Positions 1 through 64,000 are shown, counted from the stretch's first letter. The stretch is 64,000 bases of DNA from Cellulomonas sp. KRMCY2 (GCF_000526515.1 NZ_JAGF01000001.1:3720001-3784000), one strand, 5' to 3'. The notes: generated by a model not told the origin, from the letters alone. Program-made: numbers and translations.

Positions 1-805
1 TGGGCTTCCGCAGCCGCACCGCGATCGCGTCGTTGGGGCAGGACTTGATGCAGTTGGCGCACAGGTTGCAGTTGGCGCTGTCCTCCATCGTCCGGGGAAA
101 GGTGAACAGGGGGCATCCGGCGACCTTGTCGTTGCCGTTGTAGCAGACTGCCTTGGCCTTGCACGTCCTGCAGATCTCGCTGTCCGCGCGCAGCTCGACC
201 ATGCCGACGCGCGCGTAGTTGCCCGACATGCCGCCGAGGAAGCACAGGTACCGGCAGAAGGTCCGGCGCTGGAAGAGGGCACCGGAGGCGATGACGGCCG
301 TGGTCAGGATCAGGACCAGGACGCCTGAGCCCCACGGCGACTCCACCACACCCCAGACATGGTCCGCCCAGGTGATCAGGAGGAACGAGGCGTCGATGAT
401 CCAGATGCCGTATCGCTTCAGGAAGACCGGGACCGGGCGGTTGACCCCGACCCACTTCTGGACGAAGTCCGAGATCGCACCGAACGGACAGACCGCGCAC
501 CAGAACCGGCCCAGGAGCACGAACACGATCGGGATCAGCGGCCACCACAGCACCCACATCAGTGCCGTGCCCGCGTTGTCGTGGGCCGCATCGGGACCGG
601 CCAGCAGCTGGAAGGCCACCAGGCCGAAGACCCCGGCGACCGGCACCTGGAGCACCCCCGGATACCACCGGCTGCGCAGCACGCCGGCCACGAAGCGGTT
701 GGTCATCAGGTTGCGGCCGACCGGCGCAGGAGTCGTGTCTGGCGTCTCGTCAGGGTCGACAGAGCCATCCCGGACGGTCGGTGCGGGCAGCGTGATGGTC
801 GGCAT
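1..805 (-). CDS. Membrane-bound 4Fe-4S polyferredoxin, NapH/CcoG-like (partial, C-terminus off window)
   Basis: The first 268 codons of an integral-membrane iron-sulfur protein start at the ATG at 805 and run off the left edge. Hydrophobic stretches near residues 50-70, 80-100, 132-150 and 160-178 suggest four membrane segments. Cysteines are grouped as WCAVCP (102-107), CRYLC (184-188), C212/C215/C221/C231, and a classical CxxCxxCxxxC cluster at 246-256, so it can bind at least one and probably two [4Fe-4S] clusters. The layout resembles the NapH/NosR/CcoG group, which pass electrons or help copper-oxidase maturation. It follows the small His-rich protein by 28 bp on the same strand, so the two are probably co-transcribed. 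The exact substrate is unknown. Confidence 0.8.
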   Translation of the reverse strand, partial: MPTITLPAPTVRDGSVDPDETPDTTPAPVGRNLMTNRFVAGVLRSRWYPGVLQVPVAGVFGLVAFQLLAGPDAAHDNAGTALMWVLWWPLIPIVFVLLGRFWCAVCPFGAISDFVQKWVGVNRPVPVFLKRYGIWIIDASFLLITWADHVWGVVESPWGSGVLVLILTTAVIASGALFQRRTFCRYLCFLGGMSGNYARVGMVELRADSEICRTCKAKAVCYNGNDKVAGCPLFTFPRTMEDSANCNLCANCIKSCPNDAIAVRLRKP

Positions 806-833
806 CTCTGGTCCTCGGAGAGTGGATGGGCGA

Positions 834-1259
834 TCAGGCGGCGGACGGGACGGTCGTGCGGGCCGCTGGGCCGCGGCGGACCTTCGGCGGCGTCCGGCGG
901 CGCAGGATCGCCGCGGCAGCCAGGACGGCCACGTTGATGAGTGCGAACGAGCCCAGGACCAGAGCCCGGGGGCGCGGTGTCCGCTCGGAGTGCTCCTCGC
1001 CAGGGATGGCAACCTCCTGATGGTCGGAGTCGGTCATCTCCTCGTGTTCCGGCTCGCCGTCGGCCGGCGCGACTGCTTCCTGGTGGTCCGAGGGCGACAT
1101 CTCTCCGTGCTCGGCGACCGGCGGGTCGTCGTCGAGGACGGGCCGGCCGAGTCCTGTGGACACCGGACCGAAGGGAGCCGCCGATGCCATGGGAGCAGCG
1201 GCTCCGAGCAGCAGGGCCGCCAGGACGACGGTGCGTGCGAGACGTGCGGGGTGGCGCAT
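834..1259 (-). CDS. Small secreted/membrane-anchored His-Met-acidic protein
   Basis: A 141-residue protein I do not recognise as a named family. The start at 1259 is chosen because GGAG lies seven bases upstream; an in-frame upstream ATG at 1292 lacks this. The N-terminus (about residues 1-28, ending in Ala-rich ASAAP) is a signal peptide. A middle segment contains two imperfect repeats with the core SDHQE, each near a Met-Ser/Thr-x-SDH motif, and is rich in Asp, Glu, His and Met. One membrane helix near the C-terminus (about residues 100-122) precedes a short basic tail. A metal-binding role in the cell envelope is inferred from the composition and the copper neighbourhood only. Confidence 0.65.
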   Translation of the reverse strand: MRHPARLARTVVLAALLLGAAAPMASAAPFGPVSTGLGRPVLDDDPPVAEHGEMSPSDHQEAVAPADGEPEHEEMTDSDHQEVAIPGEEHSERTPRPRALVLGSFALINVAVLAAAAILRRRTPPKVRRGPAARTTVPSAA

Positions 1260-1341
1260 CGTGGGGCTCCTCGACGTGGGGCGACACGCCACTGTCCCGG
1301 CACCACGGACGCGCGGCCCGGGACTCGTGGGACCCGAGCCG

Positions 1342-1361
1342 GGTTCTTCATCGGACCTTCA
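1342..1361 (-). promoter_or_regulatory. CopR-type tandem box 1
   Basis: On the minus strand it reads TGAAGGTCC-GA-TGAAGAACC, two 9-mers with an 11-bp period. The form matches the direct-repeat operator of CopR-like OmpR regulators. Its orientation fits the plus-strand genes starting at 1626/1780. Confidence 0.7.
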
Positions 1362-1419
1362 TCGTTCGCGCCCACCAGTCACCGGCGCCGATCTGCGTGC
1401 ACCACGGGCCCATCGCCAT
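1348..1419 (-). pseudogene. 5-prime stub of a SHOCT-type small membrane protein gene
   Basis: From the ATG at 1419 the 23-residue reading MAMGPWCTQIGAGDWW... closely matches the start of the intact SHOCT protein encoded at 39013-39252 (MGLWCTQTGAGGWL). The upstream DNA also matches, including the GGAG site. The reading stops inside CopR box 1, so only the first 20 or so codons survive. This is a remnant of a duplicated gene. Confidence 0.6.
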
Positions 1420-1459
1420 CTCCTGACGTTCGACGAGCATCTGGTGGCGCCCGGGACCA

Positions 1460-1479
1460 TGAAGGTTCGCTGAAGATCC
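1460..1479 (+). promoter_or_regulatory. CopR-type tandem box 2
   Basis: Reads TGAAGGTTC-GC-TGAAGATCC. It sits just upstream of the SHOCT stub (minus strand), in the same order as box and gene at 39.3 kb, and so probably now serves the minus-strand genes ending at window position 1. Confidence 0.75.
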
Positions 1480-1625
1480 GCCCGAGAGGCCCCCCGTCCG
1501 GTCCGGATCGGCCGACCAGCGGCTAGCGTCGGATGGCGCGCCGGATCGTCGGCGCAGGTGCCACGACGTGGCGTCCGCAGGAGCGTGCGGGGATCCGCAG
1601 GCACGTCACCGAGGGAGAGAGCCCG

Positions 1626-1676
1626 ATGACCACCACGAGCTACGACGTGGCCGACGCGACCGGGCCCGGCTCGTGA
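1626..1676 (+). CDS. Possible 16-residue leader ORF coupled to a small membrane ORF
   Basis: An ATG at 1626 follows the strong site GAGGGAGAG and encodes 16 residues (MTTTSYDVADATGPGS). Its TGA overlaps the GTG of the next small ORF as GTGA, the usual sign of translational coupling. Nothing is known about the peptide. It may only serve to load ribosomes onto the next frame. Confidence 0.4.
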   Translation: MTTTSYDVADATGPGS

Positions 1677-1771
1677 AGGCCGCCGCCATCGGCCGACTGA
1701 CCGCCTATGCGGTGGTCCTGGCCATCGCCTTCGCCGTCGCGTACGCGCTCGGCTCCGCCCTCCAGGCCTGA
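1673..1771 (+). CDS. 32-residue single-span membrane peptide upstream of copA
   Basis: Starting with GTG at 1673 (GTGA overlap with the preceding 16-codon ORF), this reading gives VKAAAIGRLTAYAVVLAIAF... followed by AVAYALGSALQA. It is almost entirely one hydrophobic helix with a basic N-terminus. It ends eight bases before the copA start, so it belongs to the same transcript. A longer in-frame start at 1568 exists but has no good ribosome site. Similar short hydrophobic proteins often accompany copper ATPases, as far as I recall; no function can be assigned. Confidence 0.5.
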   Translation: MKAAAIGRLTAYAVVLAIAFAVAYALGSALQA

Positions 1772-1779
1772 GGACCACC

Positions 1780-4104
1780 ATGACCACGACCGACCTGACG
1801 ACGACGGGCAGCGGACCGCTCGACGACACCGTGACCACCATCGAGCTGGCCATCGGCGGGATGACCTGCGCGTCGTGCTCAGCCCGGATCGAGAAGAAGC
1901 TCAACAAGATCGACGGCGTGACCGCAACGGTCAACTTCGCGATGGAGTCGGCCAAGGTGGCATTCACCACCCCGATCACCGTCGACCGCCTCATCTCGGC
2001 CGTCGAGGAGGCCGGGTACACGGCTGCTCCCCCGCCGCCGCCCACGCCTGCCACCTCTGCCGGGGGCACCACGGCGGCGGCCGAGCAGGTCGGCACCCAC
2101 GACGACCCCGTCGACGCCCTGCGCCGACGTCTGGTGATCTCGGCCGTCCTGACGGCTCCGGTCCTGGCGTTGGCGATGATCCCGCCGCTGCAGTTCGACA
2201 ACTGGCAGTGGCTCTCCCTGACGCTTGCCGCGCCCGTCGTCGTCTGGGGTGCGCTGCCGTTCCACCGAGCGGCCTGGAAGAACCTGCGGCACGCCACCGC
2301 GACCATGGACACCTTGATCTCGATGGGCGTCCTCGCGGCCTTCCTGTGGTCCCTGTGGGCCCTGTTCCTCGGGGACGCCGGCATGCCGGGGATGCGGATG
2401 GACTTCACGCTCTTCCCCGAGCCCGGCGCCGGGAGCACGGAGATCTACCTGGAGATCGCCGCGGCCCTCGCCGTGTTCATCCTGTTGGGCCGGTACTTCG
2501 AGGCCCACGCCAAACGGCGCTCCGGAGCAGCCCTGCGGGCGCTTCTCGAGCTGGGCGCCAAAGACGTCGCCGTGCTGCGCGCGACCGCAGCCGGCGACGT
2601 CGAGACCCGGATCCCGATCGACCAGCTCGAGGTCGGCGACCGGTTCGTCGTGCGGCCCGGGGAGAAGATCGCCACCGACGGCGTCGTCGTCGAGGGCTCC
2701 TCGGCGATCGACGCCGCGTTGCTGACCGGTGAGTCCGTACCGGTCGAGGTCGGTCCGGGCGACCCCGTCACCGGTGCGACCGTCAATGCCGGCGGCCGGC
2801 TCGTCGTCGAGGCGACACGCGTCGGCGCCGACACCAAGCTCGCGCAGATCGCGCGGCTCGTGGTGGACGCGCAGTCCGGCAAGGCGGCCGTCCAGCGGCT
2901 CGCTGACCGGCTCTCGGCGGTCTTCGTCCCGATAGTCATCGCGCTGTCGGTGGGCACCCTCGGGTTCTGGCTCGGCCTGACCGGGGACGTCGTCTCGGCG
3001 TTCACCGCTGCGGTCGCGGTGCTGATCATCGCCTGCCCGTGCGCCCTCGGTCTGGCCACCCCGACCGCCCTGCTGGTCGGTACCGGGAGGGGCGCCCAGC
3101 TCGGCATCCTGATCAAGGGTCCTGAGGTCCTCGAGTCGACGCGCAAGGTCGACACGGTCGTCCTGGACAAGACCGGGACCGTCACGACGGGCCGGATGTC
3201 GCTCGTCCATGTCGTGGCGGGCGCCCGAGACGATGCCGATGAGACGCTGCGGGTGGCGGCGACCCTCGAGAACGCGTCGGAGCACCCGATCGCGGCTGCG
3301 ATCGCCGCCGGGGCGACCGACCTCGGCGTGACACTCGGGACTGTGACGGACTTCGCCAACGTCCCGGGACGCGGCGTCCGCGGCACGGTCGAGGGCCATC
3401 GAGTCCTCGCCGGCCGGGCGTCGTGGCTGCAGGACGAGGGACTCGACCTGCCCGTCGAGCTCTCGGCCGCCCTGGACGAGGCCGAGAGCGCTGGTCGCAC
3501 CGCCGTGGTGGTCGGTTGGAACGGCGCGGCACGCGGCGTGCTCGTCGTGTCCGACACGATCAAGACGACGTCGGCCGAGGCGATCGCCCAGCTGCGCAGC
3601 CTGGGCCTGACGCCGATCCTGCTGACTGGTGACAACACCCGTGCGGCCCAGGCGGTCGCCGCTCAGCTCGGCGTCACCGAGGTGATCGCCGAGGTCCTGC
3701 CCGAGGACAAGGTCGCAGTGATCACCCGCCTCCAGGGTGAGGGCCGGGTCGTGGCGATGGTCGGCGACGGCGTCAACGACGCGGCCGCCCTCGCCCAGGC
3801 CGACCTGGGCCTGTCCATGGGCACCGGGACCGACGCGGCGATCGAAGCCTCCGACCTGACCCTCGTCCGCGGTGATCTCCGGGCTGCAGCGGACGCGATC
3901 CGACTGGCCCGGCGCACCTTGGGCACGATCAAGGGCAACCTGTTCTGGGCCCTGGCCTACAACGTCGCGGCGATCCCGCTTGCGGCGTCCGGTCGGCTCA
4001 ACCCCCTGGTCGCCGGTGCGGCAATGGCGTTCTCCAGCGTCTTCGTGGTGTCGAACTCCCTGCGCCTGCGTAGGTTCGCGGCCTGGTCCCAGCACACCTC
4101 CTAG
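1780..4104 (+). CDS. copA: Cu(I)-translocating P1B-type ATPase
   Basis: A 774-residue copper exporter of the inner membrane that pumps cytosolic Cu(I) out at the cost of ATP. An N-terminal HMA domain (about 20-88) carries GMTCASC with C30 and C33. The membrane core has the CPC motif at 419-421. The phosphorylation site DKTGT has D463, followed by the SEHP motif, TGDN and GDGVNDA. The last helix contains FSSVFVVSNSLRL, the Cu(I)-type M8 signature. GAGGA lies seven bases before the ATG. It is preceded by small coupled ORFs and followed by a strong hairpin and the HMA/cupredoxin fusion gene. Boxes 1 and 2 upstream suggest CopR control. Confidence 0.96.
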   Translation: MTTTDLTTTGSGPLDDTVTTIELAIGGMTCASCSARIEKKLNKIDGVTATVNFAMESAKVAFTTPITVDRLISAVEEAGYTAAPPPPPTPATSAGGTTAAAEQVGTHDDPVDALRRRLVISAVLTAPVLALAMIPPLQFDNWQWLSLTLAAPVVVWGALPFHRAAWKNLRHATATMDTLISMGVLAAFLWSLWALFLGDAGMPGMRMDFTLFPEPGAGSTEIYLEIAAALAVFILLGRYFEAHAKRRSGAALRALLELGAKDVAVLRATAAGDVETRIPIDQLEVGDRFVVRPGEKIATDGVVVEGSSAIDAALLTGESVPVEVGPGDPVTGATVNAGGRLVVEATRVGADTKLAQIARLVVDAQSGKAAVQRLADRLSAVFVPIVIALSVGTLGFWLGLTGDVVSAFTAAVAVLIIACPCALGLATPTALLVGTGRGAQLGILIKGPEVLESTRKVDTVVLDKTGTVTTGRMSLVHVVAGARDDADETLRVAATLENASEHPIAAAIAAGATDLGVTLGTVTDFANVPGRGVRGTVEGHRVLAGRASWLQDEGLDLPVELSAALDEAESAGRTAVVVGWNGAARGVLVVSDTIKTTSAEAIAQLRSLGLTPILLTGDNTRAAQAVAAQLGVTEVIAEVLPEDKVAVITRLQGEGRVVAMVGDGVNDAAALAQADLGLSMGTGTDAAIEASDLTLVRGDLRAAADAIRLARRTLGTIKGNLFWALAYNVAAIPLAASGRLNPLVAGAAMAFSSVFVVSNSLRLRRFAAWSQHTS

Positions 4105-4107
4105 ACC

Positions 4108-4147
4108 CGCCGACCGGTCGCCCACCCCCTGGGGCGACCGGTCGGCG
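4108..4147 (+). terminator. Strong hairpin after copA
   Basis: A perfect 16-bp inverted repeat (CGCCGACCGGTCGCCC at 4108-4123 and its complement at 4132-4147) with an 8-base loop follows the copA stop by three bases. There is no T-run. The next gene starts 23 bases later, so it could be a partial terminator or an RNA-stability element. Confidence 0.7.
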
Positions 4148-4169
4148 CTCCCCCTCACGAAGGACTCCC

Positions 4170-5552
4170 ATGGCCGTGATCGACCTGCCCGTCAAGGGCA
4201 TGACCTGTCAGGCCTGCGAGGTCAGGGTCACCAAGGCGCTGCGCACGGTACCCGGTGTGCTGAAGGTGAAGGTCTCCGTACGCCGCGGCGTGGCCCGGGT
4301 GCAGACCGACGCGCACATCCCGCGCAGTCGCCTGAACGCAGCGATCCACAAGGCAGGGTACGAGCCGGGCCACGATGACAACGCCTGGGTGACCACCGAC
4401 TCCGTGGTCTGGCGGGACATCGCCCTGGCCGTCGGCACTCTGGCCGTCCTCGGCCTCGCGCTGCAGGCGAGCGGGCTGACGAGCCTCACGGACCGGGTCG
4501 GCGCGCTCGCCTCGTCGGGGAGCCTGCCGGTCATCGTCCTGCTCGGACTCGCCGCGGGCCTCTCGACCTGCATGGCCCTGGTCGGAGGGCTCGTCCTGGC
4601 GCTCTCGGCCCGCCATGCCGAGCAACGCCCCGCCGCGACCCCGCTGCAGCGCCTGCGCCCGCAGCTCGCCTTCAACGCCGGACGCGTCGTCGGGTTCGGG
4701 GTCCTCGGCACGCTGGTCGGCGCCCTCGGATCGGCCTTCACCCTGACCGGACGGGCGCTGGCCGTCCTGATGGTCGTCGTCTCGGTGGTCATGGGCGCGG
4801 TCGGCCTCAAGCTGACCAGCCTCTCCCCGCGCCTGTCCCGCGGCGGAACCTTCGCCCTGCCGCCGGCACTGTCGGGGGCACTGGGACTGGATCGCGTGCA
4901 GGGCCCCTACACCGACCGTCGTGCCGCGCTGCTCGGCGCCGGGACCTTCCTGCTGCCGTGCGGCTTCACCCAGGCCGTGCAGGTCTACGCGATGTCCACC
5001 GGCAGCCCGCTGCGCGCCGGGGTGATCATGAGCCTGTTCGCGATCGGGACCCTGCCGGGCCTGCTCGGCATCGGCGGCCTGACCGCCGCCGTCCGTGGCG
5101 CGTTCGCCACCCGCTTCTTCCGCTTCGCCGGCGTCACCGTGCTGGCCTTCGCCGCGATCAACGTCACCGGCGCCCTCGGGGTCCTGGCCCCGGCCCTGGT
5201 CGCACCCGCAGCAGCCGCCGCGACCACCACCACGGGCCTCTCCGACAACGTCACCCTCGACGGCGACCTGCAGATCCTGAGCACCACGCAGGTGGCCAAC
5301 GGGTACGAGCCGGCTGCCGCGACGGTGTACGCCGGGCGGGAGGTCCGCTGGGAGATCGACTCCGTGGCGGTCAGCTGTGCCGCCTCCCTGTACGCACCCG
5401 ACCTGGGCATCGAGCCGACGGTGCTCGAGCGGGGCCTCAACGTCCTGTCCTTCACCCCGACAGAGACGGGAACCCTGCGCTACTCCTGCGGCATGGGCAT
5501 GTACTGGGGGTCGATCACCGTCATCGAGGAGCCCGCGCAGCCGACGGGCTGA
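4170..5552 (+). CDS. HMA - TauE/SafE-like membrane - cupredoxin fusion protein
   Basis: A 460-residue three-part protein. Residues 1-68 are an HMA domain with GMTCQAC (C13, C16). Residues about 85-350 form a six-helix core like the sulfite-exporter/UreH/DsbD group, with a Pro-Cys-Gly-Phe (LPCGFTQAVQ) motif typical of DsbD/CcdA-like folds. Residues about 362-455 form an extracytoplasmic cupredoxin domain with VSC and SCGMGM as likely copper ligands. It probably hands copper between cytosol and outer face, or protects against Cu(I). The ATG at 4170 has GAAGGA upstream. It likely shares the copA transcript. A degraded copy of its cupredoxin part is seen at 39384-39545. Confidence 0.85.
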   Translation: MAVIDLPVKGMTCQACEVRVTKALRTVPGVLKVKVSVRRGVARVQTDAHIPRSRLNAAIHKAGYEPGHDDNAWVTTDSVVWRDIALAVGTLAVLGLALQASGLTSLTDRVGALASSGSLPVIVLLGLAAGLSTCMALVGGLVLALSARHAEQRPAATPLQRLRPQLAFNAGRVVGFGVLGTLVGALGSAFTLTGRALAVLMVVVSVVMGAVGLKLTSLSPRLSRGGTFALPPALSGALGLDRVQGPYTDRRAALLGAGTFLLPCGFTQAVQVYAMSTGSPLRAGVIMSLFAIGTLPGLLGIGGLTAAVRGAFATRFFRFAGVTVLAFAAINVTGALGVLAPALVAPAAAAATTTTGLSDNVTLDGDLQILSTTQVANGYEPAAATVYAGREVRWEIDSVAVSCAASLYAPDLGIEPTVLERGLNVLSFTPTETGTLRYSCGMGMYWGSITVIEEPAQPTG

Positions 5553-5678
5553 ACCGCGTACTCGCGTCGGGCGACCGGTGGGCCGGCCTTGCCCCCTGTC
5601 CCGTCACCACATGCCCCCCGGGCCGAGGCGTGATCGTCACCGACGGGTTGGCCGGCACCGTGAGTCCGCACCGCGCCG

Positions 5679-5698
5679 ACGTCTTGATCCGGTCTTCA
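5679..5698 (-). promoter_or_regulatory. CopR-type tandem box 3
   Basis: Minus strand reads TGAAGACCG-GA-TCAAGACGT, a somewhat weakened copy with the 11-bp period. It lies 45 bp before the membrane protein gene at 5744. Confidence 0.5.
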
Positions 5699-5743
5699 CC
5701 GTGCCGCAGCCACCGCTCGACACCCGCCCACCAGGATGGGCAC

Positions 5744-6157
5744 ATGGAGAGCGAAGCTGACGGCACACATGCGCGCGAGAGTGTCTCGATCGGTACCCCG
5801 GCGGCTCAGCACCGGCCCCGACGGACCGTCTGGACGGTCGTCACGGGTGCGCTCGGCGCCATCGGCGGGGTGGCGCCCCACGTCCTGCACCACGTCGGAC
5901 CCCTGGTCGGGACGGCCCTGGTCGCCGGAGCTGGGGGGACCGCTCTGTTCGGCGTGCTCGGCCTCGCGGCCTCCGTACCGATGCTTCTCAAGCTCCGTAG
6001 GCGATTCGGCAACTGGTGGGCTCCCGGCATCGCGCTGGCCGCGTTCACCGCGATGTTCTTGGTGTCCTCGTTGGTCGTCGGACCACTCATCAGCGGCACC
6101 GACGTCGTGCCTGCATCCGACACCACCCCCGTCCACGACGACTCACACCACGAATGA
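5744..6157 (+). CDS. Small membrane protein of copper loci, function unknown
   Basis: A 137-residue protein with three or four hydrophobic segments (about 30-50, 55-80, 92-115). Notable is a conserved-looking APHVLHHVGPLVGTALVAG stretch near residue 45 and a His-rich C-terminus (HDDSHHE). I have seen proteins of this type beside copper ATPases but no biochemical role is known to me. The start at 5744 is the first ATG that fits the protein; the upstream GGATGGG could serve as ribosome site. It is convergent with lnt, whose stop lies 73 bp downstream. Confidence 0.7.
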   Translation: MESEADGTHARESVSIGTPAAQHRPRRTVWTVVTGALGAIGGVAPHVLHHVGPLVGTALVAGAGGTALFGVLGLAASVPMLLKLRRRFGNWWAPGIALAAFTAMFLVSSLVVGPLISGTDVVPASDTTPVHDDSHHE

Positions 6158-6230
6158 GCGCGACGGCCGAATGCGCGTCCTGAGGACCTGGCCCCCTACG
6201 CCCGCAGCGCCGCCCCTGCTCTCAACGGGT

Positions 6231-7844
6231 TCACCGGCTCGGCCTTGCGCCGCGCCGTCGCACCGCAGGGGTGGTGAGCAGGCCCGCGGCCAGCAGCAGG
6301 ACCGCCAACGCGTCGACAACCCCCGCCGGCCATCTGCCGAGGCGGTCGGCGAGTGTGAGCGAGGTGCGCAGCGGCAGGTCCTGGGCCATCTGGTTGCTGG
6401 TGAAGTGCCCGGTGCGCTCCAGGTACGTCCCGTCAGGACCGATCATGGCACTGACCCCCACGGTGGAGATCTGCACGACGGCCCGGCCGTGCTCCACTGC
6501 GCGGAAGCGTGACATGGCCAGCTGCTGGGTGGACTCCTGGGTCAGGCCGAACGAGGCGTTGTTGGTCGGGATGACGATCAGCTCGCCGCCCGCCACCACC
6601 GACTCCCGGATGAGCTGGTCGTACGCGACCTCGAAGCAGATGGCGGTGGTGATCGGCACGGCGCGGCCCAGACGCACGATCGGCACGTCCAGCAGCGCGA
6701 TTCCGGCGCCCGCGACCATGTCGGTGCCGACCAGGTCGACCGCCGGGCTCAGCCGGCGGAAGAAGCTGCGGTACGGGATGTACTCCCCGAACGGGACGGG
6801 GCGCTGCTTGCTGTAGGAGGCCGTACCGCCCAGACCCGGTTGCCACAGGACGTAGTCGTTGTAGCGGACCGGTGGCTCGAACCGCTGCGTGCCGAACAGG
6901 ATCGGCACACCTGCGGCCTGCGCGACGGCGTCAACCGCCGCGCCGAGCTCACGATCGGTACGCGGGTCGATGTCCGAGGCGCTCTCGGGCCACACCACGA
7001 GGTCCAGCGCGCCGGGGCCCACCTGTTGTAGGAGGGTCCGCGTACCGGACAGGTGGTTGTCGGCCACCGCCCTGGCCTGGGACATCGCCTCGGCCCCCTG
7101 CGCAGGCACATCGCCCTGGATCGCGCCGACGGCCAGGGTGCCGGACTGCGCCGCCGTCCCCAGCGGCATCAATCCCGGACCGAGCGCCACAGCCGAGGCC
7201 AGGACACCTCCCACGACGCCCGCACGCACGCCGTCATGCCGTACCCGGAGGGCCACGAGCGCAAGGACCCCACCGAGGACCACCACGGCCGCGCTGACCA
7301 GGGTGGTACCACCGAGTGAGGCGAGGCGCAGGAGCGGCGCGTCCGTCTGGGAGAAGGCAAGGACGCCCCAGGGGAAGCCCCCGAACGGCACCCGGCCACG
7401 CAGCTGCTCCACAGCGACCCACAGGACGGCGGCCGCCACCACCTGCAGGCCGGCCCGGTCCCGCACCAAGGGTGTGCGCCGCACCCAGACCCACACACCG
7501 CCGAACCCGCCCAGAGCAGAGGCCTCCATGGCTGACAGGGCGATCCAGCCGATCGGCTCGCCCACGGCCTCGTTCGCCCACCACAGGTGCGGCAAGAAGA
7601 ATGCCAGGCCGAAGATCCCACCGGTCAGGAAGCCCCAGCGGACCGAGTCCCGGCGCAGGGCAAGCAGGAGCAGGGCAATCCCGACGTAGGCCATCGGCCA
7701 CCACGACCGGGCCGGGAAGGCGGACTCGGTGGCCAGACCGCCGGCCAGAGCCAGGACGAGACTCACCGATGTGCGGGGACCGCGGCGGGGGTGCGGGCCG
7801 CCAGCTGTAGGGGCGGGTGCAGCGAGCAGCGTCGTCGTGGTCAT
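6231..7844 (-). CDS. lnt: Apolipoprotein N-acyltransferase
   Basis: A 537-residue integral-membrane enzyme that N-acylates the lipid-modified cysteine of lipoproteins. The N-terminal half has about seven membrane helices, and the C-terminal half is a nitrilase-fold domain. Catalytic motifs are visible: VWPESASDID (Glu), YSKQRPVPFGEYIP (Lys) and ICFEVAYDQL (Cys). The start at 7844 is chosen because its ATG overlaps the stop of the preceding small remnant as ATGA. It is the last gene of a long minus-strand copper operon (from about 13.8 kb). A fragment of a second lnt sits at 13958-14378. An Lnt in a copper operon suggests lipoprotein remodelling under copper stress. Confidence 0.9.
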   Translation of the reverse strand: MTTTTLLAAPAPTAGGPHPRRGPRTSVSLVLALAGGLATESAFPARSWWPMAYVGIALLLLALRRDSVRWGFLTGGIFGLAFFLPHLWWANEAVGEPIGWIALSAMEASALGGFGGVWVWVRRTPLVRDRAGLQVVAAAVLWVAVEQLRGRVPFGGFPWGVLAFSQTDAPLLRLASLGGTTLVSAAVVVLGGVLALVALRVRHDGVRAGVVGGVLASAVALGPGLMPLGTAAQSGTLAVGAIQGDVPAQGAEAMSQARAVADNHLSGTRTLLQQVGPGALDLVVWPESASDIDPRTDRELGAAVDAVAQAAGVPILFGTQRFEPPVRYNDYVLWQPGLGGTASYSKQRPVPFGEYIPYRSFFRRLSPAVDLVGTDMVAGAGIALLDVPIVRLGRAVPITTAICFEVAYDQLIRESVVAGGELIVIPTNNASFGLTQESTQQLAMSRFRAVEHGRAVVQISTVGVSAMIGPDGTYLERTGHFTSNQMAQDLPLRTSLTLADRLGRWPAGVVDALAVLLLAAGLLTTPAVRRRGARPSR

Positions 7845-8029
7845 GCTACGTAGGACAGGAGCGTCATCATGGCGAGCTCTGCGTGATGGAGGGTTGTGGC
7901 AGCGCACGGCCACTGACCGGGGTTGTCCGCGGGCAGGTCAACCGCCAGGGCCCGCATCGGCAGCACGTTGACCATGTCACCGCGGATTGCTGTGGGCGTG
8001 TGAGCGTCGGCTGCTCCGGCCGTTCTCAT
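7841..8029 (-). pseudogene. Degenerate C-terminus of a multicopper oxidase
   Basis: A 62-residue reading with a strong ribosome site (AGGAGG) and an ATG at 8029. Residues 18-62 read NVLPMRALAVDLPADNPGQW followed by PCAATTLHH and AELAMMTLLSYVA. This matches the C-terminal cupredoxin strand of multicopper oxidases (ADNPGQW..HCHN.YH.E.GMMT), but the HCH copper ligands are replaced by AAT. The rest of the enzyme is gone. It couples to lnt by an ATGA overlap, so it may survive as a translated leader for lnt. Confidence 0.65.
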
Positions 8030-8232
8030 TGGTTCCTCCTGGTCTGGGACAGGGGTCCCTGCCTCATCACGGACGAGCGTGCGGGTCGCCCCTCCTGATC
8101 CTGACGGACCGGGTGGCCCTTCTTGCCACCACGAGTCGACGACAACACGACCTCCAGCATCGAGGACGTGTTGCGACGTCCGATGGAACCCACCCGTCGA
8201 CCCCTGATCTGTCTTCCGGCGACGTAGACAAC

Positions 8233-9264
8233 TCACGGGATCGGCAAGTGCAGCCCGCTGCCTCGCACGGTTCGATGCCCGCCACCGGGGGCCGCGCGGC
8301 TGGCTACCGAGGGGACCGGACGGACGCGTGGAGATCGAGGCCCTCGTGGAGGGGCAGGTCGCACCACCAGCCACATCGCCGCCAGGACCGTCACCAGACC
8401 GGCTGCGGTCCAGCCCGCCGGACGCTCGCCGAGCACCACCGCCGACAGGACGATGCCGAAGACGGGCGTCAGGAACGTCCACGTGGTCAGGGTGTCGAGC
8501 CGTGACCGGCGTGCCTCGATGAACCAGACCACTGTGGTCGCGGCGGTCGCCACGAGGGCCAGGAACGCCAGCACGGCGACAAACCTGGGTGTCCATGCGA
8601 TCACCGGCGCCCCCTCGACGGCCGCAGCCAGGACCGCCAGGACCGCGCCGCCGATGATGAAGTGGCAGCCGGTGGCCACGATCACATCGAGTCCGCCCAG
8701 GCGCCGGGCTAACAGCGTGCCGCCGGTGATGGCCACCGCAGACAGCAGAGACAGGGCCGCGCCACTGCCGCCGCCGCCAGGCACCGCGACCAGGACAAGG
8801 CCGGTGAAGCCGACGACGAGCGCCCCGGCCGTCCGCGGCGAGACGACCTCGCCGTAGAGCCACCAGGCCGGTAGCAGGATGAGCAGCGGCTGGGCGTTCG
8901 ACAGCACCGCGGCAGTGCCAGTCGCCAGGTCGGACACTCCCGCGAACATGGCCGCGAACGCGACCGTGACATTGACCAGCCCCAGCACCGTGATCAGCCC
9001 CCACGCTCGTGCCCCGGAAGGAACCGGACGCCGCTGCAGACCCGCCACCATCACGAGGACCACGCCGGCGAGGACGGCGCGTAGTGCCGCGAACCACAAC
9101 AGCGGTGCATCGCGCAAACCGATGCGGATACCGATGAAGCAGGCGCCGAGCGCCACCGTCATCAACAGCATCCGCAGCGGCCTGGGCCGCCGTAGCTCCG
9201 CAAGACCGACGGGAGCCGGGCGGGCGGGCGACCGGGACCCAGCTCTCAGGGCTACGCCGGTCAC
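8233..9264 (-). CDS. EamA/DMT-family transporter
   Basis: A 343-residue membrane protein with ten predicted helices in two similar halves (about residues 30-165 and 170-305), the layout of the drug/metabolite transporter superfamily. The second half starts near LSAVAITGGTLLARR and ends with LVTVLAAMWLVV. The start overlaps the stop of the upstream P-type ATPase gene as ATGA, so the two are coupled. The substrate cannot be told from the sequence. It is an unusual member of a copper operon, and export of a metabolite or metallophore is only a guess. Confidence 0.85.
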   Translation of the reverse strand: MTGVALRAGSRSPARPAPVGLAELRRPRPLRMLLMTVALGACFIGIRIGLRDAPLLWFAALRAVLAGVVLVMVAGLQRRPVPSGARAWGLITVLGLVNVTVAFAAMFAGVSDLATGTAAVLSNAQPLLILLPAWWLYGEVVSPRTAGALVVGFTGLVLVAVPGGGGSGAALSLLSAVAITGGTLLARRLGGLDVIVATGCHFIIGGAVLAVLAAAVEGAPVIAWTPRFVAVLAFLALVATAATTVVWFIEARRSRLDTLTTWTFLTPVFGIVLSAVVLGERPAGWTAAGLVTVLAAMWLVVRPAPPRGPRSPRVRPVPSVASRAAPGGGHRTVRGSGLHLPIP

Positions 9265-11687
9265 CGCCCGGCCGTCGGGGCCGCGTCCGGGCCGGCTGCG
9301 ACGCGCACCGGGGAGGACACAACGGGGGCGGGTAGGTTCAGGCGCTTGAGCAGCAGCGCGTTGACCGCGACGATCAGCGATGAGCCGGACATCGACAGTG
9401 CCGCGATCTCCGGCCGCAGGACCAGCCCGAACGCTGGGGCGAAGAGGCCCGCGGCGATCGGCAGGGCGATCGCGTTGTACCCCACGGCCCAGCCCAGGTT
9501 CTGTCGGATCTTGCGCAACGTTCCCTTGCCGATGCGCAGGGCGACCGGCACGTCCAGGGGATCCGAACGCATCAGGACGACGTCCGCAGTCTCGATGGCG
9601 ACATCGGTGCCTGCGCCGATGGCGATGCCCAGGTCGGCGGTGGCCAGGGCAGGGGCGTCATTGACGCCGTCGCCGACCATGGCCACCTTCTTGCCGGCCT
9701 TCTGGAGCTCGGCGATCCGGTCGGCCTTGTCTCCGGGCAGGACCTCGGCGATCACGGTGTCGATGCCGAGCTGGTCGGCGATCCGCTGCGCGGTCGCTTC
9801 GTTGTCCCCGGTCAGCATGACCACCTCGATCCCGGACTTGTGCAGGGCGGCCACCGCCGCTCCGGCCGTGTCCCGGGCCGCGTCGGCCAGGGCGATCACC
9901 CCGACGGCGGTGCCGTCCACGGCGATCAGCACCGCGGTCCGCCCGGAGGCGGCCAACTCGTCACGGCGGGCCTCCAGAGTGCCGAGGTCGACGTTCTCGG
10001 CACTCATGAGGCGCCGGTTGCCCACCAGGACGCGACGGCCGTCGACCTCGGCTCCGGCGCCGTGGCCCGCGACGTTCCGGAAGCCGGTCGCCGTCAGGGT
10101 CGCCACGCCGCGGTCGGCCGCGTGCTGGTCGATCGCGCGCGCCAACGGGTGTTCGGACTCGCGTTCGACGGCGGCCACCAGGGCCAGCATCTCCTCCTCG
10201 CCGATACCGTCGGCCACGACGTCGGTGACCTCGGGTTCGCCCTTGGTCAGGGTGCCGGTCTTGTCCATCACGACGGTGTCGATCCGCGCAGAGGTCTCCA
10301 GGGCGGTCGCGTTCTTGAACAGGACCCCGCGCCGGGCTCCCAGGCCCGTGCCGACCATGATGGCCGTCGGGGTGGCCAGGCCCAGCGCGTCGGGGCAGGT
10401 GATGACCACCACGGTGATCGCGAAGAGCATCGCTGCCTGGACGGTGGCACCGGCAGCCAACCAGACCAGGAAGGTCGCGGTACCACCGACCAGGGCGACG
10501 AGAACCAGCCAGAACGCCGCCCGGTCCGCGAGCCGCTGCCCGGGAGCCTTGGAATTCTGCGCCTCCTGCACCATGGCGACGATCTGGGCCAGGGCGGTGT
10601 CCGCGCCGACCTTCGTCGCCCGAACCCGCAGCGTCCCGGTGGTGTTGATCGAGGCGCCGATCACCTCCGCACCGGGACCCTTGGCCACGGGCATGCTCTC
10701 CCCGGTCACCATCGACTCGTCGACCTCGGACTCGCCCTCCTCCACGACCGCATCGACGGGGATCTTCGAGCCGGGCCGCACCAGGAGCAGGTCACCGACC
10801 TGGAGGTCGGCGGTCGGCACCTCGACCGGCTCGCCGTCCCGCAGGACCAGGGCCGTGGCCGGTGCCAGCTCGAGCAGGGTCCGGATCGCGTCGTTGGCCC
10901 CGCCCCGGGCCCGCATCTCGAACCAGTGCCCCAGCAGCACGAAGGAGGTCAGCACCGTGGCCGCCTCGTAGAAGACCTCCCCGCCCCCGGTCACCGTGAC
11001 CCCGAGGCTGTACAGCCAGCCGGCACCCACCCCCACAGCCACCAGAACCATCATGTCCAGGGTCCTGGCCCGCAGGGCCCGCACCGCGCCATCGAAGAAG
11101 ATCCAGGACGAGTAGAAGATCACCGGTACGGAAAGGATCAGGGCGAAGACGTCGTCACGCAGCCCGAACGGGCCCGCGACCGTGAAACCGAGGACGTCGC
11201 GCCCGATCGGCGACCAGAGCAGGATCGGCACCGAGAGCACGGCGGCGACCAGGAGCCGGTTGCGCATGTCGCGCGCCATGTCCGCCATCGACATGGCGCC
11301 ATGTCCGCCACCGTGCCCCATGACCTCCTGCGCCGACCGACCCACCGTCTCGTGCCCGGCGTGCAGATCAGGAACAGCGGGCGCGTCGTGACCCACGTGC
11401 GCACCGTGAACTCCAGGGATGGTCGAACCGGCGGGCTCAGCCATCGGGTCGCACACGTGCTCAGGCACCGACTGCCCGGCGCAGTGGAACCCGCAGTCAC
11501 GGATCCAACCGGACAGCTCCGCGACGTCGGTGCGATCGGGGTCATAGGTGACGGTCGCGGTCTGGGCAACGATGTTCGCCTCGATCGACACGACCCCGGG
11601 GCGACGCCGCAGGGTCTGCTCCACCACCGCGCCCGACGTCGCCCAGTGCATCCCGCCGATCTGAAGTACAGCGCTCTTGGTCGTCAT
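9261..11687 (-). CDS. P1B-type heavy-metal ATPase with CPD motif and Cys-less HMA domain
   Basis: An 808-residue metal pump. The N-terminal HMA-like fold (residues 5-72) has GMHWATS where GMTCxxC is normal, so it has lost both metal-binding cysteines. A His-rich linker (about 95-140, HGAHVGHD, DLHAGHE, HGGGHG) follows. The M6 motif is CPD (431-433) instead of CPC or CPH. DKTGT has D475; SEHP, TGDN and GDGVNDAPAL are intact. The last helix has MSGSSLIVAVNALLL. These marks are nearer to CopB-type (P1B-3) than to CopA pumps. It may move Cu(I/II), Ag(I) or another ion. The start at 11687 follows GGGAAGG. Confidence 0.92.
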   Translation of the reverse strand: MTTKSAVLQIGGMHWATSGAVVEQTLRRRPGVVSIEANIVAQTATVTYDPDRTDVAELSGWIRDCGFHCAGQSVPEHVCDPMAEPAGSTIPGVHGAHVGHDAPAVPDLHAGHETVGRSAQEVMGHGGGHGAMSMADMARDMRNRLLVAAVLSVPILLWSPIGRDVLGFTVAGPFGLRDDVFALILSVPVIFYSSWIFFDGAVRALRARTLDMMVLVAVGVGAGWLYSLGVTVTGGGEVFYEAATVLTSFVLLGHWFEMRARGGANDAIRTLLELAPATALVLRDGEPVEVPTADLQVGDLLLVRPGSKIPVDAVVEEGESEVDESMVTGESMPVAKGPGAEVIGASINTTGTLRVRATKVGADTALAQIVAMVQEAQNSKAPGQRLADRAAFWLVLVALVGGTATFLVWLAAGATVQAAMLFAITVVVITCPDALGLATPTAIMVGTGLGARRGVLFKNATALETSARIDTVVMDKTGTLTKGEPEVTDVVADGIGEEEMLALVAAVERESEHPLARAIDQHAADRGVATLTATGFRNVAGHGAGAEVDGRRVLVGNRRLMSAENVDLGTLEARRDELAASGRTAVLIAVDGTAVGVIALADAARDTAGAAVAALHKSGIEVVMLTGDNEATAQRIADQLGIDTVIAEVLPGDKADRIAELQKAGKKVAMVGDGVNDAPALATADLGIAIGAGTDVAIETADVVLMRSDPLDVPVALRIGKGTLRKIRQNLGWAVGYNAIALPIAAGLFAPAFGLVLRPEIAALSMSGSSLIVAVNALLLKRLNLPAPVVSSPVRVAAGPDAAPTAGR

Positions 11688-11764
11688 GGTCAGCCTTCCC
11701 TTGGTGTGCGTCGTGCCCGGTCCCCGAAGACGTCGGGGCCGCCCTGGGCCCCGTGCCGAGTGTC

Positions 11765-12856
11765 CTACGAGGGCCTCGGAACTGCCCGAGCGGGCTCCGC
11801 GTCGTGTGCCCTGGCCTGGAGGGCGGGCAGGAACTCCTGACGCATCCCCAGGGCCGCGTCGGTCATGGCTATCGAGGTGGGACCGTCGGTGATGCTGCCG
11901 ACCAGTGCCCGGACGGCGTCGATGGACTCGGGCACGACGATGGCCTCGTTGTAGACCTGGTAGGTCAGGTAGGCCTCATCGCCCTCGACGTTCAGGACGT
12001 CCTCCCAGAGCGCCACCTCCCACATGTCACCGCGGGGTCGGCCGAGATCTCGCATGAGCTCGACGGTGGTGTTCAACGCGACCAGGCCATCGGCCATCCG
12101 GATGAACGCGATGCGCGGGGCGGCCCGCAGGGCGCCGAGCACCTCCTCGCGGCTCGCCGGGCGAGTCAGCTGCAGGCTCCAGAAGTGACTGTGTGTCTGG
12201 GTGTGCGCCGCCTTGGCGGCCATCGTCACCACATCGAGGTCGGGCAGGACCGTGCGGGCATCAGGCCCCTGGTGCGAAGGGATCGACGCCTCGGGCATGA
12301 CGGTGTTCATCAGACCGCCGAGGTGCGACTCCCCTGGATCCGTGGCCCGGCGGATCAAGACGCCGCGACCCCGAGCCAGGAGCTCGGCTTCATGCAGCGC
12401 CCCGAGCACGCGCACGATGCTCGTGGTGTTGCACGAGACGACGCGGGTCGCTTCGCGCCCCAGCGCCGTGGCGTAGTTCGCCTGGGCGACGAAGGAGTGG
12501 CCGATGGTCGCATGAGCCTCCCCGCCCTGGAACACGGCCTTGACACCCGCGTCGCGATACCGCCCGACGTTGGTTGCCGCCACGGCCTTCGGTGTGGTGT
12601 CCACCACCGCATCGACCTGCCCGAGCAAATCGTGCAGGCTCCCGGCGACGGCCACACCGGCCGCGCGCATCGCCCCGTCGGCCTGTTCGGTAGCCGCGTA
12701 GACCGCGATGTCGTGACCGGTCGCAGTACGGATCCGCCAGTCCGATGCGACGTCGGCGACACCGACGAGCTCCATGTCCGGCATCGCACGGACAGCATCG
12801 GCAACACGCTTGCCGATCACCCCATAGCCGTTGACAGCAACACGGGTAGCACGCAT
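11765..12856 (-). CDS. Type II (archaeal-type) glyceraldehyde-3-phosphate dehydrogenase
   Basis: A 363-residue protein with an N-terminal Rossmann fold (VAVNGYGVIGKRVADAV, residues 6-22) and the catalytic motif SCNTTS with C142. The sequence belongs to the archaeal-type GAPDH family, which is distinct from the usual bacterial GapA. It oxidises glyceraldehyde 3-phosphate with phosphate and NAD(P). It sits between csoR and a metal ATPase in one minus-strand operon. Since ordinary GAPDH is a known target of copper poisoning, a copper-tolerant stand-in is a reasonable inference. AAGGAG lies ten bases before the ATG. Confidence 0.85.
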   Translation of the reverse strand: MRATRVAVNGYGVIGKRVADAVRAMPDMELVGVADVASDWRIRTATGHDIAVYAATEQADGAMRAAGVAVAGSLHDLLGQVDAVVDTTPKAVAATNVGRYRDAGVKAVFQGGEAHATIGHSFVAQANYATALGREATRVVSCNTTSIVRVLGALHEAELLARGRGVLIRRATDPGESHLGGLMNTVMPEASIPSHQGPDARTVLPDLDVVTMAAKAAHTQTHSHFWSLQLTRPASREEVLGALRAAPRIAFIRMADGLVALNTTVELMRDLGRPRGDMWEVALWEDVLNVEGDEAYLTYQVYNEAIVVPESIDAVRALVGSITDGPTSIAMTDAALGMRQEFLPALQARAHDAEPARAVPRPS

Positions 12857-12970
12857 CTTGCATCGTCTCCTTCGTCGTTCGGCGTCGCGCCGCGTCGGCG
12901 CACGGGTCCTGCGGGGTCTGGCATCCCCGGTCGGCGGCCCGTCCGGACCAGACCGGGGCCATGGGCCCTC

Positions 12971-13252
12971 TCAGCTGCGGACGAGCCGTGAGATGGCGTC
13001 CGATGCCTCCTTCAGCTTGGCGTCCTGCTCGGCACCGCCGGTACGCGCCGCCTCGACGAGGCAGTGGCTCATGTGGTCATCGAGCAGGCCCAGGGCCACG
13101 CTCTGCAGGGCGCGGGAGGCCGCCGACACCTGGGTCAGCACGTCGATGCAGTACTTGTCCCCCTCCACCATCCGCGCGATCCCCCGGACCTGCCCCTCGA
13201 TGCGGCTCAGGCGCGTCAGGAGATCCGCCTTGCCGCCACTGGTTCCGATCAT
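12971..13252 (-). CDS. csoR: Copper-sensing repressor, CsoR family
   Basis: A 93-residue all-helical regulator. The Cu(I) ligands C35, H60 and C64 occur in the expected order (KYCIDVL and DDHMSHC), which marks a true copper CsoR and not a FrmR/RcnR relative. The family binds operators as tetramers and lets go when loaded with Cu(I). It lies inside the minus-strand operon between the YHS remnant and the GAPDH gene, 80 bp downstream of the YHS stop. Two candidate operators (13838-13858 and 20949-20968) fit its family. Confidence 0.93.
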   Translation of the reverse strand: MIGTSGGKADLLTRLSRIEGQVRGIARMVEGDKYCIDVLTQVSAASRALQSVALGLLDDHMSHCLVEAARTGGAEQDAKLKEASDAISRLVRS

Positions 13253-13332
13253 CTCTCTCGTCCTTCCTGTTGCTCCGCGTCACCGCGGCCCTGCCCCCTG
13301 CCTGAGTGAGGTACCCAGGGCAGGTGGAGGGG

Positions 13333-13497
13333 TCAGGCCGGATCGGCGCCGAAGGTCGCCGCGCAGTGCGCGGAGCAGAAGTAGTAGATGCGGCCCTCGT
13401 ACGCCCGGCTCGCGGCCGCCGTCGAGGGGTCGATCGACATTCCGCAGACCGGGTCGATGACCGTGCCGTGCTCAGAGGTCCCGTGGTGGTGTGCCAT
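13333..13497 (-). CDS. YHS-domain peptide (surviving tail of a degraded copper ATPase)
   Basis: A 54-residue peptide beginning MAHHHGTSEHG with AGAAGGAG upstream of the ATG at 13497. It holds a YHS metal-binding domain (DPVCGM at about 16-21, YYFCSAHC at about 39-46). It may be expressed on its own, because the ribosome site is good and the three cysteines are intact. By sequence it is the C-terminal tail of a gene whose middle has been lost (see the pseudogene spanning 13333-13784). Confidence 0.6.
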   Translation of the reverse strand: MAHHHGTSEHGTVIDPVCGMSIDPSTAAASRAYEGRIYYFCSAHCAATFGADPA

Positions 13498-13784
13498 GAC
13501 GTGCTCCTTCTGTGGATCGCGTCCGACCTCGACCACCGGGACGGTGGCTGATGCGCGGACATTGTCTGGGATGGCCTGGGCCGCAAGACGCGGGAGCCGG
13601 TTGGCGTTGGCACGTCGGCGGCGACCTGCACAACGTCTGCGCTGTAGCCGCCCGCGACCGTGACCACCTGGACGCCGTTGTCGATGGCTGCGCGACGGGG
13701 TCTCTTCGGTCCGACGAACTGCCAGCCGATCAACCCCACCACCGCAGGTGCCGCGGCGAACACCACGATCTCGCTCGCGTCCAC
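13333..13784 (-). pseudogene. Cupredoxin-CopA-YHS fusion gene with a large internal deletion
   Basis: From a GTG at 13784, the reading VDASEIVVFAAAPAVVGLIG... GPKRPRRAAIDNGVQVV matches the N-terminal anchor and cupredoxin start of the intact fusion at 17833-20613 ([10 protein letters not shown]... [10 protein letters not shown]). After about 60 codons, in another frame, comes ANANRLPRLAAQAIPDNV... VPVVEVG and a YHS domain, which matches the C-terminus of the same fusion (TNANRLRRF... PVVEVG). About 2.3 kb of ATPase is missing and the frame is shifted at the joint near 13605. Confidence 0.8.
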
Positions 13785-13837
13785 AACCTCACGCCTGCCG
13801 TCACCTTCCGCCTCGCGCAGGAGGCCCGCCCAACCGC

Positions 13838-13858
13838 GGATACCCCGGGCGGGTATCC
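13838..13858. promoter_or_regulatory. CsoR-type operator upstream of the csoR operon
   Basis: A perfect inverted repeat GGATACCC-CGGGC-GGGTATCC. The ATACCC...GGGTAT form with a GC-rich centre is typical of CsoR operators. It lies 54 bp upstream of the degraded copA start and in front of the whole csoR-GAPDH-ATPase-lnt operon, so autorepression is likely. Confidence 0.7.
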
Positions 13859-13904
13859 ATAACCCAGTTGACCCCTGCATGATGTGGGTCCGACCGAGGA
13901 TCGG

Positions 13905-13924
13905 TGAAGGTTCGATGTGTCCCG
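13905..13924 (+). promoter_or_regulatory. Degenerate CopR-type box (one intact half)
   Basis: Reads TGAAGGTTC-GA-TGTGTCCCG. The first 9-mer is a perfect match, the second is decayed. It lies between the lnt fragment and the CsoR operator and is probably a relic. Confidence 0.35.
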
Positions 13925-13957
13925 CGTCAAGATTCCTGGCAGGGCCCGTTGCTTGCG

Positions 13958-14378
13958 GGTTGTCCCGCGCCGTCGCAGCGCAGGGGTGGTGAGCAGGCCC
14001 GTCTGGTCGCTGGTGAAAGGCCGGTGCGCTCCAGGAACGTCCCGTCCGGACCGATCATGGAACTGACCCCGACGGTGGAGATCTGCACCACCGCCCGGCC
14101 GTGGTCCACGGCACGGAAGCGCGACATGGCCAGCTGTTGGGTGGGTTCCTGGGTCAGGCCGAACGAGGCGTTGTTCGTCGGGATGACGATCAGCTCGCGA
14201 CCCGCCACCACCGAGGCCCGGATGAGCTGGTCGTAGGCGACCTCGAAGCAGATGGCGGTGGTGATCGGCACGGCGCGGCCCAGACGCACGATCGGTACGT
14301 CCAGCAGCCCGATCCCGGTGCCCGCCGCCGCGCCGAGCTCGCGATCGGTGCGTGGGTCGATGTCCGAGGCGCTCTCGG
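13958..14378 (-). pseudogene. Fragment of a second apolipoprotein N-acyltransferase gene
   Basis: The minus strand reads ESASDIDPRTDRELGAA, jumps to GTGIGLLDVPIVRLGRAV and continues through ICFEVAYDQLIR and IPTNNASFGLTQE up to LERTG. It then shifts frame to FTSDQTGLLTTPALRRRG. All pieces match lnt at 6231-7844, but the first half, a block holding the catalytic Lys, and a block near the C-terminus are deleted. It abuts the stop codon of the GH65 gene. It is a decayed paralog and not functional. Confidence 0.85.
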
Positions 14379-14379
14379 G

Positions 14380-17300
14380 TCAGGGGCATGTCGGTCCGTG
14401 TCCTGGCTGGTCCTGGGGTGCCACCGGGTTCCACTGCGCCTCGGCATGCCGTGGCGGCGCGGCGCGCTGGTGTCTGAACATCTGGCACTGTCCGCCGGTC
14501 ATCGTCACGGCGATGCCCCCGCCGACCCGTACCCGTACCAGCGGGTTGGCCGCGCAGTGGTCAGCCTCGACCGTCACCGAGTCGTGGGCGAGCGACACGC
14601 GTAGCCGTTGCCCCCTGTGCTGGAGGTCGAACTCAGCCCGGCGCAGTCCCGTCGGGAGCCTGGGATCCAAGATCACCGTGTCGTCCTGTGTGCGCAGCCC
14701 GGCGAAGGCCCGCACGACGATGTCCAGGGTCCCCGCCATGGCGCCCAGGTGCACACCCTCGCTCGTCGTTCCGCCCTGGGTGTCGTCCAGATCGGCCGCC
14801 AGGGCCTCCTGGAAGTTCTGCCAGGCGCGTGCGGGGTCCATCCGTGCGAGCACGGAGGTGTGCACGACCCGGCTCAGAGTGGATCCGTGCGCCGTACGCG
14901 CGAGGTAGTAGTCCACCGTCCTGGGCAGGATGTCGGGCGCCAGCGGGTAGCCGAGGCGGTCGAGGGTGGTTACCAGCTCCTCCGGGCCGAGGAGGTAGAC
15001 GAGCATGAGCACGTCCGCCTGCTTGGCGAGCTTGTACCGGTTGGTCGAGTCGCCCTCGGCGTCCAGGATCAGGTCCAGTCGTCCGATATTCCCGTAGGTG
15101 CGTCGGTAGCGCCCCCAGTCGAACTCGATCAGGTCGTCGTAGCCATCGAACTGGCTGATGATCCCGTCGGAGTGGAACGGAACGGCCAGACGCCGGCTCA
15201 GCTGCTCCCAGCGCGCAGCCTCCCCCGCCCCGATCCGCAGGCGGTCGCGCAGATCGTCGCAGTCGTGCCCGGACGTCAGCGCCAGAACGTCGACGGCGCG
15301 CCCGCACACCCATGAGGTCAGCACATTGGTGTATGCGTTGTCACGCAGGCCCCGGCCGGGAGCGTCGGGATATCCGTCGTGGTACTCGTCGGGTCCCATC
15401 ACACCGCTGAGGTGGAACCGGTCCTGGTCGGCGTCGTAGGTGGCCAGGGAGGTGAGGAAGCGAGCCACCTCGATGATCAGGTCGGCACCCCGGTGCGCGA
15501 GCCAGGCGACGTCGCCGGTGGCCTGGTAATAGCTCCAGGCGTTGTACGCCACCGCAAGTCCGACGTGGCGCTGACGCCGGGAGTTGTCCGGGATCCAGCG
15601 CCCCGAGCGGGTGTTGAACAGCTCCAAGGGCGTCTCCTCGCGCCCGTCGCTGCCGCTCTGCCACGGGAACATCGCCCCGGCGTACCCCTCGTGGGTAGCG
15701 GCCCGCCGGGCCGCCGGCAGGCGCCGGAACCGGTACTCCAGCAGGGCGCGGCCGACCCAGGGAAGGTGTGCGGTCAGCACGGGCAGGACGAACAGCTCGT
15801 CCCAGAACACGTGACCGCGGTACCCCTCACCGTGCAGACCGCGCGCCGGAACCCCGGCATCCACGTCGGCGGTGTGCGGGGAGACGGACTGGAGCAGGTG
15901 GAAGGCGTGGAGGTTGAGGACCAGCTGGGTCTGACTGTCGGCATCGAGCCTCACCGCGAACCTGGCCCAGAGGCGCGCCCAGGCGTCCTGGTGCTCAGCC
16001 AGCAGTGCGACGAAACCGCCCTGCGTCGCACCCAGCTGCTCGAGCGCGCCCTGGCGCGGCGATGCGAACGCGGCATCCCGGGACGTGACCACCGCGACGG
16101 TCTTGTCGACGGTGACCGGCTCACCGTCGAGCAGGACCAGGTCGAACCGGTGCATCGTCCGGTCGCCCTCCTGCTCCACGCCGGTCATGGCAGGGGTGCC
16201 GGTTCCGGTGAGCCGGACCCGGGCGCCCGTCGCGATCCGCACCTGGCTCTGCGTGGTCTCGACCTCCACGAGGATCGTGCCCTGCTCGGTCACCTCCGCC
16301 GCCACTGTCCGAAGATGCCGGTCGGCCAGACCCCGGTACTCCGCGACGTTGCCGTTCGTGACCCCGGCATCCACCCCGCACCGGATGCTGACCGGACCGG
16401 TCCAGCCCTCCGCCACCAGGGTGGTCTCCAGAGCCGCCACGTGCGGACGGGCCATCGAGACCAAGCGTCGTTGGGTCAGGCGCAGCCGCCGTCCCAGGCT
16501 GTCCGTCAGCACCGCATGCCGGGTCAGGAGCCCGCGTCGCAGGTCCAGCTCGCGCCGCTCCTGGGTCGTGGTCAGACCACCGGAAGACCACCACTCGGCC
16601 TGACCGACGCGTACGTCCAGGACCAACCAGTTCGGGACGTTGATCAGGCTTTCGTTCTCCATGGCCCGCCCATGGACGTTCGAGGTGATCCGGTTGTAGA
16701 CCCCGGCGAGATACGTGCCTGGATAGTGCACGTCGTCGGCGGCCCGTTCCGGCGCTGTGCCGCGGGTTCCCAGATACCCGTTGCCGAGCGTGGTCAGCGC
16801 CTCGCGATGGCCTTCGTGGGCGGGGTCAAAACCCTCATAGACCAGTGACCAGGGATCGGCCCGCAGGGCACCGAGGTCCAGCTGGGAGACGTCGCCGAGG
16901 ACCATGTGAGCACCAGCGGCGAGCAGCGCTTGGCGCTGGTTGCCGCGGTCGATGCCGACCACGAGACCGAACCCCCCGCGCCGCGCCGCGGCGACACCCG
17001 CCGTCGCGTCCTCGACCACCGCCGCACGGGCCGGATTCACGCCAAGCAGCTGAGCCGCCTCGAGGAACATCGCCGGGGCGGGTTTGCCCGGCAGGCCCCT
17101 CTCGGCTGCCACCTGGCCGTCCACCACGACGTCGAAGAGGCCCGTGAGGTCCGCTTCGGCGAGCAGCACCGAGGCGTTGCGGCTCGCAGTGACCAGAGCC
17201 GCGCGCACCCCGCCTGCCTTCAGGCGGCGCACCAGGTCGACCGTCCCGGGGAACACCCGGACACCCGCACGCGCGAGCGCCTCCAGGTAGAGGGAGTTCT

Positions 17301-17655
17301 TCCGCGCCGCGAGCCCGTGCACGGTCCACGCATCAGCCAGGTCGCTCTGGTCGCCCACCGGCAGGGCGATCCCGCGGGCCTCCAGGAACGCGGAGACCCC
17401 GTCCTCACGGGCACGGCCGTCGACGTAGCGGCGATAGTCAGTCACCGCGTCGAAGGGCTGGTACGGACCGGCGCCCGACAGCCTCAGGTCGTTCAGCACC
17501 TCGTCGAAGAGTCGCGCCCATGCCGCGGCGTGAACCGACGCGGTGTCCGTCACGACACCGTCCATGTCGAAGATCACCGCCTCCTGGGGCGGGACGGCAC
17601 CCGTCGGGACGGCACCTTCGGGGCGATCGCTGCCGTCCGCCCATGCGTGCGTCAC
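14380..17655 (-). CDS. GH65 glycoside phosphorylase fused to beta-phosphoglucomutase
   Basis: A 1091-residue bifunctional enzyme. Residues about 25-245 are a HAD-type beta-phosphoglucomutase (FDMDGVVTD with the DxD nucleophile near 30-32, TASRN, and KPAPAMF/VVEDATAG motifs). Residues about 255-1060 are a GH65 phosphorylase of the trehalose/kojibiose/maltose group, with GEGYRGHVFWDE and the general acid Glu in MGPDEYHDG. Together they would turn an alpha-glucobiose plus phosphate into glucose and glucose 6-phosphate. The GTG start at 17655 overlaps the TAG of the preceding small gene (TAGTG). Its place at the end of a copper operon is odd. The substrate cannot be fixed from sequence. Confidence 0.9.
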   Translation of the reverse strand: MTHAWADGSDRPEGAVPTGAVPPQEAVIFDMDGVVTDTASVHAAAWARLFDEVLNDLRLSGAGPYQPFDAVTDYRRYVDGRAREDGVSAFLEARGIALPVGDQSDLADAWTVHGLAARKNSLYLEALARAGVRVFPGTVDLVRRLKAGGVRAALVTASRNASVLLAEADLTGLFDVVVDGQVAAERGLPGKPAPAMFLEAAQLLGVNPARAAVVEDATAGVAAARRGGFGLVVGIDRGNQRQALLAAGAHMVLGDVSQLDLGALRADPWSLVYEGFDPAHEGHREALTTLGNGYLGTRGTAPERAADDVHYPGTYLAGVYNRITSNVHGRAMENESLINVPNWLVLDVRVGQAEWWSSGGLTTTQERRELDLRRGLLTRHAVLTDSLGRRLRLTQRRLVSMARPHVAALETTLVAEGWTGPVSIRCGVDAGVTNGNVAEYRGLADRHLRTVAAEVTEQGTILVEVETTQSQVRIATGARVRLTGTGTPAMTGVEQEGDRTMHRFDLVLLDGEPVTVDKTVAVVTSRDAAFASPRQGALEQLGATQGGFVALLAEHQDAWARLWARFAVRLDADSQTQLVLNLHAFHLLQSVSPHTADVDAGVPARGLHGEGYRGHVFWDELFVLPVLTAHLPWVGRALLEYRFRRLPAARRAATHEGYAGAMFPWQSGSDGREETPLELFNTRSGRWIPDNSRRQRHVGLAVAYNAWSYYQATGDVAWLAHRGADLIIEVARFLTSLATYDADQDRFHLSGVMGPDEYHDGYPDAPGRGLRDNAYTNVLTSWVCGRAVDVLALTSGHDCDDLRDRLRIGAGEAARWEQLSRRLAVPFHSDGIISQFDGYDDLIEFDWGRYRRTYGNIGRLDLILDAEGDSTNRYKLAKQADVLMLVYLLGPEELVTTLDRLGYPLAPDILPRTVDYYLARTAHGSTLSRVVHTSVLARMDPARAWQNFQEALAADLDDTQGGTTSEGVHLGAMAGTLDIVVRAFAGLRTQDDTVILDPRLPTGLRRAEFDLQHRGQRLRVSLAHDSVTVEADHCAANPLVRVRVGGGIAVTMTGGQCQMFRHQRAAPPRHAEAQWNPVAPQDQPGHGPTCP

Positions 17656-17789
17656 TACGGATCCTCCTGACTGTCCAACGATGGCGCCTCAGCCGCCTCG
17701 GATGCCGCAGCGACCCGACCGCAGACCCAGCAGGGGTGTGCGGTCGGGTCGGTCAGGTGAGCGACCTTGTCGCCGCTGCACCGACCCAT
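17655..17789 (-). CDS. 44-residue Cys-containing peptide, possible zinc-ribbon remnant
   Basis: The ATG at 17789 follows AGGGAGGA by about ten bases. The reading starts MGRCSGDKVAHLTDPTAHPC and continues with WVCGR, so it has three cysteines, two of them as CWVC. The rest is acidic and Ala-rich. It lies between the cupredoxin-ATPase and GH65 genes and overlaps the latter by one base. A small metal-binding or zinc-ribbon peptide is possible. I do not recognise a family. Confidence 0.45.
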   Translation of the reverse strand: MGRCSGDKVAHLTDPTAHPCWVCGRVAAASEAAEAPSLDSQEDP

Positions 17790-17832
17790 CACGGATCGGT
17801 TCCTCCCTGACAGCCGTTGCCTCGAACGGCCG

Positions 17833-20613
17833 TTAGTGCGAGTGGTGGTCATGCGCCGCGTGGTCGTGCGGGGCGGTGACGTAGCGGGCGGGGTCCTCGA
17901 CGAAGCTCTTGTGGCAGTGGTGGGAGCAGAAGTAGTACGTGTGCCCCTCGTGCTCCACGCTCGCAGCCGCGGCCGAGGGGTCCACGCTCATACCGCACAC
18001 CGGGTCGGTGGTCGTGGTGGGGGTGGTGGTCATGGTGTCCTCCGGTTGATCGTCGGCTCCGACTTCGACCACCGGTTCGATGGCCGAGACTGTGATGTCC
18101 TGCGGGAGCGCGGTCGGCGTGAACCGGCGCAGGCGGTTGGCGTTGGTGACGACGGACAGCGAGGAGAGTGCCATCGCCGCAGCGGCGATGACCGGGCTCA
18201 GGCGCAGACCCAGCCACGGGTAGAGGGCGCCGGCCGCGATCGGGATCCCCAGGCCGTTGTAGATGAAGGCGAAGGCCAGGTTCTGTCGGATGTTGCGCAT
18301 CGTCGCCCGGGACAGGTCAACGGCCGTCACCAACCCGCCGAGCGCCCCGGAGATCAGCGTGATGTCCGAGGACTCGATCGCCACATCGGTGCCGGTGCCG
18401 ATTGCCGAGCCGACATCGGCCTGGGCGAGGGCTGGGGCGTCGTTAATCCCGTCGCCGACCATCCCGACGACGCGCCCTTCGTCCTGGAGCCGCTTGACCT
18501 CCCGAGCCTTGTGCTCGGGCATGACCTCGGCCACGACGCGACTGATCCCGACCTGCCGGGCGATCGCCGCAGCCGTGGTGCGGTTGTCACCGGTCATCAT
18601 GACCACCTCGATACCCCGGGACTTGAGGGCAGCGACCGCAGCGATGGAACCCTCCTTGACCGTGTCAGCCACCGCAATGACCGCAGCGGGCCGGGAGTCG
18701 ATCGCGACCAGCATGGGCGTCTTGCCGTCGCCGGCGAGTCGCTGCTGGTCCGCCAGGAGGCTCCCGACGTCGACGCCGGCCGCGACCAGCAGCCGCGCGT
18801 TCCCGACCAGGATGTTGCGTCCGTGCAGCCGGGCACCCACGCCCTTGCCGGTGATCGAGTCGAACTCGGCGACGTCGTCCAGCACCAGGCCGCGCTCCAG
18901 CGCCCCGGCCACGATGGCCGCGGCCAGCGGGTGCTCGGAGGACCGCTCGACGGAGGCCACCAGCTGGAGCACCTCGTCGGCCGTGAAGCCCTCGCTCGGA
19001 ACCACGTCGGTGAGCGCAGGCTTGCCCATCGTGATGGTGCCCGTCTTGTCCAGGACCACGGTGTCCAGCTTGTGCGCCGTCTCCAGGGCCTCGGCCGAGC
19101 GGATCAGAATCCCCGCCGTGGCCCCTTTGCCGGTCCCGACCGTGATCGACAGCGGTGTGGCGAGCCCAAGGGCGCAGGGGCACGCGATGATCAGGACCGA
19201 GACGCCGGCCACCAGGGCGAAGACGATCACTGGCGGTGGGCCGATCAGAGCCCAGGTGACGAAGGTCCAGATGGCGATGATGATCACCGCCGGCACAAAG
19301 TACCCCGAGACCCGGTCGACGACCCGCTGGATCGGCGCCTTGGAGCCCTGGGCCTGACGGACCAGCTTGATGATCTGGGCGAGCATCGTGTCCGCGCCGA
19401 CCTTGGTCGCCCGGTAGCGGAAGGTCCCCGTCTGGTTGATCGTCGCCCCGATCACCACGTCACCCACCGACTTGACGCCTGCGATCGGCTCACCGGTGAT
19501 CATCGACTCGTCGACCGCGGACCGACCCTCGACGACCTCGCCGTCGACCGGAAGCTTCTCCCCCGGCCGCACCACGACGACGTCGCCCTTCAGGACGTCC
19601 TCGATGGGGATGTCGAGCTCAGCGCCCGCGCGCCAGACCCGCGCCGTGCGGGGCTGGAGACCGATCAAGGTCCGGATCGCCTCACCCGTGCCGGCCTTAG
19701 CCTGCGTCTCGAACAGGCGGCCCAACAGGATCAGGGTGATGATCACCCCGACCGCCTCGTAGTACACCTCCCGCACCTCGGTGGGAAGCAGCCCAGGTGC
19801 GACCGTGACGACGACGCTGAAACCGTAGGCGGCGATCGTACCGATCGTGATCAAGGAGTTCATGTCCGCGCCGCGGTGGCGCAGTGCGAGCCACCCGGTG
19901 CGATGGATCGGCCACCCCGTGTAGAGCATCACCGGTGTGATGAGTGCGAACTGCAGCCAGCGGTCCATCAGCAGCTCGGGGACCCAGTCCACCTCGAAGA
20001 GCTCGACGGCCATCACGGCGAAGAGGACCGGGAAGGTCAGGGCCGCGCCGAAGATAACGCGCTTCCTCAGGTCGGCGATCTCGGCCGTGCGCTCGCGCTC
20101 CTCATCCTCCTCGGCCTGTGCCGCCGTGAGCGGGTTGGCCCCCGCATCGTCCGACCTGTGCGCGGTGGGCGACATGACAGCAGGGGGCTCGAGCACCGCG
20201 ACGGACGCGACGGACGTGGGCGTCCCGGATGCGTCCGCCCCCTGGCCATCCACGACGACCAGTCGGCCACGCAGCATGTTCATCCCGCACGCGAAGGCGA
20301 AAGTCCCCGTCTCGCCTGGGACGAACTCCACCGTCGTGGTCTGGTAGGCGGGGAGCATCTGGTTGACCTTGAAGTCCGGCATCACCACCCGCGCGGAGCA
20401 GTCACCGGCCTCCTGCCGGTCGAACTCGATCCGCACCGGCACACCGCGGGTCACCTCGACCAGGTCGGGGCTGTAGCCGCCCTGGACCTTGATCCGGACA
20501 ACCTGGACCCCCTGGTCCAGGTCAGGTCGCCCGGTCCGCTTCGGACCGAAGAAGAACCACAGCGCCCCACCCGTCAGAAGAGCCGCCACGCCAACGACCA
20601 GAACCGCGTTCAT
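17833..20613 (-). CDS. Cupredoxin - P1B copper ATPase - YHS fusion
   Basis: A 926-residue three-part copper pump. It starts with one membrane anchor (residues 1-22) and an extracytoplasmic cupredoxin domain (about 28-125, ligands in [11 protein letters not shown] and FACGMNM). The ATPase core follows with CPC at 478-480, D522 in DKTGT, SEHP, TGDN and [10 protein letters not shown]. The last helix carries [17 protein letters not shown]-terminal YHS domain ([16 protein letters not shown]) ends in a His-rich tail ([11 protein letters not shown]). It lacks the usual HMA domain. The start at 20613 is chosen for its ATGA overlap with the CopZ-like gene and the GGAGG upstream. A decayed paralog lies at 13333-13784. 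Confidence 0.93.
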
Positions 20614-20930
20614 CTCCAGCCACCTCCGATCGGCATCTGGTCCGCGGCGGTGCAATCACGGTTGTCCCGGACCACCAGTGGATCCCGCCCGGGCGGCCGA
20701 GTGCTCAAGCTGTGATCAGTCACCGTGAAGCCCGCCTCCGTCACCGCCGTGACGAGCGCCTCCGGAGCGACCAGCTCGTCACTCCGGACCACCACGGGCG
20801 AATGCCCACCGACGCGCAGGCTGATGCCCACCTCCACGACCCCGTCAAGATCGTGGAGCCGCTCGAGCACCTCGACCAGGCACGTGCCGCACATGAGCCC
20901 CTCGACAGAGAACAGCTCCTTGTGAGTCAT
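20610..20930 (-). CDS. CopZ-like HMA metallochaperone
   Basis: A 106-residue cytosolic protein with an HMA domain in which the metal site is GLMCGTC (residues 11-17), close to the CopZ GMTCxxC. It has an unusual C-terminal extension of about 35 residues with a further Cys. It likely carries Cu(I) to the ATPase, whose gene overlaps by ATGA. The ATG at 20930 is preferred because GGGGAGG lies eight bases upstream; a longer frame reaches back into the operator. The CsoR-type operator at 20949-20968 lies directly in front. Confidence 0.88.
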
Positions 20931-20948
20931 TGCCCGACCTCCCCTTGG

Positions 20949-20968
20949 TACCCTACCCCTGTACGGTA
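20949..20968. promoter_or_regulatory. CsoR-type operator upstream of the copZ-like/ATPase operon
   Basis: TACCCTACCCCTGTACGGTA closely resembles the CsoR operator known in front of Bacillus copZA (TACCCTA...TATGGTA). It ends 19 bp upstream of the chaperone start, so it would overlap the promoter or the transcription start. Together with box 5 it suggests repression by CsoR plus activation by CopR. Confidence 0.65.
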
Positions 20969-21010
20969 TAAGCATCCGTGGGCACGGAATGGGTTCCCAT
21001 TTCGGCTCGA

Positions 21011-21030
21011 TGAAGGTTCTATGAAGACCG
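21011..21030 (+). promoter_or_regulatory. CopR-type tandem box 5
   Basis: Reads TGAAGGTTC-TA-TGAAGACCG, 80 bp upstream of the CopZ-like start, in the usual orientation for a minus-strand gene. Confidence 0.75.
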
Positions 21031-21071
21031 GACACGAGGCGACCCCGGTTGCTCGACGGTGGGCGCTCGAT

Positions 21072-21356
21072 CTAGTGGCAACCGGACCTGGTCGGCGGCT
21101 GAGCCTCGTCAACCGCTGCGTTCCGATCGGGCGCCTCGGCCAGACCGGCGCGATTGCCATGACCCACGTGACCAGTCTCCGCGGACTGAGCATGCCGGCT
21201 GCCGTGACCCCCATGGCCGCCGGCGTGCATCGCCAGCATCAGGCCGACGAGGGCGAGCGACGCGATGGTCCGTCCGGACACACCGGCCAGCCACAAGACG
21301 CCGGCCAGGACCGCGACGCCGAAGTACAGCTTGCCTGACAGGCTCTTGAGGGACAT
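21072..21356 (-). CDS. Small His-rich membrane protein (DUF2933-like)
   Basis: A 94-residue protein with two short hydrophobic segments (about 8-27 and 29-44) followed by a His/Gly-rich part (MHAGGHGGHGSRH, GHVGHG) and a final Cys-His. The form is that of the DUF2933 type, often found beside copper genes. The start at 21356 is the only good ATG. The His cluster points to metal binding. No catalytic role is visible. Confidence 0.65.
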   Translation of the reverse strand: MSLKSLSGKLYFGVAVLAGVLWLAGVSGRTIASLALVGLMLAMHAGGHGGHGSRHAQSAETGHVGHGNRAGLAEAPDRNAAVDEAQPPTRSGCH

Positions 21357-21446
21357 CTCGACCTCTGCTTCCTGGACGCCACGCGCCCATCGGTACCCAG
21401 ATGCCCAACGTGGTACGCACTGATGAAGATTCGGCTGTGATCTCGG

Positions 21447-21466
21447 TCAAGGTCTGCTGACGCTTC
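21447..21466 (+). promoter_or_regulatory. Weak CopR-type box
   Basis: Reads TCAAGGTCT-GC-TGACGCTTC. A perfect half-site TGAAGATTC lies nearby at 21424-21432. Together they could serve the small membrane protein at 21072-21356. Confidence 0.35.
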
Positions 21467-21589
21467 ACGTACGTCGGTTCCGGCGAACTCGCTGCGGTAT
21501 CCCGCTCAGCACTCCGTCCCGTCCGGGCAACAGCGCCGGTCCCCGGGCCGAACGTCCCGGTAGGGCGGGCCGACCAATGCGGCCCGACC

Positions 21590-21609
21590 GAGACTTCATC
21601 GAATCTTCG
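21590..21609 (-). promoter_or_regulatory. CopR-type tandem box 7
   Basis: Minus strand reads CGAAGATTC-GA-TGAAGTCTC, 161 bp upstream of the VanY-like carboxypeptidase start. Confidence 0.65.
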
Positions 21610-21770
21610 TCGTTCCCCGTTGAGTGCACGCCGACCGGGCATCAAGCATGTCCCAGCAGGACATTCCTGACCTGGGCCGGTCGCCCGACACTGCACGGCC
21701 GATCGCCGAAGCCCGCTTCGCAGCGAGCACCAGCCCCAGGGACACTGACAGCGCACGAGGAGAAGCCGAC

Positions 21771-22637
21771 ATGGCCACGGAGCACCGTCTCCACCTCCAA
21801 GAACCGCCCGGCCCCGCTCGGCCCGGCGCCCCGCACCTGCGCCGCCGGGACCTACGACCGGTCCGGGCCACGGGCCCCGGGCACCGAAGGCGCGCCAAGC
21901 TCGACCCGCGTCGCGCCGCCGCACGCCTCGGTGTGGTCACCGCGATGGTCGTGTCCACGGCAGCCTTCGCAGTCGCCGGACGCGCCGAGCCGGCTCCTCC
22001 CGTCGCTCCGGCCACCGGACTCTCCGCCGTCCAGGTTCTCAGCGCCCCGAGCGCTGATGCCATCCCACCTGAGAGCCTGCGCGCCGTCCGTGACCGCCCT
22101 TCCATCGTCGGCGTCGGCGTCGGCGTCGAGCTGACCTCCCGCATCGTCGAGCGGCCCTCGCGCGGCGCCGTGCGACCAGCGCTGCCCGACTGCACCGGCG
22201 TCGTGACCGACATCGGCACCAACGGCCGGCTGCCGGCCGCCGCATTGTGCGACCTGTGGCAGGCGCCATACCAGGACCGCGCGGACGCCGTGGTCACCTT
22301 GTTCGCGCTCAATGACGCCTACCGGGCGGCGTTCGGGCGGGACATGTGCCTGTCGTCCGGCTACCGAGACCTCGAAGAGCAGGCCGCGCTGCGTGCGCGC
22401 AGGGGGGGCCTGGCCGCGGCGCCGGGAACCAGCAACCACGGCTGGGGCTTGGCAGTGGACCTGTGCCCCTCGACGTACTCCGGCGACGCTGGCACCTGGC
22501 TGCACGAGGTCGGACCGGTGTACGGGTGGGCCAACCCGGCCTGGGCCCACCGCGGAGGCGACGGACCTTACGAGCCGTGGCACTGGGAGTACACCGACGC
22601 GGTGACCGAGATCGAGGCGCGCTCCGGAGGCCGGTGA
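21771..22637 (+). CDS. D-alanyl-D-alanine carboxypeptidase, VanY type (M15B)
   Basis: A 288-residue exported enzyme that trims the last D-Ala from peptidoglycan stems. A basic N-terminus and a membrane segment (about 50-72) act as signal anchor. The catalytic domain fills the last 130 residues, with SSGYRDLEEQ, the zinc ligands in GTSNHGWGLAVDL and the active-site and ligand motif PWHWEY. GAGGAGA lies before the ATG at 21771. A CopR box upstream suggests that this cell-wall enzyme belongs to the copper response. Confidence 0.88.
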   Translation: MATEHRLHLQEPPGPARPGAPHLRRRDLRPVRATGPGHRRRAKLDPRRAAARLGVVTAMVVSTAAFAVAGRAEPAPPVAPATGLSAVQVLSAPSADAIPPESLRAVRDRPSIVGVGVGVELTSRIVERPSRGAVRPALPDCTGVVTDIGTNGRLPAAALCDLWQAPYQDRADAVVTLFALNDAYRAAFGRDMCLSSGYRDLEEQAALRARRGGLAAAPGTSNHGWGLAVDLCPSTYSGDAGTWLHEVGPVYGWANPAWAHRGGDGPYEPWHWEYTDAVTEIEARSGGR

Positions 22638-22707
22638 TGAGGCGGCGGCCCCTCGGTGAGCGGGACCATCCGCCCGCCGATGGTGACCGCGTCGGCGGTC
22701 ATCCTCG

Positions 22708-22727
22708 GGCACTTGAGCGAACCTTCA
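22708..22727 (-). promoter_or_regulatory. CopR-type tandem box 8
   Basis: Minus strand reads TGAAGGTTC-GC-TCAAGTGCC, 100 bp upstream of the DUF2892 gene. Confidence 0.65.
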
Positions 22728-22827
22728 TGGAAGGACAGCCCGGTCTCCATCTGAGTCGACCAGCGTCTCAGGTAACGGGTGAGACACCCAGCCGATGGCT
22801 CGCCTACCTGTCCACGAAGGAAAGGCC

Positions 22828-23073
22828 ATGACCATCCACGTGACTGTCAACATCACTCCGACGGAACGGGTCGCACGCATCCTGGTGGGCTTGCTCGGAG
22901 TCCTCGGTGGATCGATTCTGCTGGCCGGTGCCGGGTCGGCGACTGCCGTGGTCCTCGAGGTCCTCTTGATCGTGGCCGGACTCGACCTGGTCGTGACCGG
23001 GGCACTCGGCCACTGCCCCCTGTACAAGAAGCTGGGTCACGTTCCGGCCTCGCTGAGGCAGGTGACCTCATGA
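22828..23073 (+). CDS. DUF2892 (YgaP-type) membrane protein
   Basis: An 81-residue protein with two membrane helices, starting at the ATG at 22828 (GAAGGAAAGG upstream). The family pattern is clear: a short N-terminus ending in TPTERVARILVGLLG, a small loop, then LIVAGLDLVVTGALGHCPLYKKLG, in which the CP-LY motif is typical. In other bacteria this domain is fused to rhodanese or stands alone in thiol- or metal-stress loci. It overlaps the next gene by ATGA. The role is unknown. Confidence 0.8.
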   Translation: MTIHVTVNITPTERVARILVGLLGVLGGSILLAGAGSATAVVLEVLLIVAGLDLVVTGALGHCPLYKKLGHVPASLRQVTS

Positions 23074-23372
23074 CGCGACCGACGTCCAGCAGGGTCCCGA
23101 TCCCGCTCCCGGCGGCACGGCCCGAGATCGCCCACCCGGACACGCTGCTGCACGAGCACGACCGACGCGAGCACCCCGCGGAGAGCCCCGCCCATCACGG
23201 CCACTCCGGCCACCGGCTGATGATGATCGCCTGCTGCATCCCCATGCTGGTGATCGTGGGCGTCCTCGTCGCGACCGGTGTGGCGGGCTCCGGCGCGATC
23301 CTCTACGCCTTCGTCTGCCTGGGGGCGATGGCCGTGATGATGTTCGCGATGCCGGGTGACGGCCACCACTGA
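23070..23372 (+). CDS. Small His-rich membrane protein
   Basis: A 100-residue protein coupled by an ATGA overlap to the DUF2892 gene. The N-terminal 48 residues are hydrophilic and end in a His cluster (HHGHSGHR). Two membrane segments follow, with CC and several Met residues (MMIACCIPMLV, AMAVMMFAMPG). The last residues are GDGHH. It resembles other His/Met-rich proteins of this island in style but shares no clear family with them. Confidence 0.65.
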   Translation: MTRPTSSRVPIPLPAARPEIAHPDTLLHEHDRREHPAESPAHHGHSGHRLMMIACCIPMLVIVGVLVATGVAGSGAILYAFVCLGAMAVMMFAMPGDGHH

Positions 23373-23752
23373 CCCCGCTCGCACCGTGCGCAGTCGCCAC
23401 GCTGGCTCCGCTTGGCGACTCCGCGATGCCAACCACGCACCCGTTGGCAGCGACGGGCGCCGCTGCATGCCGTCCTGTCTTGGACGAAGCCTTCAGAGCG
23501 GAGCATCCATGACGCACCGGCGCTCTCGGCCTTCAGGTCAGCCAACGAGCGGCCGATCACCGGATGCCTCGGTGACCACCGAGCCCGGAGGCCGGCGGTG
23601 CCCATTGCCGTCTCGCGGCTATGCATGAGGCCCTTCCATCGCGTGCCCCAGCCCGTCCTTGACGTGATCTTGAGGTTGTGTGAACAGGGCCTTGAGCCGA
23701 GCGGCGCATCGTGGGATGTGTTCAGTCGGACTGCCAACGAAAGGAGCGGACA
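23373..23752 (+). other. 380-bp stretch without a convincing gene
   Basis: It begins with a hairpin (23392-23420). A poor CopR-like sequence TTGAGGTTG-TG-TGAACAGGG lies at 23670-23689, about 64 bp before the next start. No coding frame here has both a ribosome site and a recognisable product. Confidence 0.5.
23392..23420 (+). terminator. Hairpin after the DUF2892/His-rich pair
   Basis: AGTCGCCA at 23392-23399 pairs with TGGCGACT at 23413-23420 around a 13-base loop, 20 bp after the stop codon. It has no T-run and is of moderate strength. Confidence 0.45.
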
Positions 23753-23998
23753 ATGATGGGATACGGATGGGGGATGGGTGCCGGCGGGTGGATTGCCATG
23801 GCCATCTTCTGGATCGGCCTGCTCGTGCTGGTCGGATGGGCCGGTGTGCGGGCCTTCCCCACGGGCCGGGACACCGGGGCCAGATCAGAGACGCCCGATG
23901 AGGTTCTCGACCGGCGATTCGCCGCGGGTGAGCTGGATGCGGAGACCTACCAGTCGATGCGGGTCGCCCTCACCTCGAGCCGGACGGGTCGGAGGTAG
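23753..23998 (+). CDS. SHOCT-domain small membrane protein
   Basis: An 81-residue protein with a Met/Gly/Trp-rich start (MMGYGWGMGAGGW), one membrane helix (about 13-33) and a C-terminal SHOCT motif (PDEVLDRRFAAGELDAETYQ). AAGGAG precedes the ATG. It is the first gene of a four-gene unit with the exported Met-rich protein and the first two-component system. Two related proteins are encoded at 39013-39252 and 48456-48728. The Met-rich face may bind Cu(I), but this is inference. Confidence 0.75.
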   Translation: MMGYGWGMGAGGWIAMAIFWIGLLVLVGWAGVRAFPTGRDTGARSETPDEVLDRRFAAGELDAETYQSMRVALTSSRTGRR

Positions 23999-24003
23999 GC
24001 GAC

Positions 24004-24684
24004 GTGACGCGCAGAATCGCCGTGCTTCTTGTGCCGATGCTGGCCCTGGCCGGCGTCATCGCCTCTGGCACGTGGCTGGTGACCCACGGGCGGGATGCGG
24101 CCTGGTCGTCCTCCGCCTCGGGTGGGACGGCCGGCTGGCAGGGGTGGGGCGGGATGATGGGCCCGGCACCGACGCTCGGGGGGATGATGGGTGGACCCGG
24201 CTGGCTCGACGGCGAGTCCGAGCCGGTCAACGACTTGGCGGAGGCGCGCGAGCAGGCCGGGCGGTTCGCCGATGCGATCGCCGCCGACCTGCGCGTCGGT
24301 GAGGTGATGCGTTTTGAGAACCACTACTACGCCGAGCTGGAGGACTCCGAGGGCGCCAACGTCACCGAGGTCCTGGTGGACCCGCGCACGGGAGGCGTCC
24401 GAACGGAGTTCGGTCCGGCGATGATGTGGAACACAGGTCTCGGGATCAGTTCCGGCGCCTCGCGATCGCCGCAGCTGTCGGCCGACCAGGCCCGCGGGGC
24501 GGCCGAACGGGAGCTGCCGGCGGGGATGACGCTCGGACCGGCCGAGGCGTTTCCCAGCTACTACACGATGCACACGCTGCGCGACGGACAGATCCAGGGC
24601 ATGCTCTCGGTTCACGCCGTGACCGGGGACGTGTGGGACCACACCTGGCACGGTCGGTTCGTGGAGATGTCGGAGCCCGAGTGA
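24004..24684 (+). CDS. Exported Met-rich protein with PepSY-like repeats
   Basis: A 226-residue protein with an N-terminal signal anchor (about 4-25), then a Trp/Gly/Met-rich linker (WGGMMGP, GGMMGGPGW), and a soluble part with two segments that look like PepSY modules (LAEAREQAGRFADAIAADL... EVLVDPRTGGV and LSADQARGAAERELPAG... VHAVTGDVWDHTW). The GTG start at 24004 uses the GGAGG at the end of the SHOCT gene, and its TGA overlaps the regulator GTG. It may be a periplasm-side copper-binding or sensing partner of the adjacent histidine kinase. Confidence 0.65.
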   Translation: MTRRIAVLLVPMLALAGVIASGTWLVTHGRDAAWSSSASGGTAGWQGWGGMMGPAPTLGGMMGGPGWLDGESEPVNDLAEAREQAGRFADAIAADLRVGEVMRFENHYYAELEDSEGANVTEVLVDPRTGGVRTEFGPAMMWNTGLGISSGASRSPQLSADQARGAAERELPAGMTLGPAEAFPSYYTMHTLRDGQIQGMLSVHAVTGDVWDHTWHGRFVEMSEPE

Positions 24685-25421
24685 GCCAGGTTCAAGGTGC
24701 GGTCCCTGCAGCCCGTGGCGGCACACCGCCGCCACGGGTGCGGGTGCTCGTCGTCGAGGACGAGCCCCCGATCGTGCGGGTGCTCGTCGGCTACCTCGAG
24801 CGTGAGGGTCTCGAGGTCGTCGTGGCCGGCGACGGCGAGAGCGCGCTGGACGCAGTTCGCGCGTACCGGCCCGATGTGGTCGTCCTGGACCTGATGTTGC
24901 CCGGCATCGACGGGCTGGAGGTGTGCCGGCGCCTCCGGACCTTCTCCGACGCGTATGTGATCATGCTGACGGCGCGGACCGAGGAGATCGACAGGGTGGT
25001 GGGTCTTTCCGTCGGAGCTGACGACTACCTTGGGAAGCCATTCTCGCCGCACGAGCTCGTGGCGCGAGTCAGAGCCATGCTCCGCCGTCCCCGGGTCGGC
25101 GCCGCCGACGTGTCGACCACGCGCACGTTCGCAGATCTCACGATCGACCCGGCAACGCGCGAGGCAACCCAGGACGGGGCACCCCTGGAGCTGACGCGCA
25201 CGGAGTTCGACCTTCTCGACGTCCTCTCCGAGCGCCCCCGCCAGGTTGTCCCCCGCGAGCAGCTGTTCGAGCGGGTGTGGGGCGGGCAGTGGTTCGGTGA
25301 CGATCACGTGGTCGACGTGCACGTGGCGAACCTGCGGCGCAAGCTCGGTGACGACGCCCGGGCGCAGCGCTACATCCGCACCGTGCGGGGCGTCGGCTAC
25401 AGCATGGGCGCCGACACGTGA
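24681..25421 (+). CDS. OmpR-family response regulator (CopR-like, copy 1)
   Basis: A 246-residue transcription factor. The receiver domain (about 20-135) has VVEDE at the acidic pocket, phospho-acceptor D70 in VVVLDLMLPG, and the conserved Thr and Lys (LTA, GKPF). The C-terminal winged helix (about 150-242) contains LTRTEFDLLDVL and RRKLGDD...IRTVRGVGYSMG. GTG start overlaps the previous stop (GTGA), and its own stop overlaps the kinase start. OmpR-type factors bind direct repeats with 10-11 bp period, so it is a candidate to read the boxes spread over this island. Confidence 0.93.
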   Translation: MSQVQGAVPAARGGTPPPRVRVLVVEDEPPIVRVLVGYLEREGLEVVVAGDGESALDAVRAYRPDVVVLDLMLPGIDGLEVCRRLRTFSDAYVIMLTARTEEIDRVVGLSVGADDYLGKPFSPHELVARVRAMLRRPRVGAADVSTTRTFADLTIDPATREATQDGAPLELTRTEFDLLDVLSERPRQVVPREQLFERVWGGQWFGDDHVVDVHVANLRRKLGDDARAQRYIRTVRGVGYSMGADT

Positions 25422-26563
25422 GTCGCTCCCGCGCCCCTGTCGGCCTTGGACCGCGCTTGCTCCTCACCCAGGGTCTGGTGATCGTGACCGGTGCGGTCAC
25501 GATGGCGCTCGTGGCGGTCATGCTCGCCCCCGGTCTCTTCCATGAACACCTCAGCCGGGCTCAGGTCCCCCTGGACGGCGACCTCCGCGACCACGTCAAC
25601 GAGGCATTTCTCAGCGCAACCTCGACATCCCTGGGTGTGGCGGTCACCGCAGCCGTGATCACCGCACTGGTCGCCAGCTGGTTCGTGACCCGGCGGGTCG
25701 TGCGGCCGGTGCACGCGATGGCCCGGGCGGCCGAGCGGATCGCAGGCGGCGACTACGCCGCTCGGGTGGACGTCAATGGTGCCGGTGAAGAGCTCGACTC
25801 CCTTGGGCATGCGTTCGACCAGATGGCGCAAGAGCTCGCTGCGACCCAGCGCACGCGTGCCGAGATGCTGCGGGACGTGGCCCACGAGCTGCGTACCCCC
25901 CTGACCTCGTTGCGCGGCTACGTCGACGCACTGTCCGACGGGGTGCTGAGCGTCAACCCCGAGACGTTGCAGACCCTGCACGCCGAGCTGTCCCGCGTGG
26001 AGCGACTGGTCGACGACCTCGCAACGGTGTCCCGTGCCGAAGAGCGCCGGCTCGACCTCCACCTGGTGCCTGTCGCTGCCGGTCAGCTGGTGGAGAGCGC
26101 GGTCCGGGTCGCGACCAGGGCCTTTGCGGTCGCCGGAGTCGAGCTGCGATCTGAGATCGAGGCGGACCTGCCCCTCGTCCTCGTCGACGTGGACCGGATC
26201 CAGGAGGTGCTGGCCAACCTTCTGGACAACGCACTGCGGCACACACCGGCACCCGGCGTCGTCACAGTCCTCGGCCGCCGCCGTCGCGCCGTCGTGGAAC
26301 TGGTGGTCCGCGACACCGGCGACGGCATCGCCCCTGAGCACCTTCGGCGGGTGTTCGAACGGTTCTACCGGGTCGACGCCGGACGCTCGCGCCAGAAGGG
26401 GGGAAGCGGCATCGGCCTTGCGATCGCCCGCGCCCTGACCGACGCCCACGGTGGAACCATCCACGCCGAGAGTCAGGGTCCCGGCCGGGGCTCGACCTTC
26501 ACCGTCACGTTGCCGGCCCCGGCTCGACCGGGTCAAGCAACCGCCGCGCCAAGCCGGCGATGA
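25418..26563 (+). CDS. Sensor histidine kinase (CopS-like, copy 1)
   Basis: A 381-residue membrane kinase. Two helices (about 17-38 and 72-92) enclose a very short outer loop with FHEHLSRAQ, then come a HAMP domain (about 92-145), the HisKA box with H156 (DVAHELRTPL), and an HATPase domain ([31 protein letters not shown]). It should autophosphorylate and drive the regulator gene next to it. Copy 2 at 35916 has nearly the same loop motif, FHQHMVRAG. His and Met in the loop could bind copper. Confidence 0.92.
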   Translation: MSRSRAPVGLGPRLLLTQGLVIVTGAVTMALVAVMLAPGLFHEHLSRAQVPLDGDLRDHVNEAFLSATSTSLGVAVTAAVITALVASWFVTRRVVRPVHAMARAAERIAGGDYAARVDVNGAGEELDSLGHAFDQMAQELAATQRTRAEMLRDVAHELRTPLTSLRGYVDALSDGVLSVNPETLQTLHAELSRVERLVDDLATVSRAEERRLDLHLVPVAAGQLVESAVRVATRAFAVAGVELRSEIEADLPLVLVDVDRIQEVLANLLDNALRHTPAPGVVTVLGRRRRAVVELVVRDTGDGIAPEHLRRVFERFYRVDAGRSRQKGGSGIGLAIARALTDAHGGTIHAESQGPGRGSTFTVTLPAPARPGQATAAPSRR

Positions 26564-26709
26564 AGGGTTCGTCCATCACGGCCATGGTGGCCGGAAGCGC
26601 CGACCGACCCTGGGCCCGCGGCCGGAACGACATGCAGGGGTGATCGCGGCCTGCTCCTCCCACCGATCGGTGGTGTTCATCGCCGACCGGTCGCCCCGTC
26701 GGTGCGCCC

Positions 26710-26729
26710 CGACCTTCATCGAACATTGA
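26710..26729 (-). promoter_or_regulatory. CopR-type tandem box 9
   Basis: Minus strand reads TCAATGTTC-GA-TGAAGGTCG, 109 bp upstream of the GTG at 26839. The rest of the space between the kinase and this gene shows nothing else. Confidence 0.65.
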
Positions 26730-26838
26730 TCGGATCCTGCGGCCTCCCTACATGACGGCCCTCGAGGCTGTCCCCGGGCACCGAACGACGCGGCCGGATG
26801 CGCCGCCCACTCAGCCGGGACGACAACAGGGAGGCCTT

Positions 26839-26952
26839 GTGCGGCCGGTGTACGTGATCACCCACGATCTCCCGCTCCCGGAGCCGGCCGCCAGGGACCG
26901 CATCATCGGCCCTGTCGGCGAGTGCCGCCAGGTGGCCTCGGCATGGGCGTGA
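26839..26952 (+). CDS. Possible 37-residue peptide coupled to YibE/F
   Basis: A GTG at 26839 lies behind GGGAGG with a normal gap. It reads VRPVYVITHDLPLPEPAARD and ends CRQVASAWA, with its TGA overlapping a GTG (26949) in the yibE/F frame as GTGA. No family is known. It could be a coupled leader or a real small protein. Confidence 0.4.
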   Translation: MRPVYVITHDLPLPEPAARDRIIGPVGECRQVASAWA

Positions 26953-28154
26953 GCCGCTATGGCCGGGCCGCCATCGTCCAGGTGGCGATCGTGGTCCCCT
27001 TGGTGGCCGCGACAATCGCAGGGCTGCTGGCCCTGTGGCCCAGCGGGGAGGTTCACGAGACGGGCATCGTCGCCGTCGACGCCGAGTACCCGCAGGCACG
27101 GGTCACCTCAACCAGGACGGACTCGTGCGCGGGTACGAACGAGGACCGGCAACCGGACGGGACGATACCGGGCTCGGTCCCGTGCACCTTGGTGACGGCC
27201 GAGGTGGCGGGCCAGACGGTCGAGGTGTGGGCGCCGGCCACGGTCCGGGCCGCTGATGTGCCCTCCGGGACCGCGATCGTCCTGGTCCGCTACCTGGAGA
27301 CCGAGACCGAGCCGGAGGTCTGGGCCTGGTTCGACTACTCCCGGAGCGTCCCGCTCGGCGTACTGGCGGTCGCATTCGCCGTCGTGGTGATCGCCGTCGC
27401 TGGCCTGCGGGGACTGCGGGCGCTCATCGGGCTCGCGGTTGCCTCGGTCGTGATCGCCACCTTCATGCTGCCGGCTCTGCTCGAGGGTCGCGATGCCCTG
27501 ATGGTGGGCCTGGTGGGCTCGTCGGCGATCATGTTCGTGGTCCTGTACCTCGCCCACGGGTTCTCCCAGCGAACCACCACGGCCCTGCTCGGCACGTTCG
27601 CCGGGCTTGCGGTCACCGCGATCCTGGGCGTCGTGGCAGCCAAGGCGGCCCACCTGACCGGGATCTCCACCGAGGAGAACTACCGGCTGGCGATGCTCAC
27701 CGGGCAGCTGGACGGCACGGCTCTGCGCGGGCTGTTCCTCGCCGGTGTCGCGCTCGCTGGGCTGGGTGTCCTCAACGATGTGACCGTCACCCAGGCATCG
27801 GCCGTCTGGGAGCTGCGAGATGCCGACCCGACAGCCTCGCGCCGGGCCCTGTTCTCCCGTGGCATGCGCATCGGGCGGGATCACATCGCCTCGGCGGTCT
27901 ACACCATCGCCTTCGCCTACGCCGGGGCCGCGCTGCCAGTCCTCCTGCTGCTGCAGGTCTACAAGCTCCCGATCCTTCAGACGATCAGCAGCGGCGAGTT
28001 CGCCGAGGAGATCGCCCGCACCCTCGTCGGCTCGATCGGTCTGGTCCTGGCCATCCCACTGACCACCGTCATCGCGGCCCTGGTCGTGACGACCCAGCCC
28101 GTTCGACGGCGCCACCTCGAGCGCGAAGCGGGCCACGGGCACTCCCACGCGTGA
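26943..28154 (+). CDS. YibE/F-family membrane protein
   Basis: A 403-residue protein. One N-terminal helix is followed by an exported small beta-rich part (about 40-125, with two Cys) and then seven or eight membrane helices, including the family stretch TGQLDGTALRGLFLAGVALAGLGVLNDVTVTQ. It ends in GHGHSHA. The start may be the ATG at 26943 or the GTG at 26949, which overlaps the upstream peptide stop. YibE/F proteins are of unknown function. Here the CopR box and His tail suggest a role in metal stress. Confidence 0.85.
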   Translation: MGVSRYGRAAIVQVAIVVPLVAATIAGLLALWPSGEVHETGIVAVDAEYPQARVTSTRTDSCAGTNEDRQPDGTIPGSVPCTLVTAEVAGQTVEVWAPATVRAADVPSGTAIVLVRYLETETEPEVWAWFDYSRSVPLGVLAVAFAVVVIAVAGLRGLRALIGLAVASVVIATFMLPALLEGRDALMVGLVGSSAIMFVVLYLAHGFSQRTTTALLGTFAGLAVTAILGVVAAKAAHLTGISTEENYRLAMLTGQLDGTALRGLFLAGVALAGLGVLNDVTVTQASAVWELRDADPTASRRALFSRGMRIGRDHIASAVYTIAFAYAGAALPVLLLLQVYKLPILQTISSGEFAEEIARTLVGSIGLVLAIPLTTVIAALVVTTQPVRRRHLEREAGHGHSHA

Positions 28155-28172
28155 CTCATGATCCGCCCCGAG

Positions 28173-28192
28173 CAACCTTCATTGAACCTTCA
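28173..28192 (-). promoter_or_regulatory. CopR-type tandem box 10 (near-perfect)
   Basis: Minus strand reads TGAAGGTTC-AA-TGAAGGTTG. The two 9-mers agree in eight positions. It is 105 bp upstream of the Cys-rich peptide gene. Confidence 0.8.
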
Positions 28193-28297
28193 TGGGCCGA
28201 GCCAAAGAATCATCACCGTCGTGTCGCAGGCTGGATGACGTCGCTGTCGGCCTCGGATCCGATGACCACCGACCGCCCACTCATCCAGGAGACACCC

Positions 28298-28429
28298 ATG
28301 AGCACCTGCTGCAAGGACACCCAGACCGAGAGCACCGGCTGCTGCTCGAACACCACCACCGCGGCGACCAGCAGCACGACGACGAGCCATCAGGCCGGCG
28401 GGCACTGCTGCCAGGACGACGCATCCTGA
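28298..28429 (+). CDS. 43-residue Cys-rich metallothionein-like peptide
   Basis: The ATG at 28298 follows AGGAG by eight bases. The peptide has three Cys-Cys pairs, at the start (MSTCCKD), in the first third (TGCCSN) and at the end (GGHCCQDD), joined by Ser/Thr-rich linkers, plus two His. It matches no metallothionein family I know, but the Cys density and the strong CopR box argue for a copper-chelating peptide. It heads a transcript with the DUF305 lipoprotein. It is too short for most gene callers. Confidence 0.65.
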   Translation: MSTCCKDTQTESTGCCSNTTTAATSSTTTSHQAGGHCCQDDAS

Positions 28430-28497
28430 GGCATCCGAGCAGGAATGAGGTCCGCGCGTCCGATCCTTGCCCCACTGACATCCTGGGAGTACCGCCG

Positions 28498-29121
28498 ATG
28501 ACTCACACCCGCCGCCTGACACTGACTGCCACCGCCGTCGTGCTGGCCGCCACGCTGACCGCCTGCAGCGGGGACGCCGACGCGCCGACCGCCGAGCCCG
28601 ACCAGGCGACGGCATCGGAGACGAGCGATGCGGACTCGGAGGGATCGGTCCACAACGACGCCGACACCGAGTTCGCCCAGATGATGATCGTTCACCACGA
28701 AGGTGCGATCGAGATGGCCGAGCTCGCCGCACAGCGGGCCACCACGCCCGAGGTCACGGCCCTGGCTGAGCGCATCGCCGGCGCCCAGGGCCCCGAGATC
28801 GAGCTCATGACGTCATGGTTGGAGACCTGGGACGAGCAGCTGCCGTCCGAGGCCGAGATGGGCTCGATGGACCACGGCCCCATGGAGATGGACGGGATGG
28901 ACCAGGAGGCCGTGATGGAGCAGCTGACCTCGCTCAGCGGCACCGAGTTCGATCGCCGCTTCCTGGAGCTGATGACGGACCACCACCGCGGCGCGATCGA
29001 GATGTCCGAGGAGTTCCGGGCCGCCGGCCAGAACGCCGCGGCGATCCAGCTCGCCGGGGCGATCATCGACGCCCAGACCGTCGAGATCACCGAGATGGAG
29101 AATCTCCGCCAGGGGCTGTAG
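28498..29121 (+). CDS. DUF305 lipoprotein
   Basis: A 207-residue exported lipoprotein. The signal peptide ends in a lipobox (LTACS), so it is anchored at Cys near residue 22. The DUF305 part has two ferritin-like helical motifs, MMIVHHEGAIEMAELA and LMTDHHRGAIEMSEEF, with a Met/His/Asp-rich bridge (MGSMDHGPMEMDGMDQ). DUF305 proteins are common in copper loci, and the His pairs plus Met are probable copper ligands. GGGAG lies nine bases before the ATG. It is a potential client of the Lgt gene just downstream. Confidence 0.88.
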   Translation: MTHTRRLTLTATAVVLAATLTACSGDADAPTAEPDQATASETSDADSEGSVHNDADTEFAQMMIVHHEGAIEMAELAAQRATTPEVTALAERIAGAQGPEIELMTSWLETWDEQLPSEAEMGSMDHGPMEMDGMDQEAVMEQLTSLSGTEFDRRFLELMTDHHRGAIEMSEEFRAAGQNAAAIQLAGAIIDAQTVEITEMENLRQGL

Positions 29122-29212
29122 AGCGCGATCCATGGGCCTGTCCGCGTGAGCGGGCGGGCCCTGACGCGTCCCTGCCGCAGCTCAGTGCCCCTCGGCCCTG
29201 TCCCCTGGCCGC

Positions 29213-29232
29213 GAACCTTCATCGAAGGTTGA
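29213..29232 (-). promoter_or_regulatory. CopR-type tandem box 11
   Basis: Minus strand reads TCAACCTTC-GA-TGAAGGTTC, 106 bp upstream of lgt. Confidence 0.7.
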
Positions 29233-29338
29233 TCGTCCGGTCGGCCGTTCTTGATGCGACGGGGTCATCGTTGGGTGACCCCATCCAGTTTGGTGCGCAC
29301 CGGCCCGCGGCGGCGCGGCACATGACGTTCGAGGTGAC

Positions 29339-30118
29339 ATGCAACCGGTCCTCTTCTCGGTTCTCGGCATCGACATCCAGGCCTACGGCGTGAGCAAGGC
29401 ACTCGCCGCCCTCGTCGCGGCATACCTGCTCGGCCGAGCGTTCGCGAGCCGCGGCCTACCCAAGGAGTCGGCCCACACCCTGGTCTTCTGGGCCACGATG
29501 TGGGGCTTCGCGGCCGCCAAGGTGTACTACCTGGCCGAACAGCTACCCGGCATCACCGTGCACGACCTGGGTGGCATGGGGTTCACCTGGTTCGGTGGAC
29601 TGATCGGCGGCATCGGCGCGGCGCTGGTGATCATCCGTCGGCACGGCCTGCCGGTGGGAGTGGTCGCCGGGTTGGCCGCCGTCCCGCTGACCGTCGCCTA
29701 CGGGATCGGCCGGCTCGGCTGCCTGCTGTCGGGCGACGGGACGTATGGACGCCCGAGCACCCTGCCCTGGGCGATGACCTTTCCCAACGGGGTGGTCGCG
29801 ACCGACGTCCCGGTCCACCCCACACCCCTGTACGAGGCCCTCGCTGCCGCGGTGATCGCCGTCCTGCTGTGGCGCGCGAGCCGCACGTTGCCGCTCCCGG
29901 CCGTCTTCGGCGTCTACCTCGTCCTCAGCGGCGTGTCCCGGTTCCTGGTCGAGTTCCTGCGGATCAACGACCCCGTCGTCGCCGGCCTGACCCAACCCCA
30001 GCTGTGGTCGGTCGTCAGCGTCCTCGCCGGCGTGACCGTCGCGGTGCGGGTCCGCAGCAGCCACGCGACGGACGCGACGTCCGCGACCCAGGAGGAGGAG
30101 CTCGCTACCGTGCGGTGA
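29339..30118 (+). CDS. lgt: Prolipoprotein diacylglyceryl transferase
   Basis: A 259-residue membrane enzyme with seven helices that attaches diacylglycerol to the lipobox Cys. The Lgt signature is present as YGIGRLGCLLSGDGTYG, with the second conserved part HPTPLYE and the late RFLVEFLR. It is probably an extra copy next to a housekeeping lgt elsewhere, because it lies behind a CopR box inside the copper island and next to a DUF305 lipoprotein gene. It is followed by the PaaK-like gene after 38 bp. Confidence 0.9.
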   Translation: MQPVLFSVLGIDIQAYGVSKALAALVAAYLLGRAFASRGLPKESAHTLVFWATMWGFAAAKVYYLAEQLPGITVHDLGGMGFTWFGGLIGGIGAALVIIRRHGLPVGVVAGLAAVPLTVAYGIGRLGCLLSGDGTYGRPSTLPWAMTFPNGVVATDVPVHPTPLYEALAAAVIAVLLWRASRTLPLPAVFGVYLVLSGVSRFLVEFLRINDPVVAGLTQPQLWSVVSVLAGVTVAVRVRSSHATDATSATQEEELATVR

Positions 30119-30156
30119 CGGACGGTTGCTGGTAGCGCCTCGAGGAGGAGGTCATC

Positions 30157-31515
30157 GTGGACGTCGACCTGATGGTGCGAGTCCTTGCGCGCCGAGCCGC
30201 GCTGGCCCGCCACGACCGTTGGTCGCCGGCGCAGCTGGCCACCCATCAGGCGGCCTGGCTAGCGGACCTTCGCCGCCATGCCTACGCACGGTCACCGTTC
30301 TATGTGAGACATCACGCCGGCCTGCAGGACGCGCCGTTGGCTGCCCTGCCAGCCGTGACGAAGGCGCAGATGATGGTGGACTTCGACCTGCTCGTGACGG
30401 ACCGGCACCTGAACCTCGAGCAGATCGAGGCGCACCTGGCCCAGCTGACCGACCTCGGCGGCGACCCGGGTGTGCCGTTCCGAGGGCGCTGGTGGACGGC
30501 TGCGACGGCAGGGACGACCGGTCGGCGTGGGGTGTTCGTCTGGGACCGCCACGAGTGGGCTACCGTCCTTGCGTCCTACTCGCGCGCAACGATGTGGGCA
30601 GGGGTGCGCGTCGGGCTGGGCCACCCGGTGCCGATGGCGGTCGTCAGCTCACGGGTACCCACCCATCAGAGCGCCGTGGTCGGCGCCTCCTTGAGGTCAC
30701 GCACCGTGCCCACGCTGCGCCTGGACGCGCGAGCACCCTTGGCCCAGACCGTCGAGGCCCTCAACACCTTCGCACCGCAGGTTCTGGTCGGCTACCCGTC
30801 GGCGCTCAGACCATTGGCCGACGAGCAGCTCGCCGGGCGTCTTCGGATCGCTCCCCAGGCCGTCATGTCCGCATCCGAGGTCCTGACCGACCACGCGGCA
30901 CGCGACATGGCCCGGGCGTGGGGATCCTCGCCGTTCGATGTGTATGCGGCGACCGAGACCGCCGGCATCTCGTCGCCGTGCCACCTCGGGACCCGCCACA
31001 TCTACGAGGACCTCGTCCTGGTCGAACCGGTCGACGCGACGGGCGCGGCGGTCCCGGTCGGGACCGCAGGGGCTCGCCTGCTGGTGACCGTCCTGTTCTC
31101 CCGGACGATGCCACTGATCCGCTACGAGCTCTCCGACCGGGTCACCCTCAGCGCCCACAGCTGCGCGTGCGGGAGCCCCTTCCGGGTCCTGGAACGGGTC
31201 GAGGGTCGCGAGCAGGAGGTCCCCACCGTGACCACCGCGCGCGGCGCGGTCAGCCTGCACCCGAACGTCTTCCACGCCGTGCTGGACGACCTGAACGTCG
31301 CCGGATGGCAGGTCGTCCAGGAGACCCACGACCGCCTGCGGCTCCTCCTGGTGCCAGGAGCCGCGCCGGTCGACCTCCTCGCCGCGCAACGGCGCGTGGC
31401 CGCCGCCGTCACCGAGGCGGGAGCCGGATCGGTGAGCGTGGAGGTGGAGGCGGTGACGGAGATCCCGCGGACCGCGCTCGGCAAGACCCTGCTCACCCGT
31501 CGACTGGCCCCCTGA
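30157..31515 (+). CDS. PaaK-like AMP-forming ligase (ANL superfamily)
   Basis: A 452-residue protein of the phenylacetate-CoA ligase/coenzyme F390 synthetase group. The N-terminus has LRRHAYARSPFYVRHHAG, typical for PaaK. The AMP-binding loop is TAATAGTTGRRGVF. ATETAG and the RYELSDRV motif follow. The C-terminal Lys lies in TALGKTLLTRR. It should activate an aryl or other carboxylic acid. It shares a likely transcript with the CopR-controlled lgt. The GTG start at 30157 follows GAGGAGGAGG. What acid it uses in a copper island is unclear. Confidence 0.8.
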   Translation: MDVDLMVRVLARRAALARHDRWSPAQLATHQAAWLADLRRHAYARSPFYVRHHAGLQDAPLAALPAVTKAQMMVDFDLLVTDRHLNLEQIEAHLAQLTDLGGDPGVPFRGRWWTAATAGTTGRRGVFVWDRHEWATVLASYSRATMWAGVRVGLGHPVPMAVVSSRVPTHQSAVVGASLRSRTVPTLRLDARAPLAQTVEALNTFAPQVLVGYPSALRPLADEQLAGRLRIAPQAVMSASEVLTDHAARDMARAWGSSPFDVYAATETAGISSPCHLGTRHIYEDLVLVEPVDATGAAVPVGTAGARLLVTVLFSRTMPLIRYELSDRVTLSAHSCACGSPFRVLERVEGREQEVPTVTTARGAVSLHPNVFHAVLDDLNVAGWQVVQETHDRLRLLLVPGAAPVDLLAAQRRVAAAVTEAGAGSVSVEVEAVTEIPRTALGKTLLTRRLAP

Positions 31516-31576
31516 GCCGCCGACGTACCCTCGCCACAGACGGCGGCCGAGCTCCGATGACGCTTCGATCCGGCAG

Positions 31577-32752
31577 TCACGTCACGAGCAGCGCGACCGT
31601 CGACCCAACCGCGGCGACGAAGGTCACGACGAGGGTGACCTGTCGGCCGTGAGCGGTCTTGCGAGGCAGGCCACGCAAGGGGAAGAGGAGCTGACGTGCG
31701 AGCGTGTATGCGCCGAAGCCCGCGACGAAGACCAACCCGTCGACCGCGGGCGGGCCCTGCAGAACCACGACGAAGGTCAGGGCGGCCAGCACTGCCGCTA
31801 CCGTCGACTCCATGAGCTGCACCGGGATCCGCCGCTGACCCACGCGCCGGTCCGAGGACCAGAGCCCCCATCGGGAGGCAGTGGGCAGTCCAACGCAGCA
31901 GCCGCCGAAGAAGCAGCCAAGCCGTCCGATGGCCTGCCCGATCAGCAGCGCGGGCACCGTCGTGTCGAGCAGATGCCCCAATGGGACCGACCACGCCAGA
32001 CCGCCCGCAAGGAAGGTCGCAACGGCAGCCACGACGAATCCCTGAACGCTCATCCCGGTGACCAGGAGGCGCCCCTTCTCCGTCAGGTGGGTGAGCCGGT
32101 AGTACACCTTGGCACCGACCAAGCCGACCACGGAGGCCAGCAGCCCGAGCGCCAGGACTCGGCCCGGTGCGAGTCCGTGGGCGCGGGAGAGCACGGACTG
32201 CGCCACGAGCGCGGCGACGACCCCCAGTCCGACCAGCGCCGGCCACGCTCCCAGGACCACGCCCGGTGCGCGGATCCCGGCGACGGGAGCGTAGGTCGTG
32301 TGCCCGGTGCCCGTGGCACGAGGCAGGTGCCGCGCGGCGGAACGGTCCCCACCGGGTGGGATGACCAGTCCGTCGGCTGCGACCTTCCACAGACCCGGGT
32401 TCTTCCCGGTGATCCGGTGCGTCAGGGCGACCCGACCGGTCCTCGGCAGGACCTTGTCGAGCTTGGCAACCACCTGGAACGAATCCTTCGGTCCAGGTTT
32501 CCCGATGACGTCCAGGCGCGTGCCGGTGAACCGCACTCCGACGGCGTAGGGCGCCGCGGCGTCATCCGTGTCGAACCAGTAGGTCAACCCCAGCGCCTGC
32601 GGCTCGAGCTCGGCAAGGGCCGGCGTGCTCAAGGTCACGAACTGCAGTGGGGTCTGTCGATCGCCCGATCCGGTGATCCGCGCGAGGGCGGGCTCGGACC
32701 GCCGCTCCTGGACCACGTCCGCGGTCGTCTTCGCCTGTTGGCTTCGGTGCAT
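31577..32752 (-). CDS. Lgt-like membrane protein with an extra N-terminal domain
   Basis: A 391-residue protein. The first 150 residues form a soluble, beta-rich domain of unknown kind. From about 160 onward come six or seven helices with the Lgt-like core IGRLGCFFGGCCVGLPT and PVQLMES, where normal Lgt has GRLGNFxNGE and HPTQLYE. It is therefore a distant Lgt relative, and may not transfer diacylglycerol. CopR box 12 lies 134 bp upstream. Two lgt-type genes facing each other under CopR boxes are noteworthy. Confidence 0.75.
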   Translation of the reverse strand: MHRSQQAKTTADVVQERRSEPALARITGSGDRQTPLQFVTLSTPALAELEPQALGLTYWFDTDDAAAPYAVGVRFTGTRLDVIGKPGPKDSFQVVAKLDKVLPRTGRVALTHRITGKNPGLWKVAADGLVIPPGGDRSAARHLPRATGTGHTTYAPVAGIRAPGVVLGAWPALVGLGVVAALVAQSVLSRAHGLAPGRVLALGLLASVVGLVGAKVYYRLTHLTEKGRLLVTGMSVQGFVVAAVATFLAGGLAWSVPLGHLLDTTVPALLIGQAIGRLGCFFGGCCVGLPTASRWGLWSSDRRVGQRRIPVQLMESTVAAVLAALTFVVVLQGPPAVDGLVFVAGFGAYTLARQLLFPLRGLPRKTAHGRQVTLVVTFVAAVGSTVALLVT

Positions 32753-32886
32753 GGGTGTCCTCCGTCAGTTCTGCCAGCCGTGCAATGGACGACGTCAAAG
32801 GCAGTCCTCGTCGCACGCTTCGATGGCCTGGCTGGGCCACCACCAGATGCTGACGTCGGCGAACCGAACAACACCCTCAGGTCGGA

Positions 32887-32906
32887 TCAAGATTCGCTGA
32901 AGGAGC
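32887..32906 (+). promoter_or_regulatory. CopR-type tandem box 12
   Basis: Reads TCAAGATTC-GC-TGAAGGAGC, in the usual orientation for the minus-strand Lgt-like gene. Confidence 0.65.
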
Positions 32907-32997
32907 GCCACGGATGGCTGGCACTTGAAGAGCCGACTTGCCCAGTTCGAACGCCGACGCCCTGCACGCCGATCCGGTCGGCTCCCTGGGGGCGACC

Positions 32998-33027
32998 GAC
33001 GGCCCAGTCCTCATGGACTGGGCCGTC
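32998..33027 (-). terminator. Strong hairpin after the tlpA-like operon
   Basis: GACGGCCCAGTCC and its exact complement form a 13-bp stem with a 4-base TCAT loop, 63 bp downstream of the tlpA-like stop. Confidence 0.75.
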
Positions 33028-33089
33028 TCCGCGCCGGTGACGAACCTGTGCGCGTGCAGTGATGGTCTAGACAGTGCCGTCTCTCGGCG

Positions 33090-33716
33090 TCAGAGCCGGT
33101 CGAGTGCCTCCTGGAGCAGGTCGGTGGGGGCGAGCCACATGGATGGGTAGTTTCCGTACCACTGCTGGACGCCGTCGGCGTCGATCAGGATGAATCCGTG
33201 ACCGGGCAGGCCTTCGTGCATGCCGGTCCCCAGGGTTCCGTACTCTTCGGAGACGGTTCCGTCATCGAGCAGGAACGGGGTGCTGACGCCGAGTCGCTCC
33301 CGCTCGGGGTTGATCTGCTCGGCGGTGTTCATCACGATCGGCACCACCTTGATCCCGGCTTCGGCGAACCCGGGCTCCTTCTCGATCTCGGCCATCTGCA
33401 GCAGGCAGGAGTCGCAGCCGGCACCCTCGTTGAAGTACAGGATGACCGGTGTCCCGCGCAGAGCCGACAGTGTCAGGGTGCCGCCCTGGGAGGTGGGCAG
33501 GGTGAAGTTCGGTGCCTGGCGCGCATCGGAGGACTCGACCGGCCGCGAGCTGAGCAGGGCAGCGGTCACGAGGGTGGCGATCACGAGCAGGCCGGCGCCC
33601 CACGCCGCCAGGCTGAGCCGACGCCGCCGCCGAGCGGCACCGGTCTGGGACTTCTTGATCTCGTCGAGCTTCTCCTGGCGTTCGGCCTGGCGACGCGAGG
33701 CGGTTCCTGAGGTCAT
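33090..33716 (-). CDS. Membrane-anchored thioredoxin-like (TlpA/AhpC) protein
   Basis: A 208-residue protein with a basic, coil-forming N-terminus, one membrane helix (about 36-56) and an outer redoxin domain (about 65-205). The active site is CDSC (residues 101-104) in YFNEGAGCDSCL, unlike the usual WCxPC. It should reduce or form disulfides on the outer face, fed by the CcdA homologue whose gene overlaps by ATGA. Copper stress damages thiols, which fits the island. Confidence 0.82.
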   Translation of the reverse strand: MTSGTASRRQAERQEKLDEIKKSQTGAARRRRRLSLAAWGAGLLVIATLVTAALLSSRPVESSDARQAPNFTLPTSQGGTLTLSALRGTPVILYFNEGAGCDSCLLQMAEIEKEPGFAEAGIKVVPIVMNTAEQINPERERLGVSTPFLLDDGTVSEEYGTLGTGMHEGLPGHGFILIDADGVQQWYGNYPSMWLAPTDLLQEALDRL

Positions 33717-34726
33717 CGCACGGATCCTTGATCGGTGGTGGGGTCGTGGCAGGTGGGGGTCGACGCCGGTCCGGTCGCCTCTGCCAGGGAGGGGTGGCCC
33801 TCGACCAGGACGACATCGTCGCCGAGCGACGCTCGCGACTCGGCCGTCGGGCGGGTCGTCGTTCGGCGTCGTCTCTCGGACAAGGTGGCCCAGATGAAGA
33901 CGCCGACGAGAGCGAGCAGGCCCAGGCCCAGGACCGGTTCGGGGACCGGGCTGAGCCAGCCCTGGACCGCCAGGAAGACGTCGGTCAGGGTGTTGGCGGC
34001 GGCGTCCTGCGCGGCGGTGCCGCCGGTCATGTCGGCGTCGTCGGCCAGGGCGATGATGAAGACGCCCATCACGACGAACCCGATCGCCACGGCCACGTTG
34101 AGCGTGTTGGTGGCGAACACCCGTCCGGCCACCCGGAATCGGACGGCCTTGGCCCGCAGGAGTTTCCGCTCCCCCAGACGGGCCTTGTCCCAGATCAGGG
34201 CCATGACGAACAACGGGAAGACCATCCCGAACACGTAGGCCAGCCCGAGGGTCAGGCCCCCGATCGCAGAGCCCGAGAGGACCGAGAGGGTCATCACGCC
34301 GGCCAGGACGGGGGCGCAGCAGCTCGAGGCGACACCGGAGAACACGCCCAGGGCGAAGAAGCTCGCGGAGTCCCCCTTCGTGGTGTCCGGAGCGCGCAGG
34401 GCGCTGGGCAGCGACCACATCGTGCCCGAGAGCGCCAGCCCGGCCAGGGCGATCATGAGCAGACCCCCGGACCAGTACAGCGGGGCGTGGTACCGCGCGA
34501 TGGCACCGGCGAGCAGGCTCATCCCGAGCGTGATCGGGACCAGCACGAGGGCCAGTCCGGCGGCGAAGATGAAGGTCAGGGGAAGCAGTCGCCATCGCCT
34601 GTTCTTCACCGCCCCGGCGAGGTAGCTCGGCGCGAGGAACACGATGCAGCACGGTGCGAACAGGGCCACGCCACCGGCGAAGAACGCCGCGACGATCGAC
34701 CCCGTGGTCAGCAGCTCAGTGCCCAC
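33713..34726 (-). CDS. CcdA/DsbD-like transmembrane electron carrier
   Basis: A 337-residue protein with eight or more helices. The GTG at 34726 (GGGGGTGGG upstream) is preferred over a longer frame without a signal. Paired cysteines occur in helices as FAPCCIVFLAPSYL and SSCCAPVLAGV, the two positions where CcdA-type proteins keep their redox cysteines. It would carry electrons from the cytosol to the TlpA-like protein. Its start overlaps the end of the thioredoxin-like gene by 11 bp, and its stop overlaps the next gene. Confidence 0.82.
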   Translation of the reverse strand: MGTELLTTGSIVAAFFAGGVALFAPCCIVFLAPSYLAGAVKNRRWRLLPLTFIFAAGLALVLVPITLGMSLLAGAIARYHAPLYWSGGLLMIALAGLALSGTMWSLPSALRAPDTTKGDSASFFALGVFSGVASSCCAPVLAGVMTLSVLSGSAIGGLTLGLAYVFGMVFPLFVMALIWDKARLGERKLLRAKAVRFRVAGRVFATNTLNVAVAIGFVVMGVFIIALADDADMTGGTAAQDAAANTLTDVFLAVQGWLSPVPEPVLGLGLLALVGVFIWATLSERRRRTTTRPTAESRASLGDDVVLVEGHPSLAEATGPASTPTCHDPTTDQGSVR

Positions 34727-35045
34727 GACCCACCCCCAGCGGGCCACCGCGCCCGGTGGTCGGAGCCAGCACGCCGCGCCGCTCCAGCAGCGTGCGGAGC
34801 TTCTTGCGTGGCAGGCGTCCGGAGCTGAAGTACTCACCGTCGACCAGGACCAGGGGATTCATCGCCGGCCGGTGCCACGCCACGAGGTCGGCGCCCTCGG
34901 CGGACTCGAGCTCCACGACCCGCACGTCGAGGTCGACCTCGGCGGCCAGGTCACGCAGAGCCGCCTGCGCGTCGTCGCAGAAGTGGCACGCCGGGGCATG
35001 GACCACCGTCACCACCACGGGTGACCCTGGGGTCGGTTCACGCAC
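34716..35045 (-). CDS. Small thioredoxin/glutaredoxin-fold protein (CHFC)
   Basis: A 109-residue cytosolic protein with the redox motif CHFC near residue 20 (VVHAPACHFCDDAQ) and a glutaredoxin-like end (NPLVLVDGEYFSSGRL). The GTG at 35045 is chosen because GGAG lies six bases upstream; an in-frame TTG lies at 35057. It probably feeds electrons to the CcdA-like protein encoded next. CopR box 13 lies 75 bp upstream. Confidence 0.75.
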   Translation of the reverse strand: MREPTPGSPVVVTVVHAPACHFCDDAQAALRDLAAEVDLDVRVVELESAEGADLVAWHRPAMNPLVLVDGEYFSSGRLPRKKLRTLLERRGVLAPTTGRGGPLGVGRGH

Positions 35046-35120
35046 GGGGGTCTCCAAACCGGTTGGCGATCGGACGTCTCCAGGTTGACGCCACCGTGCT
35101 TGCTCTTGGTCGACGTTGGA

Positions 35121-35140
35121 TCAATGTTTGATGAAGGTGA
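35121..35140 (+). promoter_or_regulatory. CopR-type tandem box 13
   Basis: Reads TCAATGTTT-GA-TGAAGGTGA. It lies between the redox operon (minus) and the second two-component system (plus), 48 bp from the regulator start, so it might serve either or both. Confidence 0.6.
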
Positions 35141-35187
35141 GGGTGACGGACGAGCGGTACGGATCGGAGGACCCGTGATCCCGCACA

Positions 35188-35919
35188 ATGGGCCTCATGG
35201 CCCACCCACCCGCAGCCCCCCAGCGAAGAGCACTTGTCATCGACGACGAGCAGGCGCTGGCCCGGCTCGTCGCCGGCTACCTCGAGCGGGAGGGCTTCGA
35301 GGTCCACCTGGCGTTCGACGGACCGGACGGCGTCCAGGCCGCCCGCACCGTCGACCCGGACGTCGTGGTGCTGGACCTGGGACTGCCCCGCCTCGACGGG
35401 ATCGAGGTGTGCCGCCAGCTGCGCACCTTCTCCGACTGCTACGTCGTGATGCTGACCGCCCGCTCGGAGGAGATCGACACCCTGATCGGCCTGTCGGTCG
35501 GCGCGGACGACTACATGACCAAACCCTTCAGCCCCCGGGAGCTGCTCGCCCGGATCGGAGTGCTCCTGCGTCGCCCACGACGGCCGGCCGGTTCGCTCCA
35601 CCCGCCGGCCACCGAGCCGGTGCAGATCGGAGCCCTGTCACTCGACGTACCCGGGCGTGAGGTGCACCTCGATGGGCAGCCCATCGCGCTGACCCGGACG
35701 GAGTTCGACGTGCTGGCTGCCCTGGCCCGCAGCCCACAGGTCGTCTTCACCCGACGCGCGCTCATCGAGGCGGTCTGGGGCGACAACTGGGTGGGAGACG
35801 AGCACCTCGTCGACGTGCACGTGCTGCACGTGCGTCAGAAGCTGGGCGACACGGTGGACGAGCAGCGCTTCATCCGCACGATCCGCGGCGTCGGCTACCG
35901 CATCGGGACCGGCGGATGA
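35188..35919 (+). CDS. OmpR-family response regulator (CopR-like, copy 2)
   Basis: A 243-residue regulator very similar in layout to the one at 24681. Receiver motifs: VIDDE, phospho-acceptor D63 in VVLDLGLPRLDG, MLTARSEEID, TKPF. DNA-binding wing: LTRTEFDVLAAL, VDVHVLHVRQKLGD, IRTIRGVGYRIG. Two ATGs three codons apart (35188, 35197) are possible starts. Its stop overlaps the kinase start by ATGA. With its kinase it is a second candidate reader of the tandem boxes. Confidence 0.93.
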   Translation: MGLMAHPPAAPQRRALVIDDEQALARLVAGYLEREGFEVHLAFDGPDGVQAARTVDPDVVVLDLGLPRLDGIEVCRQLRTFSDCYVVMLTARSEEIDTLIGLSVGADDYMTKPFSPRELLARIGVLLRRPRRPAGSLHPPATEPVQIGALSLDVPGREVHLDGQPIALTRTEFDVLAALARSPQVVFTRRALIEAVWGDNWVGDEHLVDVHVLHVRQKLGDTVDEQRFIRTIRGVGYRIGTGG

Positions 35920-37049
35920 GCCACCGGCGGCGCACCGCCGCCCCGGGGATCGCCAGCCGGCTCCTGGCCGCGCTGGCGCTCGTCGTCGTCGCCGGCGGGC
36001 TGACCGCCTGGCTCGTGGCCGGCGCGATCGGGCCGGCCATCTTCCACCAGCACATGGTCCGGGCTGGGCTCGAAGAGGACACCGCAGCGGTGTTGCACGC
36101 CGAGGAGGCCTTCCGCTCGGCCGCCGCCCTGTCCTTGACGGTCGCGCTCGCCGCAGCCGTCGTTGCCTCCCTGGCGGTGAGCCTGTTCCTCACCAAACGC
36201 ATCGCCGGCTCACTCGGCGCGCTGTCGGCCGCGGTCGCCCGGATCGCTGGTGGACGGTTCGACTCCCGAGTCGCCAGCCCCCGCATGGGACCCGAGTTCG
36301 ACCAGCTCTCGCACGCGTTCAACGACATGGCAGCTCGCCTCGAGGAGAGCCAGGCGCTGCGCCGCCGGCTCCTGGCCGACGTCGCCCACGAGGTCCGTAC
36401 CCCTGTGGCGACCCTCAACGCCTACCTCGAGGGGCTCGAGGACGGCGTCGAGACGCTGACGCCCCAGACTGTCACCGTGCTCCGCACCCAAGGCGCTCGG
36501 CTGACGCGACTGGCCGACGACCTGGCAGCCGTCACGCGCGTCGAGAGCGGCGAGCTCACCCTGCACCGGGAACCCACCTCGCCCGCGGCCCTGCTCGACC
36601 AGGCACGTGCCGCGGCCGAGGAACGCTTCGCTGCCGCGGGCATCGATCTGGCGATGGAGGTCGAGCCCGGGCTTCCCGCGGTCCTGGTCGACCCCGACCG
36701 CATGGGCCAGGTGCTCGGCAACCTCGTCGACAACGCCCTGCGCCACACACCGCGCGTGGGGACGGTCGAGCTCACCGCCCACCTGACCGAGGACCGTCGC
36801 GTGCGTCTGGCGGTCGTGGACAACGGTGAAGGGATCGACCCGCAGCACCTCGCGCACGTGTTCGAGCGCTTCTACCGCGTCGACACCGCCCGCGACCGCG
36901 GCCACGGCGGCTCAGGCATCGGCCTGGCCATCGTCCGAGCCCTGGTCGAGGCGCACGGCGGAACCGTCAGCGCCCACAGCGACGGCCTCGGTACCGGCTC
37001 GACCTTCGAGATCCTCCTCGAACCCGCCACAGCGGCCGATCGCCCCTGA
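35916..37049 (+). CDS. Sensor histidine kinase (CopS-like, copy 2)
   Basis: A 377-residue kinase with two helices (about 14-38 and 72-93) around a short outer loop with FHQHMVRAG, a HAMP domain, the HisKA box with H158 ([10 protein letters not shown]), and the ATPase motifs [21 protein letters not shown] and [10 protein letters not shown]. The loop motif FHxH(L/M)xRA is shared with the first kinase. It is coupled to its regulator gene by ATGA. Confidence 0.92.
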
Positions 37050-37078
37050 GCACCCCGACTGTCCGCAGTGGTCGGCGA

Positions 37079-37109
37079 TCAAGATTCCATGAAGGTTCGC
37101 TGACCTGAG
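37079..37109 (+). promoter_or_regulatory. CopR-type box 14 with a third partial repeat
   Basis: TCAAGATTC-CA-TGAAGGTTC at 37079-37098, followed in phase by GC and TGACCTGAG. It lies about 50-60 bp before the M23 peptidase start. It is the one strong box whose orientation is opposite to the rest relative to its downstream gene. Confidence 0.65.
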
Positions 37110-37156
37110 CCTTGACTACGCCCACATGTCACTCACGGGGCGCACCATCGTCAACC

Positions 37157-38497
37157 ATGCGATCACGGTCAGTTCGACTGAGCGTCGCGGGCGCCCTCGC
37201 CATAGCAGCGCTCGCGTCCAGCCTCGTCGCGCCCGCCGCCGCCGAAGAGTCCGACGACAGACGGGCCCGCGCGAAGTCCGAGCAGGGCGCAGTTGCGTCG
37301 TCGATGGAAGAGCTCAACGAGCTGCTCGAGGACACCGACGCCGAGCTCGTCGCCGTCTACGCGGATCTGCAGACCCTCACCGCCCAGCTGCCCGGCGCGC
37401 AGGCCGAGCTGAGCACCGCGGAGGCCGTGCTGGACGGGCTCGAGCGCGAGGCGGCGATGATCGGGGAGCGGCTCACCGTGACCCGGGCCGAGGGCGCCAC
37501 GATCACCGCGGCGATCCTCGTCGACACCCAGCGCGCCGAACAGAGCCGATCGGCGATCGGACAGCTCGCACGGGACGCCTACAAGGGCTCCCTGAGTGCC
37601 TCCGCGATGTCGGCAGTCCTCGACTCCCGGAATGCCACCGACTTTGTCCAACGATCGGCGATCTCCTCTGCCGTCCTGCAGGCGCAGACCCAGGCCCTTC
37701 GCGACCTCGAGCAGATCAACGGGCTCAACGGCAACCGACGTGCCCGGCTGACAGCAGTAGAGACCGAGATCGCCGAGCTCAAGAGCGAGGCCGATGCCAA
37801 CGTCGCCGAGGCCGAGTCCGCACGCATCACGGCCCAGCGACGTCGGGACGAGGTCGCCACACTCGTGGCGCGGCAGCAGGCGAACGCTGACGTCATCGAG
37901 GCACGGCGCGCCGATCAACTCGAGCGCAAGACCGCCTACGAAGCGCAGCAAGCGGCGCTCGCCAGCGAGCTCGCCGCCATCGTGCGGGCACAGGAGGACG
38001 ACCGCGCGCGACGGGCTGCCGCCGCGGCTCAGGCCGCTGTCGTGGCCGGCGAGCCCGTACCGGCTCCCCCGCCGCCGGCTCAGCAACCCGGCCGCGGCGT
38101 CCTGGCCTACCCGAGCCCCATGAACCCGCCCGTGATCACCTCGCCCTACGGATACCGGATCCACCCGATCTACGGGTACCGCAAGCTGCACGCCGGGACC
38201 GACTTCCGCGCCTACTGCGGCACGCCGATCATCGCGTCGGCCGCCGGGACCGTGCAGTGGGCCGCGTCCGTCGGCGGATTCGGAAACCAGGTGATGCTGA
38301 ACCATGGCCTGCAGAACGGGAGCTCGCTGTTGACCAGCTACAACCACCTGTCGTCCTTCGCCGTCACGACCGGGCAGACAGTCACCCAGGGACAGGTCGT
38401 CGGCTACTCGGGCACCACGGGCACCTCAACGGCATGCCACCTGCACTTCGAGGTCTACGTGAACGGCGTGACCGTGGACCCCGAGACCTTGCTGTAG
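37157..38497 (+). CDS. Secreted M23-family peptidase with long coiled coil
   Basis: A 446-residue exported protein of the EnvC/NlpD layout. A signal peptide (about 1-30, ending ...APAAAEE) leads into a long coiled coil (about 40-290) and a Pro-rich linker (PAPPPPAQQP). The C-terminal LytM domain (about 305-446) has HAGTDFRAYCGTP and HLHFEVYVNG, so zinc ligands look intact and it may cut peptidoglycan cross-links. The start is uncertain because the ribosome site is weak; a TTG at 37112 is in frame. It lies behind CopR box 14. Confidence 0.85.
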   Translation: MRSRSVRLSVAGALAIAALASSLVAPAAAEESDDRRARAKSEQGAVASSMEELNELLEDTDAELVAVYADLQTLTAQLPGAQAELSTAEAVLDGLEREAAMIGERLTVTRAEGATITAAILVDTQRAEQSRSAIGQLARDAYKGSLSASAMSAVLDSRNATDFVQRSAISSAVLQAQTQALRDLEQINGLNGNRRARLTAVETEIAELKSEADANVAEAESARITAQRRRDEVATLVARQQANADVIEARRADQLERKTAYEAQQAALASELAAIVRAQEDDRARRAAAAAQAAVVAGEPVPAPPPPAQQPGRGVLAYPSPMNPPVITSPYGYRIHPIYGYRKLHAGTDFRAYCGTPIIASAAGTVQWAASVGGFGNQVMLNHGLQNGSSLLTSYNHLSSFAVTTGQTVTQGQVVGYSGTTGTSTACHLHFEVYVNGVTVDPETLL

Positions 38498-38633
38498 TCA
38501 GCGGTGGCCGGGACCGACCGACCGGGTGGGCATCGAGGTCCCGCAGGCATCGGGACCTTCGAGGCATCGGCATCCTCGCGTCGGCGACTTTCGCGCGTCG
38601 GCCGCGGGGCGTGATCTCCGGCGCCCGAGCAGC

Positions 38634-38695
38634 GGGGCGGGGCGGGGCGGGGCGGGGCGGGGCGGGCGGGGCGGGGCGGGCGGGGCGGGGCGGCG
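38634..38695 (+). repeat. GGGGC/GGGCGGGGC simple repeat
   Basis: About 60 bp made of GGGGC units with a few GGGC interruptions, lying between convergent genes. It runs into the hairpin at 38685-38722. On the G-rich strand it could fold into G-quadruplexes. Confidence 0.8.
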
Positions 38696-38722
38696 CGCGC
38701 TGCCCCGCGCGCGCCGCCCCGC
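38685..38722. terminator. Very GC-rich bidirectional hairpin
   Basis: A 16-bp perfect stem (38685-38700 with 38707-38722) and a 6-base TGCCCC loop between the convergent M23 gene and the small His-rich gene. It can stop transcription from both sides. Confidence 0.75.
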
Positions 38723-38731
38723 AACGATCGG

Positions 38732-39013
38732 TCAGACGTGGATGCGCCCCTCCGGGCCGGCTGCCTGGACGTCGCGGTCGGCCGACGAAGGCGTCTGGAT
38801 CGAATTCTGCGCACAGTGTGCGCTGTGCTGGTGCTCCCCGGAGGCGCCCGCTCCGTGGTTGCGGTTCATCATGAACATCATGCCGACCATCATCAGAGGG
38901 CACGCGAGCAGAAGGGCCCATGGCAGGGCCTCCTGGAAGCCGACCCCGAAGAGAAGTAGGACGACGAGGATGCCCGCTCCTCCAATGACCATGTGCTTGA
39001 GATGACCCTTCAT
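38732..39013 (-). CDS. Small Met/His-rich membrane protein (DUF2933-like)
   Basis: A 93-residue protein with two close hydrophobic segments (about 9-27 and 30-48) and a Met-rich exit (LMMVGMMFMMNRNHG), followed by GEHQHSAHC. The ATG at 39013 shares one base with the SHOCT stop (TGATG), so the two are coupled. Similar in style to the protein at 21072-21356. Metal binding is inferred from composition. Confidence 0.65.
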   Translation of the reverse strand: MKGHLKHMVIGGAGILVVLLLFGVGFQEALPWALLLACPLMMVGMMFMMNRNHGAGASGEHQHSAHCAQNSIQTPSSADRDVQAAGPEGRIHV

Positions 39014-39252
39014 CAGCTTCCTTTCGTCTCGACCGGCGCCAACCGGTCGAGCTCGCGACGGATCAGACGGTAGGTCTCCGGATCGATCTCCCCAGATGCG
39101 AGCCGCGACTCGAGGACGGCATAGGCGTCGGGCGCCGGCTGCGCGGGGAACAGTCGTCCCACCCCCCAGACGATGAGCGCCACGACCGCGACCCAGAGGA
39201 CGACCATGGACAGCCAGCCACCTGCCCCCGTCTGCGTGCACCACAGACCCAT
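39013..39252 (-). CDS. SHOCT-domain small membrane protein
   Basis: A 79-residue protein starting MGLWCTQTGAGGWLS, then one membrane helix (about 12-34) and a SHOCT tail (YAVLESRLASGEIDPETYRLI). The ATG at 39252 is taken because AGGAG lies six bases upstream; another ATG two codons earlier is too close. Box 15 lies 86 bp upstream. A stub of a sister gene with the same leader DNA sits at 1348-1419. Confidence 0.75.
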   Translation of the reverse strand: MGLWCTQTGAGGWLSMVVLWVAVVALIVWGVGRLFPAQPAPDAYAVLESRLASGEIDPETYRLIRRELDRLAPVETKGS

Positions 39253-39338
39253 CGCCATCTCCTGCCGTTCGACCAGGCACCCGGTGGCACCTGTGCACCA
39301 CCCTGGCCACGGACCATCAAGAAGCGAGCGGCGATCCA

Positions 39339-39358
39339 TGAAGACTCGCTGAAGATCC
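39339..39358 (+). promoter_or_regulatory. CopR-type tandem box 15
   Basis: Reads TGAAGACTC-GC-TGAAGATCC, in the usual orientation for the minus-strand SHOCT gene. Its surroundings match those of box 2. Confidence 0.75.
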
Positions 39359-39383
39359 GCGCGCGGGACCCTTCATCCACCGT

Positions 39384-39545
39384 CGTTCTCGACGGCGAGC
39401 TGCAGATCCTGAGCACCGCGCAGGTGGGCGACGGGCATGGGCCGACCGTAGCGACGGGCAGGATGCACGCTGGGAGATCGAGGGGCGGTCGGCTGCGTTC
39501 CCTGAACGCGCCGACCTGACCATGGAGCCGATGGTTTCGAACCTC
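39384..39545 (+). pseudogene. Remnant of a cupredoxin domain
   Basis: The plus strand reads VLDGELQILSTAQVGDGHGP, very like VTLDGDLQILSTTQVANGYEP in the HMA-TauE-cupredoxin protein at 4170-5552. Further pieces (AGWEIEGRSAA, TMEPMVS) match its later part with frame breaks. The rest of the gene is absent. The IS256 element lies 41 bp further on. Confidence 0.6.
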
Positions 39546-39586
39546 CGGAGCCATCGGGATGAGCTGTCACCCAAGGCGGTCGACCT

Positions 39587-40997
39587 GGTGACGTCCCCTG
39601 GGGTGGTGTAGTTCTCGATCTTGTTCGTCGTGGTGACCGCGACGGAGAAGGCCATCGTGCGATGGTCGGTGAGACCGGACTAGGGAACTCACGGAAGGAC
39701 ATCGCACGATGGCCATGGACCAGTCTGCCCTGCTCGACCTGCTGACCGCATTGAAGGACACCGAGGTCACCGACCGGGTCCGGACCGCGACCGAGCACCT
39801 GTATCAAGAGCTGATCGACGCCGAGGCGACCGCGGTGATCGGCGCCGGCCCCTGGCAGCGCACCGCCGAGCGGACCGCCCTGCGCAACGGGTCGCGGGAC
39901 CGGGTCCTGACGACCACGGCCGGGGACTTGGAGCTGCGGATCCCTAAGCTGCGCACCGGGTCGTTCTTCCCCTCGTTGCTCGAGCGGCGTCGCCGGGTCG
40001 ACCAGGCGCTGTTCGCGGTGGTGATGGAGGCCTACCTGCACGGGGTCTCCACCCGCAAGGTCGATGACCTGGTCAAGGCTCTGGGGGCCGACACCGGGAT
40101 CTCCAAGAGTGAGGTCAGCCGGATCTGCGCCGGCCTGGACGAGGAGGTCGGTGCGTTCCGCGACCGGTCGCTGGACCAGATCGCGTTCCCCTACGTCTAC
40201 CTGGACGCGACCTACTGCAAGGCCAGGGTCGGGCGTCGGGTGGTGTCCCAGGCCGTGGTCATCGCCACCGGGGTCCGCGCCGACGGTCACCGTGAGGTCC
40301 TGGGGTTCGACGTCGGGGACTCCGAGAACGGCGCCTTCTGGACCAGCTTCCTGCGGTCCCTCAAGGCCCGGGGCCTGGGCGGGGTGCAGCTGGTCATCTC
40401 CGACGCCCATGAGGGGTTGAAGACCGCGATCGCCTCGGTGTTGCTCGGCTCGTCCTGGCAACGCTGCCGGGTCCACTTCACCCGCAACGTGCTCGACGCG
40501 GTGTCCAGGACCAACGCCGAGATGGTCGCCGCGGCGATCCGCACGATCTTCGCCCAGCCCGACGACGCCCACGTCGGCGAGCAGTTCGAGGTCATCGCCA
40601 CGATGCTGGGCCGCTCCCACCCCAAGGTCGCCGCGATGCTCACCGACGCCCGCGAGGACCTGCTCGCGTTCACCGGCTTCCCCGCCAGCCACTGGAAGAA
40701 GATCTGGTCGACCAACCCCCTGGAACGACTGAACAAGGAAGTCAAACGCCGCACCGACGTCGTGGGGGTCTTCCCCAACCCCGCCGCCCTGCTGCGCCTG
40801 GCCGGCGCCGTCCTGGTCGAAGCCCACGACGAATGGGCCGCCACCGACCGCCGCTACCTGTCCGAGCACTCCATGGCCCAGCTCGCCACCATGACCCTGA
40901 CCGCGACGGAGGTGGACGCCCCCGAACTCCTCACGGCATGATCAACACACTGACCCGCACGGTGTCGAGCAACTCCACCACTCAGCGGGACGTCACC
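39587..40997 (+). mobile_element. IS256-family insertion sequence with 8-bp target duplication
   Basis: A 1411-bp element. The left end GGTGACGTCCC-CTGGGGTGG and the complement of the right end GGTGACGTCCC-GCTGAGTGG form imperfect terminal inverted repeats of about 30 bp. The flanks at 39579-39586 and 40998-41005 are both GTCGACCT, a perfect 8-bp duplication as expected for this family, which points to a recent insertion. The right duplication is also the beginning of CopR box 16. Confidence 0.92.
39709..40941 (+). CDS. IS256-family transposase
   Basis: A 410-residue DDE transposase of the mutator group. Typical features: LRNGSRDRVLTT, LRIPKLRTGSFFP, the first Asp in YVYLDATYCKARV, the second in VISDAHEGLKTAI, the CxxH part in CRVHFTRNVLD, and the C-terminal Glu in WSTNPLERLNKEVKRRTDVVG. 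It looks intact. It fills most of the element at 39587-40997. Confidence 0.95.
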   Translation: MAMDQSALLDLLTALKDTEVTDRVRTATEHLYQELIDAEATAVIGAGPWQRTAERTALRNGSRDRVLTTTAGDLELRIPKLRTGSFFPSLLERRRRVDQALFAVVMEAYLHGVSTRKVDDLVKALGADTGISKSEVSRICAGLDEEVGAFRDRSLDQIAFPYVYLDATYCKARVGRRVVSQAVVIATGVRADGHREVLGFDVGDSENGAFWTSFLRSLKARGLGGVQLVISDAHEGLKTAIASVLLGSSWQRCRVHFTRNVLDAVSRTNAEMVAAAIRTIFAQPDDAHVGEQFEVIATMLGRSHPKVAAMLTDAREDLLAFTGFPASHWKKIWSTNPLERLNKEVKRRTDVVGVFPNPAALLRLAGAVLVEAHDEWAATDRRYLSEHSMAQLATMTLTATEVDAPELLTA

Positions 40998-40999
40998 GT

Positions 41000-41019
41000 C
41001 GACCTTCAGCGAACCTTCA
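41000..41019 (-). promoter_or_regulatory. CopR-type tandem box 16
   Basis: Minus strand reads TGAAGGTTC-GC-TGAAGGTCG, 105 bp upstream of the ABC ATPase. Its outer six bases are part of the IS256 target duplication, so the box was rebuilt on this side. Confidence 0.8.
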
Positions 41020-41124
41020 TCTGATCGCTACTGATCGTGTATCCCACCGCGGACATCGTTGAGTCGACGCGTCCGTCAGTTCCATCGATCGGCGGAGACG
41101 TCACCTGACCGGGTGAGGGCGATC

Positions 41125-41817
41125 ATGGCCGAAGCCACACATCCCACCGCCAAGAGACCGGGACCGCGATCGGCGCCGGGTTCTCAGGCCGTGCTCACCG
41201 CCGTCGGGCTGGAGAAGTCCTACCACCGCGGTCCGTGGCCGCTGAGGCGGTCCGTGCGGGTGCTCCTGGGCGCCGAGCTCACCCTCTACCCGGGCGAGGT
41301 CGTGGGTCTCGTGGGCGAGAACGGCTCGGGCAAGAGCACGCTGATGAAGATCCTCGTCGGCGCATTGACCGCGGACGGCGGCTCAGTGACGCGCCCGGGG
41401 CAGATCGGCTACTGCCCTCAGGAGCCGCTGGTCTACCCGCGGCTGACCTGCGACGAGCACTTCGAGATCTTCGGCAGGGCATACCGGATGCCCCACGTCG
41501 CCGCGCACCGCAACCGCCAGGACCTCTACCAGTCTCTCGGCTTCGCTCGGTACGCCGGCACGCGCGCCGACCGGCTCTCCGGCGGAACACTGTCGAAGCT
41601 CAACCTCGGACTCGCCCTCCTGGCCGACCCTGGCGTGCTGCTCCTGGACGAGCCGTACGCCGGGTTCGACTGGGACACCTACCTGAAGTTCTGGGAACTG
41701 GTCGAGCAGCGCCGGGCAGTGGGCAAGAGCGTCTTGATCATCAGCCATTTCGTCGTCGACGAGCACCGATTCGACCGGATCGTCGACCTTCGAGACGGAC
41801 GGACGTGGCCGAGATGA
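41125..41817 (+). CDS. ABC transporter ATP-binding protein
   Basis: A 230-residue cytosolic ATPase. Walker A is GENGSGKST, the Q-loop region is GYCPQEPLVYP, the signature is LSGGTLSKLNL, Walker B is VLLLDEPYAGFDW, and the switch His lies in IISHFVVDEH. The start at 41125 has GAGGG upstream. It is coupled by ATGA to a membrane protein gene and is thus one half of an exporter under CopR box 16. Confidence 0.9.
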   Translation: MAEATHPTAKRPGPRSAPGSQAVLTAVGLEKSYHRGPWPLRRSVRVLLGAELTLYPGEVVGLVGENGSGKSTLMKILVGALTADGGSVTRPGQIGYCPQEPLVYPRLTCDEHFEIFGRAYRMPHVAAHRNRQDLYQSLGFARYAGTRADRLSGGTLSKLNLGLALLADPGVLLLDEPYAGFDWDTYLKFWELVEQRRAVGKSVLIISHFVVDEHRFDRIVDLRDGRTWPR

Positions 41818-43313
41818 CGACCATGGTCTTGGTCCACCGGTTCCTCGACGACTACGCGCGCAACAGGGCCAACCTCCTGTTCCTCGTCCTGGTGCCGATC
41901 GTCTTCGTGGTCGTCGCGGCCGACTCGATGGCCGAGGCAGCGCGACTCCTCGGCGGCGCCGGTGGTGGGGCGCCGATCGAAACCATCACGGCAGGATGGG
42001 CAGCGGGCTTCCTGGCCGCGATCGCCATGTACTTCCAGGTCCGCGCCGCCAAGCTCACCGACCGGCGCTTGGTCCTGTCGGGACTCCCGCGCCTCACGCT
42101 CGTGACCGCCCGGATGATCGCAGGTGGGCTGCTGGCGGCGGTTGCATGCACCGCCGCTCTGCTCGCCCTTGCGGCCCGGAACGGTATCCAGCAGCCAGGC
42201 CGTGTGGTCCTCGGGACGCTCATGTTCGCCGTCGTCTACCTGGCCTTCGGAGCGCTGGTCGGGGCCACGGTCCCGAATGCCGTGAACGGCACAGTCCTGC
42301 TGATGTTCATCTGGATCATCGATGTGTTCTTCGGTCCCACGCTCAGCGGCTCGGATGCCCTGGTGACCCGGTTTCTCCCCACCCACTTCATCTCCCTGTG
42401 GACAGTCAACCTGCCCGCGGGGCACGCGGGGGCCAGCGAGCTCGTCTGGTCCCTCACCTGGACGGTCACCGCAACGGCCACTGCTTTCGTCGTCGTGCTG
42501 CGGACCAGCGCGGTGGGACGCAGATGGAGCGCCGCCCGCCCTGGCTCTGCCGGGACCCAGCTGCGGACCGGGCTGCGGATGGCGTGGCGAACCTGGCGGC
42601 GGACACCTGTGCTGTGGGCACTGCTGGCTGTTGTCCCCACGGTGTTCATCTGGCTGTCAGATGCGATCACCCCGCATGGCAGCACCCCGGTCACGCTTCG
42701 CGAGGGCGGTGCGCCGCTCACCGAGATGCTCGACCCCGCCCACATGCATGCCGCGACGATGGCCCCCGTCGCCGTGGCCTCGCTGGCGGCGCTTGCGGGA
42801 GTCTTCATCGCGCTGGACGCACGCGAGGCGGACCAACGGCTCGCCCTGGCGGGCCAACGCCGCTGGGTCGTCCTCGCCACGCGACTGAGCACGGTGTTCG
42901 CGGCGGCCGGCATCGCCACGGCGGCGTCTGTCATCGTGACCTCCACCGTCTTCGATGCCCACCAATGGGGGGTGTACGTCGCTGCAATCACGCTCGTCGC
43001 CCTGACGTACGCACTGGTCGGAGTGCTTCTCGGTCCGCTGTTCGGGCGAGTCAGCGGCACCTTCATGGCCTTCCTCATCCCGTTCATCGACCTGGGCATC
43101 GGCCAGAGCCCGATGCTCCAGGCACAACCGGAGAGCTGGGCCCGATACCTCCCGAGCTACGGCCCCACCCGCATGGTGATCGACGGCGCACTCACAGCGA
43201 CCTTCGACGAGGCCGCCTCCCTGGTGGTCGCACTCGCATGGGTCACCGGTCTGACCCTGGCGGTCGTCATCCTGTTCCGACGGGAGCAGGCTGCGACGGT
43301 CCAGGCCGGCTAG
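41814..43313 (+). CDS. ABC-2-type exporter membrane protein
   Basis: A 499-residue membrane protein with about twelve helices in two similar sets (residues about 15-235 and 265-495), so it looks like two ABC-2 permease halves in one chain. Segments like NAVNGTVLLMFIWIIDVFFGP and FGRVSGTFMAFLIPFIDLGIG correspond between the halves. It pairs with the ATPase before it. The substrate is unknown; bacteriocin/antibiotic or lipid export is typical for such systems. Confidence 0.85.
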   Translation: MTTMVLVHRFLDDYARNRANLLFLVLVPIVFVVVAADSMAEAARLLGGAGGGAPIETITAGWAAGFLAAIAMYFQVRAAKLTDRRLVLSGLPRLTLVTARMIAGGLLAAVACTAALLALAARNGIQQPGRVVLGTLMFAVVYLAFGALVGATVPNAVNGTVLLMFIWIIDVFFGPTLSGSDALVTRFLPTHFISLWTVNLPAGHAGASELVWSLTWTVTATATAFVVVLRTSAVGRRWSAARPGSAGTQLRTGLRMAWRTWRRTPVLWALLAVVPTVFIWLSDAITPHGSTPVTLREGGAPLTEMLDPAHMHAATMAPVAVASLAALAGVFIALDAREADQRLALAGQRRWVVLATRLSTVFAAAGIATAASVIVTSTVFDAHQWGVYVAAITLVALTYALVGVLLGPLFGRVSGTFMAFLIPFIDLGIGQSPMLQAQPESWARYLPSYGPTRMVIDGALTATFDEAASLVVALAWVTGLTLAVVILFRREQAATVQAG

Positions 43314-43344
43314 CTGTCCGGTAGTGCGGCGCCGACGGGCCCCG

Positions 43345-43371
43345 GGCTGACGGCAACCGTGGCCGTCAGCC
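43345..43371. terminator. Hairpin between convergent genes
   Basis: GGCTGACGGC (43345-43354) pairs perfectly with GCCGTCAGCC (43362-43371) around a 7-base loop, just after the exporter stop and overlapping the stop of the DUF3105 gene. Confidence 0.65.
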
Positions 43372-44040
43372 GCCGACCCCGCCGTCGCAGGGGGCGCCCG
43401 GCTCGGGTGTCTGCTCGCCCTGGAGGTAGCGCAGCAGGAACGGTGCCAGGCGTTCGTCCAGCGCGGAGTCGAGCTCGAGCTGGACGCCCCAGGCGGTGGC
43501 GACGACATCGGATGCCAGCTGGTCGAAGGGGCTCACCAGGAGATACGGGTTCTCCTCTGCCAGGCCACGCAGCGTGGCGACCTGTTCGTCGTCGAGGCCG
43601 GGCCGGTACGTCAACCAGACCGCACCGTGCTCCAGGGAGTGCACGGCGTTCTCGCTTCGCACCGGCTCCGCGTAGAAGCCGCAGTTCTGCACGACCGGGT
43701 CGTGATCCCCGCCGACCGGAGGCAGGGCCTGACCCTCGTCGGCTGCGGCGGTTGGCGTCGGATAGGGAACGTCCTCGATGACGTGCGTCGCAGAGGGCAC
43801 CTCGACGACCTCCTCCCCCTCGATCGGAGCGCTCGCCGCCGCCTGGGCCGCCGCGGCCTGACGCTGCGCGTTGACGATCAGAACCGTCGTGGGCACCGCC
43901 AGGGCCAGCACGACCAACCCGACAACCAGGGCGATGAGTCGCGTGCGGCGCCGATCGGCCCGCTGCTGTGCGGCCTGGATCTCCGCGAGCCGGGCGCGCC
44001 GCTCGTCCTTGTCAGGGTTTCGCTTGCCGCCAGCGCTCAT
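43366..44040 (-). CDS. DUF3105 membrane-anchored protein
   Basis: A 224-residue protein with a basic coiled N-terminus (RLAEIQAAQQRADRRR), one helix (about 35-57) and an outer domain. The family motif is clear: GGDHDPVVQNCGFY... SENAVHSLEHGAVWLTY, with two His-containing parts and a Cys that could hold a metal. DUF3105 has no fixed function but is often seen near copper or DUF305 genes, as I recall. GGAGGAACCC precedes the ATG. Confidence 0.85.
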   Translation of the reverse strand: MSAGGKRNPDKDERRARLAEIQAAQQRADRRRTRLIALVVGLVVLALAVPTTVLIVNAQRQAAAAQAAASAPIEGEEVVEVPSATHVIEDVPYPTPTAAADEGQALPPVGGDHDPVVQNCGFYAEPVRSENAVHSLEHGAVWLTYRPGLDDEQVATLRGLAEENPYLLVSPFDQLASDVVATAWGVQLELDSALDERLAPFLLRYLQGEQTPEPGAPCDGGVGG

Positions 44041-44256
44041 GGGTTCCTCCGGATCGGTGCGGTCGTCGACCGCTCGGGTGACCTAGGCACATCGTGGGGT
44101 TCGTGGAAGGTTCAAGGATACGCCGCGTGGCCAGCCCGGCTGTCGCGGGACCCGTCGCCACCGAGATGCACGGTCACCGCACGGGACCGGGTGCGCGACT
44201 CGATTCCTTCGTCGCAGGTGGCCGCCGAGGTCCGCCCGGTGTGATGGAATTGGGCC

Positions 44257-44349
44257 ATGTCCCGTCAACACAGCTCCCGATCGACCACGGCCCACGCCGT
44301 TGGCCCGATGCGGCGCCTGTGCTGTCCGGGCATCCGCTGCGACTGTTGA
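44257..44349 (+). CDS. 30-residue Cys-rich leader peptide (predicted cysteine attenuator)
   Basis: An ATG at 44257 behind GGAATTGGG opens a 30-codon reading that ends RRLCCPGIRCDC and TGA. Four of the last nine codons are Cys. It lies about 210 bp upstream of an amino-acid ABC importer. In mycobacteria, short ORFs with runs of Cys codons make downstream sulfur genes respond to cysteine. A shorter start (ATG at 44308) would give only the Cys-rich end. Confidence 0.6.
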   Translation: MSRQHSSRSTTAHAVGPMRRLCCPGIRCDC

Positions 44350-44562
44350 CCTGAGCGACGGTCCGTGCCCTGTACAGGGCGCCGACCGACCCGGCACACC
44401 GCCCTTCCCGTCCCGGTCGCACCGGACGATCACCGGCGGCTCGGAGCCGGCGTGCAGAGGTCCCGAGATCGGACACCCTGCTCCGCCGGATCCGCGCGTC
44501 TTGCCCGAGCCTCCCCACTCCACGTCGCGCCTCGTGCGCACCCACCGAAGGACTCCCGGACC
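44350..44562 (+). promoter_or_regulatory. Leader RNA region with hairpins between Cys peptide and importer
   Basis: Contains the palindrome GCCCTGTACAGGGC (44367-44380), 17 bp after the peptide stop, and a second GC-rich hairpin candidate near 44433-44450 (CCGGC...GCCGG). These could be the switching elements of an attenuator. No U-run is seen. Confidence 0.4.
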
Positions 44563-45396
44563 ATGTCGAAGAACCGCCTCACCCGTGCTACCGCCCTCGC
44601 TTCCCTCACCCTTGCCCTTGCCGCCTGCTCAGCCACCGGCGACGACGCCGGGTCGACCGCAACCTCGGATCCTTCGGGGCAGCCCGCCGACACGTCGTTG
44701 GCCGACGTCGTGGACGCCGGCACCCTGACAGTCGGGACGGAGGGGACCTACCGGCCGTTCTCCTACCACCAGGACGGTTCGGGCGACCTGACCGGCTACG
44801 ACGTCGAGGTGATCGAGGCCGTCGGGGCCGAGCTCGGCGTCGAGGTCGTGTTCGAGGAGACGCAGTGGGACGCGATCTTCGCCGGGCTCGAGGCCGGCCG
44901 CTTCGACGTGATCGCGAACCAGGTCTCGATCACCCCGGAGCGCGAGGAGGCCTACACGTTCTCCACCCCGTACACCGTCTCGACCGGGGTGATCGTCGTA
45001 CCGGCCGACGACGACTCGATCACGTCGTTCGAGTCCCTGGCTGGCAGGACCACCGCCCAGTCGTTGACCAGCAACTGGTACACCCTGGCGCAGGACAGCG
45101 GCGCAACCATCGAGGCGGTCGAGGGCTGGGCCCAGTCCGTCGCCCTGGTCGAGCAGGGCCGGGTCGACGCGACGATCAACGACAAGCTCACCTTCCTCGA
45201 CTACGCCCAGACGAATGACGCCTCTGGGCTGAAGATCGCCGCCGAGACCGACGAGGAGTCGCTGAGCGCGTTCGCCTTCGCGAAGGGCAGCACCACGCTC
45301 GCCGAGGCGGTGGACGAGGCCCTGGCCGCTCTGGCGCAGGACGGCACCTTGACGGAGATCTCCGAGAAGTACTTCGGCCAGGACGTCTCGAGCTGA
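44563..45396 (+). CDS. Amino-acid (probably cystine) ABC transporter substrate-binding lipoprotein
   Basis: A 277-residue lipoprotein. The lipobox (LALAACS) gives an anchor Cys near residue 24. The rest is a family 3 solute-binding fold (GTLTVGTEGTYRPFSYH, GYDVEVIEAVGAELG, FDVIANQVSITPEREE, VDATINDKLTFLDY). The pattern resembles TcyA-type cystine binders. GAAGGA precedes the ATG at 44563. It heads a three-gene importer. The Cys-rich leader upstream supports cystine or cysteine as substrate. Confidence 0.88.
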   Translation: MSKNRLTRATALASLTLALAACSATGDDAGSTATSDPSGQPADTSLADVVDAGTLTVGTEGTYRPFSYHQDGSGDLTGYDVEVIEAVGAELGVEVVFEETQWDAIFAGLEAGRFDVIANQVSITPEREEAYTFSTPYTVSTGVIVVPADDDSITSFESLAGRTTAQSLTSNWYTLAQDSGATIEAVEGWAQSVALVEQGRVDATINDKLTFLDYAQTNDASGLKIAAETDEESLSAFAFAKGSTTLAEAVDEALAALAQDGTLTEISEKYFGQDVSS

Positions 45397-45420
45397 TCCG
45401 GCGAGCGACGGACACCGACC

Positions 45421-46089
45421 ATGAGCCAACCCGACTGGACGCTCGTCCTGGACTCCCTGTGGCCTCTCACACTGGGAGCCGCCCGGGGCACCATCCCGCT
45501 GGCCGTCGTGTCCTTCGCACTGGGTCTGGTGCTCGCACTGGTCCTGGCCCTGATGCGGCTCTCACGACGGCGGTGGTTGTCGGGAGTCGCCCGCGGGTAC
45601 ATCTCGGTGGTCCGGGGGACGCCGCTGCTCGTCCAGCTGTTCGTGATCTTCTACGGACTGCCAACGATCGGTGTGGTCATCGATCCCTGGCCGAGCGCCG
45701 TCGTCGCCTTCTCGATCAACGTCGGCGGCTACGCGGCCGAGGTGATCCGGGCAGCGATCCTGTCCGTCCCGAAGGGCCAGTGGGAGGCCGCATACATGAT
45801 CGGCATGTCGCACCCGTTGGCGCTGCGCCGGATCATCCTGCCGCAGGCGGCACGCGTCTCGGTGCCACCGTTGTCGAACACCTTCATCAGCCTCGTCAAG
45901 GACACCTCGCTGGCCTCGCTGATCCTGGTCACCGAGCTCTTCCGCCAAGCCCAGGAGGTGGCGGCCTTCAGCCAGGAGTTCATGCTCCTGTACCTGGAGG
46001 CCGCCCTGGTCTACTGGTTGATCTGCCTCGTCCTGTCCACCGCGCAGGGCTCCCTCGAGAAGCGATTGGACCGCTATGTCGCCCACTGA
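45421..46089 (+). CDS. Amino-acid ABC transporter permease
   Basis: A 222-residue membrane protein of the HisM/TcyB family with five helices and the family motif EVIRAAILSVPKGQWEAAYMIG, which contacts the ATPase. RGTPLLVQLFVIFYGLP is another hallmark. Its last 14 bases overlap the start of the ATPase gene. Confidence 0.93.
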   Translation: MSQPDWTLVLDSLWPLTLGAARGTIPLAVVSFALGLVLALVLALMRLSRRRWLSGVARGYISVVRGTPLLVQLFVIFYGLPTIGVVIDPWPSAVVAFSINVGGYAAEVIRAAILSVPKGQWEAAYMIGMSHPLALRRIILPQAARVSVPPLSNTFISLVKDTSLASLILVTELFRQAQEVAAFSQEFMLLYLEAALVYWLICLVLSTAQGSLEKRLDRYVAH

Positions 46090-46903
46090 ACCCGGAGCCG
46101 TCGACCCGCTCGAGCCGCCGCACCGGGCCGACGCACCGACCTCCCCGGGCGCCCCGCTCCTGACGGTGCGGGGGCTGGCGAAGAGCTTCGGCGCCAACCA
46201 GGTGCTCCGTTCGGTCGACCTGTCGATCGGACGCGGCCAGGTGCTGGCCCTGATCGGCCCGTCCGGCTCCGGCAAGACGACGGTCCTGCGCTGCCTGAAC
46301 GGCCTGGAGGTCGCCGACGGCGGAACGATCGCGGTCGGCGCCGACCTCGCGCTCGACTTCGCCCGTCCGCCGTCCAGACGCGAGCTTGCCGCCTTGCGCG
46401 ACCGCTCGGCGATGGTCTTCCAGCACTACAACCTCTTCCCGCACAAGACGGTGCTGCAGAACGTCGTCGAGGGACCGGTCGTGGTCCAGCGGCGCCCCGC
46501 CGCCGAGGTCGACGCCGAGGCCAGGGCCCTGCTCGATCGGGTCGGCCTGACCGACAAGTCGGACAGCTACCCGTTCGAGCTGTCGGGCGGTCAGCAGCAA
46601 CGCGTCGGCATCGTGCGCGCGCTCGCGCTCAAGCCCCAGCTGCTGCTCTTCGACGAGCCGACGTCGGCCCTGGACCCCGAGCTCGTCGGCGACGTCCTGG
46701 GCCTGATCAAGGAGCTCGCGCTCGAGGGCTGGACGATGGTGATCGTCACCCACGAGCTCCAGTTCGCCCGGGAGGTCGCGCACGAGGTCGCCTTCGTCGA
46801 CGGCGGGACGATCGTCGAGCGTGGTGAGCCGGCCCAGCTGCTGCGTGACCCGCAGCACGAGCGCACCCGGCAGTTCCTGCACCGGCTGCTCCACCAGTTC
46901 TAG
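46076..46903 (+). CDS. Amino-acid ABC transporter ATP-binding protein
   Basis: A 275-residue ATPase of the GlnQ/TcyC type. A Pro-rich start of about 25 residues precedes GPSGSGKTT (Walker A), QHYNLFPHKTVLQN, LSGGQQQRVGI (signature) and LLLFDEPTSALDPE (Walker B). It completes the importer with the two genes before it. Confidence 0.94.
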   Translation: MSPTEPGAVDPLEPPHRADAPTSPGAPLLTVRGLAKSFGANQVLRSVDLSIGRGQVLALIGPSGSGKTTVLRCLNGLEVADGGTIAVGADLALDFARPPSRRELAALRDRSAMVFQHYNLFPHKTVLQNVVEGPVVVQRRPAAEVDAEARALLDRVGLTDKSDSYPFELSGGQQQRVGIVRALALKPQLLLFDEPTSALDPELVGDVLGLIKELALEGWTMVIVTHELQFAREVAHEVAFVDGGTIVERGEPAQLLRDPQHERTRQFLHRLLHQF

Positions 46904-46953
46904 CCGGCAGATGCGCGACCAGGGCACTCCGTGCGTCTGCACCTCGACGGTCA

Positions 46954-48459
46954 TCAGCCGACAGCGATCGTCCCCATCATCCCGAGGTCCTCGTGGTCGA
47001 GGATGTGGCAGTGATAGACGGTCCGGCCGCTGAACCGGTCGAACGCGATGCGCACCGTCACCTCCCCGTCCGCCGGGACGTCCACGACATCGCGGCGGTC
47101 GACCACCGTGACAGGCCCGTCCGCTGTGCGTACCAGCTGCATCGGCCACACGTGCAGGTGGAACGGGTGACTCATCGGTGAGGTGTTGCGGATGGTCCAC
47201 TCCTCGACGTCGCCGGCGCGAACCTGCTGGTCGATGCGCTCGGGATCGAAGGAACGCCCGTCGATCGTGAACCGCATCCCGCCGTCGCCCATGCCCATGC
47301 CCATGCCCGTCGCCAGCTCGAGCACGCGAGAACGCGCAACGGACGCGCTGCGCAGGTCCCGCCCGGCCGGACGACGCCCGGGGCCGGGTGCGGCCGGCGG
47401 AACCGCACCTGCCCCGCTCGTCGTCCCGGTGGCCCGGACGATGGCGAGGGTCGTGGCGCCCCGCGAGGACGGCGGACGTCCGCCCATCATGCCCATGCCA
47501 CGCCCGCTGCCGCGGTCGTAGGCCAGTGTCTCCAGCTGCGTCGTGCCGGCAGGCAGGGTCACGGTCAGATCCGCGCGGTTCCCTGGCGCCAGGACGATCT
47601 CGGTGACGTCATGCGGCGTGGCGAGAGGACGGCCGTCGAACCCGTTGAGGCTCATCGGGTGGCCGTCCAGGCTCAGCCGCAGGTAGCGCGAGGTGCAGGC
47701 GTTGAGGACGCGCCAATGCTCTGTCGCGCCCGTCCGGCCCTCGAGCACCGGACGAGCTTGCCCGTTGACGAGCACGAGGTCTCCCTCGCGCCCGGCCATG
47801 CGATCCATCGGGGAGACCACCGCGACGCTCCCGTCCGCGGCCAGGCTGGTGTCCGAGATGATCAGCAGCCGTTCGCCCGCTGTCGCGGAGGCGTCGCGGT
47901 CCACGACGATCGCCCCGTAGAGGCCGGCGAAGACCTGGCCGGCGACCATACCGTGGTGGTGCGGGTGGTACCAGAACAGCCCGGTGGGATGGTCGGCCGG
48001 CAGCAGGATGTCGTAGGCGTGCGCCTCGCCTGGGTCGACCCGGACGAAGGGGTTGTCCCCCGCGCCCTGCGGTGACACCTCCAGACCGTGCGTGTGGAGG
48101 TTCGTCGGTTCGTCGAGGTCGTTGACCAACCGCACCCGCAACCGGTCACCCGGGGCCAGGAGCAGCGTCGGACCCGGCACGCTGCCGTTGAACGCCAGCA
48201 CGTGGGCGGTGCGGCCCGCGAGGCTCACATCGGCCGGAGCGGCGCGGAGATCGACCTGGAGCACACCGTCAACGGCGCGAAGCACGTCGGGCTCGGTGAG
48301 CGCAGCGCCCTGCCCCGGTGCCGGGTTCCGGACCGTCGAGCCGGGCCCGAACGGCGGCCACCCGTTGCCGCCCAGGCCGACGAGCCCGACACCTGCGCTC
48401 GCTGCACCCAGCAGCCCCAGCTCGAGGGCGTGGCGACGGCTGATCGCCTCCGAGCTCAC
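46954..48459 (-). CDS. Multicopper oxidase
   Basis: A 501-residue exported oxidase, probably oxidising Cu(I) to the less toxic Cu(II). The N-terminus has a signal with SRRHALELGLLG, which may be Tat-type. All four copper motifs are there: LHTHGL, FWYHPHHHG, HPFHLHVW and HCHILDHEDLGMM. Met-rich inserts (GMGMMGGRPP, MGMGMGDGGM) recall the Cu(I)-binding loops of CueO. The GTG at 48459 overlaps the SHOCT stop as GTGA. It would be under CopR box 17. Confidence 0.93.
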   Translation of the reverse strand: MSSEAISRRHALELGLLGAASAGVGLVGLGGNGWPPFGPGSTVRNPAPGQGAALTEPDVLRAVDGVLQVDLRAAPADVSLAGRTAHVLAFNGSVPGPTLLLAPGDRLRVRLVNDLDEPTNLHTHGLEVSPQGAGDNPFVRVDPGEAHAYDILLPADHPTGLFWYHPHHHGMVAGQVFAGLYGAIVVDRDASATAGERLLIISDTSLAADGSVAVVSPMDRMAGREGDLVLVNGQARPVLEGRTGATEHWRVLNACTSRYLRLSLDGHPMSLNGFDGRPLATPHDVTEIVLAPGNRADLTVTLPAGTTQLETLAYDRGSGRGMGMMGGRPPSSRGATTLAIVRATGTTSGAGAVPPAAPGPGRRPAGRDLRSASVARSRVLELATGMGMGMGDGGMRFTIDGRSFDPERIDQQVRAGDVEEWTIRNTSPMSHPFHLHVWPMQLVRTADGPVTVVDRRDVVDVPADGEVTVRIAFDRFSGRTVYHCHILDHEDLGMMGTIAVG

Positions 48460-48728
48460 TGACCGTCCAGGTTGCCCAACCGCTCCTGGAACTCGGTGGA
48501 GTCGATCTCCCCTCGCGCATAGCGCTCCTCCAGGATCGCCCGCGCCCGCGAGACGCCACCCGCCGGTGGACCGGACGTCGTCCCACCGTGGCCCGAGCCT
48601 CCACCGGACGATGTGCCACCGCCCGAAGCGAGACGCACCAGCACGACCACCAGGACCACCACACCCGCGAGGACGAGCAACCACAGCAGCCACATCCCAG
48701 GGCCCATCCCGTATCCGTTCCACATCAT
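48456..48728 (-). CDS. SHOCT-domain small membrane protein
   Basis: A 90-residue protein starting MMWNGYGMGPGMW, with one membrane helix (about 12-35), a Gly/Ser-rich linker and a SHOCT tail (RARAILEERYARGEIDSTEFQERL). The ATG at 48728 is preferred since AGAGGA lies nine bases upstream. It is coupled to the multicopper oxidase gene by GTGA. It is the third SHOCT protein of the island. Confidence 0.75.
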   Translation of the reverse strand: MMWNGYGMGPGMWLLWLLVLAGVVVLVVVLVRLASGGGTSSGGGSGHGGTTSGPPAGGVSRARAILEERYARGEIDSTEFQERLGNLDGQ

Positions 48729-48829
48729 GTCAACCATTCCTCTCGACTCGTCGACAGGACCGGCCCGCTGAGGGCCGCGCCGATACCCCATGGTGCGCTC
48801 CGGACCTGAAGGCCACCCGATCGGGGACA

Positions 48830-48849
48830 TGAAGGAACGCTGAAGGTCC
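48830..48849 (+). promoter_or_regulatory. CopR-type tandem box 17
   Basis: Reads TGAAGGAAC-GC-TGAAGGTCC, 101 bp upstream of the SHOCT/multicopper oxidase pair, in the usual orientation. It is the rightmost box seen. Confidence 0.7.
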
Positions 48850-48924
48850 CCAGGGCCAGGGCCCTGCCGGATCATCTCCAGCAAGACCCTGACCTGGGAC
48901 GACACTGCCGAGAGAACAGTCCGA

Positions 48925-49689
48925 TCAGATGGCGGACCAGCCCCCGTCGCACGGCAGGATCACGCCGTTGACGTTGCTCGCATCGTCGCTGAGCAACCAG
49001 GTGATCGAGGCCGCCAGCTGCTCGGACGTCGCGACGGGTGGCACGATGGCGAAGAACGGCCCGAGCACCTCGCCGGCGAAGGCGGACTTGAAGGGCGCCT
49101 CGATGTTGGTCGCCACCGCCCCCGGAGCGACGGCGTTCGCGCGGATGCCCTTGCCCTTGTAGAAGACCGCCGTGCTCTTCGTGAACCCGTTCACCGCATG
49201 CTTCGAGGCCGTGTACGCCGCGCCGGACGCCGATGCGCGCAGGCTGGCCTCGGAGGAGACGTTGACGATCGAACCTGCGCCGACCCCGAGCATCAGCGGC
49301 AGCACCGCGCGGGTCAGCCGCATGACTGCGGTGACGTTGACCGCGAAGACCCGGTCCCACGTGGCGTCGTCGAGCTCGGCCGGCGGGAGGAACGCGTCCA
49401 TGATCCCGGCCACGTTGGCCAGGGCGTCGACCCGGCCACCGGCGGCGCCGACGACCGCCTGGACGGCTGCCTCGGTCGAGATGTCACCGGCCACGGTGAC
49501 CAGGTCCAGGTCCGGGTTCTCGGCGACGAGCTCCGCGAGGCGCTGCTCCGAGATGTCGCTCGCGACGACCCGTGCGCCTTCACGGGCGAGACGAAGGGCA
49601 GTCGCACGGCCGATACCCGAACCTGCCCCCGTGACGATGGCGGTCTTGCCGGCGAAACGACCCTCGGTGAACTCAGCGGCGACAGACAT
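48925..49689 (-). CDS. Short-chain dehydrogenase/reductase
   Basis: A 254-residue classical SDR. The cofactor loop is TGAGSGIG (about 20-27), NVAG follows, and the catalytic set is S in IVNVSSEAS and YTASK (Y, K). The C-terminus has LPCDGGWSAI. The ATG at 49689 has a plausible AGGA site. It is divergent from a TetR gene 79 bp away, so that regulator probably controls it. The substrate is not predictable. Confidence 0.9.
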   Translation of the reverse strand: MSVAAEFTEGRFAGKTAIVTGAGSGIGRATALRLAREGARVVASDISEQRLAELVAENPDLDLVTVAGDISTEAAVQAVVGAAGGRVDALANVAGIMDAFLPPAELDDATWDRVFAVNVTAVMRLTRAVLPLMLGVGAGSIVNVSSEASLRASASGAAYTASKHAVNGFTKSTAVFYKGKGIRANAVAPGAVATNIEAPFKSAFAGEVLGPFFAIVPPVATSEQLAASITWLLSDDASNVNGVILPCDGGWSAI

Positions 49690-49768
49690 GGATGTGTCCT
49701 CTCTGACACGAGCGCGATCATCAGCCCGGGGTTTCCGGTACTCAGTCCACAAACTAGAGTCAACGCCC

Positions 49769-50377
49769 GTGACGGACAAGCACCGGTCTCCCCAGGGGCG
49801 CCCCCCGGTCACGTCCGCTGCCCAGATCGCCTCGGTCGCCCTGGAGCTCTTCGCCCGTCAGGGCTACGACGCCACGACCCTGGCCGATGTCGCCGGCCAG
49901 GTCGGCGTGGGTCGATCGACGCTGTTCCGCTACTTCGAGAGCAAGAGCGCCATCGTCTGGCACGGTCGGCTCGAAGCCGAGCAGGCGCTGCTCGCCGAGC
50001 TCGGCCACGCGGAGCCCGGGCCCGCATGGCGACCGCAGGTGGCTCGATGCCTGATGGCGGCGCTGCGCTTCCCCGGCGACGACACGCATGCCCTTCGCCT
50101 GCGCCTGCGGCTGATCGACAGCACGCCGTCGCTCCGCACCCACCTGCACACCACCGCCGAACCTGCCGTCGCGGCGATCGCCGACGTCATCGCCCGCAGC
50201 ACCGACCGCCCGGCCGGCGATCTCGAGCCGGTCGTGCTCGCCCGAACCCTGTGGTGGGCCACCATCGAGGCGCTCATCTGGTGGGCAGTGGCCGGCACCG
50301 GGACACCCGAGGCCTCGGTGGGCAGGGCGCTCGTCGCCCTGGGCTTCGACCCCACGGAGTCCGCTCGAACGCTCTGA
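49769..50377 (+). CDS. TetR-family regulator
   Basis: A 202-residue regulator. The N-terminal helix-turn-helix domain (about 15-62) reads IASVALELFARQGYDATTLA... VGVGRSTLFRYFESKSA. The C-terminal half is a ligand domain without recognised class. A GTG at 49769 is the likely start, because longer frames cross the divergent SDR gene. The space between holds ACTC...GAGT (about 49740-49760), a possible operator. Confidence 0.88.
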   Translation: MTDKHRSPQGRPPVTSAAQIASVALELFARQGYDATTLADVAGQVGVGRSTLFRYFESKSAIVWHGRLEAEQALLAELGHAEPGPAWRPQVARCLMAALRFPGDDTHALRLRLRLIDSTPSLRTHLHTTAEPAVAAIADVIARSTDRPAGDLEPVVLARTLWWATIEALIWWAVAGTGTPEASVGRALVALGFDPTESARTL

Positions 50378-50378
50378 C

Positions 50379-51053
50379 TCAGTCGCCGATCGCGCTGTCG
50401 GCCATCACCGGAGCAGGTCGCGCACCGGTCTCGTCGATGCTGGTGGTGACCAGGACGTCGACGCGGACGCGGCGGGTCGGGAGCCGGGTGAGGGCCCAGT
50501 CGACGACGACGCCGATCACGAGCCCGCCGACGACACCGACGGCCACAGCACCCCACGGATTGCCCTGGAGCCACGCGCCTGCCCCGACCCCGATGACGGC
50601 GGAGTACGCGGCCCAGGTGACCGAGCTGAGCGCGGCGAGCCAGACGAACCGGCGCCGGGGGTAGCCCACCGCGCCCGCCGTCATGTTCACCGCGACGCGC
50701 GCGATCGGGATGAACCGCGCCGCGAGGATGAACGACGGCCCACGATGCGTCAGGGCCTGCTCCGCCCAGATCAGGCTCTTGCGCCCGCGACCGCTGCGCA
50801 GGAGCGGGAACCGGCGGACGTCGAGGCGCTGGCCGATCGCGTAGGCGACCTGGTCGCCGGTGAAGGCGCCCGCCGCGGCGACCAGCAGGACCAGTGCGAG
50901 GTTCGGCTTGCCGGTCGCCACCGAGAGGGCGGCCAGACCGAGAGCGGCAGCTTCGCTCGGGATGGGCGGGAAGAAGCCGTCGACCACAGCGAAGAGGAAC
51001 ATCCCCAGGTAAACGAGCGGTGAAGCGGCGAGCGAGAGGAGCCACGCATCCAC
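50379..51053 (-). CDS. DedA-family membrane protein
   Basis: A 224-residue protein with the DedA/SNARE-associated (VTT) fold: DGFFPPIPSEAA near residue 26, GDQVAYAIGQ, and RFIPIARVAVNMTAG, which matches the family motif FxRxxPxxRxxxxxxAG in changed form. It is likely a lipid scramblase/flippase of the undecaprenyl-phosphate type. It ends two bases after the stop of the convergent TetR gene. Confidence 0.88.
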   Translation of the reverse strand: MDAWLLSLAASPLVYLGMFLFAVVDGFFPPIPSEAAALGLAALSVATGKPNLALVLLVAAAGAFTGDQVAYAIGQRLDVRRFPLLRSGRGRKSLIWAEQALTHRGPSFILAARFIPIARVAVNMTAGAVGYPRRRFVWLAALSSVTWAAYSAVIGVGAGAWLQGNPWGAVAVGVVGGLVIGVVVDWALTRLPTRRVRVDVLVTTSIDETGARPAPVMADSAIGD

Positions 51054-51168
51054 GGTTGCCCCCTCCTCGCCGCGAGGACCGCCGGTCGGCGGTACTCGTC
51101 CTGGTTCTCGATGGTAGGTGCTATCTGACGCCGTGTCCGCATATGGGCTCCGATCTCCCTACGACAGA

Positions 51169-51804
51169 TCAGTCGGGCCCGGCCGGTGCGCGCGTCGGCA
51201 CCGGGACGTGGTGCTCTCCGACCGGGACCGGCGCGCGCACCGAGTTGCCGGGCCCGGGCAGCGGGCAGGCCCAGGACGCGTCGTACGCGCACGACGGCTG
51301 GTAGGCGAAGTTCAGGTCCACCACGAGCTCGCGCGGTCCACCGCCGAGGTCCGCCCCCTTGACCGTGTCCAGGACGTACCGGCCACCGCCGTAGGACGTC
51401 CCGCCGCTGGTTCCGTCGCGCAACGGCAGGAACAGACCACCCCCGTACGTCGCGATCCACCACACGTCCAGCGCACCGAGCCCAGCGAGCACCACCCGAC
51501 CGACCCGCTCGAACGGCACCACCCCGTCCGTGCCGGTGACCACCTCGCGCCGTTCGGGCTCGACGTCGACGTCGACCGGTACGACGAACCGGAACCGCGG
51601 ATCGTAGGGCGCCATCGCCACACCGCCGAAGCCGGCCCGCGAGGCAATCGGCACGGGCGATGCCGGATGTGTCGCCAGGAGCCGTCCGCGGGCCGTCGCC
51701 CAGGCCGCATGGGCAGACGCCGGGTCTCGCTCGTGGCGGACCTCTCGGTAGACCTCACTGACCTGACGTCGCCAGTCCACGACATCCCACGCGAGTGACC
51801 CCAT
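51169..51804 (-). CDS. DUF1684 protein
   Basis: A 211-residue soluble protein. The family mark near the C-terminus is clear: GGGRYVLDTVKGADL followed by LVVDLNFAYQPSCAYDASWACPL. The two Cys and the Tyr/Asp pattern are typical. No function is established for the family. The start at 51804 gives a full-length protein. Confidence 0.82.
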   Translation of the reverse strand: MGSLAWDVVDWRRQVSEVYREVRHERDPASAHAAWATARGRLLATHPASPVPIASRAGFGGVAMAPYDPRFRFVVPVDVDVEPERREVVTGTDGVVPFERVGRVVLAGLGALDVWWIATYGGGLFLPLRDGTSGGTSYGGGRYVLDTVKGADLGGGPRELVVDLNFAYQPSCAYDASWACPLPGPGNSVRAPVPVGEHHVPVPTRAPAGPD

Positions 51805-51940
51805 CCGCCGACCCTACGGCGGCGTCGGGGTCACCCACGACCCGGACATTCACCCAGTGAACGGCGTCATTCCTGACGTCCCGGCGGCTCATCACTGGTA
51901 CAGGCAGAGGCTCGTCGAGTGCCCGGTGGAGGTGAGTGGC

Positions 51941-52156
51941 ATGGACGGCATGAGCACCGCACGCGACTCGAACACCAGGACCGTGACCACGGGGCACGTC
52001 CGCCTCGTCTACCACTACAACGACGGGCACGACTTCACGACGGAGTCGATGCTCGAGGGCGAGGCGATGGCGTACATGCCGATCCTGCAGGCGCAGCCGC
52101 TCGACCTGCACCACTATGTCGCCCCCTTCGCGACGATCGAGCTCCAGCCCGTCTGA
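51941..52156 (+). CDS. Hypothetical 71-residue protein
   Basis: The ATG at 51941 has GGAGG ten bases upstream. The sequence (MDGMSTARDSNTRTV..., VRLVYHYNDGHDFTTESML, LDLHHYVAPFATIELQPV) is soluble and ends in a beta-type segment. I do not recognise it. An in-frame ATG at 51857 would add 28 residues. Confidence 0.45.
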   Translation: MDGMSTARDSNTRTVTTGHVRLVYHYNDGHDFTTESMLEGEAMAYMPILQAQPLDLHHYVAPFATIELQPV

Positions 52157-52217
52157 ACCGCCGGCCCTTCTGAGGAGCCGGCGGGCTCGTCATCGGGCAC
52201 GTCGTGCAGCCGGGCAC

Positions 52218-52406
52218 CTAGGCCAGCGGCCCCCCGACACCGAGCTGCAGGCGCAGCGAGCTGATGCTCCCGACGAGCCCGGAGCCGTCGATCTGCCGGC
52301 GGCCGAGCCGGGTCGCGTACACGCCGTCCGACTTGCCGTACTTGCGGCCGAGGATCCCGAGGACGACACGCAGCGTCGCCCGGGCATCGGCGGGCAGGGT
52401 CGCCAC
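52218..52406 (-). CDS. Possible C-terminal fragment of an unknown protein
   Basis: A 62-residue reading (ATLPADARATLRVVLGILGR..., GRRQIDGSGLVGSISSLRLQ). The frame stays open further upstream to about 52430, where the IS3 and IS30 debris begins. It may be the tail of a gene cut by insertion. Function unknown. Confidence 0.3.
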   Translation of the reverse strand: MATLPADARATLRVVLGILGRKYGKSDGVYATRLGRRQIDGSGLVGSISSLRLQLGVGGPLA

Positions 52407-52435
52407 CTGGACCTGCGTGGCCCACCGGGCAGTGC

Positions 52436-52486
52436 CCAGCCGAGCTCGAGCGCGAGGTCAAGGAGCTGCGCCGGTCCAATGCGATG
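52436..52486 (+). pseudogene. Scrap of an IS3-family OrfA
   Basis: The plus strand reads PAELEREVKELRRSNAM, the leucine-zipper end of IS3-type OrfA proteins. The IS30 element begins inside the next codons. Nothing else of the IS3 element remains here. Confidence 0.5.
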
Positions 52487-53721
52487 GCGGATTCAAGCGG
52501 TGGTCGCAACGAGTTCTGCGAACTTCTCTGATGGTGTCATGTAGCCCAGGGTCTTGCGGGGGCGGCCGTTGAGGCTGTCCTGGATCCGGTCGAGCTCGTC
52601 GCGGCTGACCAGGCTCAGGTCGGTGCTCTTGGGCAGGTACTGGCGCAGGAGCCCGTTGGTGTTCTCGTTGCTGCCGCGCTGCCAGGGTGAGTGCGGGTCG
52701 CAGAAGTAGATCGGGATGCCCGTCGCGGCGGTGAATGCGGCGTGCTTGGCCATCTCCGCGCCCTGGTCCCAGGTGATCGTGCGTCTCAACGACACCGGTA
52801 GCGCGGTGATCGCCTCGCGCATCGCGACCTCGACATTCTCTGCGCTCTTCCCCTCGCCCAGGTGCAGCAGGAGCGTGAGGCGGGTCGAGTGCTCAACGAG
52901 TGTCCCGACCGCGCTGCGGCTCTGCTCGCCCAGGATGAGGTCGCCTTCCCAGTGCCCGGGAACGGCCCGGTCCTCGACCTCGGCCGGCCGGTCGCTGATC
53001 ATGACCATGCCTGGAAGCCGCCCACGCCCGTCGACCGCAGTGCGGGGCTTGCGCGCGGTCCGTCCCGAGCGCAGGCAGCGCGTGAGCTCTCGGCGCAGCT
53101 GGCCGCGGCCCTGCACGAACAGCGACTGGTAGATCGTCCCGTGGCTCACCTGCATCTCCGGATCGCCGGGATGCTCCAACCGTAGGCGGGCGGCGATCTC
53201 CTGAGGCGACCACAGCTGCTCGAGCCTCCCAGCGACCTCCTCGAGCGGCCGGCCCGCCGCGAGCTTGAACGGCTTGGGGCGGCGAGCCTGGGCTCGGGCG
53301 TGCTCGTGAGCGGTCCACGCCGAGTACTCCTCCCGGCCGCCGGCGCGGGCCACCTCCCGACTGATCGTCGACACAGCGCGTCCCAGCTGGGCGGCGATCG
53401 CCGTCAACGACAGTCCCTGAGCAAGCCCACCAGGATCTGCTCGCGCTCGGCGAACGTCAGACAGCCTGGGCGGGGTTCCGACCCGAACGGTTTGGCGTCC
53501 ATGTGTCGGCCGGTCCGGACCATGAGGCCGACCATCGGGGCGCTGCATCCGATCTCCCGCGCGATGTCGACCAGCCGCCAGCCCTTCGCGTGCAGCCGCA
53601 ACGCCAGCTGCTTCTGCTCCCGGCTGAGATGACCATGCTTGCCCTGCATCCGGACCCTCCCGTGATCAGCTTCCGGCTCATCTCACAGGACCCGTTGCAC
53701 CGACCGCTTGAACCCGCCATC
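52483..53721 (-). mobile_element. IS30-family insertion sequence
   Basis: The left end GATGGCGGATTCAAGCGGTGG and the complement of the right end GATGGCGGGTTCAAGCGGTCG form imperfect terminal repeats about 1.24 kb apart, enclosing an IS30 transposase on the minus strand. No clear target duplication is seen, so the copy is old or rearranged. Confidence 0.8.
52493..53649 (-). pseudogene. IS30-family transposase with a frameshift
   Basis: The N-terminal part (ATG at 53649: MQGKHGHLSREQKQLALRLH... LTFAEREQILVGL) and the long C-terminal part (GLAQGLSLTAIAAQLGRAVS... to ELVATTA at 52493) are in different frames. The joint lies near 53420-53430 in GTGGGCTTG, where a -1 shift restores GLAQGLSL. DDE residues are visible in HWEGDLILGE, TWDQGAEMAKH and SPWQRGSNENTNGLLRQYLPK. 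Either a mutation or programmed -1 frameshifting explains this. No slippery heptamer is evident, so mutation is more likely. Confidence 0.7.
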
Positions 53722-53866
53722 AGGGCTCGTTTCTGAACTCGCGACTTGACGGTCATAGGAGCCGGAAGGCCGCTGCCGGTGAAGGCGCGGATCGCCGGCC
53801 AGGTAAGTGCGCTGCCAGTTCAGTCCGATGACGTCCCGACGCAACCGACGCCTGCGCCATCTCCCA

Positions 53867-53893
53867 TGTCACAGGCTGCCGGGCTGTCTCGTC
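53867..53893 (+). promoter_or_regulatory. ECF41-type promoter
   Basis: TGTCACA (53867-53873), 16 bp, CGTC (53890-53893). This is the consensus recognised by ECF41 sigma factors. It lies 40 bp before the epimerase gene, which is followed by an ECF41 gene, so the operon is probably self-activated. Confidence 0.75.
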
Positions 53894-53933
53894 TCGGTGG
53901 CAAGGGCAGAACCGGATTGGACGGGGTGAGGTC

Positions 53934-54848
53934 ATGCGAGTCTTCGTGGCAGGAGGGACTGGGGTCATCGGGCGTCGCCTGGTGCCGCAGCTGGTGGCCC
54001 GTGGCCATCAGGTGACGGCGACGTCGACGACCGCGGGCAAGCTGGGGCTGCTGGCGCAGTTGGGCGCCGAGGGTGTCGTGATGGACGGGCTGGATGCGGC
54101 GTCGGTGGGCGAGGCGGTGGCCGCGGCCCGGCCGGACGCGATCGTGAATCAGATGACCGGCCTCTCCGTGGCGCACGCCGGCAAGCCCAACCTGAGGAGG
54201 GCCGACCGATACTTCGCCACGACCAACCGGCTCCGCAGCGAAGGGATCGACCACCTGCTGGCCGCGGCTGCGGCGACCGACGTCGCCCACGTTGTTTCGC
54301 AAGGCCATGCGAGCATGAACGGGATCCGCGAGGGCGGATGGGTCAAGACCGAGGAGGACCCGTTGGAGGTGATCGAGGGAACGAAGGCGATCACCCACCT
54401 CGAGGACGCGGTGGTCAGGGCAGGCGGGGCGGTCCTGCGCTACGGCGGGTTCTACGGGCCGGGCGCCAACGACGATCAGATCACGCTCGTGCGGAAGCGG
54501 CTGTTCCCGCTCGTCGGCGGTGGCACCGGCTATCTCTCGTGGGTGCATCTCGACGACGCGGCGAGCGCCACCGTCCTGGCGGTGGAGCAGGAGGCGACGG
54601 GCGTGTTCAACATCGTCGACGACGAGCCGGCGCCGGCCAGCGAGTGGCTGCCCTATCTCGCGGAGTGCGCTGGGGCCAAACCGCCGCGGCGGGTCCCCGC
54701 GTGGCTGGCCCGGATGCTCGCCGGCGAGATGGCGGTGGGCATGGTGACCGAGGGGCGTGGTTTCTCCAACGCCAAGGCCAAGCGGGAGCTCGGCTGGGAG
54801 CTCCGCTATCCGTCGTGGCGACAGGGTTTCAAGGAACAGCTCGCATGA
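53934..54848 (+). CDS. NAD-dependent epimerase/dehydratase (extended SDR)
   Basis: A 304-residue enzyme with the cofactor motif GGTGVIGRRL (residues 7-16). The later part, FNIVDDEPAPASEWLP... RELGWELRYPSWRQGF, is typical of the atypical extended SDRs next to ECF41 sigma genes. The usual YxxxK is not obvious, so the reaction is uncertain. It overlaps the sigma gene by ATGA and is led by an ECF41-type promoter. Confidence 0.87.
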   Translation: MRVFVAGGTGVIGRRLVPQLVARGHQVTATSTTAGKLGLLAQLGAEGVVMDGLDAASVGEAVAAARPDAIVNQMTGLSVAHAGKPNLRRADRYFATTNRLRSEGIDHLLAAAAATDVAHVVSQGHASMNGIREGGWVKTEEDPLEVIEGTKAITHLEDAVVRAGGAVLRYGGFYGPGANDDQITLVRKRLFPLVGGGTGYLSWVHLDDAASATVLAVEQEATGVFNIVDDEPAPASEWLPYLAECAGAKPPRRVPAWLARMLAGEMAVGMVTEGRGFSNAKAKRELGWELRYPSWRQGFKEQLA

Positions 54849-55768
54849 CGCGAGCCGAGGAGTTCGAGGAGCTGCGACCGCTCATGTTCGCCATCTCCTA
54901 CCGGATTCTCGGCAGCGTGGCTGAAGCAGAGGACGCGGTCCAGGAGGCCTGGCTCCGCTACGAGTCCTCCCCGACGCTGCCCACGTCGACCAAGGCCTTT
55001 CTCGCGGCGGTGGTCACTCGGATCTCGATCGACGTACTGCGATCGGCACGCGTTCGGCGGGAAACGTACGTCGGGACGTGGCTGCCCGAGCCGCTGGTCA
55101 CCGACCCCTATGAGGATCCGGCGCGGTCGGCCGAGTTGGCCGACTCGTTGTCGATGGCGGCCCTGTTGCTGCTCGAGCGACTCAGCCCGCTCGAGCGGGC
55201 GGTCTTCGTGCTGCGAGACGTGTTCGCGTTCGGCTTTCCCGAGATCGCCTCGGCCGTCGGGAGATCCGAGGCGGCCTGCCGCCAGCTCGCGGTCCGGGCG
55301 CGACGTCACATGCACGAGGGGCGCCCCCGGTTCGAGGCGGACCGCCGGGAACGCGAGGAGCTGGCGGCGCGGTTCTTCGACGCGGTCCGCGATGGCGACG
55401 TCGCCGGGCTGAGAGAGCTCCTCGCTGCCGACGTCGAGATGGTCGGGGACGGAGGAGGGAAGGCGCCGGCCTTTGCCAACGTCGTGATCGGTGCCGACAA
55501 CGTGGCCCGCGTGTTCGCTTCGGTGTCCCCGGTGCTCGCCGCGATCGGCGCGAGGGTCGAGCCGTGCGAGGTGAACGGCCGGCCAGGCGCGATCCTTCGC
55601 GATCGGGACGGCAAGGTGGTCGGCACGTTGATGCTCGACGTGCTCGGCGGGCGCGTCCAGACGATCCGCTCGGTGGTCAACCCCGACAAGCTCGGGCACG
55701 TGGGCCCCGTGGCGGATGGGTGGGCATTTGCCCGCGAGCTGAAGCAGGCTCGCCGGCTCAGGGACTGA
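54845..55768 (+). CDS. ECF41-family RNA polymerase sigma factor
   Basis: A 307-residue sigma factor. Region 2 (about 8-75, AISYRILGSVAEAEDAVQEAW) and region 4 (about 110-165, LSPLERAVFVLRDVFAFGF) are followed by a SnoaL-like C-terminal domain. The three ECF41 marks are all present: WLPEPLV, DGGGK and NPDKL. The C-terminal domain acts as built-in modulator in this family; there is no anti-sigma gene nearby. It probably drives its own operon. Confidence 0.93.
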   Translation: MTRAEEFEELRPLMFAISYRILGSVAEAEDAVQEAWLRYESSPTLPTSTKAFLAAVVTRISIDVLRSARVRRETYVGTWLPEPLVTDPYEDPARSAELADSLSMAALLLLERLSPLERAVFVLRDVFAFGFPEIASAVGRSEAACRQLAVRARRHMHEGRPRFEADRREREELAARFFDAVRDGDVAGLRELLAADVEMVGDGGGKAPAFANVVIGADNVARVFASVSPVLAAIGARVEPCEVNGRPGAILRDRDGKVVGTLMLDVLGGRVQTIRSVVNPDKLGHVGPVADGWAFARELKQARRLRD

Positions 55769-55937
55769 CCCTGCGCGCCACAGAGGGTTCGGCCCTCGCA
55801 ACGATCTGGTCGACGCCGCTCGGTGACCACCCGAGACGACACTCGGGCCGCTGTCACACCCAGATGCCAAAATCACCCCGACCCGACGGCCCGGCCGCCA
55901 CTACGACCGAGCACCGGCGCCCCATGAAAGAGCGAGG

Positions 55938-56801
55938 CTAGGGGCGCAGTTGACTCGAGGCGTATTTGCTGGGCGCTACGCCATAGACTCCGCTGAACAC
56001 CCGAGAGAAGTAGAGAGGATCGACGTAGCCGACGTGCCGTGCGACCTCGTTGACGCGAAGGTCGCTCGTGCGCAGCAAGAGCGCGGCCTCCTGCATTCGT
56101 CTGAGCCGCGACCACGCAATCACCGACAATCCCGTGTAGCGCGCGAACAACCGTTCCGTCGTGGTGATGCTGCATTGCCCCGCATCGGCGATCTCAGCGA
56201 CGGTGAGGTGTCGATCAATGTTTCGGAGGATGCAGTCGATCATCAGGTCGAGCAGGGTCGGGAAGCCCTGGGCAACTGATTCGGTTGCCGCCCAGTCGGA
56301 GCTCTCGTCCGATATGAGCACACCGAGCGCGCGCAGCGGTGCTTCGCCTGTTCTCCCAGTCAGAAACCGCTCAACACCGTGAGAAGCGAGAGCGATGACG
56401 TTTCGCCCAGAGATGGACCGGCTCGACATCATCACCGGATGCTCGCCCAGCGCCGCCGCTCGCCGCCACGGAGCCGTGACCAGCGCATCCCCACTCTGGA
56501 ATGCGACCCGTGGTTCGACCGGCACAGCGGCATCGTGCCACGGGATCAAGTGAATGATCCCGACGTGGAACGGAGAATGCGCGTCCGGGCGGTAGTGCAC
56601 GTCGTGACGCCACGGCAATCGAAGGATCGCATGGGTCGTCATAGCGAAGGACTGACCGCCGCTGACGATCGTTCCTGTGCCGTGAGCCACCCAGACGAAC
56701 GATACGCTCTGCACGTGAGCATGACTGATGCGCTCCCCACTACGGAACCGATACCAGTTGGCCCCGATGAGAACTGGCCCGCCATCGCTCGCCGTATCCA
56801 T
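55938..56801 (-). CDS. AraC-family regulator
   Basis: A 287-residue regulator. The N-terminal cupin-like sensor half (about 1-165) has FVWVAHGTGTIVSGG and WRHDVHYRP. The C-terminal double helix-turn-helix (about 190-285) has LTVAEIADAGQCSITTTERLFARY and VNEVARHVGYVDPLYFSRVFSGVYG. It lies 18 bp behind the second rhamnosidase gene on the same strand, so it likely controls the rhamnosidase operon in response to rhamnose or a related sugar. Confidence 0.9.
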   Translation of the reverse strand: MDTASDGGPVLIGANWYRFRSGERISHAHVQSVSFVWVAHGTGTIVSGGQSFAMTTHAILRLPWRHDVHYRPDAHSPFHVGIIHLIPWHDAAVPVEPRVAFQSGDALVTAPWRRAAALGEHPVMMSSRSISGRNVIALASHGVERFLTGRTGEAPLRALGVLISDESSDWAATESVAQGFPTLLDLMIDCILRNIDRHLTVAEIADAGQCSITTTERLFARYTGLSVIAWSRLRRMQEAALLLRTSDLRVNEVARHVGYVDPLYFSRVFSGVYGVAPSKYASSQLRP

Positions 56802-56819
56802 GCACGAAACCCCGCGGCA

Positions 56820-59486
56820 CTAGACGGACGCGACGGATGGTGCCGTGACGACGATCTGGTGGTCTCCGTGCGTCAGTCGTGCACCGTCATGGGACATCTC
56901 ACCGTCCACCGTGATGATCGAGCGTTCCGTGATCGGAAGAGCGAGCACGGCCGTCGTACCGAAGGGAATCTCCAGGTCGATCCGCACGTCGCCGTGCGGC
57001 CTCAGGGTCCAGTCGATGGCCAGCCGCCCGAGGCTCGTGTCGATCGCCGCGCGAGCCCACGGCACGCCGACCGTGGGGCGGGGCGCGATGAGCACCGACT
57101 GGTAGCCCGGCGCGTCGGCTACCGGCGCGAGCCCCGCCACGTTGCGATACATCCAGTCGACCACCGCGCCGTACGCGTAGTGGTTCAGTGAGAGCAGGTT
57201 GGGGCTGGCGGGGTCGGTCGGGTCTGCCGGGTTGACGCTCCCGTCCGGTCGCAGCGCGTCCCACCGTTCCCACACGGTCGTGGCGCCGACCTCGACCTGG
57301 TACAGCCAGGAGGGTGCGTCGCGTCGTAGGAGCATGCGGTAGGCCTGCTCGACATGCCCGGTGTTCGACAACGCCTCGAGGACGAGCGGGGTTCCGAGGA
57401 AGCCTGTGGCGATGGCACCCGACCGGCGATCGACGTCCGCGGCGAGGGCGGCCGCGACCCGGGCTCGTTCGCTCGCGGGTGCGACGGCGAGCTGCAGCGC
57501 CAGCGCGCACCCCGTCTGACTGGCGAGCGCCGCAGGCCCGTGGCGAGCCCACGCCAGCCCCGCGACCTCATCCGCGAGGGCGGAGGCCTGCGCAGCCCTC
57601 GCCCGATCACCGACGAGGGCCTCAGCGCGGGCCAGGATTCGTGCGCTGTGGGCAAAGAACGCGTTGGCGACGAAGTCCCCCGAGACCTTCGCCTTCCACG
57701 GCAGCGCGGCATCCGGGTCCAGCCAGTCGCCGAACTGGAACTCCGTGGGAAGGAGCCCGTCCGGGCCGCGGCGCGCAAGGAGGTGGCTGATCCACGCTCG
57801 CATGCTCGGCAGCTGCCGTCGGAGCACCGAGTCATCACCGTAGGACTCGTAGACGGCCCAGGGCACGATCGTGGCGGCGTCGCCCCAGCCGGCTCGGCCC
57901 ACGACGCCCACCGGGCTTCCCTCGACGACGATCGCCTCAGGGTCCAGGACGTTGGGGACCACCGCAGTGACGCCGCCGTCGGCCTCTTGCTCGAGCGCGA
58001 GATCAACGAGCCAGGACTGCCAGAACGCCGCGGTGTCGAAGAGTGTGCTCGCCGTGGCCGCGAATGCCTGCGCATCGCCCGTCCAGCCCAGCCGTTCGTC
58101 ACGCTGCGGGCAGTCGGTGGGAACCGAGAGGAAGTTGCTGAGCTGCGACCAGACGACGTTGTCGTGCAGTCGAACCAGGGCAGGCTCGGCGGTCTCGAAG
58201 TCGCCACGCGGCTCGTTGTCGCTGCTGATGGCCACGGCGACCGCAGACAGGACCTCGGCGTCGCCCGTCACCTCCGCGAAGCGGAACCCGTGGAACGTGA
58301 ACACCGGTTCCAGCGTCGTGACGCCCTCGTCTCGCAGGAGGTAGGTGTCGGTGGCCCGAGCCGATCGCAGCGGCATCGTGAGCAGGTCGCCGCTGGTGTC
58401 CAGCATCTCGGCGTGCCGAACGACGACTCGATCGCCGGCATGACCGCGAACGGTGAGTCGAACCCATCCCGCCAGGTTCTGGCCCGCGTCGAGGATCAAC
58501 CCCTCACCGGCCCGCTCCACCCGCATGGTGAACGTCCGTATCTCACGGATCGGCGGGGCTCCGGCCGCGGCCAGGACCTCCATCTGCCAAGGCACCAGGC
58601 GGACAGGCTGCCACGACGCGTCATCGAAGCCTGCCGAGCCCCACCCTGTCGGTTCCATGCGCCAGTCGATGTCGACCCCGTCATAGATGCCGGAGGCACG
58701 GATGTGGCCGATCGAGCCCCGCCACGCCTCGTCCGTGACGACTCGATCCGTGGATCCGTCGGGGTAGGTGATCTCCAGCTGTGCGATGAGAGCGAGCTCC
58801 CCGCCGTAGTGCTGGTCGACGCCGAGCCAGCCGAGCCGTCCACGGAACCACCCGTCGCCCAGCGCGGCCCCGATGGCGTTGAGACCGCGGACCAGAAGGT
58901 CGGTCACATCGTGGGTCGAGACCAGGAGGCGCTGGTGATAAGGCGTCCAGCCAGGCGCCAGATGGTCCCCCGAGACCCTCTGACCATTGATGGCGATGTC
59001 GTTCACGCCCAAGGAGGTGACATGCAGCCGAGCCCGGAGCGGGACGTCCCGCACGACGAACTCGCGCCTCAGCAGGGGAGATGGGCCCCCCGGCGTGCAA
59101 GGGATGCCCACCGCGCGGGCGTGCCAGTCCGAGACCTGCGTGAGTCCCGCTTCCACGCGGCACACCGGGCTCCATCTGGTCCAGCCCCTGTGCGTGGCGA
59201 TCCGCACCCGAAGGAACCGGACCTCCCGGGAGGCCAGAGGCCCGCCCGGAGCGTCGCGTGCGATCGCGGACGCACCACTGACGACGCCCGTCGACGTGAT
59301 CACCTCGAAGTCCTCGTCAGCGCAGGACTGCAGCTCGAATGCCAGCTGTTGCGCTGCCGGGTCGCTCGACCGGACGCGCCAGCTGACCACCAAGCGGCCG
59401 CTCGGGACGCCGAGCAGGCCCCGGGGGTGGTTCGTGCGCAGCGCGGTGACCGTGGTTGCTGAGTCGGTCATCGCCTTCCTGGTCAC
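56820..59486 (-). CDS. GH78 alpha-L-rhamnosidase (second in operon)
   Basis: An 888-residue glycosidase without a signal peptide, so probably cytosolic. N-terminal beta-sandwich domains (about 1-400) are followed by the (alpha/alpha)6 catalytic barrel (about 405-790) with the family mark SVPTDCPQRDERLGWTGDAQ. Further on are FQFGDWLDPDA and TVWERWDALRPDGS. It should release terminal alpha-L-rhamnose from glycosides or pectin fragments. The GTG at 59486 overlaps the stop of the first rhamnosidase gene; an ATG at 59471 is an alternative but too near its AGGAAGG site. Confidence 0.93.
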   Translation of the reverse strand: MTRKAMTDSATTVTALRTNHPRGLLGVPSGRLVVSWRVRSSDPAAQQLAFELQSCADEDFEVITSTGVVSGASAIARDAPGGPLASREVRFLRVRIATHRGWTRWSPVCRVEAGLTQVSDWHARAVGIPCTPGGPSPLLRREFVVRDVPLRARLHVTSLGVNDIAINGQRVSGDHLAPGWTPYHQRLLVSTHDVTDLLVRGLNAIGAALGDGWFRGRLGWLGVDQHYGGELALIAQLEITYPDGSTDRVVTDEAWRGSIGHIRASGIYDGVDIDWRMEPTGWGSAGFDDASWQPVRLVPWQMEVLAAAGAPPIREIRTFTMRVERAGEGLILDAGQNLAGWVRLTVRGHAGDRVVVRHAEMLDTSGDLLTMPLRSARATDTYLLRDEGVTTLEPVFTFHGFRFAEVTGDAEVLSAVAVAISSDNEPRGDFETAEPALVRLHDNVVWSQLSNFLSVPTDCPQRDERLGWTGDAQAFAATASTLFDTAAFWQSWLVDLALEQEADGGVTAVVPNVLDPEAIVVEGSPVGVVGRAGWGDAATIVPWAVYESYGDDSVLRRQLPSMRAWISHLLARRGPDGLLPTEFQFGDWLDPDAALPWKAKVSGDFVANAFFAHSARILARAEALVGDRARAAQASALADEVAGLAWARHGPAALASQTGCALALQLAVAPASERARVAAALAADVDRRSGAIATGFLGTPLVLEALSNTGHVEQAYRMLLRRDAPSWLYQVEVGATTVWERWDALRPDGSVNPADPTDPASPNLLSLNHYAYGAVVDWMYRNVAGLAPVADAPGYQSVLIAPRPTVGVPWARAAIDTSLGRLAIDWTLRPHGDVRIDLEIPFGTTAVLALPITERSIITVDGEMSHDGARLTHGDHQIVVTAPSVASV

Positions 59487-61765
59487 GGCGCCACGTGGGT
59501 CGTGTACCGAAAGCTCCGCTGTCCGCCGGCGAGCTGGTGCTCGGGCTCACCCGGCAAGCGCACGATCGCGCGCATGCCATCCGGCACGCTGACGTCCAGC
59601 GTGATCGAGTCGCCGTCCCCTCGTGACCAGCTGAGCGACACCAGCCCGCGCGGCGTGCGCAGGGAACCTCGCGCCCAGGACAGTCCGCCGCCGGCTCGCG
59701 GCGCGATGATGACGTCGCCGTATCCGGGGCTCCCAGGTGCGATCCCCAGCACGACTCGATGGAGCCAGTCGGCCACGGACCCGAACGCGTAGTGGTTGAA
59801 GCTCGTCATCTCACCCGGGTTGATCGAGCCGTCCGGCAGCATGGAGTCCCAGCGTTCCCACATGGTGGTGGCGCCCATCCGGATCGGGTACATCCAACCG
59901 GGTGGCTCCGGCTGCAGCAGCATGCGGTACGCGGACTGGACATGGCCCGTGTCGGTCAACGCGTCCAGCACGAAGGGAGTGCCGGCGAAACCGGTCGCGA
60001 TCCGGTACCCGGATCCGGCGACGAGGCTCGCCAGGCGCGCACCCGCGACGTCGCGCTCTGACCCGTCGAGCAGACCGAAGCAGATTGCCAAGGCGTACAC
60101 GGTTTGACAGTCACTGACCACGTGGCCGCCGTCGTACACGAAGTGCTCCCTGAACGCACCCCTGAGCCTGGCTGCGAGGCCGGTCATCGCGTCGGCCGTC
60201 GGGGCGTCATCGAGCACGCGCGCGGCTGCGGCGGTGATCGCGGCCGATCGGTAGAACGCCGCTGTCGCGACGACCGCCTTGTCAGCCTTGGCCTTGGCAG
60301 CGTCATCTGCAGGAGCGTCGGGGTCGAGCCAGTCGCCGAACTGGAAGCCACCCTCCCAGAGTCCGCGTGCGGACAGCAGGCGCTCGACCCGCCGGACGTG
60401 GGCGACCATCGCCGGGAAGTGTCGGGTCAGGGCCTCGCGGTCTCCGTACGCCTGCCACAGGGTCCACGGCAGCCACGCGGCTACGTCGGACCAGATCGCG
60501 ACACTCTCCATCGGCGGGAACATGCCACGTGCCTTCTGATCCAGCTTCAGCAGGTCCGGCACGACGAAGGGGACGCGACCATCCGCGGCCCGCTGCTCGG
60601 CTGCGAGGTCGGCCATCCAGTCGTCGAGGAACGCCGACACGTCGAAGAGATAGGCCGCGGCGGGGGCGACGACGGCGAGATCCCCCGTCCATCCGAGGCG
60701 TTCGTCCCGTTGGGGGCAGTCGGTCGGCACGTCGAGGACGTTGCCCTTGAGGCTCCAGACGACGTTCTCGTGCAGTCTCGTGACGGCCGGATCAGAGCAC
60801 TCGAACGCTCCGATGCGGTCGAGGTCGGTATGGACGACGACCGCCTCCAGGTCGTCCGCCTGCAGGATCCCGGGGAAGCCGTCGACCTGGGCGTACCGGA
60901 ACCCGTGGGCTGTGAAGGTCGGTTCGAACGTGTCGTCAGCCCCGCTGAGGACGAACCGATCGGTCGCGAGCGCCGACCGTAGTGGACGGACACCGAGCTC
61001 GCCATGGTCGAGAACCTCGGCGTGCCGCACGGTGATGACGGATCCAGGTTCGCCGCGAGCCCGCAGGCGAACCCACCCGACGAGGTTCTGCCCGAAGTCG
61101 ACGAGAGTCGATCCTGACCCGCTCGTCCAGATCGCGAGTGGCCCGAGCGTCTCCTGACGCCGGACGACGGGGCTTCTGTAGGCGACCAGTCGAGAGCTGT
61201 CGAACTCCACAGGGTGCACCCCGCCCCAGTCGTTCAGCATCGCTCCCGGACTGAGCCAGGAGTCGTCGCGCAGCCGCGCATCGATCGACTGCCCGTCGTA
61301 CAGGTCGTTGGCCGTCACGCATGACGGTCCTGCCTGCCACGACGCATCGGTCACGATCGTCTGCACGTGTCCATCCGCGAACTCGATGCAGAGCTCGGCG
61401 ATGGCGGAAGGCTCTTGTGCGTAGAAAGCACGCCCACCCGTGTAGCCGAGCCGTCCGCAAGCCCAACCGCGGCCCAACGCAAGGCCCAGCACCAGGTGCG
61501 CACCAGCCTCTCGCACCAGCTGTGTGACGTCGTGCGTGCGATATCGGAGCCGCCACTCGTACGCCGACCACCCGGGTGTGAGCACCTCGTCGCTCACGGC
61601 GCGACCGCCGACGTAGCACTCCACGATGCCGAGCGCCGTCACCGCCAGAGCCGCACGGGTGACGGTTCCGTGAACCACCTCGACGCGGCGCTCCGTCCGA
61701 AGGAGAGGAGCGCCCGCGCGGTCCTGGTCGGCAGCGATCATGAGGGCACTCCATGAGCGCTGCAT
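59483..61765 (-). CDS. GH78 alpha-L-rhamnosidase (first in operon)
   Basis: A 760-residue paralog of the downstream enzyme, also without a signal peptide and about 130 residues shorter at the N-terminus. Catalytic marks: DVPTDCPQRDERLGWTGDLA, FQFGDWLDPDAP, TTMWERWDSMLPDGS and FNHYAFGSVADW. Two intracellular rhamnosidases in tandem point to uptake of rhamnosylated oligosaccharides or flavonoid glycosides. It stands right behind a strong promoter at 61896-61901. Confidence 0.92.
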   Translation of the reverse strand: MQRSWSALMIAADQDRAGAPLLRTERRVEVVHGTVTRAALAVTALGIVECYVGGRAVSDEVLTPGWSAYEWRLRYRTHDVTQLVREAGAHLVLGLALGRGWACGRLGYTGGRAFYAQEPSAIAELCIEFADGHVQTIVTDASWQAGPSCVTANDLYDGQSIDARLRDDSWLSPGAMLNDWGGVHPVEFDSSRLVAYRSPVVRRQETLGPLAIWTSGSGSTLVDFGQNLVGWVRLRARGEPGSVITVRHAEVLDHGELGVRPLRSALATDRFVLSGADDTFEPTFTAHGFRYAQVDGFPGILQADDLEAVVVHTDLDRIGAFECSDPAVTRLHENVVWSLKGNVLDVPTDCPQRDERLGWTGDLAVVAPAAAYLFDVSAFLDDWMADLAAEQRAADGRVPFVVPDLLKLDQKARGMFPPMESVAIWSDVAAWLPWTLWQAYGDREALTRHFPAMVAHVRRVERLLSARGLWEGGFQFGDWLDPDAPADDAAKAKADKAVVATAAFYRSAAITAAAARVLDDAPTADAMTGLAARLRGAFREHFVYDGGHVVSDCQTVYALAICFGLLDGSERDVAGARLASLVAGSGYRIATGFAGTPFVLDALTDTGHVQSAYRMLLQPEPPGWMYPIRMGATTMWERWDSMLPDGSINPGEMTSFNHYAFGSVADWLHRVVLGIAPGSPGYGDVIIAPRAGGGLSWARGSLRTPRGLVSLSWSRGDGDSITLDVSVPDGMRAIVRLPGEPEHQLAGGQRSFRYTTHVAP

Positions 61766-61868
61766 CCGAATCCGCTCCCACCAGTCTCGCTGGGTGTGAC
61801 GTGCTGGACGCCAGCATCACGATGGCAGCACCGCTGCCGTCGTTGCCCTTGTCCGCTATATCGATTAA

Positions 61869-61901
61869 CTAATTAGACCAGGCAACTGTTACCCGTGTCA
61901 A
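61869..61901 (-). promoter_or_regulatory. Promoter and palindromic site of the rhamnosidase operon
   Basis: On the minus strand TTGACA (61896-61901), 18 bp, TCTAAT (61872-61877) form a good sigma-70 promoter about 107 bp before the start. The palindrome CTAATTAG (61869-61876) covers the -10 element in an AT-rich island that stands out in this GC-rich DNA. It is a likely operator. Confidence 0.7.
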
Positions 61902-62032
61902 GACACGCCGGACGTCGGGTGCGTGCGCCATCTGTGCTCGACCTGTCGGACTCCACCCGACGGTGGCGAGTCGGAGGCGACCTTGCGGGGGACGGGACGG
62001 ACTACTGGCGCGGCGGCCCCGGATCACCGGGC

Positions 62033-62977
62033 TCAGACCAAGCCCCCACGGAGCGCTGCGGCGAAGTAGTCGAGCGACCGGTCGACCTCCGGCAACGACG
62101 GGGTGCGGTTCAGGTGGCCGTGGGGCATTCCGGGAGCGAGGTGCGCGGTCACGGGAACGCCGACCTCGACGAGCTGTCGCTGGAGCAGCTCGGCCGAGGA
62201 ACGGAGGTCGTCGTACTCGGAGATCAACAGGTGCACGGGCGGGAGACCCCCGAGCGCAGCGGCGCCCGGCAGCGCATCGGCCGGGAGATCGGTGACGCGC
62301 CCCACGTAGTTGCGCACCATGTCCTCCACGGACTCCGGCGAGAAGCGCAGGATCTGGGGCAGTCCGGCAAGCTCCGCGCTCAGCGCCGGCTCCGGCGCCG
62401 GGTTGGGGAAGTGCGCGAACGGATAGGCCACCAGCAAGGCGGCGGGCGGGGTGCCCTTGCCATCGCGCATCCGCATCGACGTGGCCAGCGCCAGTGCGGC
62501 GCCCGCACTCGCCCCACCGAGGGCGAGCCACTCGAGTCCTTCCGTCCCCAGGAGGTCCTCCCCGTTCACGACGCTCGACCACACCGCACTGACGTCGTCG
62601 ATCGGCACGGGATAGCGCACACCGTCCGCGGCCAGCCGGTAGTCGACGCTCACGACCACGGTGCCGGCGCGGGCCGCGAGCTCCGCGGCGACCATGTGAG
62701 CCTCCGGCATCTCCAGGTCCCCTCCACCGAAGCCGCCGCCGTGGGCCCACACCAGGCCGATTCCCGACGGACGCGCGGGGTTGTACACGCGGCAGCGCAC
62801 GGGACCGTGGAGACCGGCGACCTCGTCGTCCCGGATGCTCACCTCGGCGGGAGCCGACCACTCGGCAGGATCGCGGCTGTACTCCTGGACCCGCGCCAGA
62901 GTCCCCGCATCGATCGACGACCAGGACGCGCCCTCGAGCAGGTGCAGCTTCGCAGACAGGAAGGGGTCGAACGGCAT
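62033..62977 (-). CDS. Alpha/beta-hydrolase, HSL-type esterase
   Basis: A 314-residue esterase of the hormone-sensitive-lipase group. The oxyanion-hole motif is WAHGGGFGGGD (about 80-90), the nucleophile is in GGASAGAAL, the acid in ISEYDDLRSS, and the His in GMPHGHLNR. The ATG at 62977 with GGAG upstream is preferred to a longer frame. Beside the rhamnosidases it may remove acetyl or other ester groups from plant glycans, which is inference. Confidence 0.9.
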   Translation of the reverse strand: MPFDPFLSAKLHLLEGASWSSIDAGTLARVQEYSRDPAEWSAPAEVSIRDDEVAGLHGPVRCRVYNPARPSGIGLVWAHGGGFGGGDLEMPEAHMVAAELAARAGTVVVSVDYRLAADGVRYPVPIDDVSAVWSSVVNGEDLLGTEGLEWLALGGASAGAALALATSMRMRDGKGTPPAALLVAYPFAHFPNPAPEPALSAELAGLPQILRFSPESVEDMVRNYVGRVTDLPADALPGAAALGGLPPVHLLISEYDDLRSSAELLQRQLVEVGVPVTAHLAPGMPHGHLNRTPSLPEVDRSLDYFAAALRGGLV

Positions 62978-63072
62978 GAGGTCTCCGATGTCAGGTTGTG
63001 GTCGCTCGCAGACCACCGGGCGAGGCACTCCACGGAGATCCCGAAGTCGGAGCGCGGGCTCAAGACCGCAGG

Positions 63073-63110
63073 TGCGGGTCGGGCGCCTGAAGAACGGCGT
63101 CCGACCCGCA
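63073..63110 (-). terminator. Hairpin downstream of the ricin-lectin gene
   Basis: TGCGGGTCGGGCGCC and GGCGTCCGACCCGCA form a 15-bp stem with one G-T pair and an 8-base loop, 34 bp after the lectin gene stop. Confidence 0.75.
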
Positions 63111-63144
63111 AGGAGCAGCTGACTACTCTCCCATCACGCCTGCA

Positions 63145-64000
63145 TCAGAAACCGTTGATCTTGATGACCTGGGCTTGCTCTCCGTTGCAGGTGTAGATCT
63201 GCATGACTCGCCCATTGTTGGTCAAGCCACCGGGCAGATCGAGGCATAGCCCCGACTGCGGGTTCTTGAGCGAGCCGTTCGCCTGGGGCACCCATTTCTG
63301 CCCGCCCACACCGTTGCAGTCCCACACTTCCACCTGAGTGAACAGAGCAGTCCCGTTGCCCACAACATCCAGGCAACGACCGCTAGTGAGCACTCGGATC
63401 GTCTGGTCCGGGTAGAGGCGCCACTGCTGGTCCCTGTCGGCGGCCTCGCCGGAGTGGAGTGTCGTGCAATCCCAGAGGATCACTCTCTCGCCGTTGCTTC
63501 CGCTCTCCACCCCCTCGAGGTCAAGACACTTCCCTTCGACCTTGAGCGGAACACCGTTGGTGATGGTGAACTGTTGTGCCGTATTCCCGTTGCAGTCGTA
63601 GATCTGTAGGTCGGTTCCGTTGGTCGTGACACCCATCGGGTCATCGAGGCACCGACCCGACTGCGGGTTCTTCAGGGATCCGTCAGGCTGTGGAATCCAG
63701 ACCTGCGCTCCGCCTCCGTTGCACGTCCATAGCTCAACGGGGCTGAAGTTCGCCGTGCCGTTCCCCGTGACGTCGAGGCAGAGCCCCAGCGTGGTCAGCG
63801 TGCCGTTGGCGATCCCTCCGCCCGTGGCCGACGCGCTCCAATGCTGGTCGGCGGCGAGATCCTTGCAGTCCCACAGCTGGACGTGTGCGGTGAGGCCCGC
63901 GGTGTCGTCGCCTTCCACATCAACGCACTTCCCGCCCGGCCCGACAATCGTCGAGCCCGGCCCGCCACCCGAGGTCTCCCCCGAGTAGCCCGCCGCGACG
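63145..64000 (-). CDS. Ricin-type beta-trefoil lectin protein (partial, N-terminus off window)
   Basis: The last 284 codons of a larger protein whose start lies beyond the right edge. It contains two ricin-B/CBM13 domains, seen as repeats of GxCLDVxGNGT, ...WxCNGxxxQxW and LKNPQSGxCLD, with QIYDCNGNTAQQF and QIYTCNGEQAQVI closing each domain. Such tails usually bind galactose- or xylan-type glycans and anchor a secreted glycosidase. The catalytic part is not in view. A terminator follows. Confidence 0.88.
   Translation of the reverse strand, partial: VAAGYSGETSGGGPGSTIVGPGGKCVDVEGDDTAGLTAHVQLWDCKDLAADQHWSASATGGGIANGTLTTLGLCLDVTGNGTANFSPVELWTCNGGGAQVWIPQPDGSLKNPQSGRCLDDPMGVTTNGTDLQIYDCNGNTAQQFTITNGVPLKVEGKCLDLEGVESGSNGERVILWDCTTLHSGEAADRDQQWRLYPDQTIRVLTSGRCLDVVGNGTALFTQVEVWDCNGVGGQKWVPQANGSLKNPQSGLCLDLPGGLTNNGRVMQIYTCNGEQAQVIKINGF

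Follow-up and report, generated by a model that had tools for sequence, protein, structure and literature searches.

A family of putative CopR-type operators with a fixed-spacing -10 element in a copper-defence island of Cellulomonas sp. KRMCY2

A 20-bp tandem repeat recurs between the genes in the first 49 kb of a 64,000-nucleotide stretch of the Cellulomonas sp. KRMCY2 genome (the window). The initial annotation read these repeats as one operator family joining about fifteen transcription units into a copper regulon. This raises the questions of whether the repeats are operators, which genes they serve and which regulator reads them. The features concerned are collected in Table 1.

Table 1. 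Boxes, predicted targets and regulators in the window (coordinates of -10-like hexamers under remarks)
Feature	Position	Strand	Remarks
Box 1342	1342-1361	-	strong; no -10; faces CopA1 (1780-4104) at 418 bp
Box 1460	1460-1479	+	strong; heads decayed copy of the 39339 promoter
Box 5679	5679-5698	-	weak, 13.3 bits; reads toward + strand; -10-like 5732-5737
Small hypothetical protein	5744-6157	+	predicted target of box 5679; Pfam search without match
HMA-like protein/CopA3 operon	17833-20930	-	HMA-like small protein 20610-20930, CopA3 17833-20613
Box 21011	21011-21030	+	27.0 bits; toward minus strand (17833-20930); -10-like 20971-20976
Small His-rich membrane protein	21072-21356	-	faced by possible box 21447
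Possible weak box 21447	21447-21466	+	14.5 bits; toward 21072-21356; -10-like 21407-21412
Box 21590	21590-21609	-	23.1 bits; toward VanY; -10-like 21644-21649
VanY-type D-alanyl-D-alanine carboxypeptidase	21648-22637	+	Pfam PF02557; start 21648 or 21771
Box 22708	22708-22727	-	23.4 bits; toward 22828-23372; -10-like 22761-22766
YgaP-like TM protein, small His-rich membrane protein	22828-23372	+	Pfam PF11127 (YgaP-like)
Box 23654	23654-23673	-	weak, 16.4 bits; toward RR1-HK1 operon; -10-like 23707-23712
RR1-HK1 operon	23753-26563	+	SHOCT-like small protein, secreted protein, RR1 24738-25421, HK1 25418-26563 (Pfam)
Box 26710	26710-26729	-	26.9 bits; toward YibE/F; -10-like 26764-26769
YibE/F membrane protein	26943-28154	+	Pfam PF07907
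Box 28173	28173-28192	-	29.2 bits; -10-like 28227-28232
Metallothionein-like 43-aa peptide	28298-28429	+	Cys-rich, three CC pairs; first gene after box 28173
DUF305 lipoprotein (CopM-type domain)	28498-29121	+	Pfam PF03713; orthologues boxed 10/21
Box 29213	29213-29232	-	24.0 bits; -10-like 29266-29271
Lgt1	29339-30118	+	divergent prolipoprotein diacylglyceryl transferase family; Pfam PF01790; GRLGC...GD motif
Lgt2	31577-32752	-	second divergent Lgt-family protein; N-terminal extension; box 32887 upstream
Box 32887	32887-32906	+	26.3 bits; toward Lgt2; -10-like 32847-32852
Redox relay operon	33090-35045	-	glutaredoxin/thioredoxin-like 34716-35045 (CxxC), CcdA-like 33713-34747, redoxin 33090-33716
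Box 35121	35121-35140	+	22.8 bits; 47 bp before RR2 start; toward redox relay; -10-like 35082-35087
RR2	35188-35919	+	CopR-type OmpR-family response regulator (Pfam); candidate regulator of the whole set
HK2	35916-37049	+	CopS-type histidine kinase; short extracytoplasmic loop, FHxH motif
Box 37079	37079-37098	+	strong, 29.7 bits; partial third repeat; no -10; faces away from M23 (37157-38497)
SHOCT-like and DUF2933-like proteins	38732-39252	-	SHOCT-like small protein 39013-39252, DUF2933-like 38732-39013; both named by resemblance
Box 39339	39339-39358	+	27.5 bits; -10-like 39300-39305
Box 41000	41000-41019	-	29.0 bits; -10-like 41054-41059
ABC-2 type exporter	41125-43313	+	ATPase (start 41125 or 41191, to 41817), membrane protein 41805-43313; Pfam
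SHOCT protein/multicopper oxidase operon	46954-48728	-	small SHOCT protein 48456-48728, multicopper oxidase 46954-48459; Pfam
Box 48830	48830-48849	+	23.6 bits; -10-like 48790-48795

The initial observation stands in large part: all 15 repeats listed as main copies are present at their positions. When scored with a weight matrix, 14 of them reach at least 22.8 bits, and at least 17.1 in leave-one-out scoring, the exception being box 5679 (13.3 bits, leave-one-out 7.0). Their arrangement, a TGAAGATTT-like 9-bp direct repeat with a 2-bp gap, is that of CopRS-type systems; the consensus here is TGAAGRTTC, compared with TGAAGATTT in C. glutamicum, and the published C. glutamicum motif differs from the 15 sites at 4-7 of 18 positions. 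Intergenic placement, as claimed, holds for all 14 strong window sites, and for 104 of the 106 boxes of at least 20 bits in the window, one further stretch of the same genome and 41 related loci. The three weaker copies that had been proposed fared differently. The copy at 23670 (7.5 bits) was set in the wrong register, the actual site being 23654-23673 on the minus strand (16.4 bits, with a -10). At 13905 the score is 7.0 bits, the register at 13894 gives 16.2 bits, and both lack a -10. The copy at 21447 (14.5 bits), which precedes 21072-21356 and has a -10, keeps some support as a possible box only; chance may account for it, since it is one of eight weak or shifted registers that were checked afterwards.

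The boxes are concentrated in the island. A weight-matrix scan, of the kind suggested with the initial annotation, gave 16 sites of at least 15 bits in window positions 1-49000, one in positions 49001-64000 and one in another 800 kb of the genome. The site in the 800 kb precedes a third CopR-type system; the one at 63666 (19.6 bits) lies within a called gene and lacks a -10. Across the 4.495-Mb genome, TGAAGNTTCNNTGAAGNTTC matches 14 times with up to three mismatches, and 12 of these matches fall inside the window; its backwards control has two. The pattern TSAABN6TSAAG, which was derived by fitting to the sites themselves, has 24 genome matches (15 in the island, one at 3,672,771 and eight elsewhere; control, two). 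The published C. glutamicum motif, used unaltered and independent of the window sites, occurs four times in the first 49 kb and not in the 800 kb at up to four mismatches; at up to six the counts are 15 and 16, and 12 of these 15 are listed sites. A genome-wide spread of the regulon is not supported by these scans, as the boxes belong to the island and one other locus.

A -10-like nAnnnT follows the box after 33-34 bp in gene direction at 14 of 17 own sites and at 56 of 86 boxes in other loci, compared with a mean of 1.96 (maximum 6) of 86 at other single offsets; the offsets were picked by inspection of the pooled data. The fixed spacing therefore sets the polarity of the box and the predicted start site. 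Flanks of the boxes that carry a -10 look unrelated by eye. The element is missing at this spacing from three strong window boxes and from 30 of the 86 boxes in other loci, and was not seen at the Corynebacterium (pLEW279b) operator; the available portions of PMC3140484 and PMC3353115 do not describe such a spacing for C. glutamicum CopRS. At 5744-6157 the ATG lies seven bases past the end of the -10, and the transcript is possibly leaderless.

Several products behind the boxes were named with reservation. CopA3 is a cupredoxin-P-type ATPase-YHS fusion (Pfam). The HMA match of 20610-20930 and the SHOCT match of 48456-48728 score just below the Pfam cut-offs (for HMA, the gathering cut-off), the thioredoxin/glutaredoxin Pfam matches of 34716-35045 are below cut-offs, and Lgt1 scores under the NCBIfam lgt cut-offs. 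The SHOCT-like protein of the RR1-HK1 operon was named by resemblance and its secreted protein has no Pfam match; Pfam and NCBIfam searches gave none for 39013-39252 and 38732-39013. The membrane protein 33713-34747, also without match in these searches, is termed CcdA-like after the annotation of locus L044. No Pfam match was obtained for the 43-aa Cys-rich peptide. A comparable 35-aa CC-rich peptide lies 94 bp downstream of a box in locus L178.

Boxes recur before orthologues of the first genes behind window boxes (40/80), compared with 6/192 for other window genes. Orthologues are boxed in 6/6 cases for the SHOCT-like protein 39013-39252, in 3/3 for the HMA-like and 3/5 for the YgaP-like protein, and for 5744-6157 in 6/10 at a threshold of at least 14 bits and 1/9 at 18 bits or more with locus L064 dropped. 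In 13 CopR-like loci there are 1.08 sites per 10 kb; 67 loci whose regulators are more distant have 0.08, and the 28 of these with a G+C content of at least 60% yielded one match in 497 kb. The initial annotation had extended the regulon to genes not usually counted as copper genes. Lgt1, Lgt2, the redox relay, VanY, the ABC exporter and YibE/F indeed have a box of the right polarity with a -10. Box conservation among them is good for Lgt1 (5/6) and glutaredoxin (7/12), weak for VanY (1/4) and the ABC exporter ATPase (1/3) and absent for YibE/F (0/2) and Lgt2 (0/3, within 260 bp). The M23 peptidase is not supported: box 37079 faces the opposite way, the -10 is absent and 0/5 orthologues are boxed. 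The same holds for CopA1, with box 1342 at 418 bp without a -10 and 0/13 orthologues boxed; before orthologues of CopA1, CopA2 or CsoR, no boxes of at least 18 bits were found.

The regulator that best fits the boxes is RR2, which adjoins a HAMP-HisKA-HATPase kinase, HK2 (Pfam), as in CopRS systems. Box 35121-35140 lies between RR2 and the redox relay, the divergent layout of copR and its neighbouring operon. HK2 aligns with pLEW279b CopS through the sensor loop, FHxH included. For C. glutamicum CopR, the pLEW279b protein served as stand-in in the tree and the comparisons, on the basis of 97% nucleotide similarity in the cop region (PMC3140484, available portion). A 31-row clade (support 99/96) contains RR2 and pLEW279b CopR, with RR1 and RR3 outside, and all 24 box-linked regulators fall inside it (4 label changes versus 16 in shuffles). 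A box occurs 34-97 bp upstream of 17 of the 27 RR2-like regulators with at least 60% identity, the window's own included, of 2/15 at 50-60% and of 0/66 below. In the 50-60% group, pLEW279b CopR has its box at 59 bp, which agrees with the published -59 to -78. For 10 of the 27 close relatives, no box of at least 18 bits faces away just upstream. Overall identity to pLEW279b CopR (RR1 53, RR2 53, RR3 52%; three control regulators 49-50%) cannot choose the regulator, because all score nearly alike.

Two named families were considered for these regulators and rejected. For TIGR01387 (proteobacterial CusR/CopR/SilR), RR2 scores 157.4 and RR1 175.1 bits against a curated cut-off of 279.2. MtrA, the actinobacterial cell-wall response regulator, whose OmpR family RR1 and RR2 share, is the best NCBIfam profile for both, but at 229 (RR1) and 227.3 bits (RR2) against an equivalog cut-off of 300.

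Tentatively, the boxes may instead be bound by RR1, or by RR1 and RR2 jointly, the two systems standing in cascade or competing for operators. RR1, RR2 and CopR have the stretch GD(D/E)..VDVH of the DNA-binding domain in common, HK1 has the same FHxH loop, and the RR1 operon is preceded by its own weak box, 23654, with a -10. RR1 is, however, placed outside the box-carrying clade, lacks a box directly upstream, and has 0/7 orthologues with a facing upstream box of at least 18 bits. The reading in which the repeats are CopRS operators, forming a multi-operator CopR regulon run by RR2-HK2 in a mobile-type copper island, is preferred and, on the sequence evidence, probable. Given the shared switch sequence and promoter layout, one copper-sensing regulator probably controls the set.

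We infer that RR2 binds and activates, with copper as the signal. HK2 would sense copper outside the membrane by its short FHxH loop and phosphorylate RR2, and a pair of RR2 molecules would occupy the two 9-bp repeats in head-to-tail order. Read in the direction of the gene, the operator is GAACCTTCA-nn-GAACCTTCA, and the degenerate -10 nAnnnT follows after 33-34 bp; from this spacing, the operator would cover about -47 to -66. RR2 bound there would recruit RNA polymerase to promoters without a conserved -35. Thirteen island promoters would fire together (5679, 21011, 21590, 22708, 23654, 26710, 28173, 29213, 32887, 35121, 39339, 41000 and 48830), perhaps with 21447 as a fourteenth, and one more outside the island at 3,672,771. 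This would switch on the copper ATPase, the multicopper oxidase, the metallothionein-like and DUF305 binders, small membrane proteins, the disulfide relay, two Lgt-like enzymes, VanY, YibE/F, the ABC exporter and the second system, RR1-HK1. Outside this regulon are CopA1, CopA2 and CsoR, which are probably controlled by CsoR. The CsoR palindrome is TACCCC-N5-GGGGTA; it has one two-mismatch match, at 20954 beside the CopA3 -10, which is no more than chance, and its 18-bp form has none. A regulon wider than the classical one is upheld in having more than the single C. glutamicum operator, without M23, CopA1 or a genome-wide spread.

The copper label itself is based on gene content and kinship with CopRS. 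The boxes could work as described and respond to silver, thiol or envelope damage, the copper genes being only part of the set, as the envelope and redox targets Lgt1, VanY, the glutaredoxin relay and YibE/F might suggest. This is unlikely in view of the many copper targets (copper-type ATPase, multicopper oxidase, DUF305, HMA) and the four-helix copper proteins among targets in relatives; moreover, the available portions of PMC3140484 and PMC3353115 report a C. glutamicum CopRS mutant with sensitivity to copper but not to other metals.

Boxes 1342, 1460 and 37079 are marked as operators without a matching promoter since their -10 is missing, and 1342 is probably not a working promoter. Alignment of 1460 with the 39339 promoter shows two gaps that delete the -10, and the downstream gene is cut to 21 codons. 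Such a decayed duplicate, the two further boxes without a -10 and the transposase genes inside and beside the island would fit the idea that many boxes are unused copies spread by rearrangement of a mobile island. This is improbable, as polarity and -10 spacing are kept at 14/17 boxes with flanks unrelated by eye, and boxes are found again before orthologues in other genomes. Chance or compositional repeats of a GC-rich genome, to which the 18 expected among 43 two-mismatch window matches to TGAAG-like words and the match inside a gene at 63666 might point, are already refuted by the island enrichment, the conservation and the -10 spacing.

Taken as CopR operators, the boxes suggest that about thirteen gene groups of a 48-kb copper-defence island, including pumps, copper binders and envelope enzymes, are probably co-induced. 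The box-to--10 rule is new here and, from repeats first noticed by eye, gives a map of 13 promoters with predicted starts and one candidate regulator. It places little-studied genes under predicted copper control (Lgt1, YibE/F, the 43-aa Cys-rich peptide, the SHOCT-like and the DUF2933-like proteins), whose operator sequence logic recurs in other genera, and offers a rule for reading CopR regulons of other actinobacterial genomes. For Gram-positive bacteria, this would connect copper stress with the processing of lipoproteins and with enzymes of the wall. A broader reading, for and against which the balance is even, holds that CopR in actinobacteria of the Cellulomonadaceae type has come to activate many promoters in an envelope defence triggered by copper, multi-operator regulons on copper islands being common in this group and the single-operator system of C. 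glutamicum a reduced form. Operator and fixed -10 would then drive copper export, lipidation by divergent Lgt, disulfide repair, D-alanine carboxypeptidase, the ABC exporter, the metallothionein-like mini-protein and, in cascade, the second CopRS-like system.

Among known systems, Synechocystis CopMRS is similar in that copper-binding CopM is under a copper two-component system (PMC4335983, available portion, which names DUF305 10 times); it belongs to another phylum, and the likeness concerns gene content. The copper plasmid p110066 of Cellulomonas sp. C5510 (L044) carries much the same genes as the island: M23, YibE/F, Lgt, RR-HK, glutaredoxin-CcdA-redoxin, DUF305, a VanY-like M15 peptidase, P-type ATPases, Lnt, multicopper oxidase and a metal-sensitive (CsoR-type) regulator. 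CopR boxes are present in its copR-Lgt interval and ahead of the oxidase gene; it differs in being plasmid-borne and in having 5 boxes of at least 18 bits in 40.7 kb versus 14 in window positions 1-49000. The resemblance to the C. glutamicum CopR operator, TGAAGATTTgaTGAAGATTT, noted in the initial annotation, is borne out by the available portion of PMC3140484. CopRS of that species (cg3285-cg3284) shares with the island an OmpR-type regulator, a HAMP kinase, the 9-2-9 bp direct repeat and an operator that sits between divergent operons, immediately ahead of copR, and its targets likewise include a multicopper oxidase, a copper ATPase and a thioredoxin-like protein (PMC3140484, PMC3353115, available portions). 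The difference lies in number: a single CopR operator serving two divergent operons is reported there (PMC3140484), whereas the island has about 13 promoters plus one outside, and TSAABN6TSAAG matches 15 times in the island and once beside the third system. As the single operator is reported for C. glutamicum and is not a family property, the island is regarded as a variant of CopRS.

Sequence comparison shows one family of CopR-type operators that is restricted to the island (window positions 1-49000), keeps a set polarity and spacing to a -10 element, is linked to one CopR clade and is conserved before some of its targets. Each operator, or box, reads GAACCTTCA-nn-GAACCTTCA in the direction of the gene and is named by its start in the window. 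All 15 repeats of the initial annotation are present at their coordinates. A scoring matrix of 20 positions made from them gave at least 22.8 bits for 14 of the 15, and these 14 kept at least 17.1 bits in a leave-one-out test, in which box 5679 fell to 7.0. The three copies described as weaker scored 7.0 (13905), 14.5 (21447) and 7.5 bits (23670), and only 21447, which has a -10 element, gained some support. The intergenic placement was confirmed: 104 of 106 boxes with at least 20 bits in the window, the own-genome stretch L146 and the relatives lie between genes called by a simple in-house caller based on codon composition.

The background for the 4.495-Mb genome consisted of 40 stretches of 20 kb (800 kb) and of whole-genome pattern searches. 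Five of the 40 stretches border on the window or its neighbours. Two were set on the two outside matches to TGAAGNTTCNNTGAAGNTTC, so that the background count is raised and not lowered. With up to three mismatches, TGAAGNTTCNNTGAAGNTTC matched 14 times in the whole genome, 12 times within the window, and its backwards control twice. At 15 bits or more the matrix found 16 sites in the first 49 kb of the window, one in the last 15 kb and one in the 800-kb background. The scan thus upheld the enrichment in the island but not a spread over the genome. The fair test is the one with the C. glutamicum motif as published, because matrix and patterns were derived from the sites. This motif matched four times in the first 49 kb versus none in 800 kb with up to four mismatches, and 15 versus 16 times with up to six; these 15 comprise 12 of the annotated repeats, 21447 and two others. 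The box-like sequence at 63666 is probably due to chance. The box outside the window, at 3,672,771, lies 85 bp upstream of a gene for a small secreted protein; genes for a third CopR-type regulator (RR3) and for a kinase without FHxH come next.

The minimal -10 element of actinobacteria is TAnnnT. Downstream of 63 aligned boxes an A and a T are conserved four bases apart (nAnnnT). This element is present at 14 of 17 own sites (the 15 repeats, 23654 and 3,672,771), with offsets of 35/39 in eight and 34/38 in six; the weak boxes 5679 and 23654 count as favoured because both have it, and boxes 1342, 1460 and 37079 are without it. In other loci nAnnnT accompanies 56 of 86 non-redundant boxes with at least 20 bits, the two -10 offsets holding 20 and 37, compared with a mean of 1.96 and at most 6 at the 93 remaining offsets. 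Among eight weak or shifted registers 21447 alone was positive. The region 1342-1480 is a rearrangement remnant, consisting of a decayed duplicate of the 39339 promoter and a gene truncated to 21 codons: an alignment of the 1460 and 39339 promoters shows two gaps in the former, which take in the -10 element, and the gene behind it (MGPWCTQIGAGDWW...) reaches a stop after 21 codons. The second box of this region overlaps the end of the remnant. Four boxes in related loci precede four-helix-type DUF326 copper proteins (only the L180 protein was scanned) and have no -10 element at 34-35; by eye, TAGCGT is situated near +45, roughly a helical turn beyond that position. A second spacing class at promoters of this type is possible.

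Two two-component systems, RR1-HK1 and RR2-HK2, are encoded within the window. A survey of regulator genes covered the window, related loci and one own-genome stretch (108 genes in total). In it, a box with at least 18 bits was located directly upstream and facing away in 17 of 27 regulators with at least 60% identity (RR2 itself included), in 2 of 15 with 50-60% and in none of 66 below 50%, whereas such a box faced the regulator gene in one, none and two cases, respectively. The CopR/CopS system of pLEW279b was used as a stand-in for C. glutamicum CopRS, as the two cop regions are 97% similar according to the available passages of PMC3140484. Its box, 59 bp upstream of copR, agrees with the C. 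glutamicum operator at -59 to -78 published there. Overall identity to CopR fails to separate RR1, RR2 and RR3, but a tree of 47 rows does: all 24 box-linked regulators, RR2 and pLEW279b CopR fall into one 31-row clade (99/96), with RR1 and RR3 outside. The 24 box-linked regulators require four label changes versus 16 in shuffles, with four of the labels resting on weak boxes (L185, L059, L065, L187; 14.0-16.5 bits) and that of L060 on a box facing the regulator. A short loop with FHxH is common to HK2 and pLEW279b CopS and occurs also in HK1; HK3 is without it. Among 58 relatives, boxes with at least 24 bits were found in 10 of 23 with an RR2-like gene versus 2 of 35 without (Fisher 8e-4), with 11/23 versus 5/35 at 22 bits or more and 11/23 versus 7/35 at 20 or more; limited to two mismatches and an E cut chosen by eye, this test is supporting only. 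The boxes of the island would be bound by a dimer that activates transcription with copper as the signal, and the RR1 system may form part of a cascade.

The window proteins were located by tblastn in 41 related loci (40 without L064), and an orthologue was counted as boxed if a box with at least 18 bits and the right polarity lay within 260 bp upstream. Boxes precede 40 of 80 orthologues of the first genes behind window boxes, with the second gene DUF305 counted among these, and 6 of 192 orthologues of other window genes (multicopper oxidase 4, DUF2933-like 1, DUF3105 1); the multicopper oxidase and DUF2933-like genes are second genes of boxed operons in the window. RR2 orthologues (n=32, one boxed at 18 bits or more) stand outside both groups. 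L053, which shares a contig with L184, was left out of the orthologue, regulator, box, tree and -10 counts, and L064, which matches parts of L174/L175 at 97-99% identity, out of the orthologue-box and -10 counts; the near-duplicates L048 and L049 (up to 96%) were both retained. Boxed orthologues were found for SHOCT2 (6/6), HMA (3/3), Lgt1 (5/6), glutaredoxin (7/12), YgaP-like (3/5), DUF305 (10/21), SHOCT1 (2/4), SHOCT3 (1/2), VanY (1/4), ABC (1/3) and gene 5744 (1/9), which may have a leaderless start. None were found for YibE/F (0/2), Lgt2 (0/3), CopA1 (0/13), CopA2 (0/19), CsoR (0/11), RR1 (0/7) and M23 (0/5). An Lgt2 orthologue in L174 has a box with a -10 element 412 bp upstream of its called start, and at 14 bits or more a facing box is present at one orthologue each of CopA2 (L186, 16.6) and CsoR (L044, 14.5). 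M23, which had been named as a target, was rejected on account of wrong polarity, a missing -10 element and no conservation, and CopA1 on account of distance, a missing -10 element and no conservation.

CopA1 and CopA2 would instead be controlled by CsoR. A search for CsoR palindromes gave none above chance. Joint control by CopR and CsoR is suggested at the HMA-CopA3 promoter, where CsoR-like palindromes (ATACCCCAACGGGGTAT in L064) lie close to the start region, although the window palindrome is by count no better than chance.

Behind box 28173 the first gene, ahead of DUF305, encodes a Cys-rich peptide of 43 aa that contains three CC pairs, a candidate copper metallothionein without a Pfam match; in L178, a 35-aa CC-rich peptide follows a box at a distance of 94 bp. 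Lgt1 and Lgt2 share GRLGC, the housekeeping Lgt has GRIGN, and Lgt1 shows SGDGTYG versus NQELFG in the latter. Related island proteins in L177, L044 and L175 have the Lgt1 form and that in L045 the usual form. As both score under the NCBIfam lgt cut-offs, lipid transfer is uncertain. An Lgt gene adjoining a multicopper oxidase is noted in the available part of a report on Pseudarthrobacter sp. AG30 (PMC6256500), so this gene neighbourhood has been seen before.

Location of features in the window, the own genome (G000) and related loci
Feature	Location	Observation
Box-like sequence	13894	11 bases ahead of 13905; 16.2 bits; no -10
Lnt-like carbon-nitrogen hydrolase fragment	13927-14271	adjoins box-like sequences 13894-13946, which have no -10
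CsoR-like palindromes	20954-20970; L064:11944-11960
Small gene behind 21447	21072-21356
Better register near 23670	23654-23673 (-)	16.4 bits
Cys-rich peptide	28298-28429 (+)
Lgt1	29339-30118
Lgt2	31577-32752
Housekeeping Lgt	G000 3,979,692
Mutator-family transposase	39709-40941	within island
Integrase-core gene and small HTH gene	52493-53649	beyond island
Box-like sequence	63666-63685 (-)	19.6 bits; within called gene, beyond island; no -10
Outside box	G000 3,672,771 (L146:12772-12791)	24.1 bits; own -10; divergent CoA-disulfide-reductase-like gene (named by eye)
Boxes before DUF326 proteins	L179:7654; L180:12293; L183:8497; L187:8295
Second pLEW279b box	L046:6273-6292	TAGGGT at expected spacing

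Other genomes of the group also carry multi-operator sets. The pattern TSAAGNTN4TSAAG matched 9 times in the own genome, 14 in G011, 10 in G017, 9 in G014 and 12 in G030, with no match of the backwards control in any of them, and 0-7 times in other members of the genus; the looser box pattern is noisy in distant genomes (11 matches versus 12 backwards in G032). CopR-like systems with boxes are located on plasmids of Cellulomonas, Rhodococcus, Kocuria and Corynebacterium, and of nine such loci examined on plasmids, eight contain one or more boxes with 18 bits or more. Much of the gene list of the island is present on the plasmid of Cellulomonas sp. C5510. Islands of this kind would thus appear to move and to take their operators with them. 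No paper on a CopR regulon with many operators was recognized by title or start of abstract among the openly licensed PMC matches listed, and a search with TGAAGATTT gave no relevant title among the matches listed. In the available passages of PMC3140484 and PMC3353115, a single genomic binding place is reported for C. glutamicum CopR. pLEW279b harbors a second CopR-type box before a gene for a four-helix copper-binding protein, in addition to the equivalent of this one reported site.
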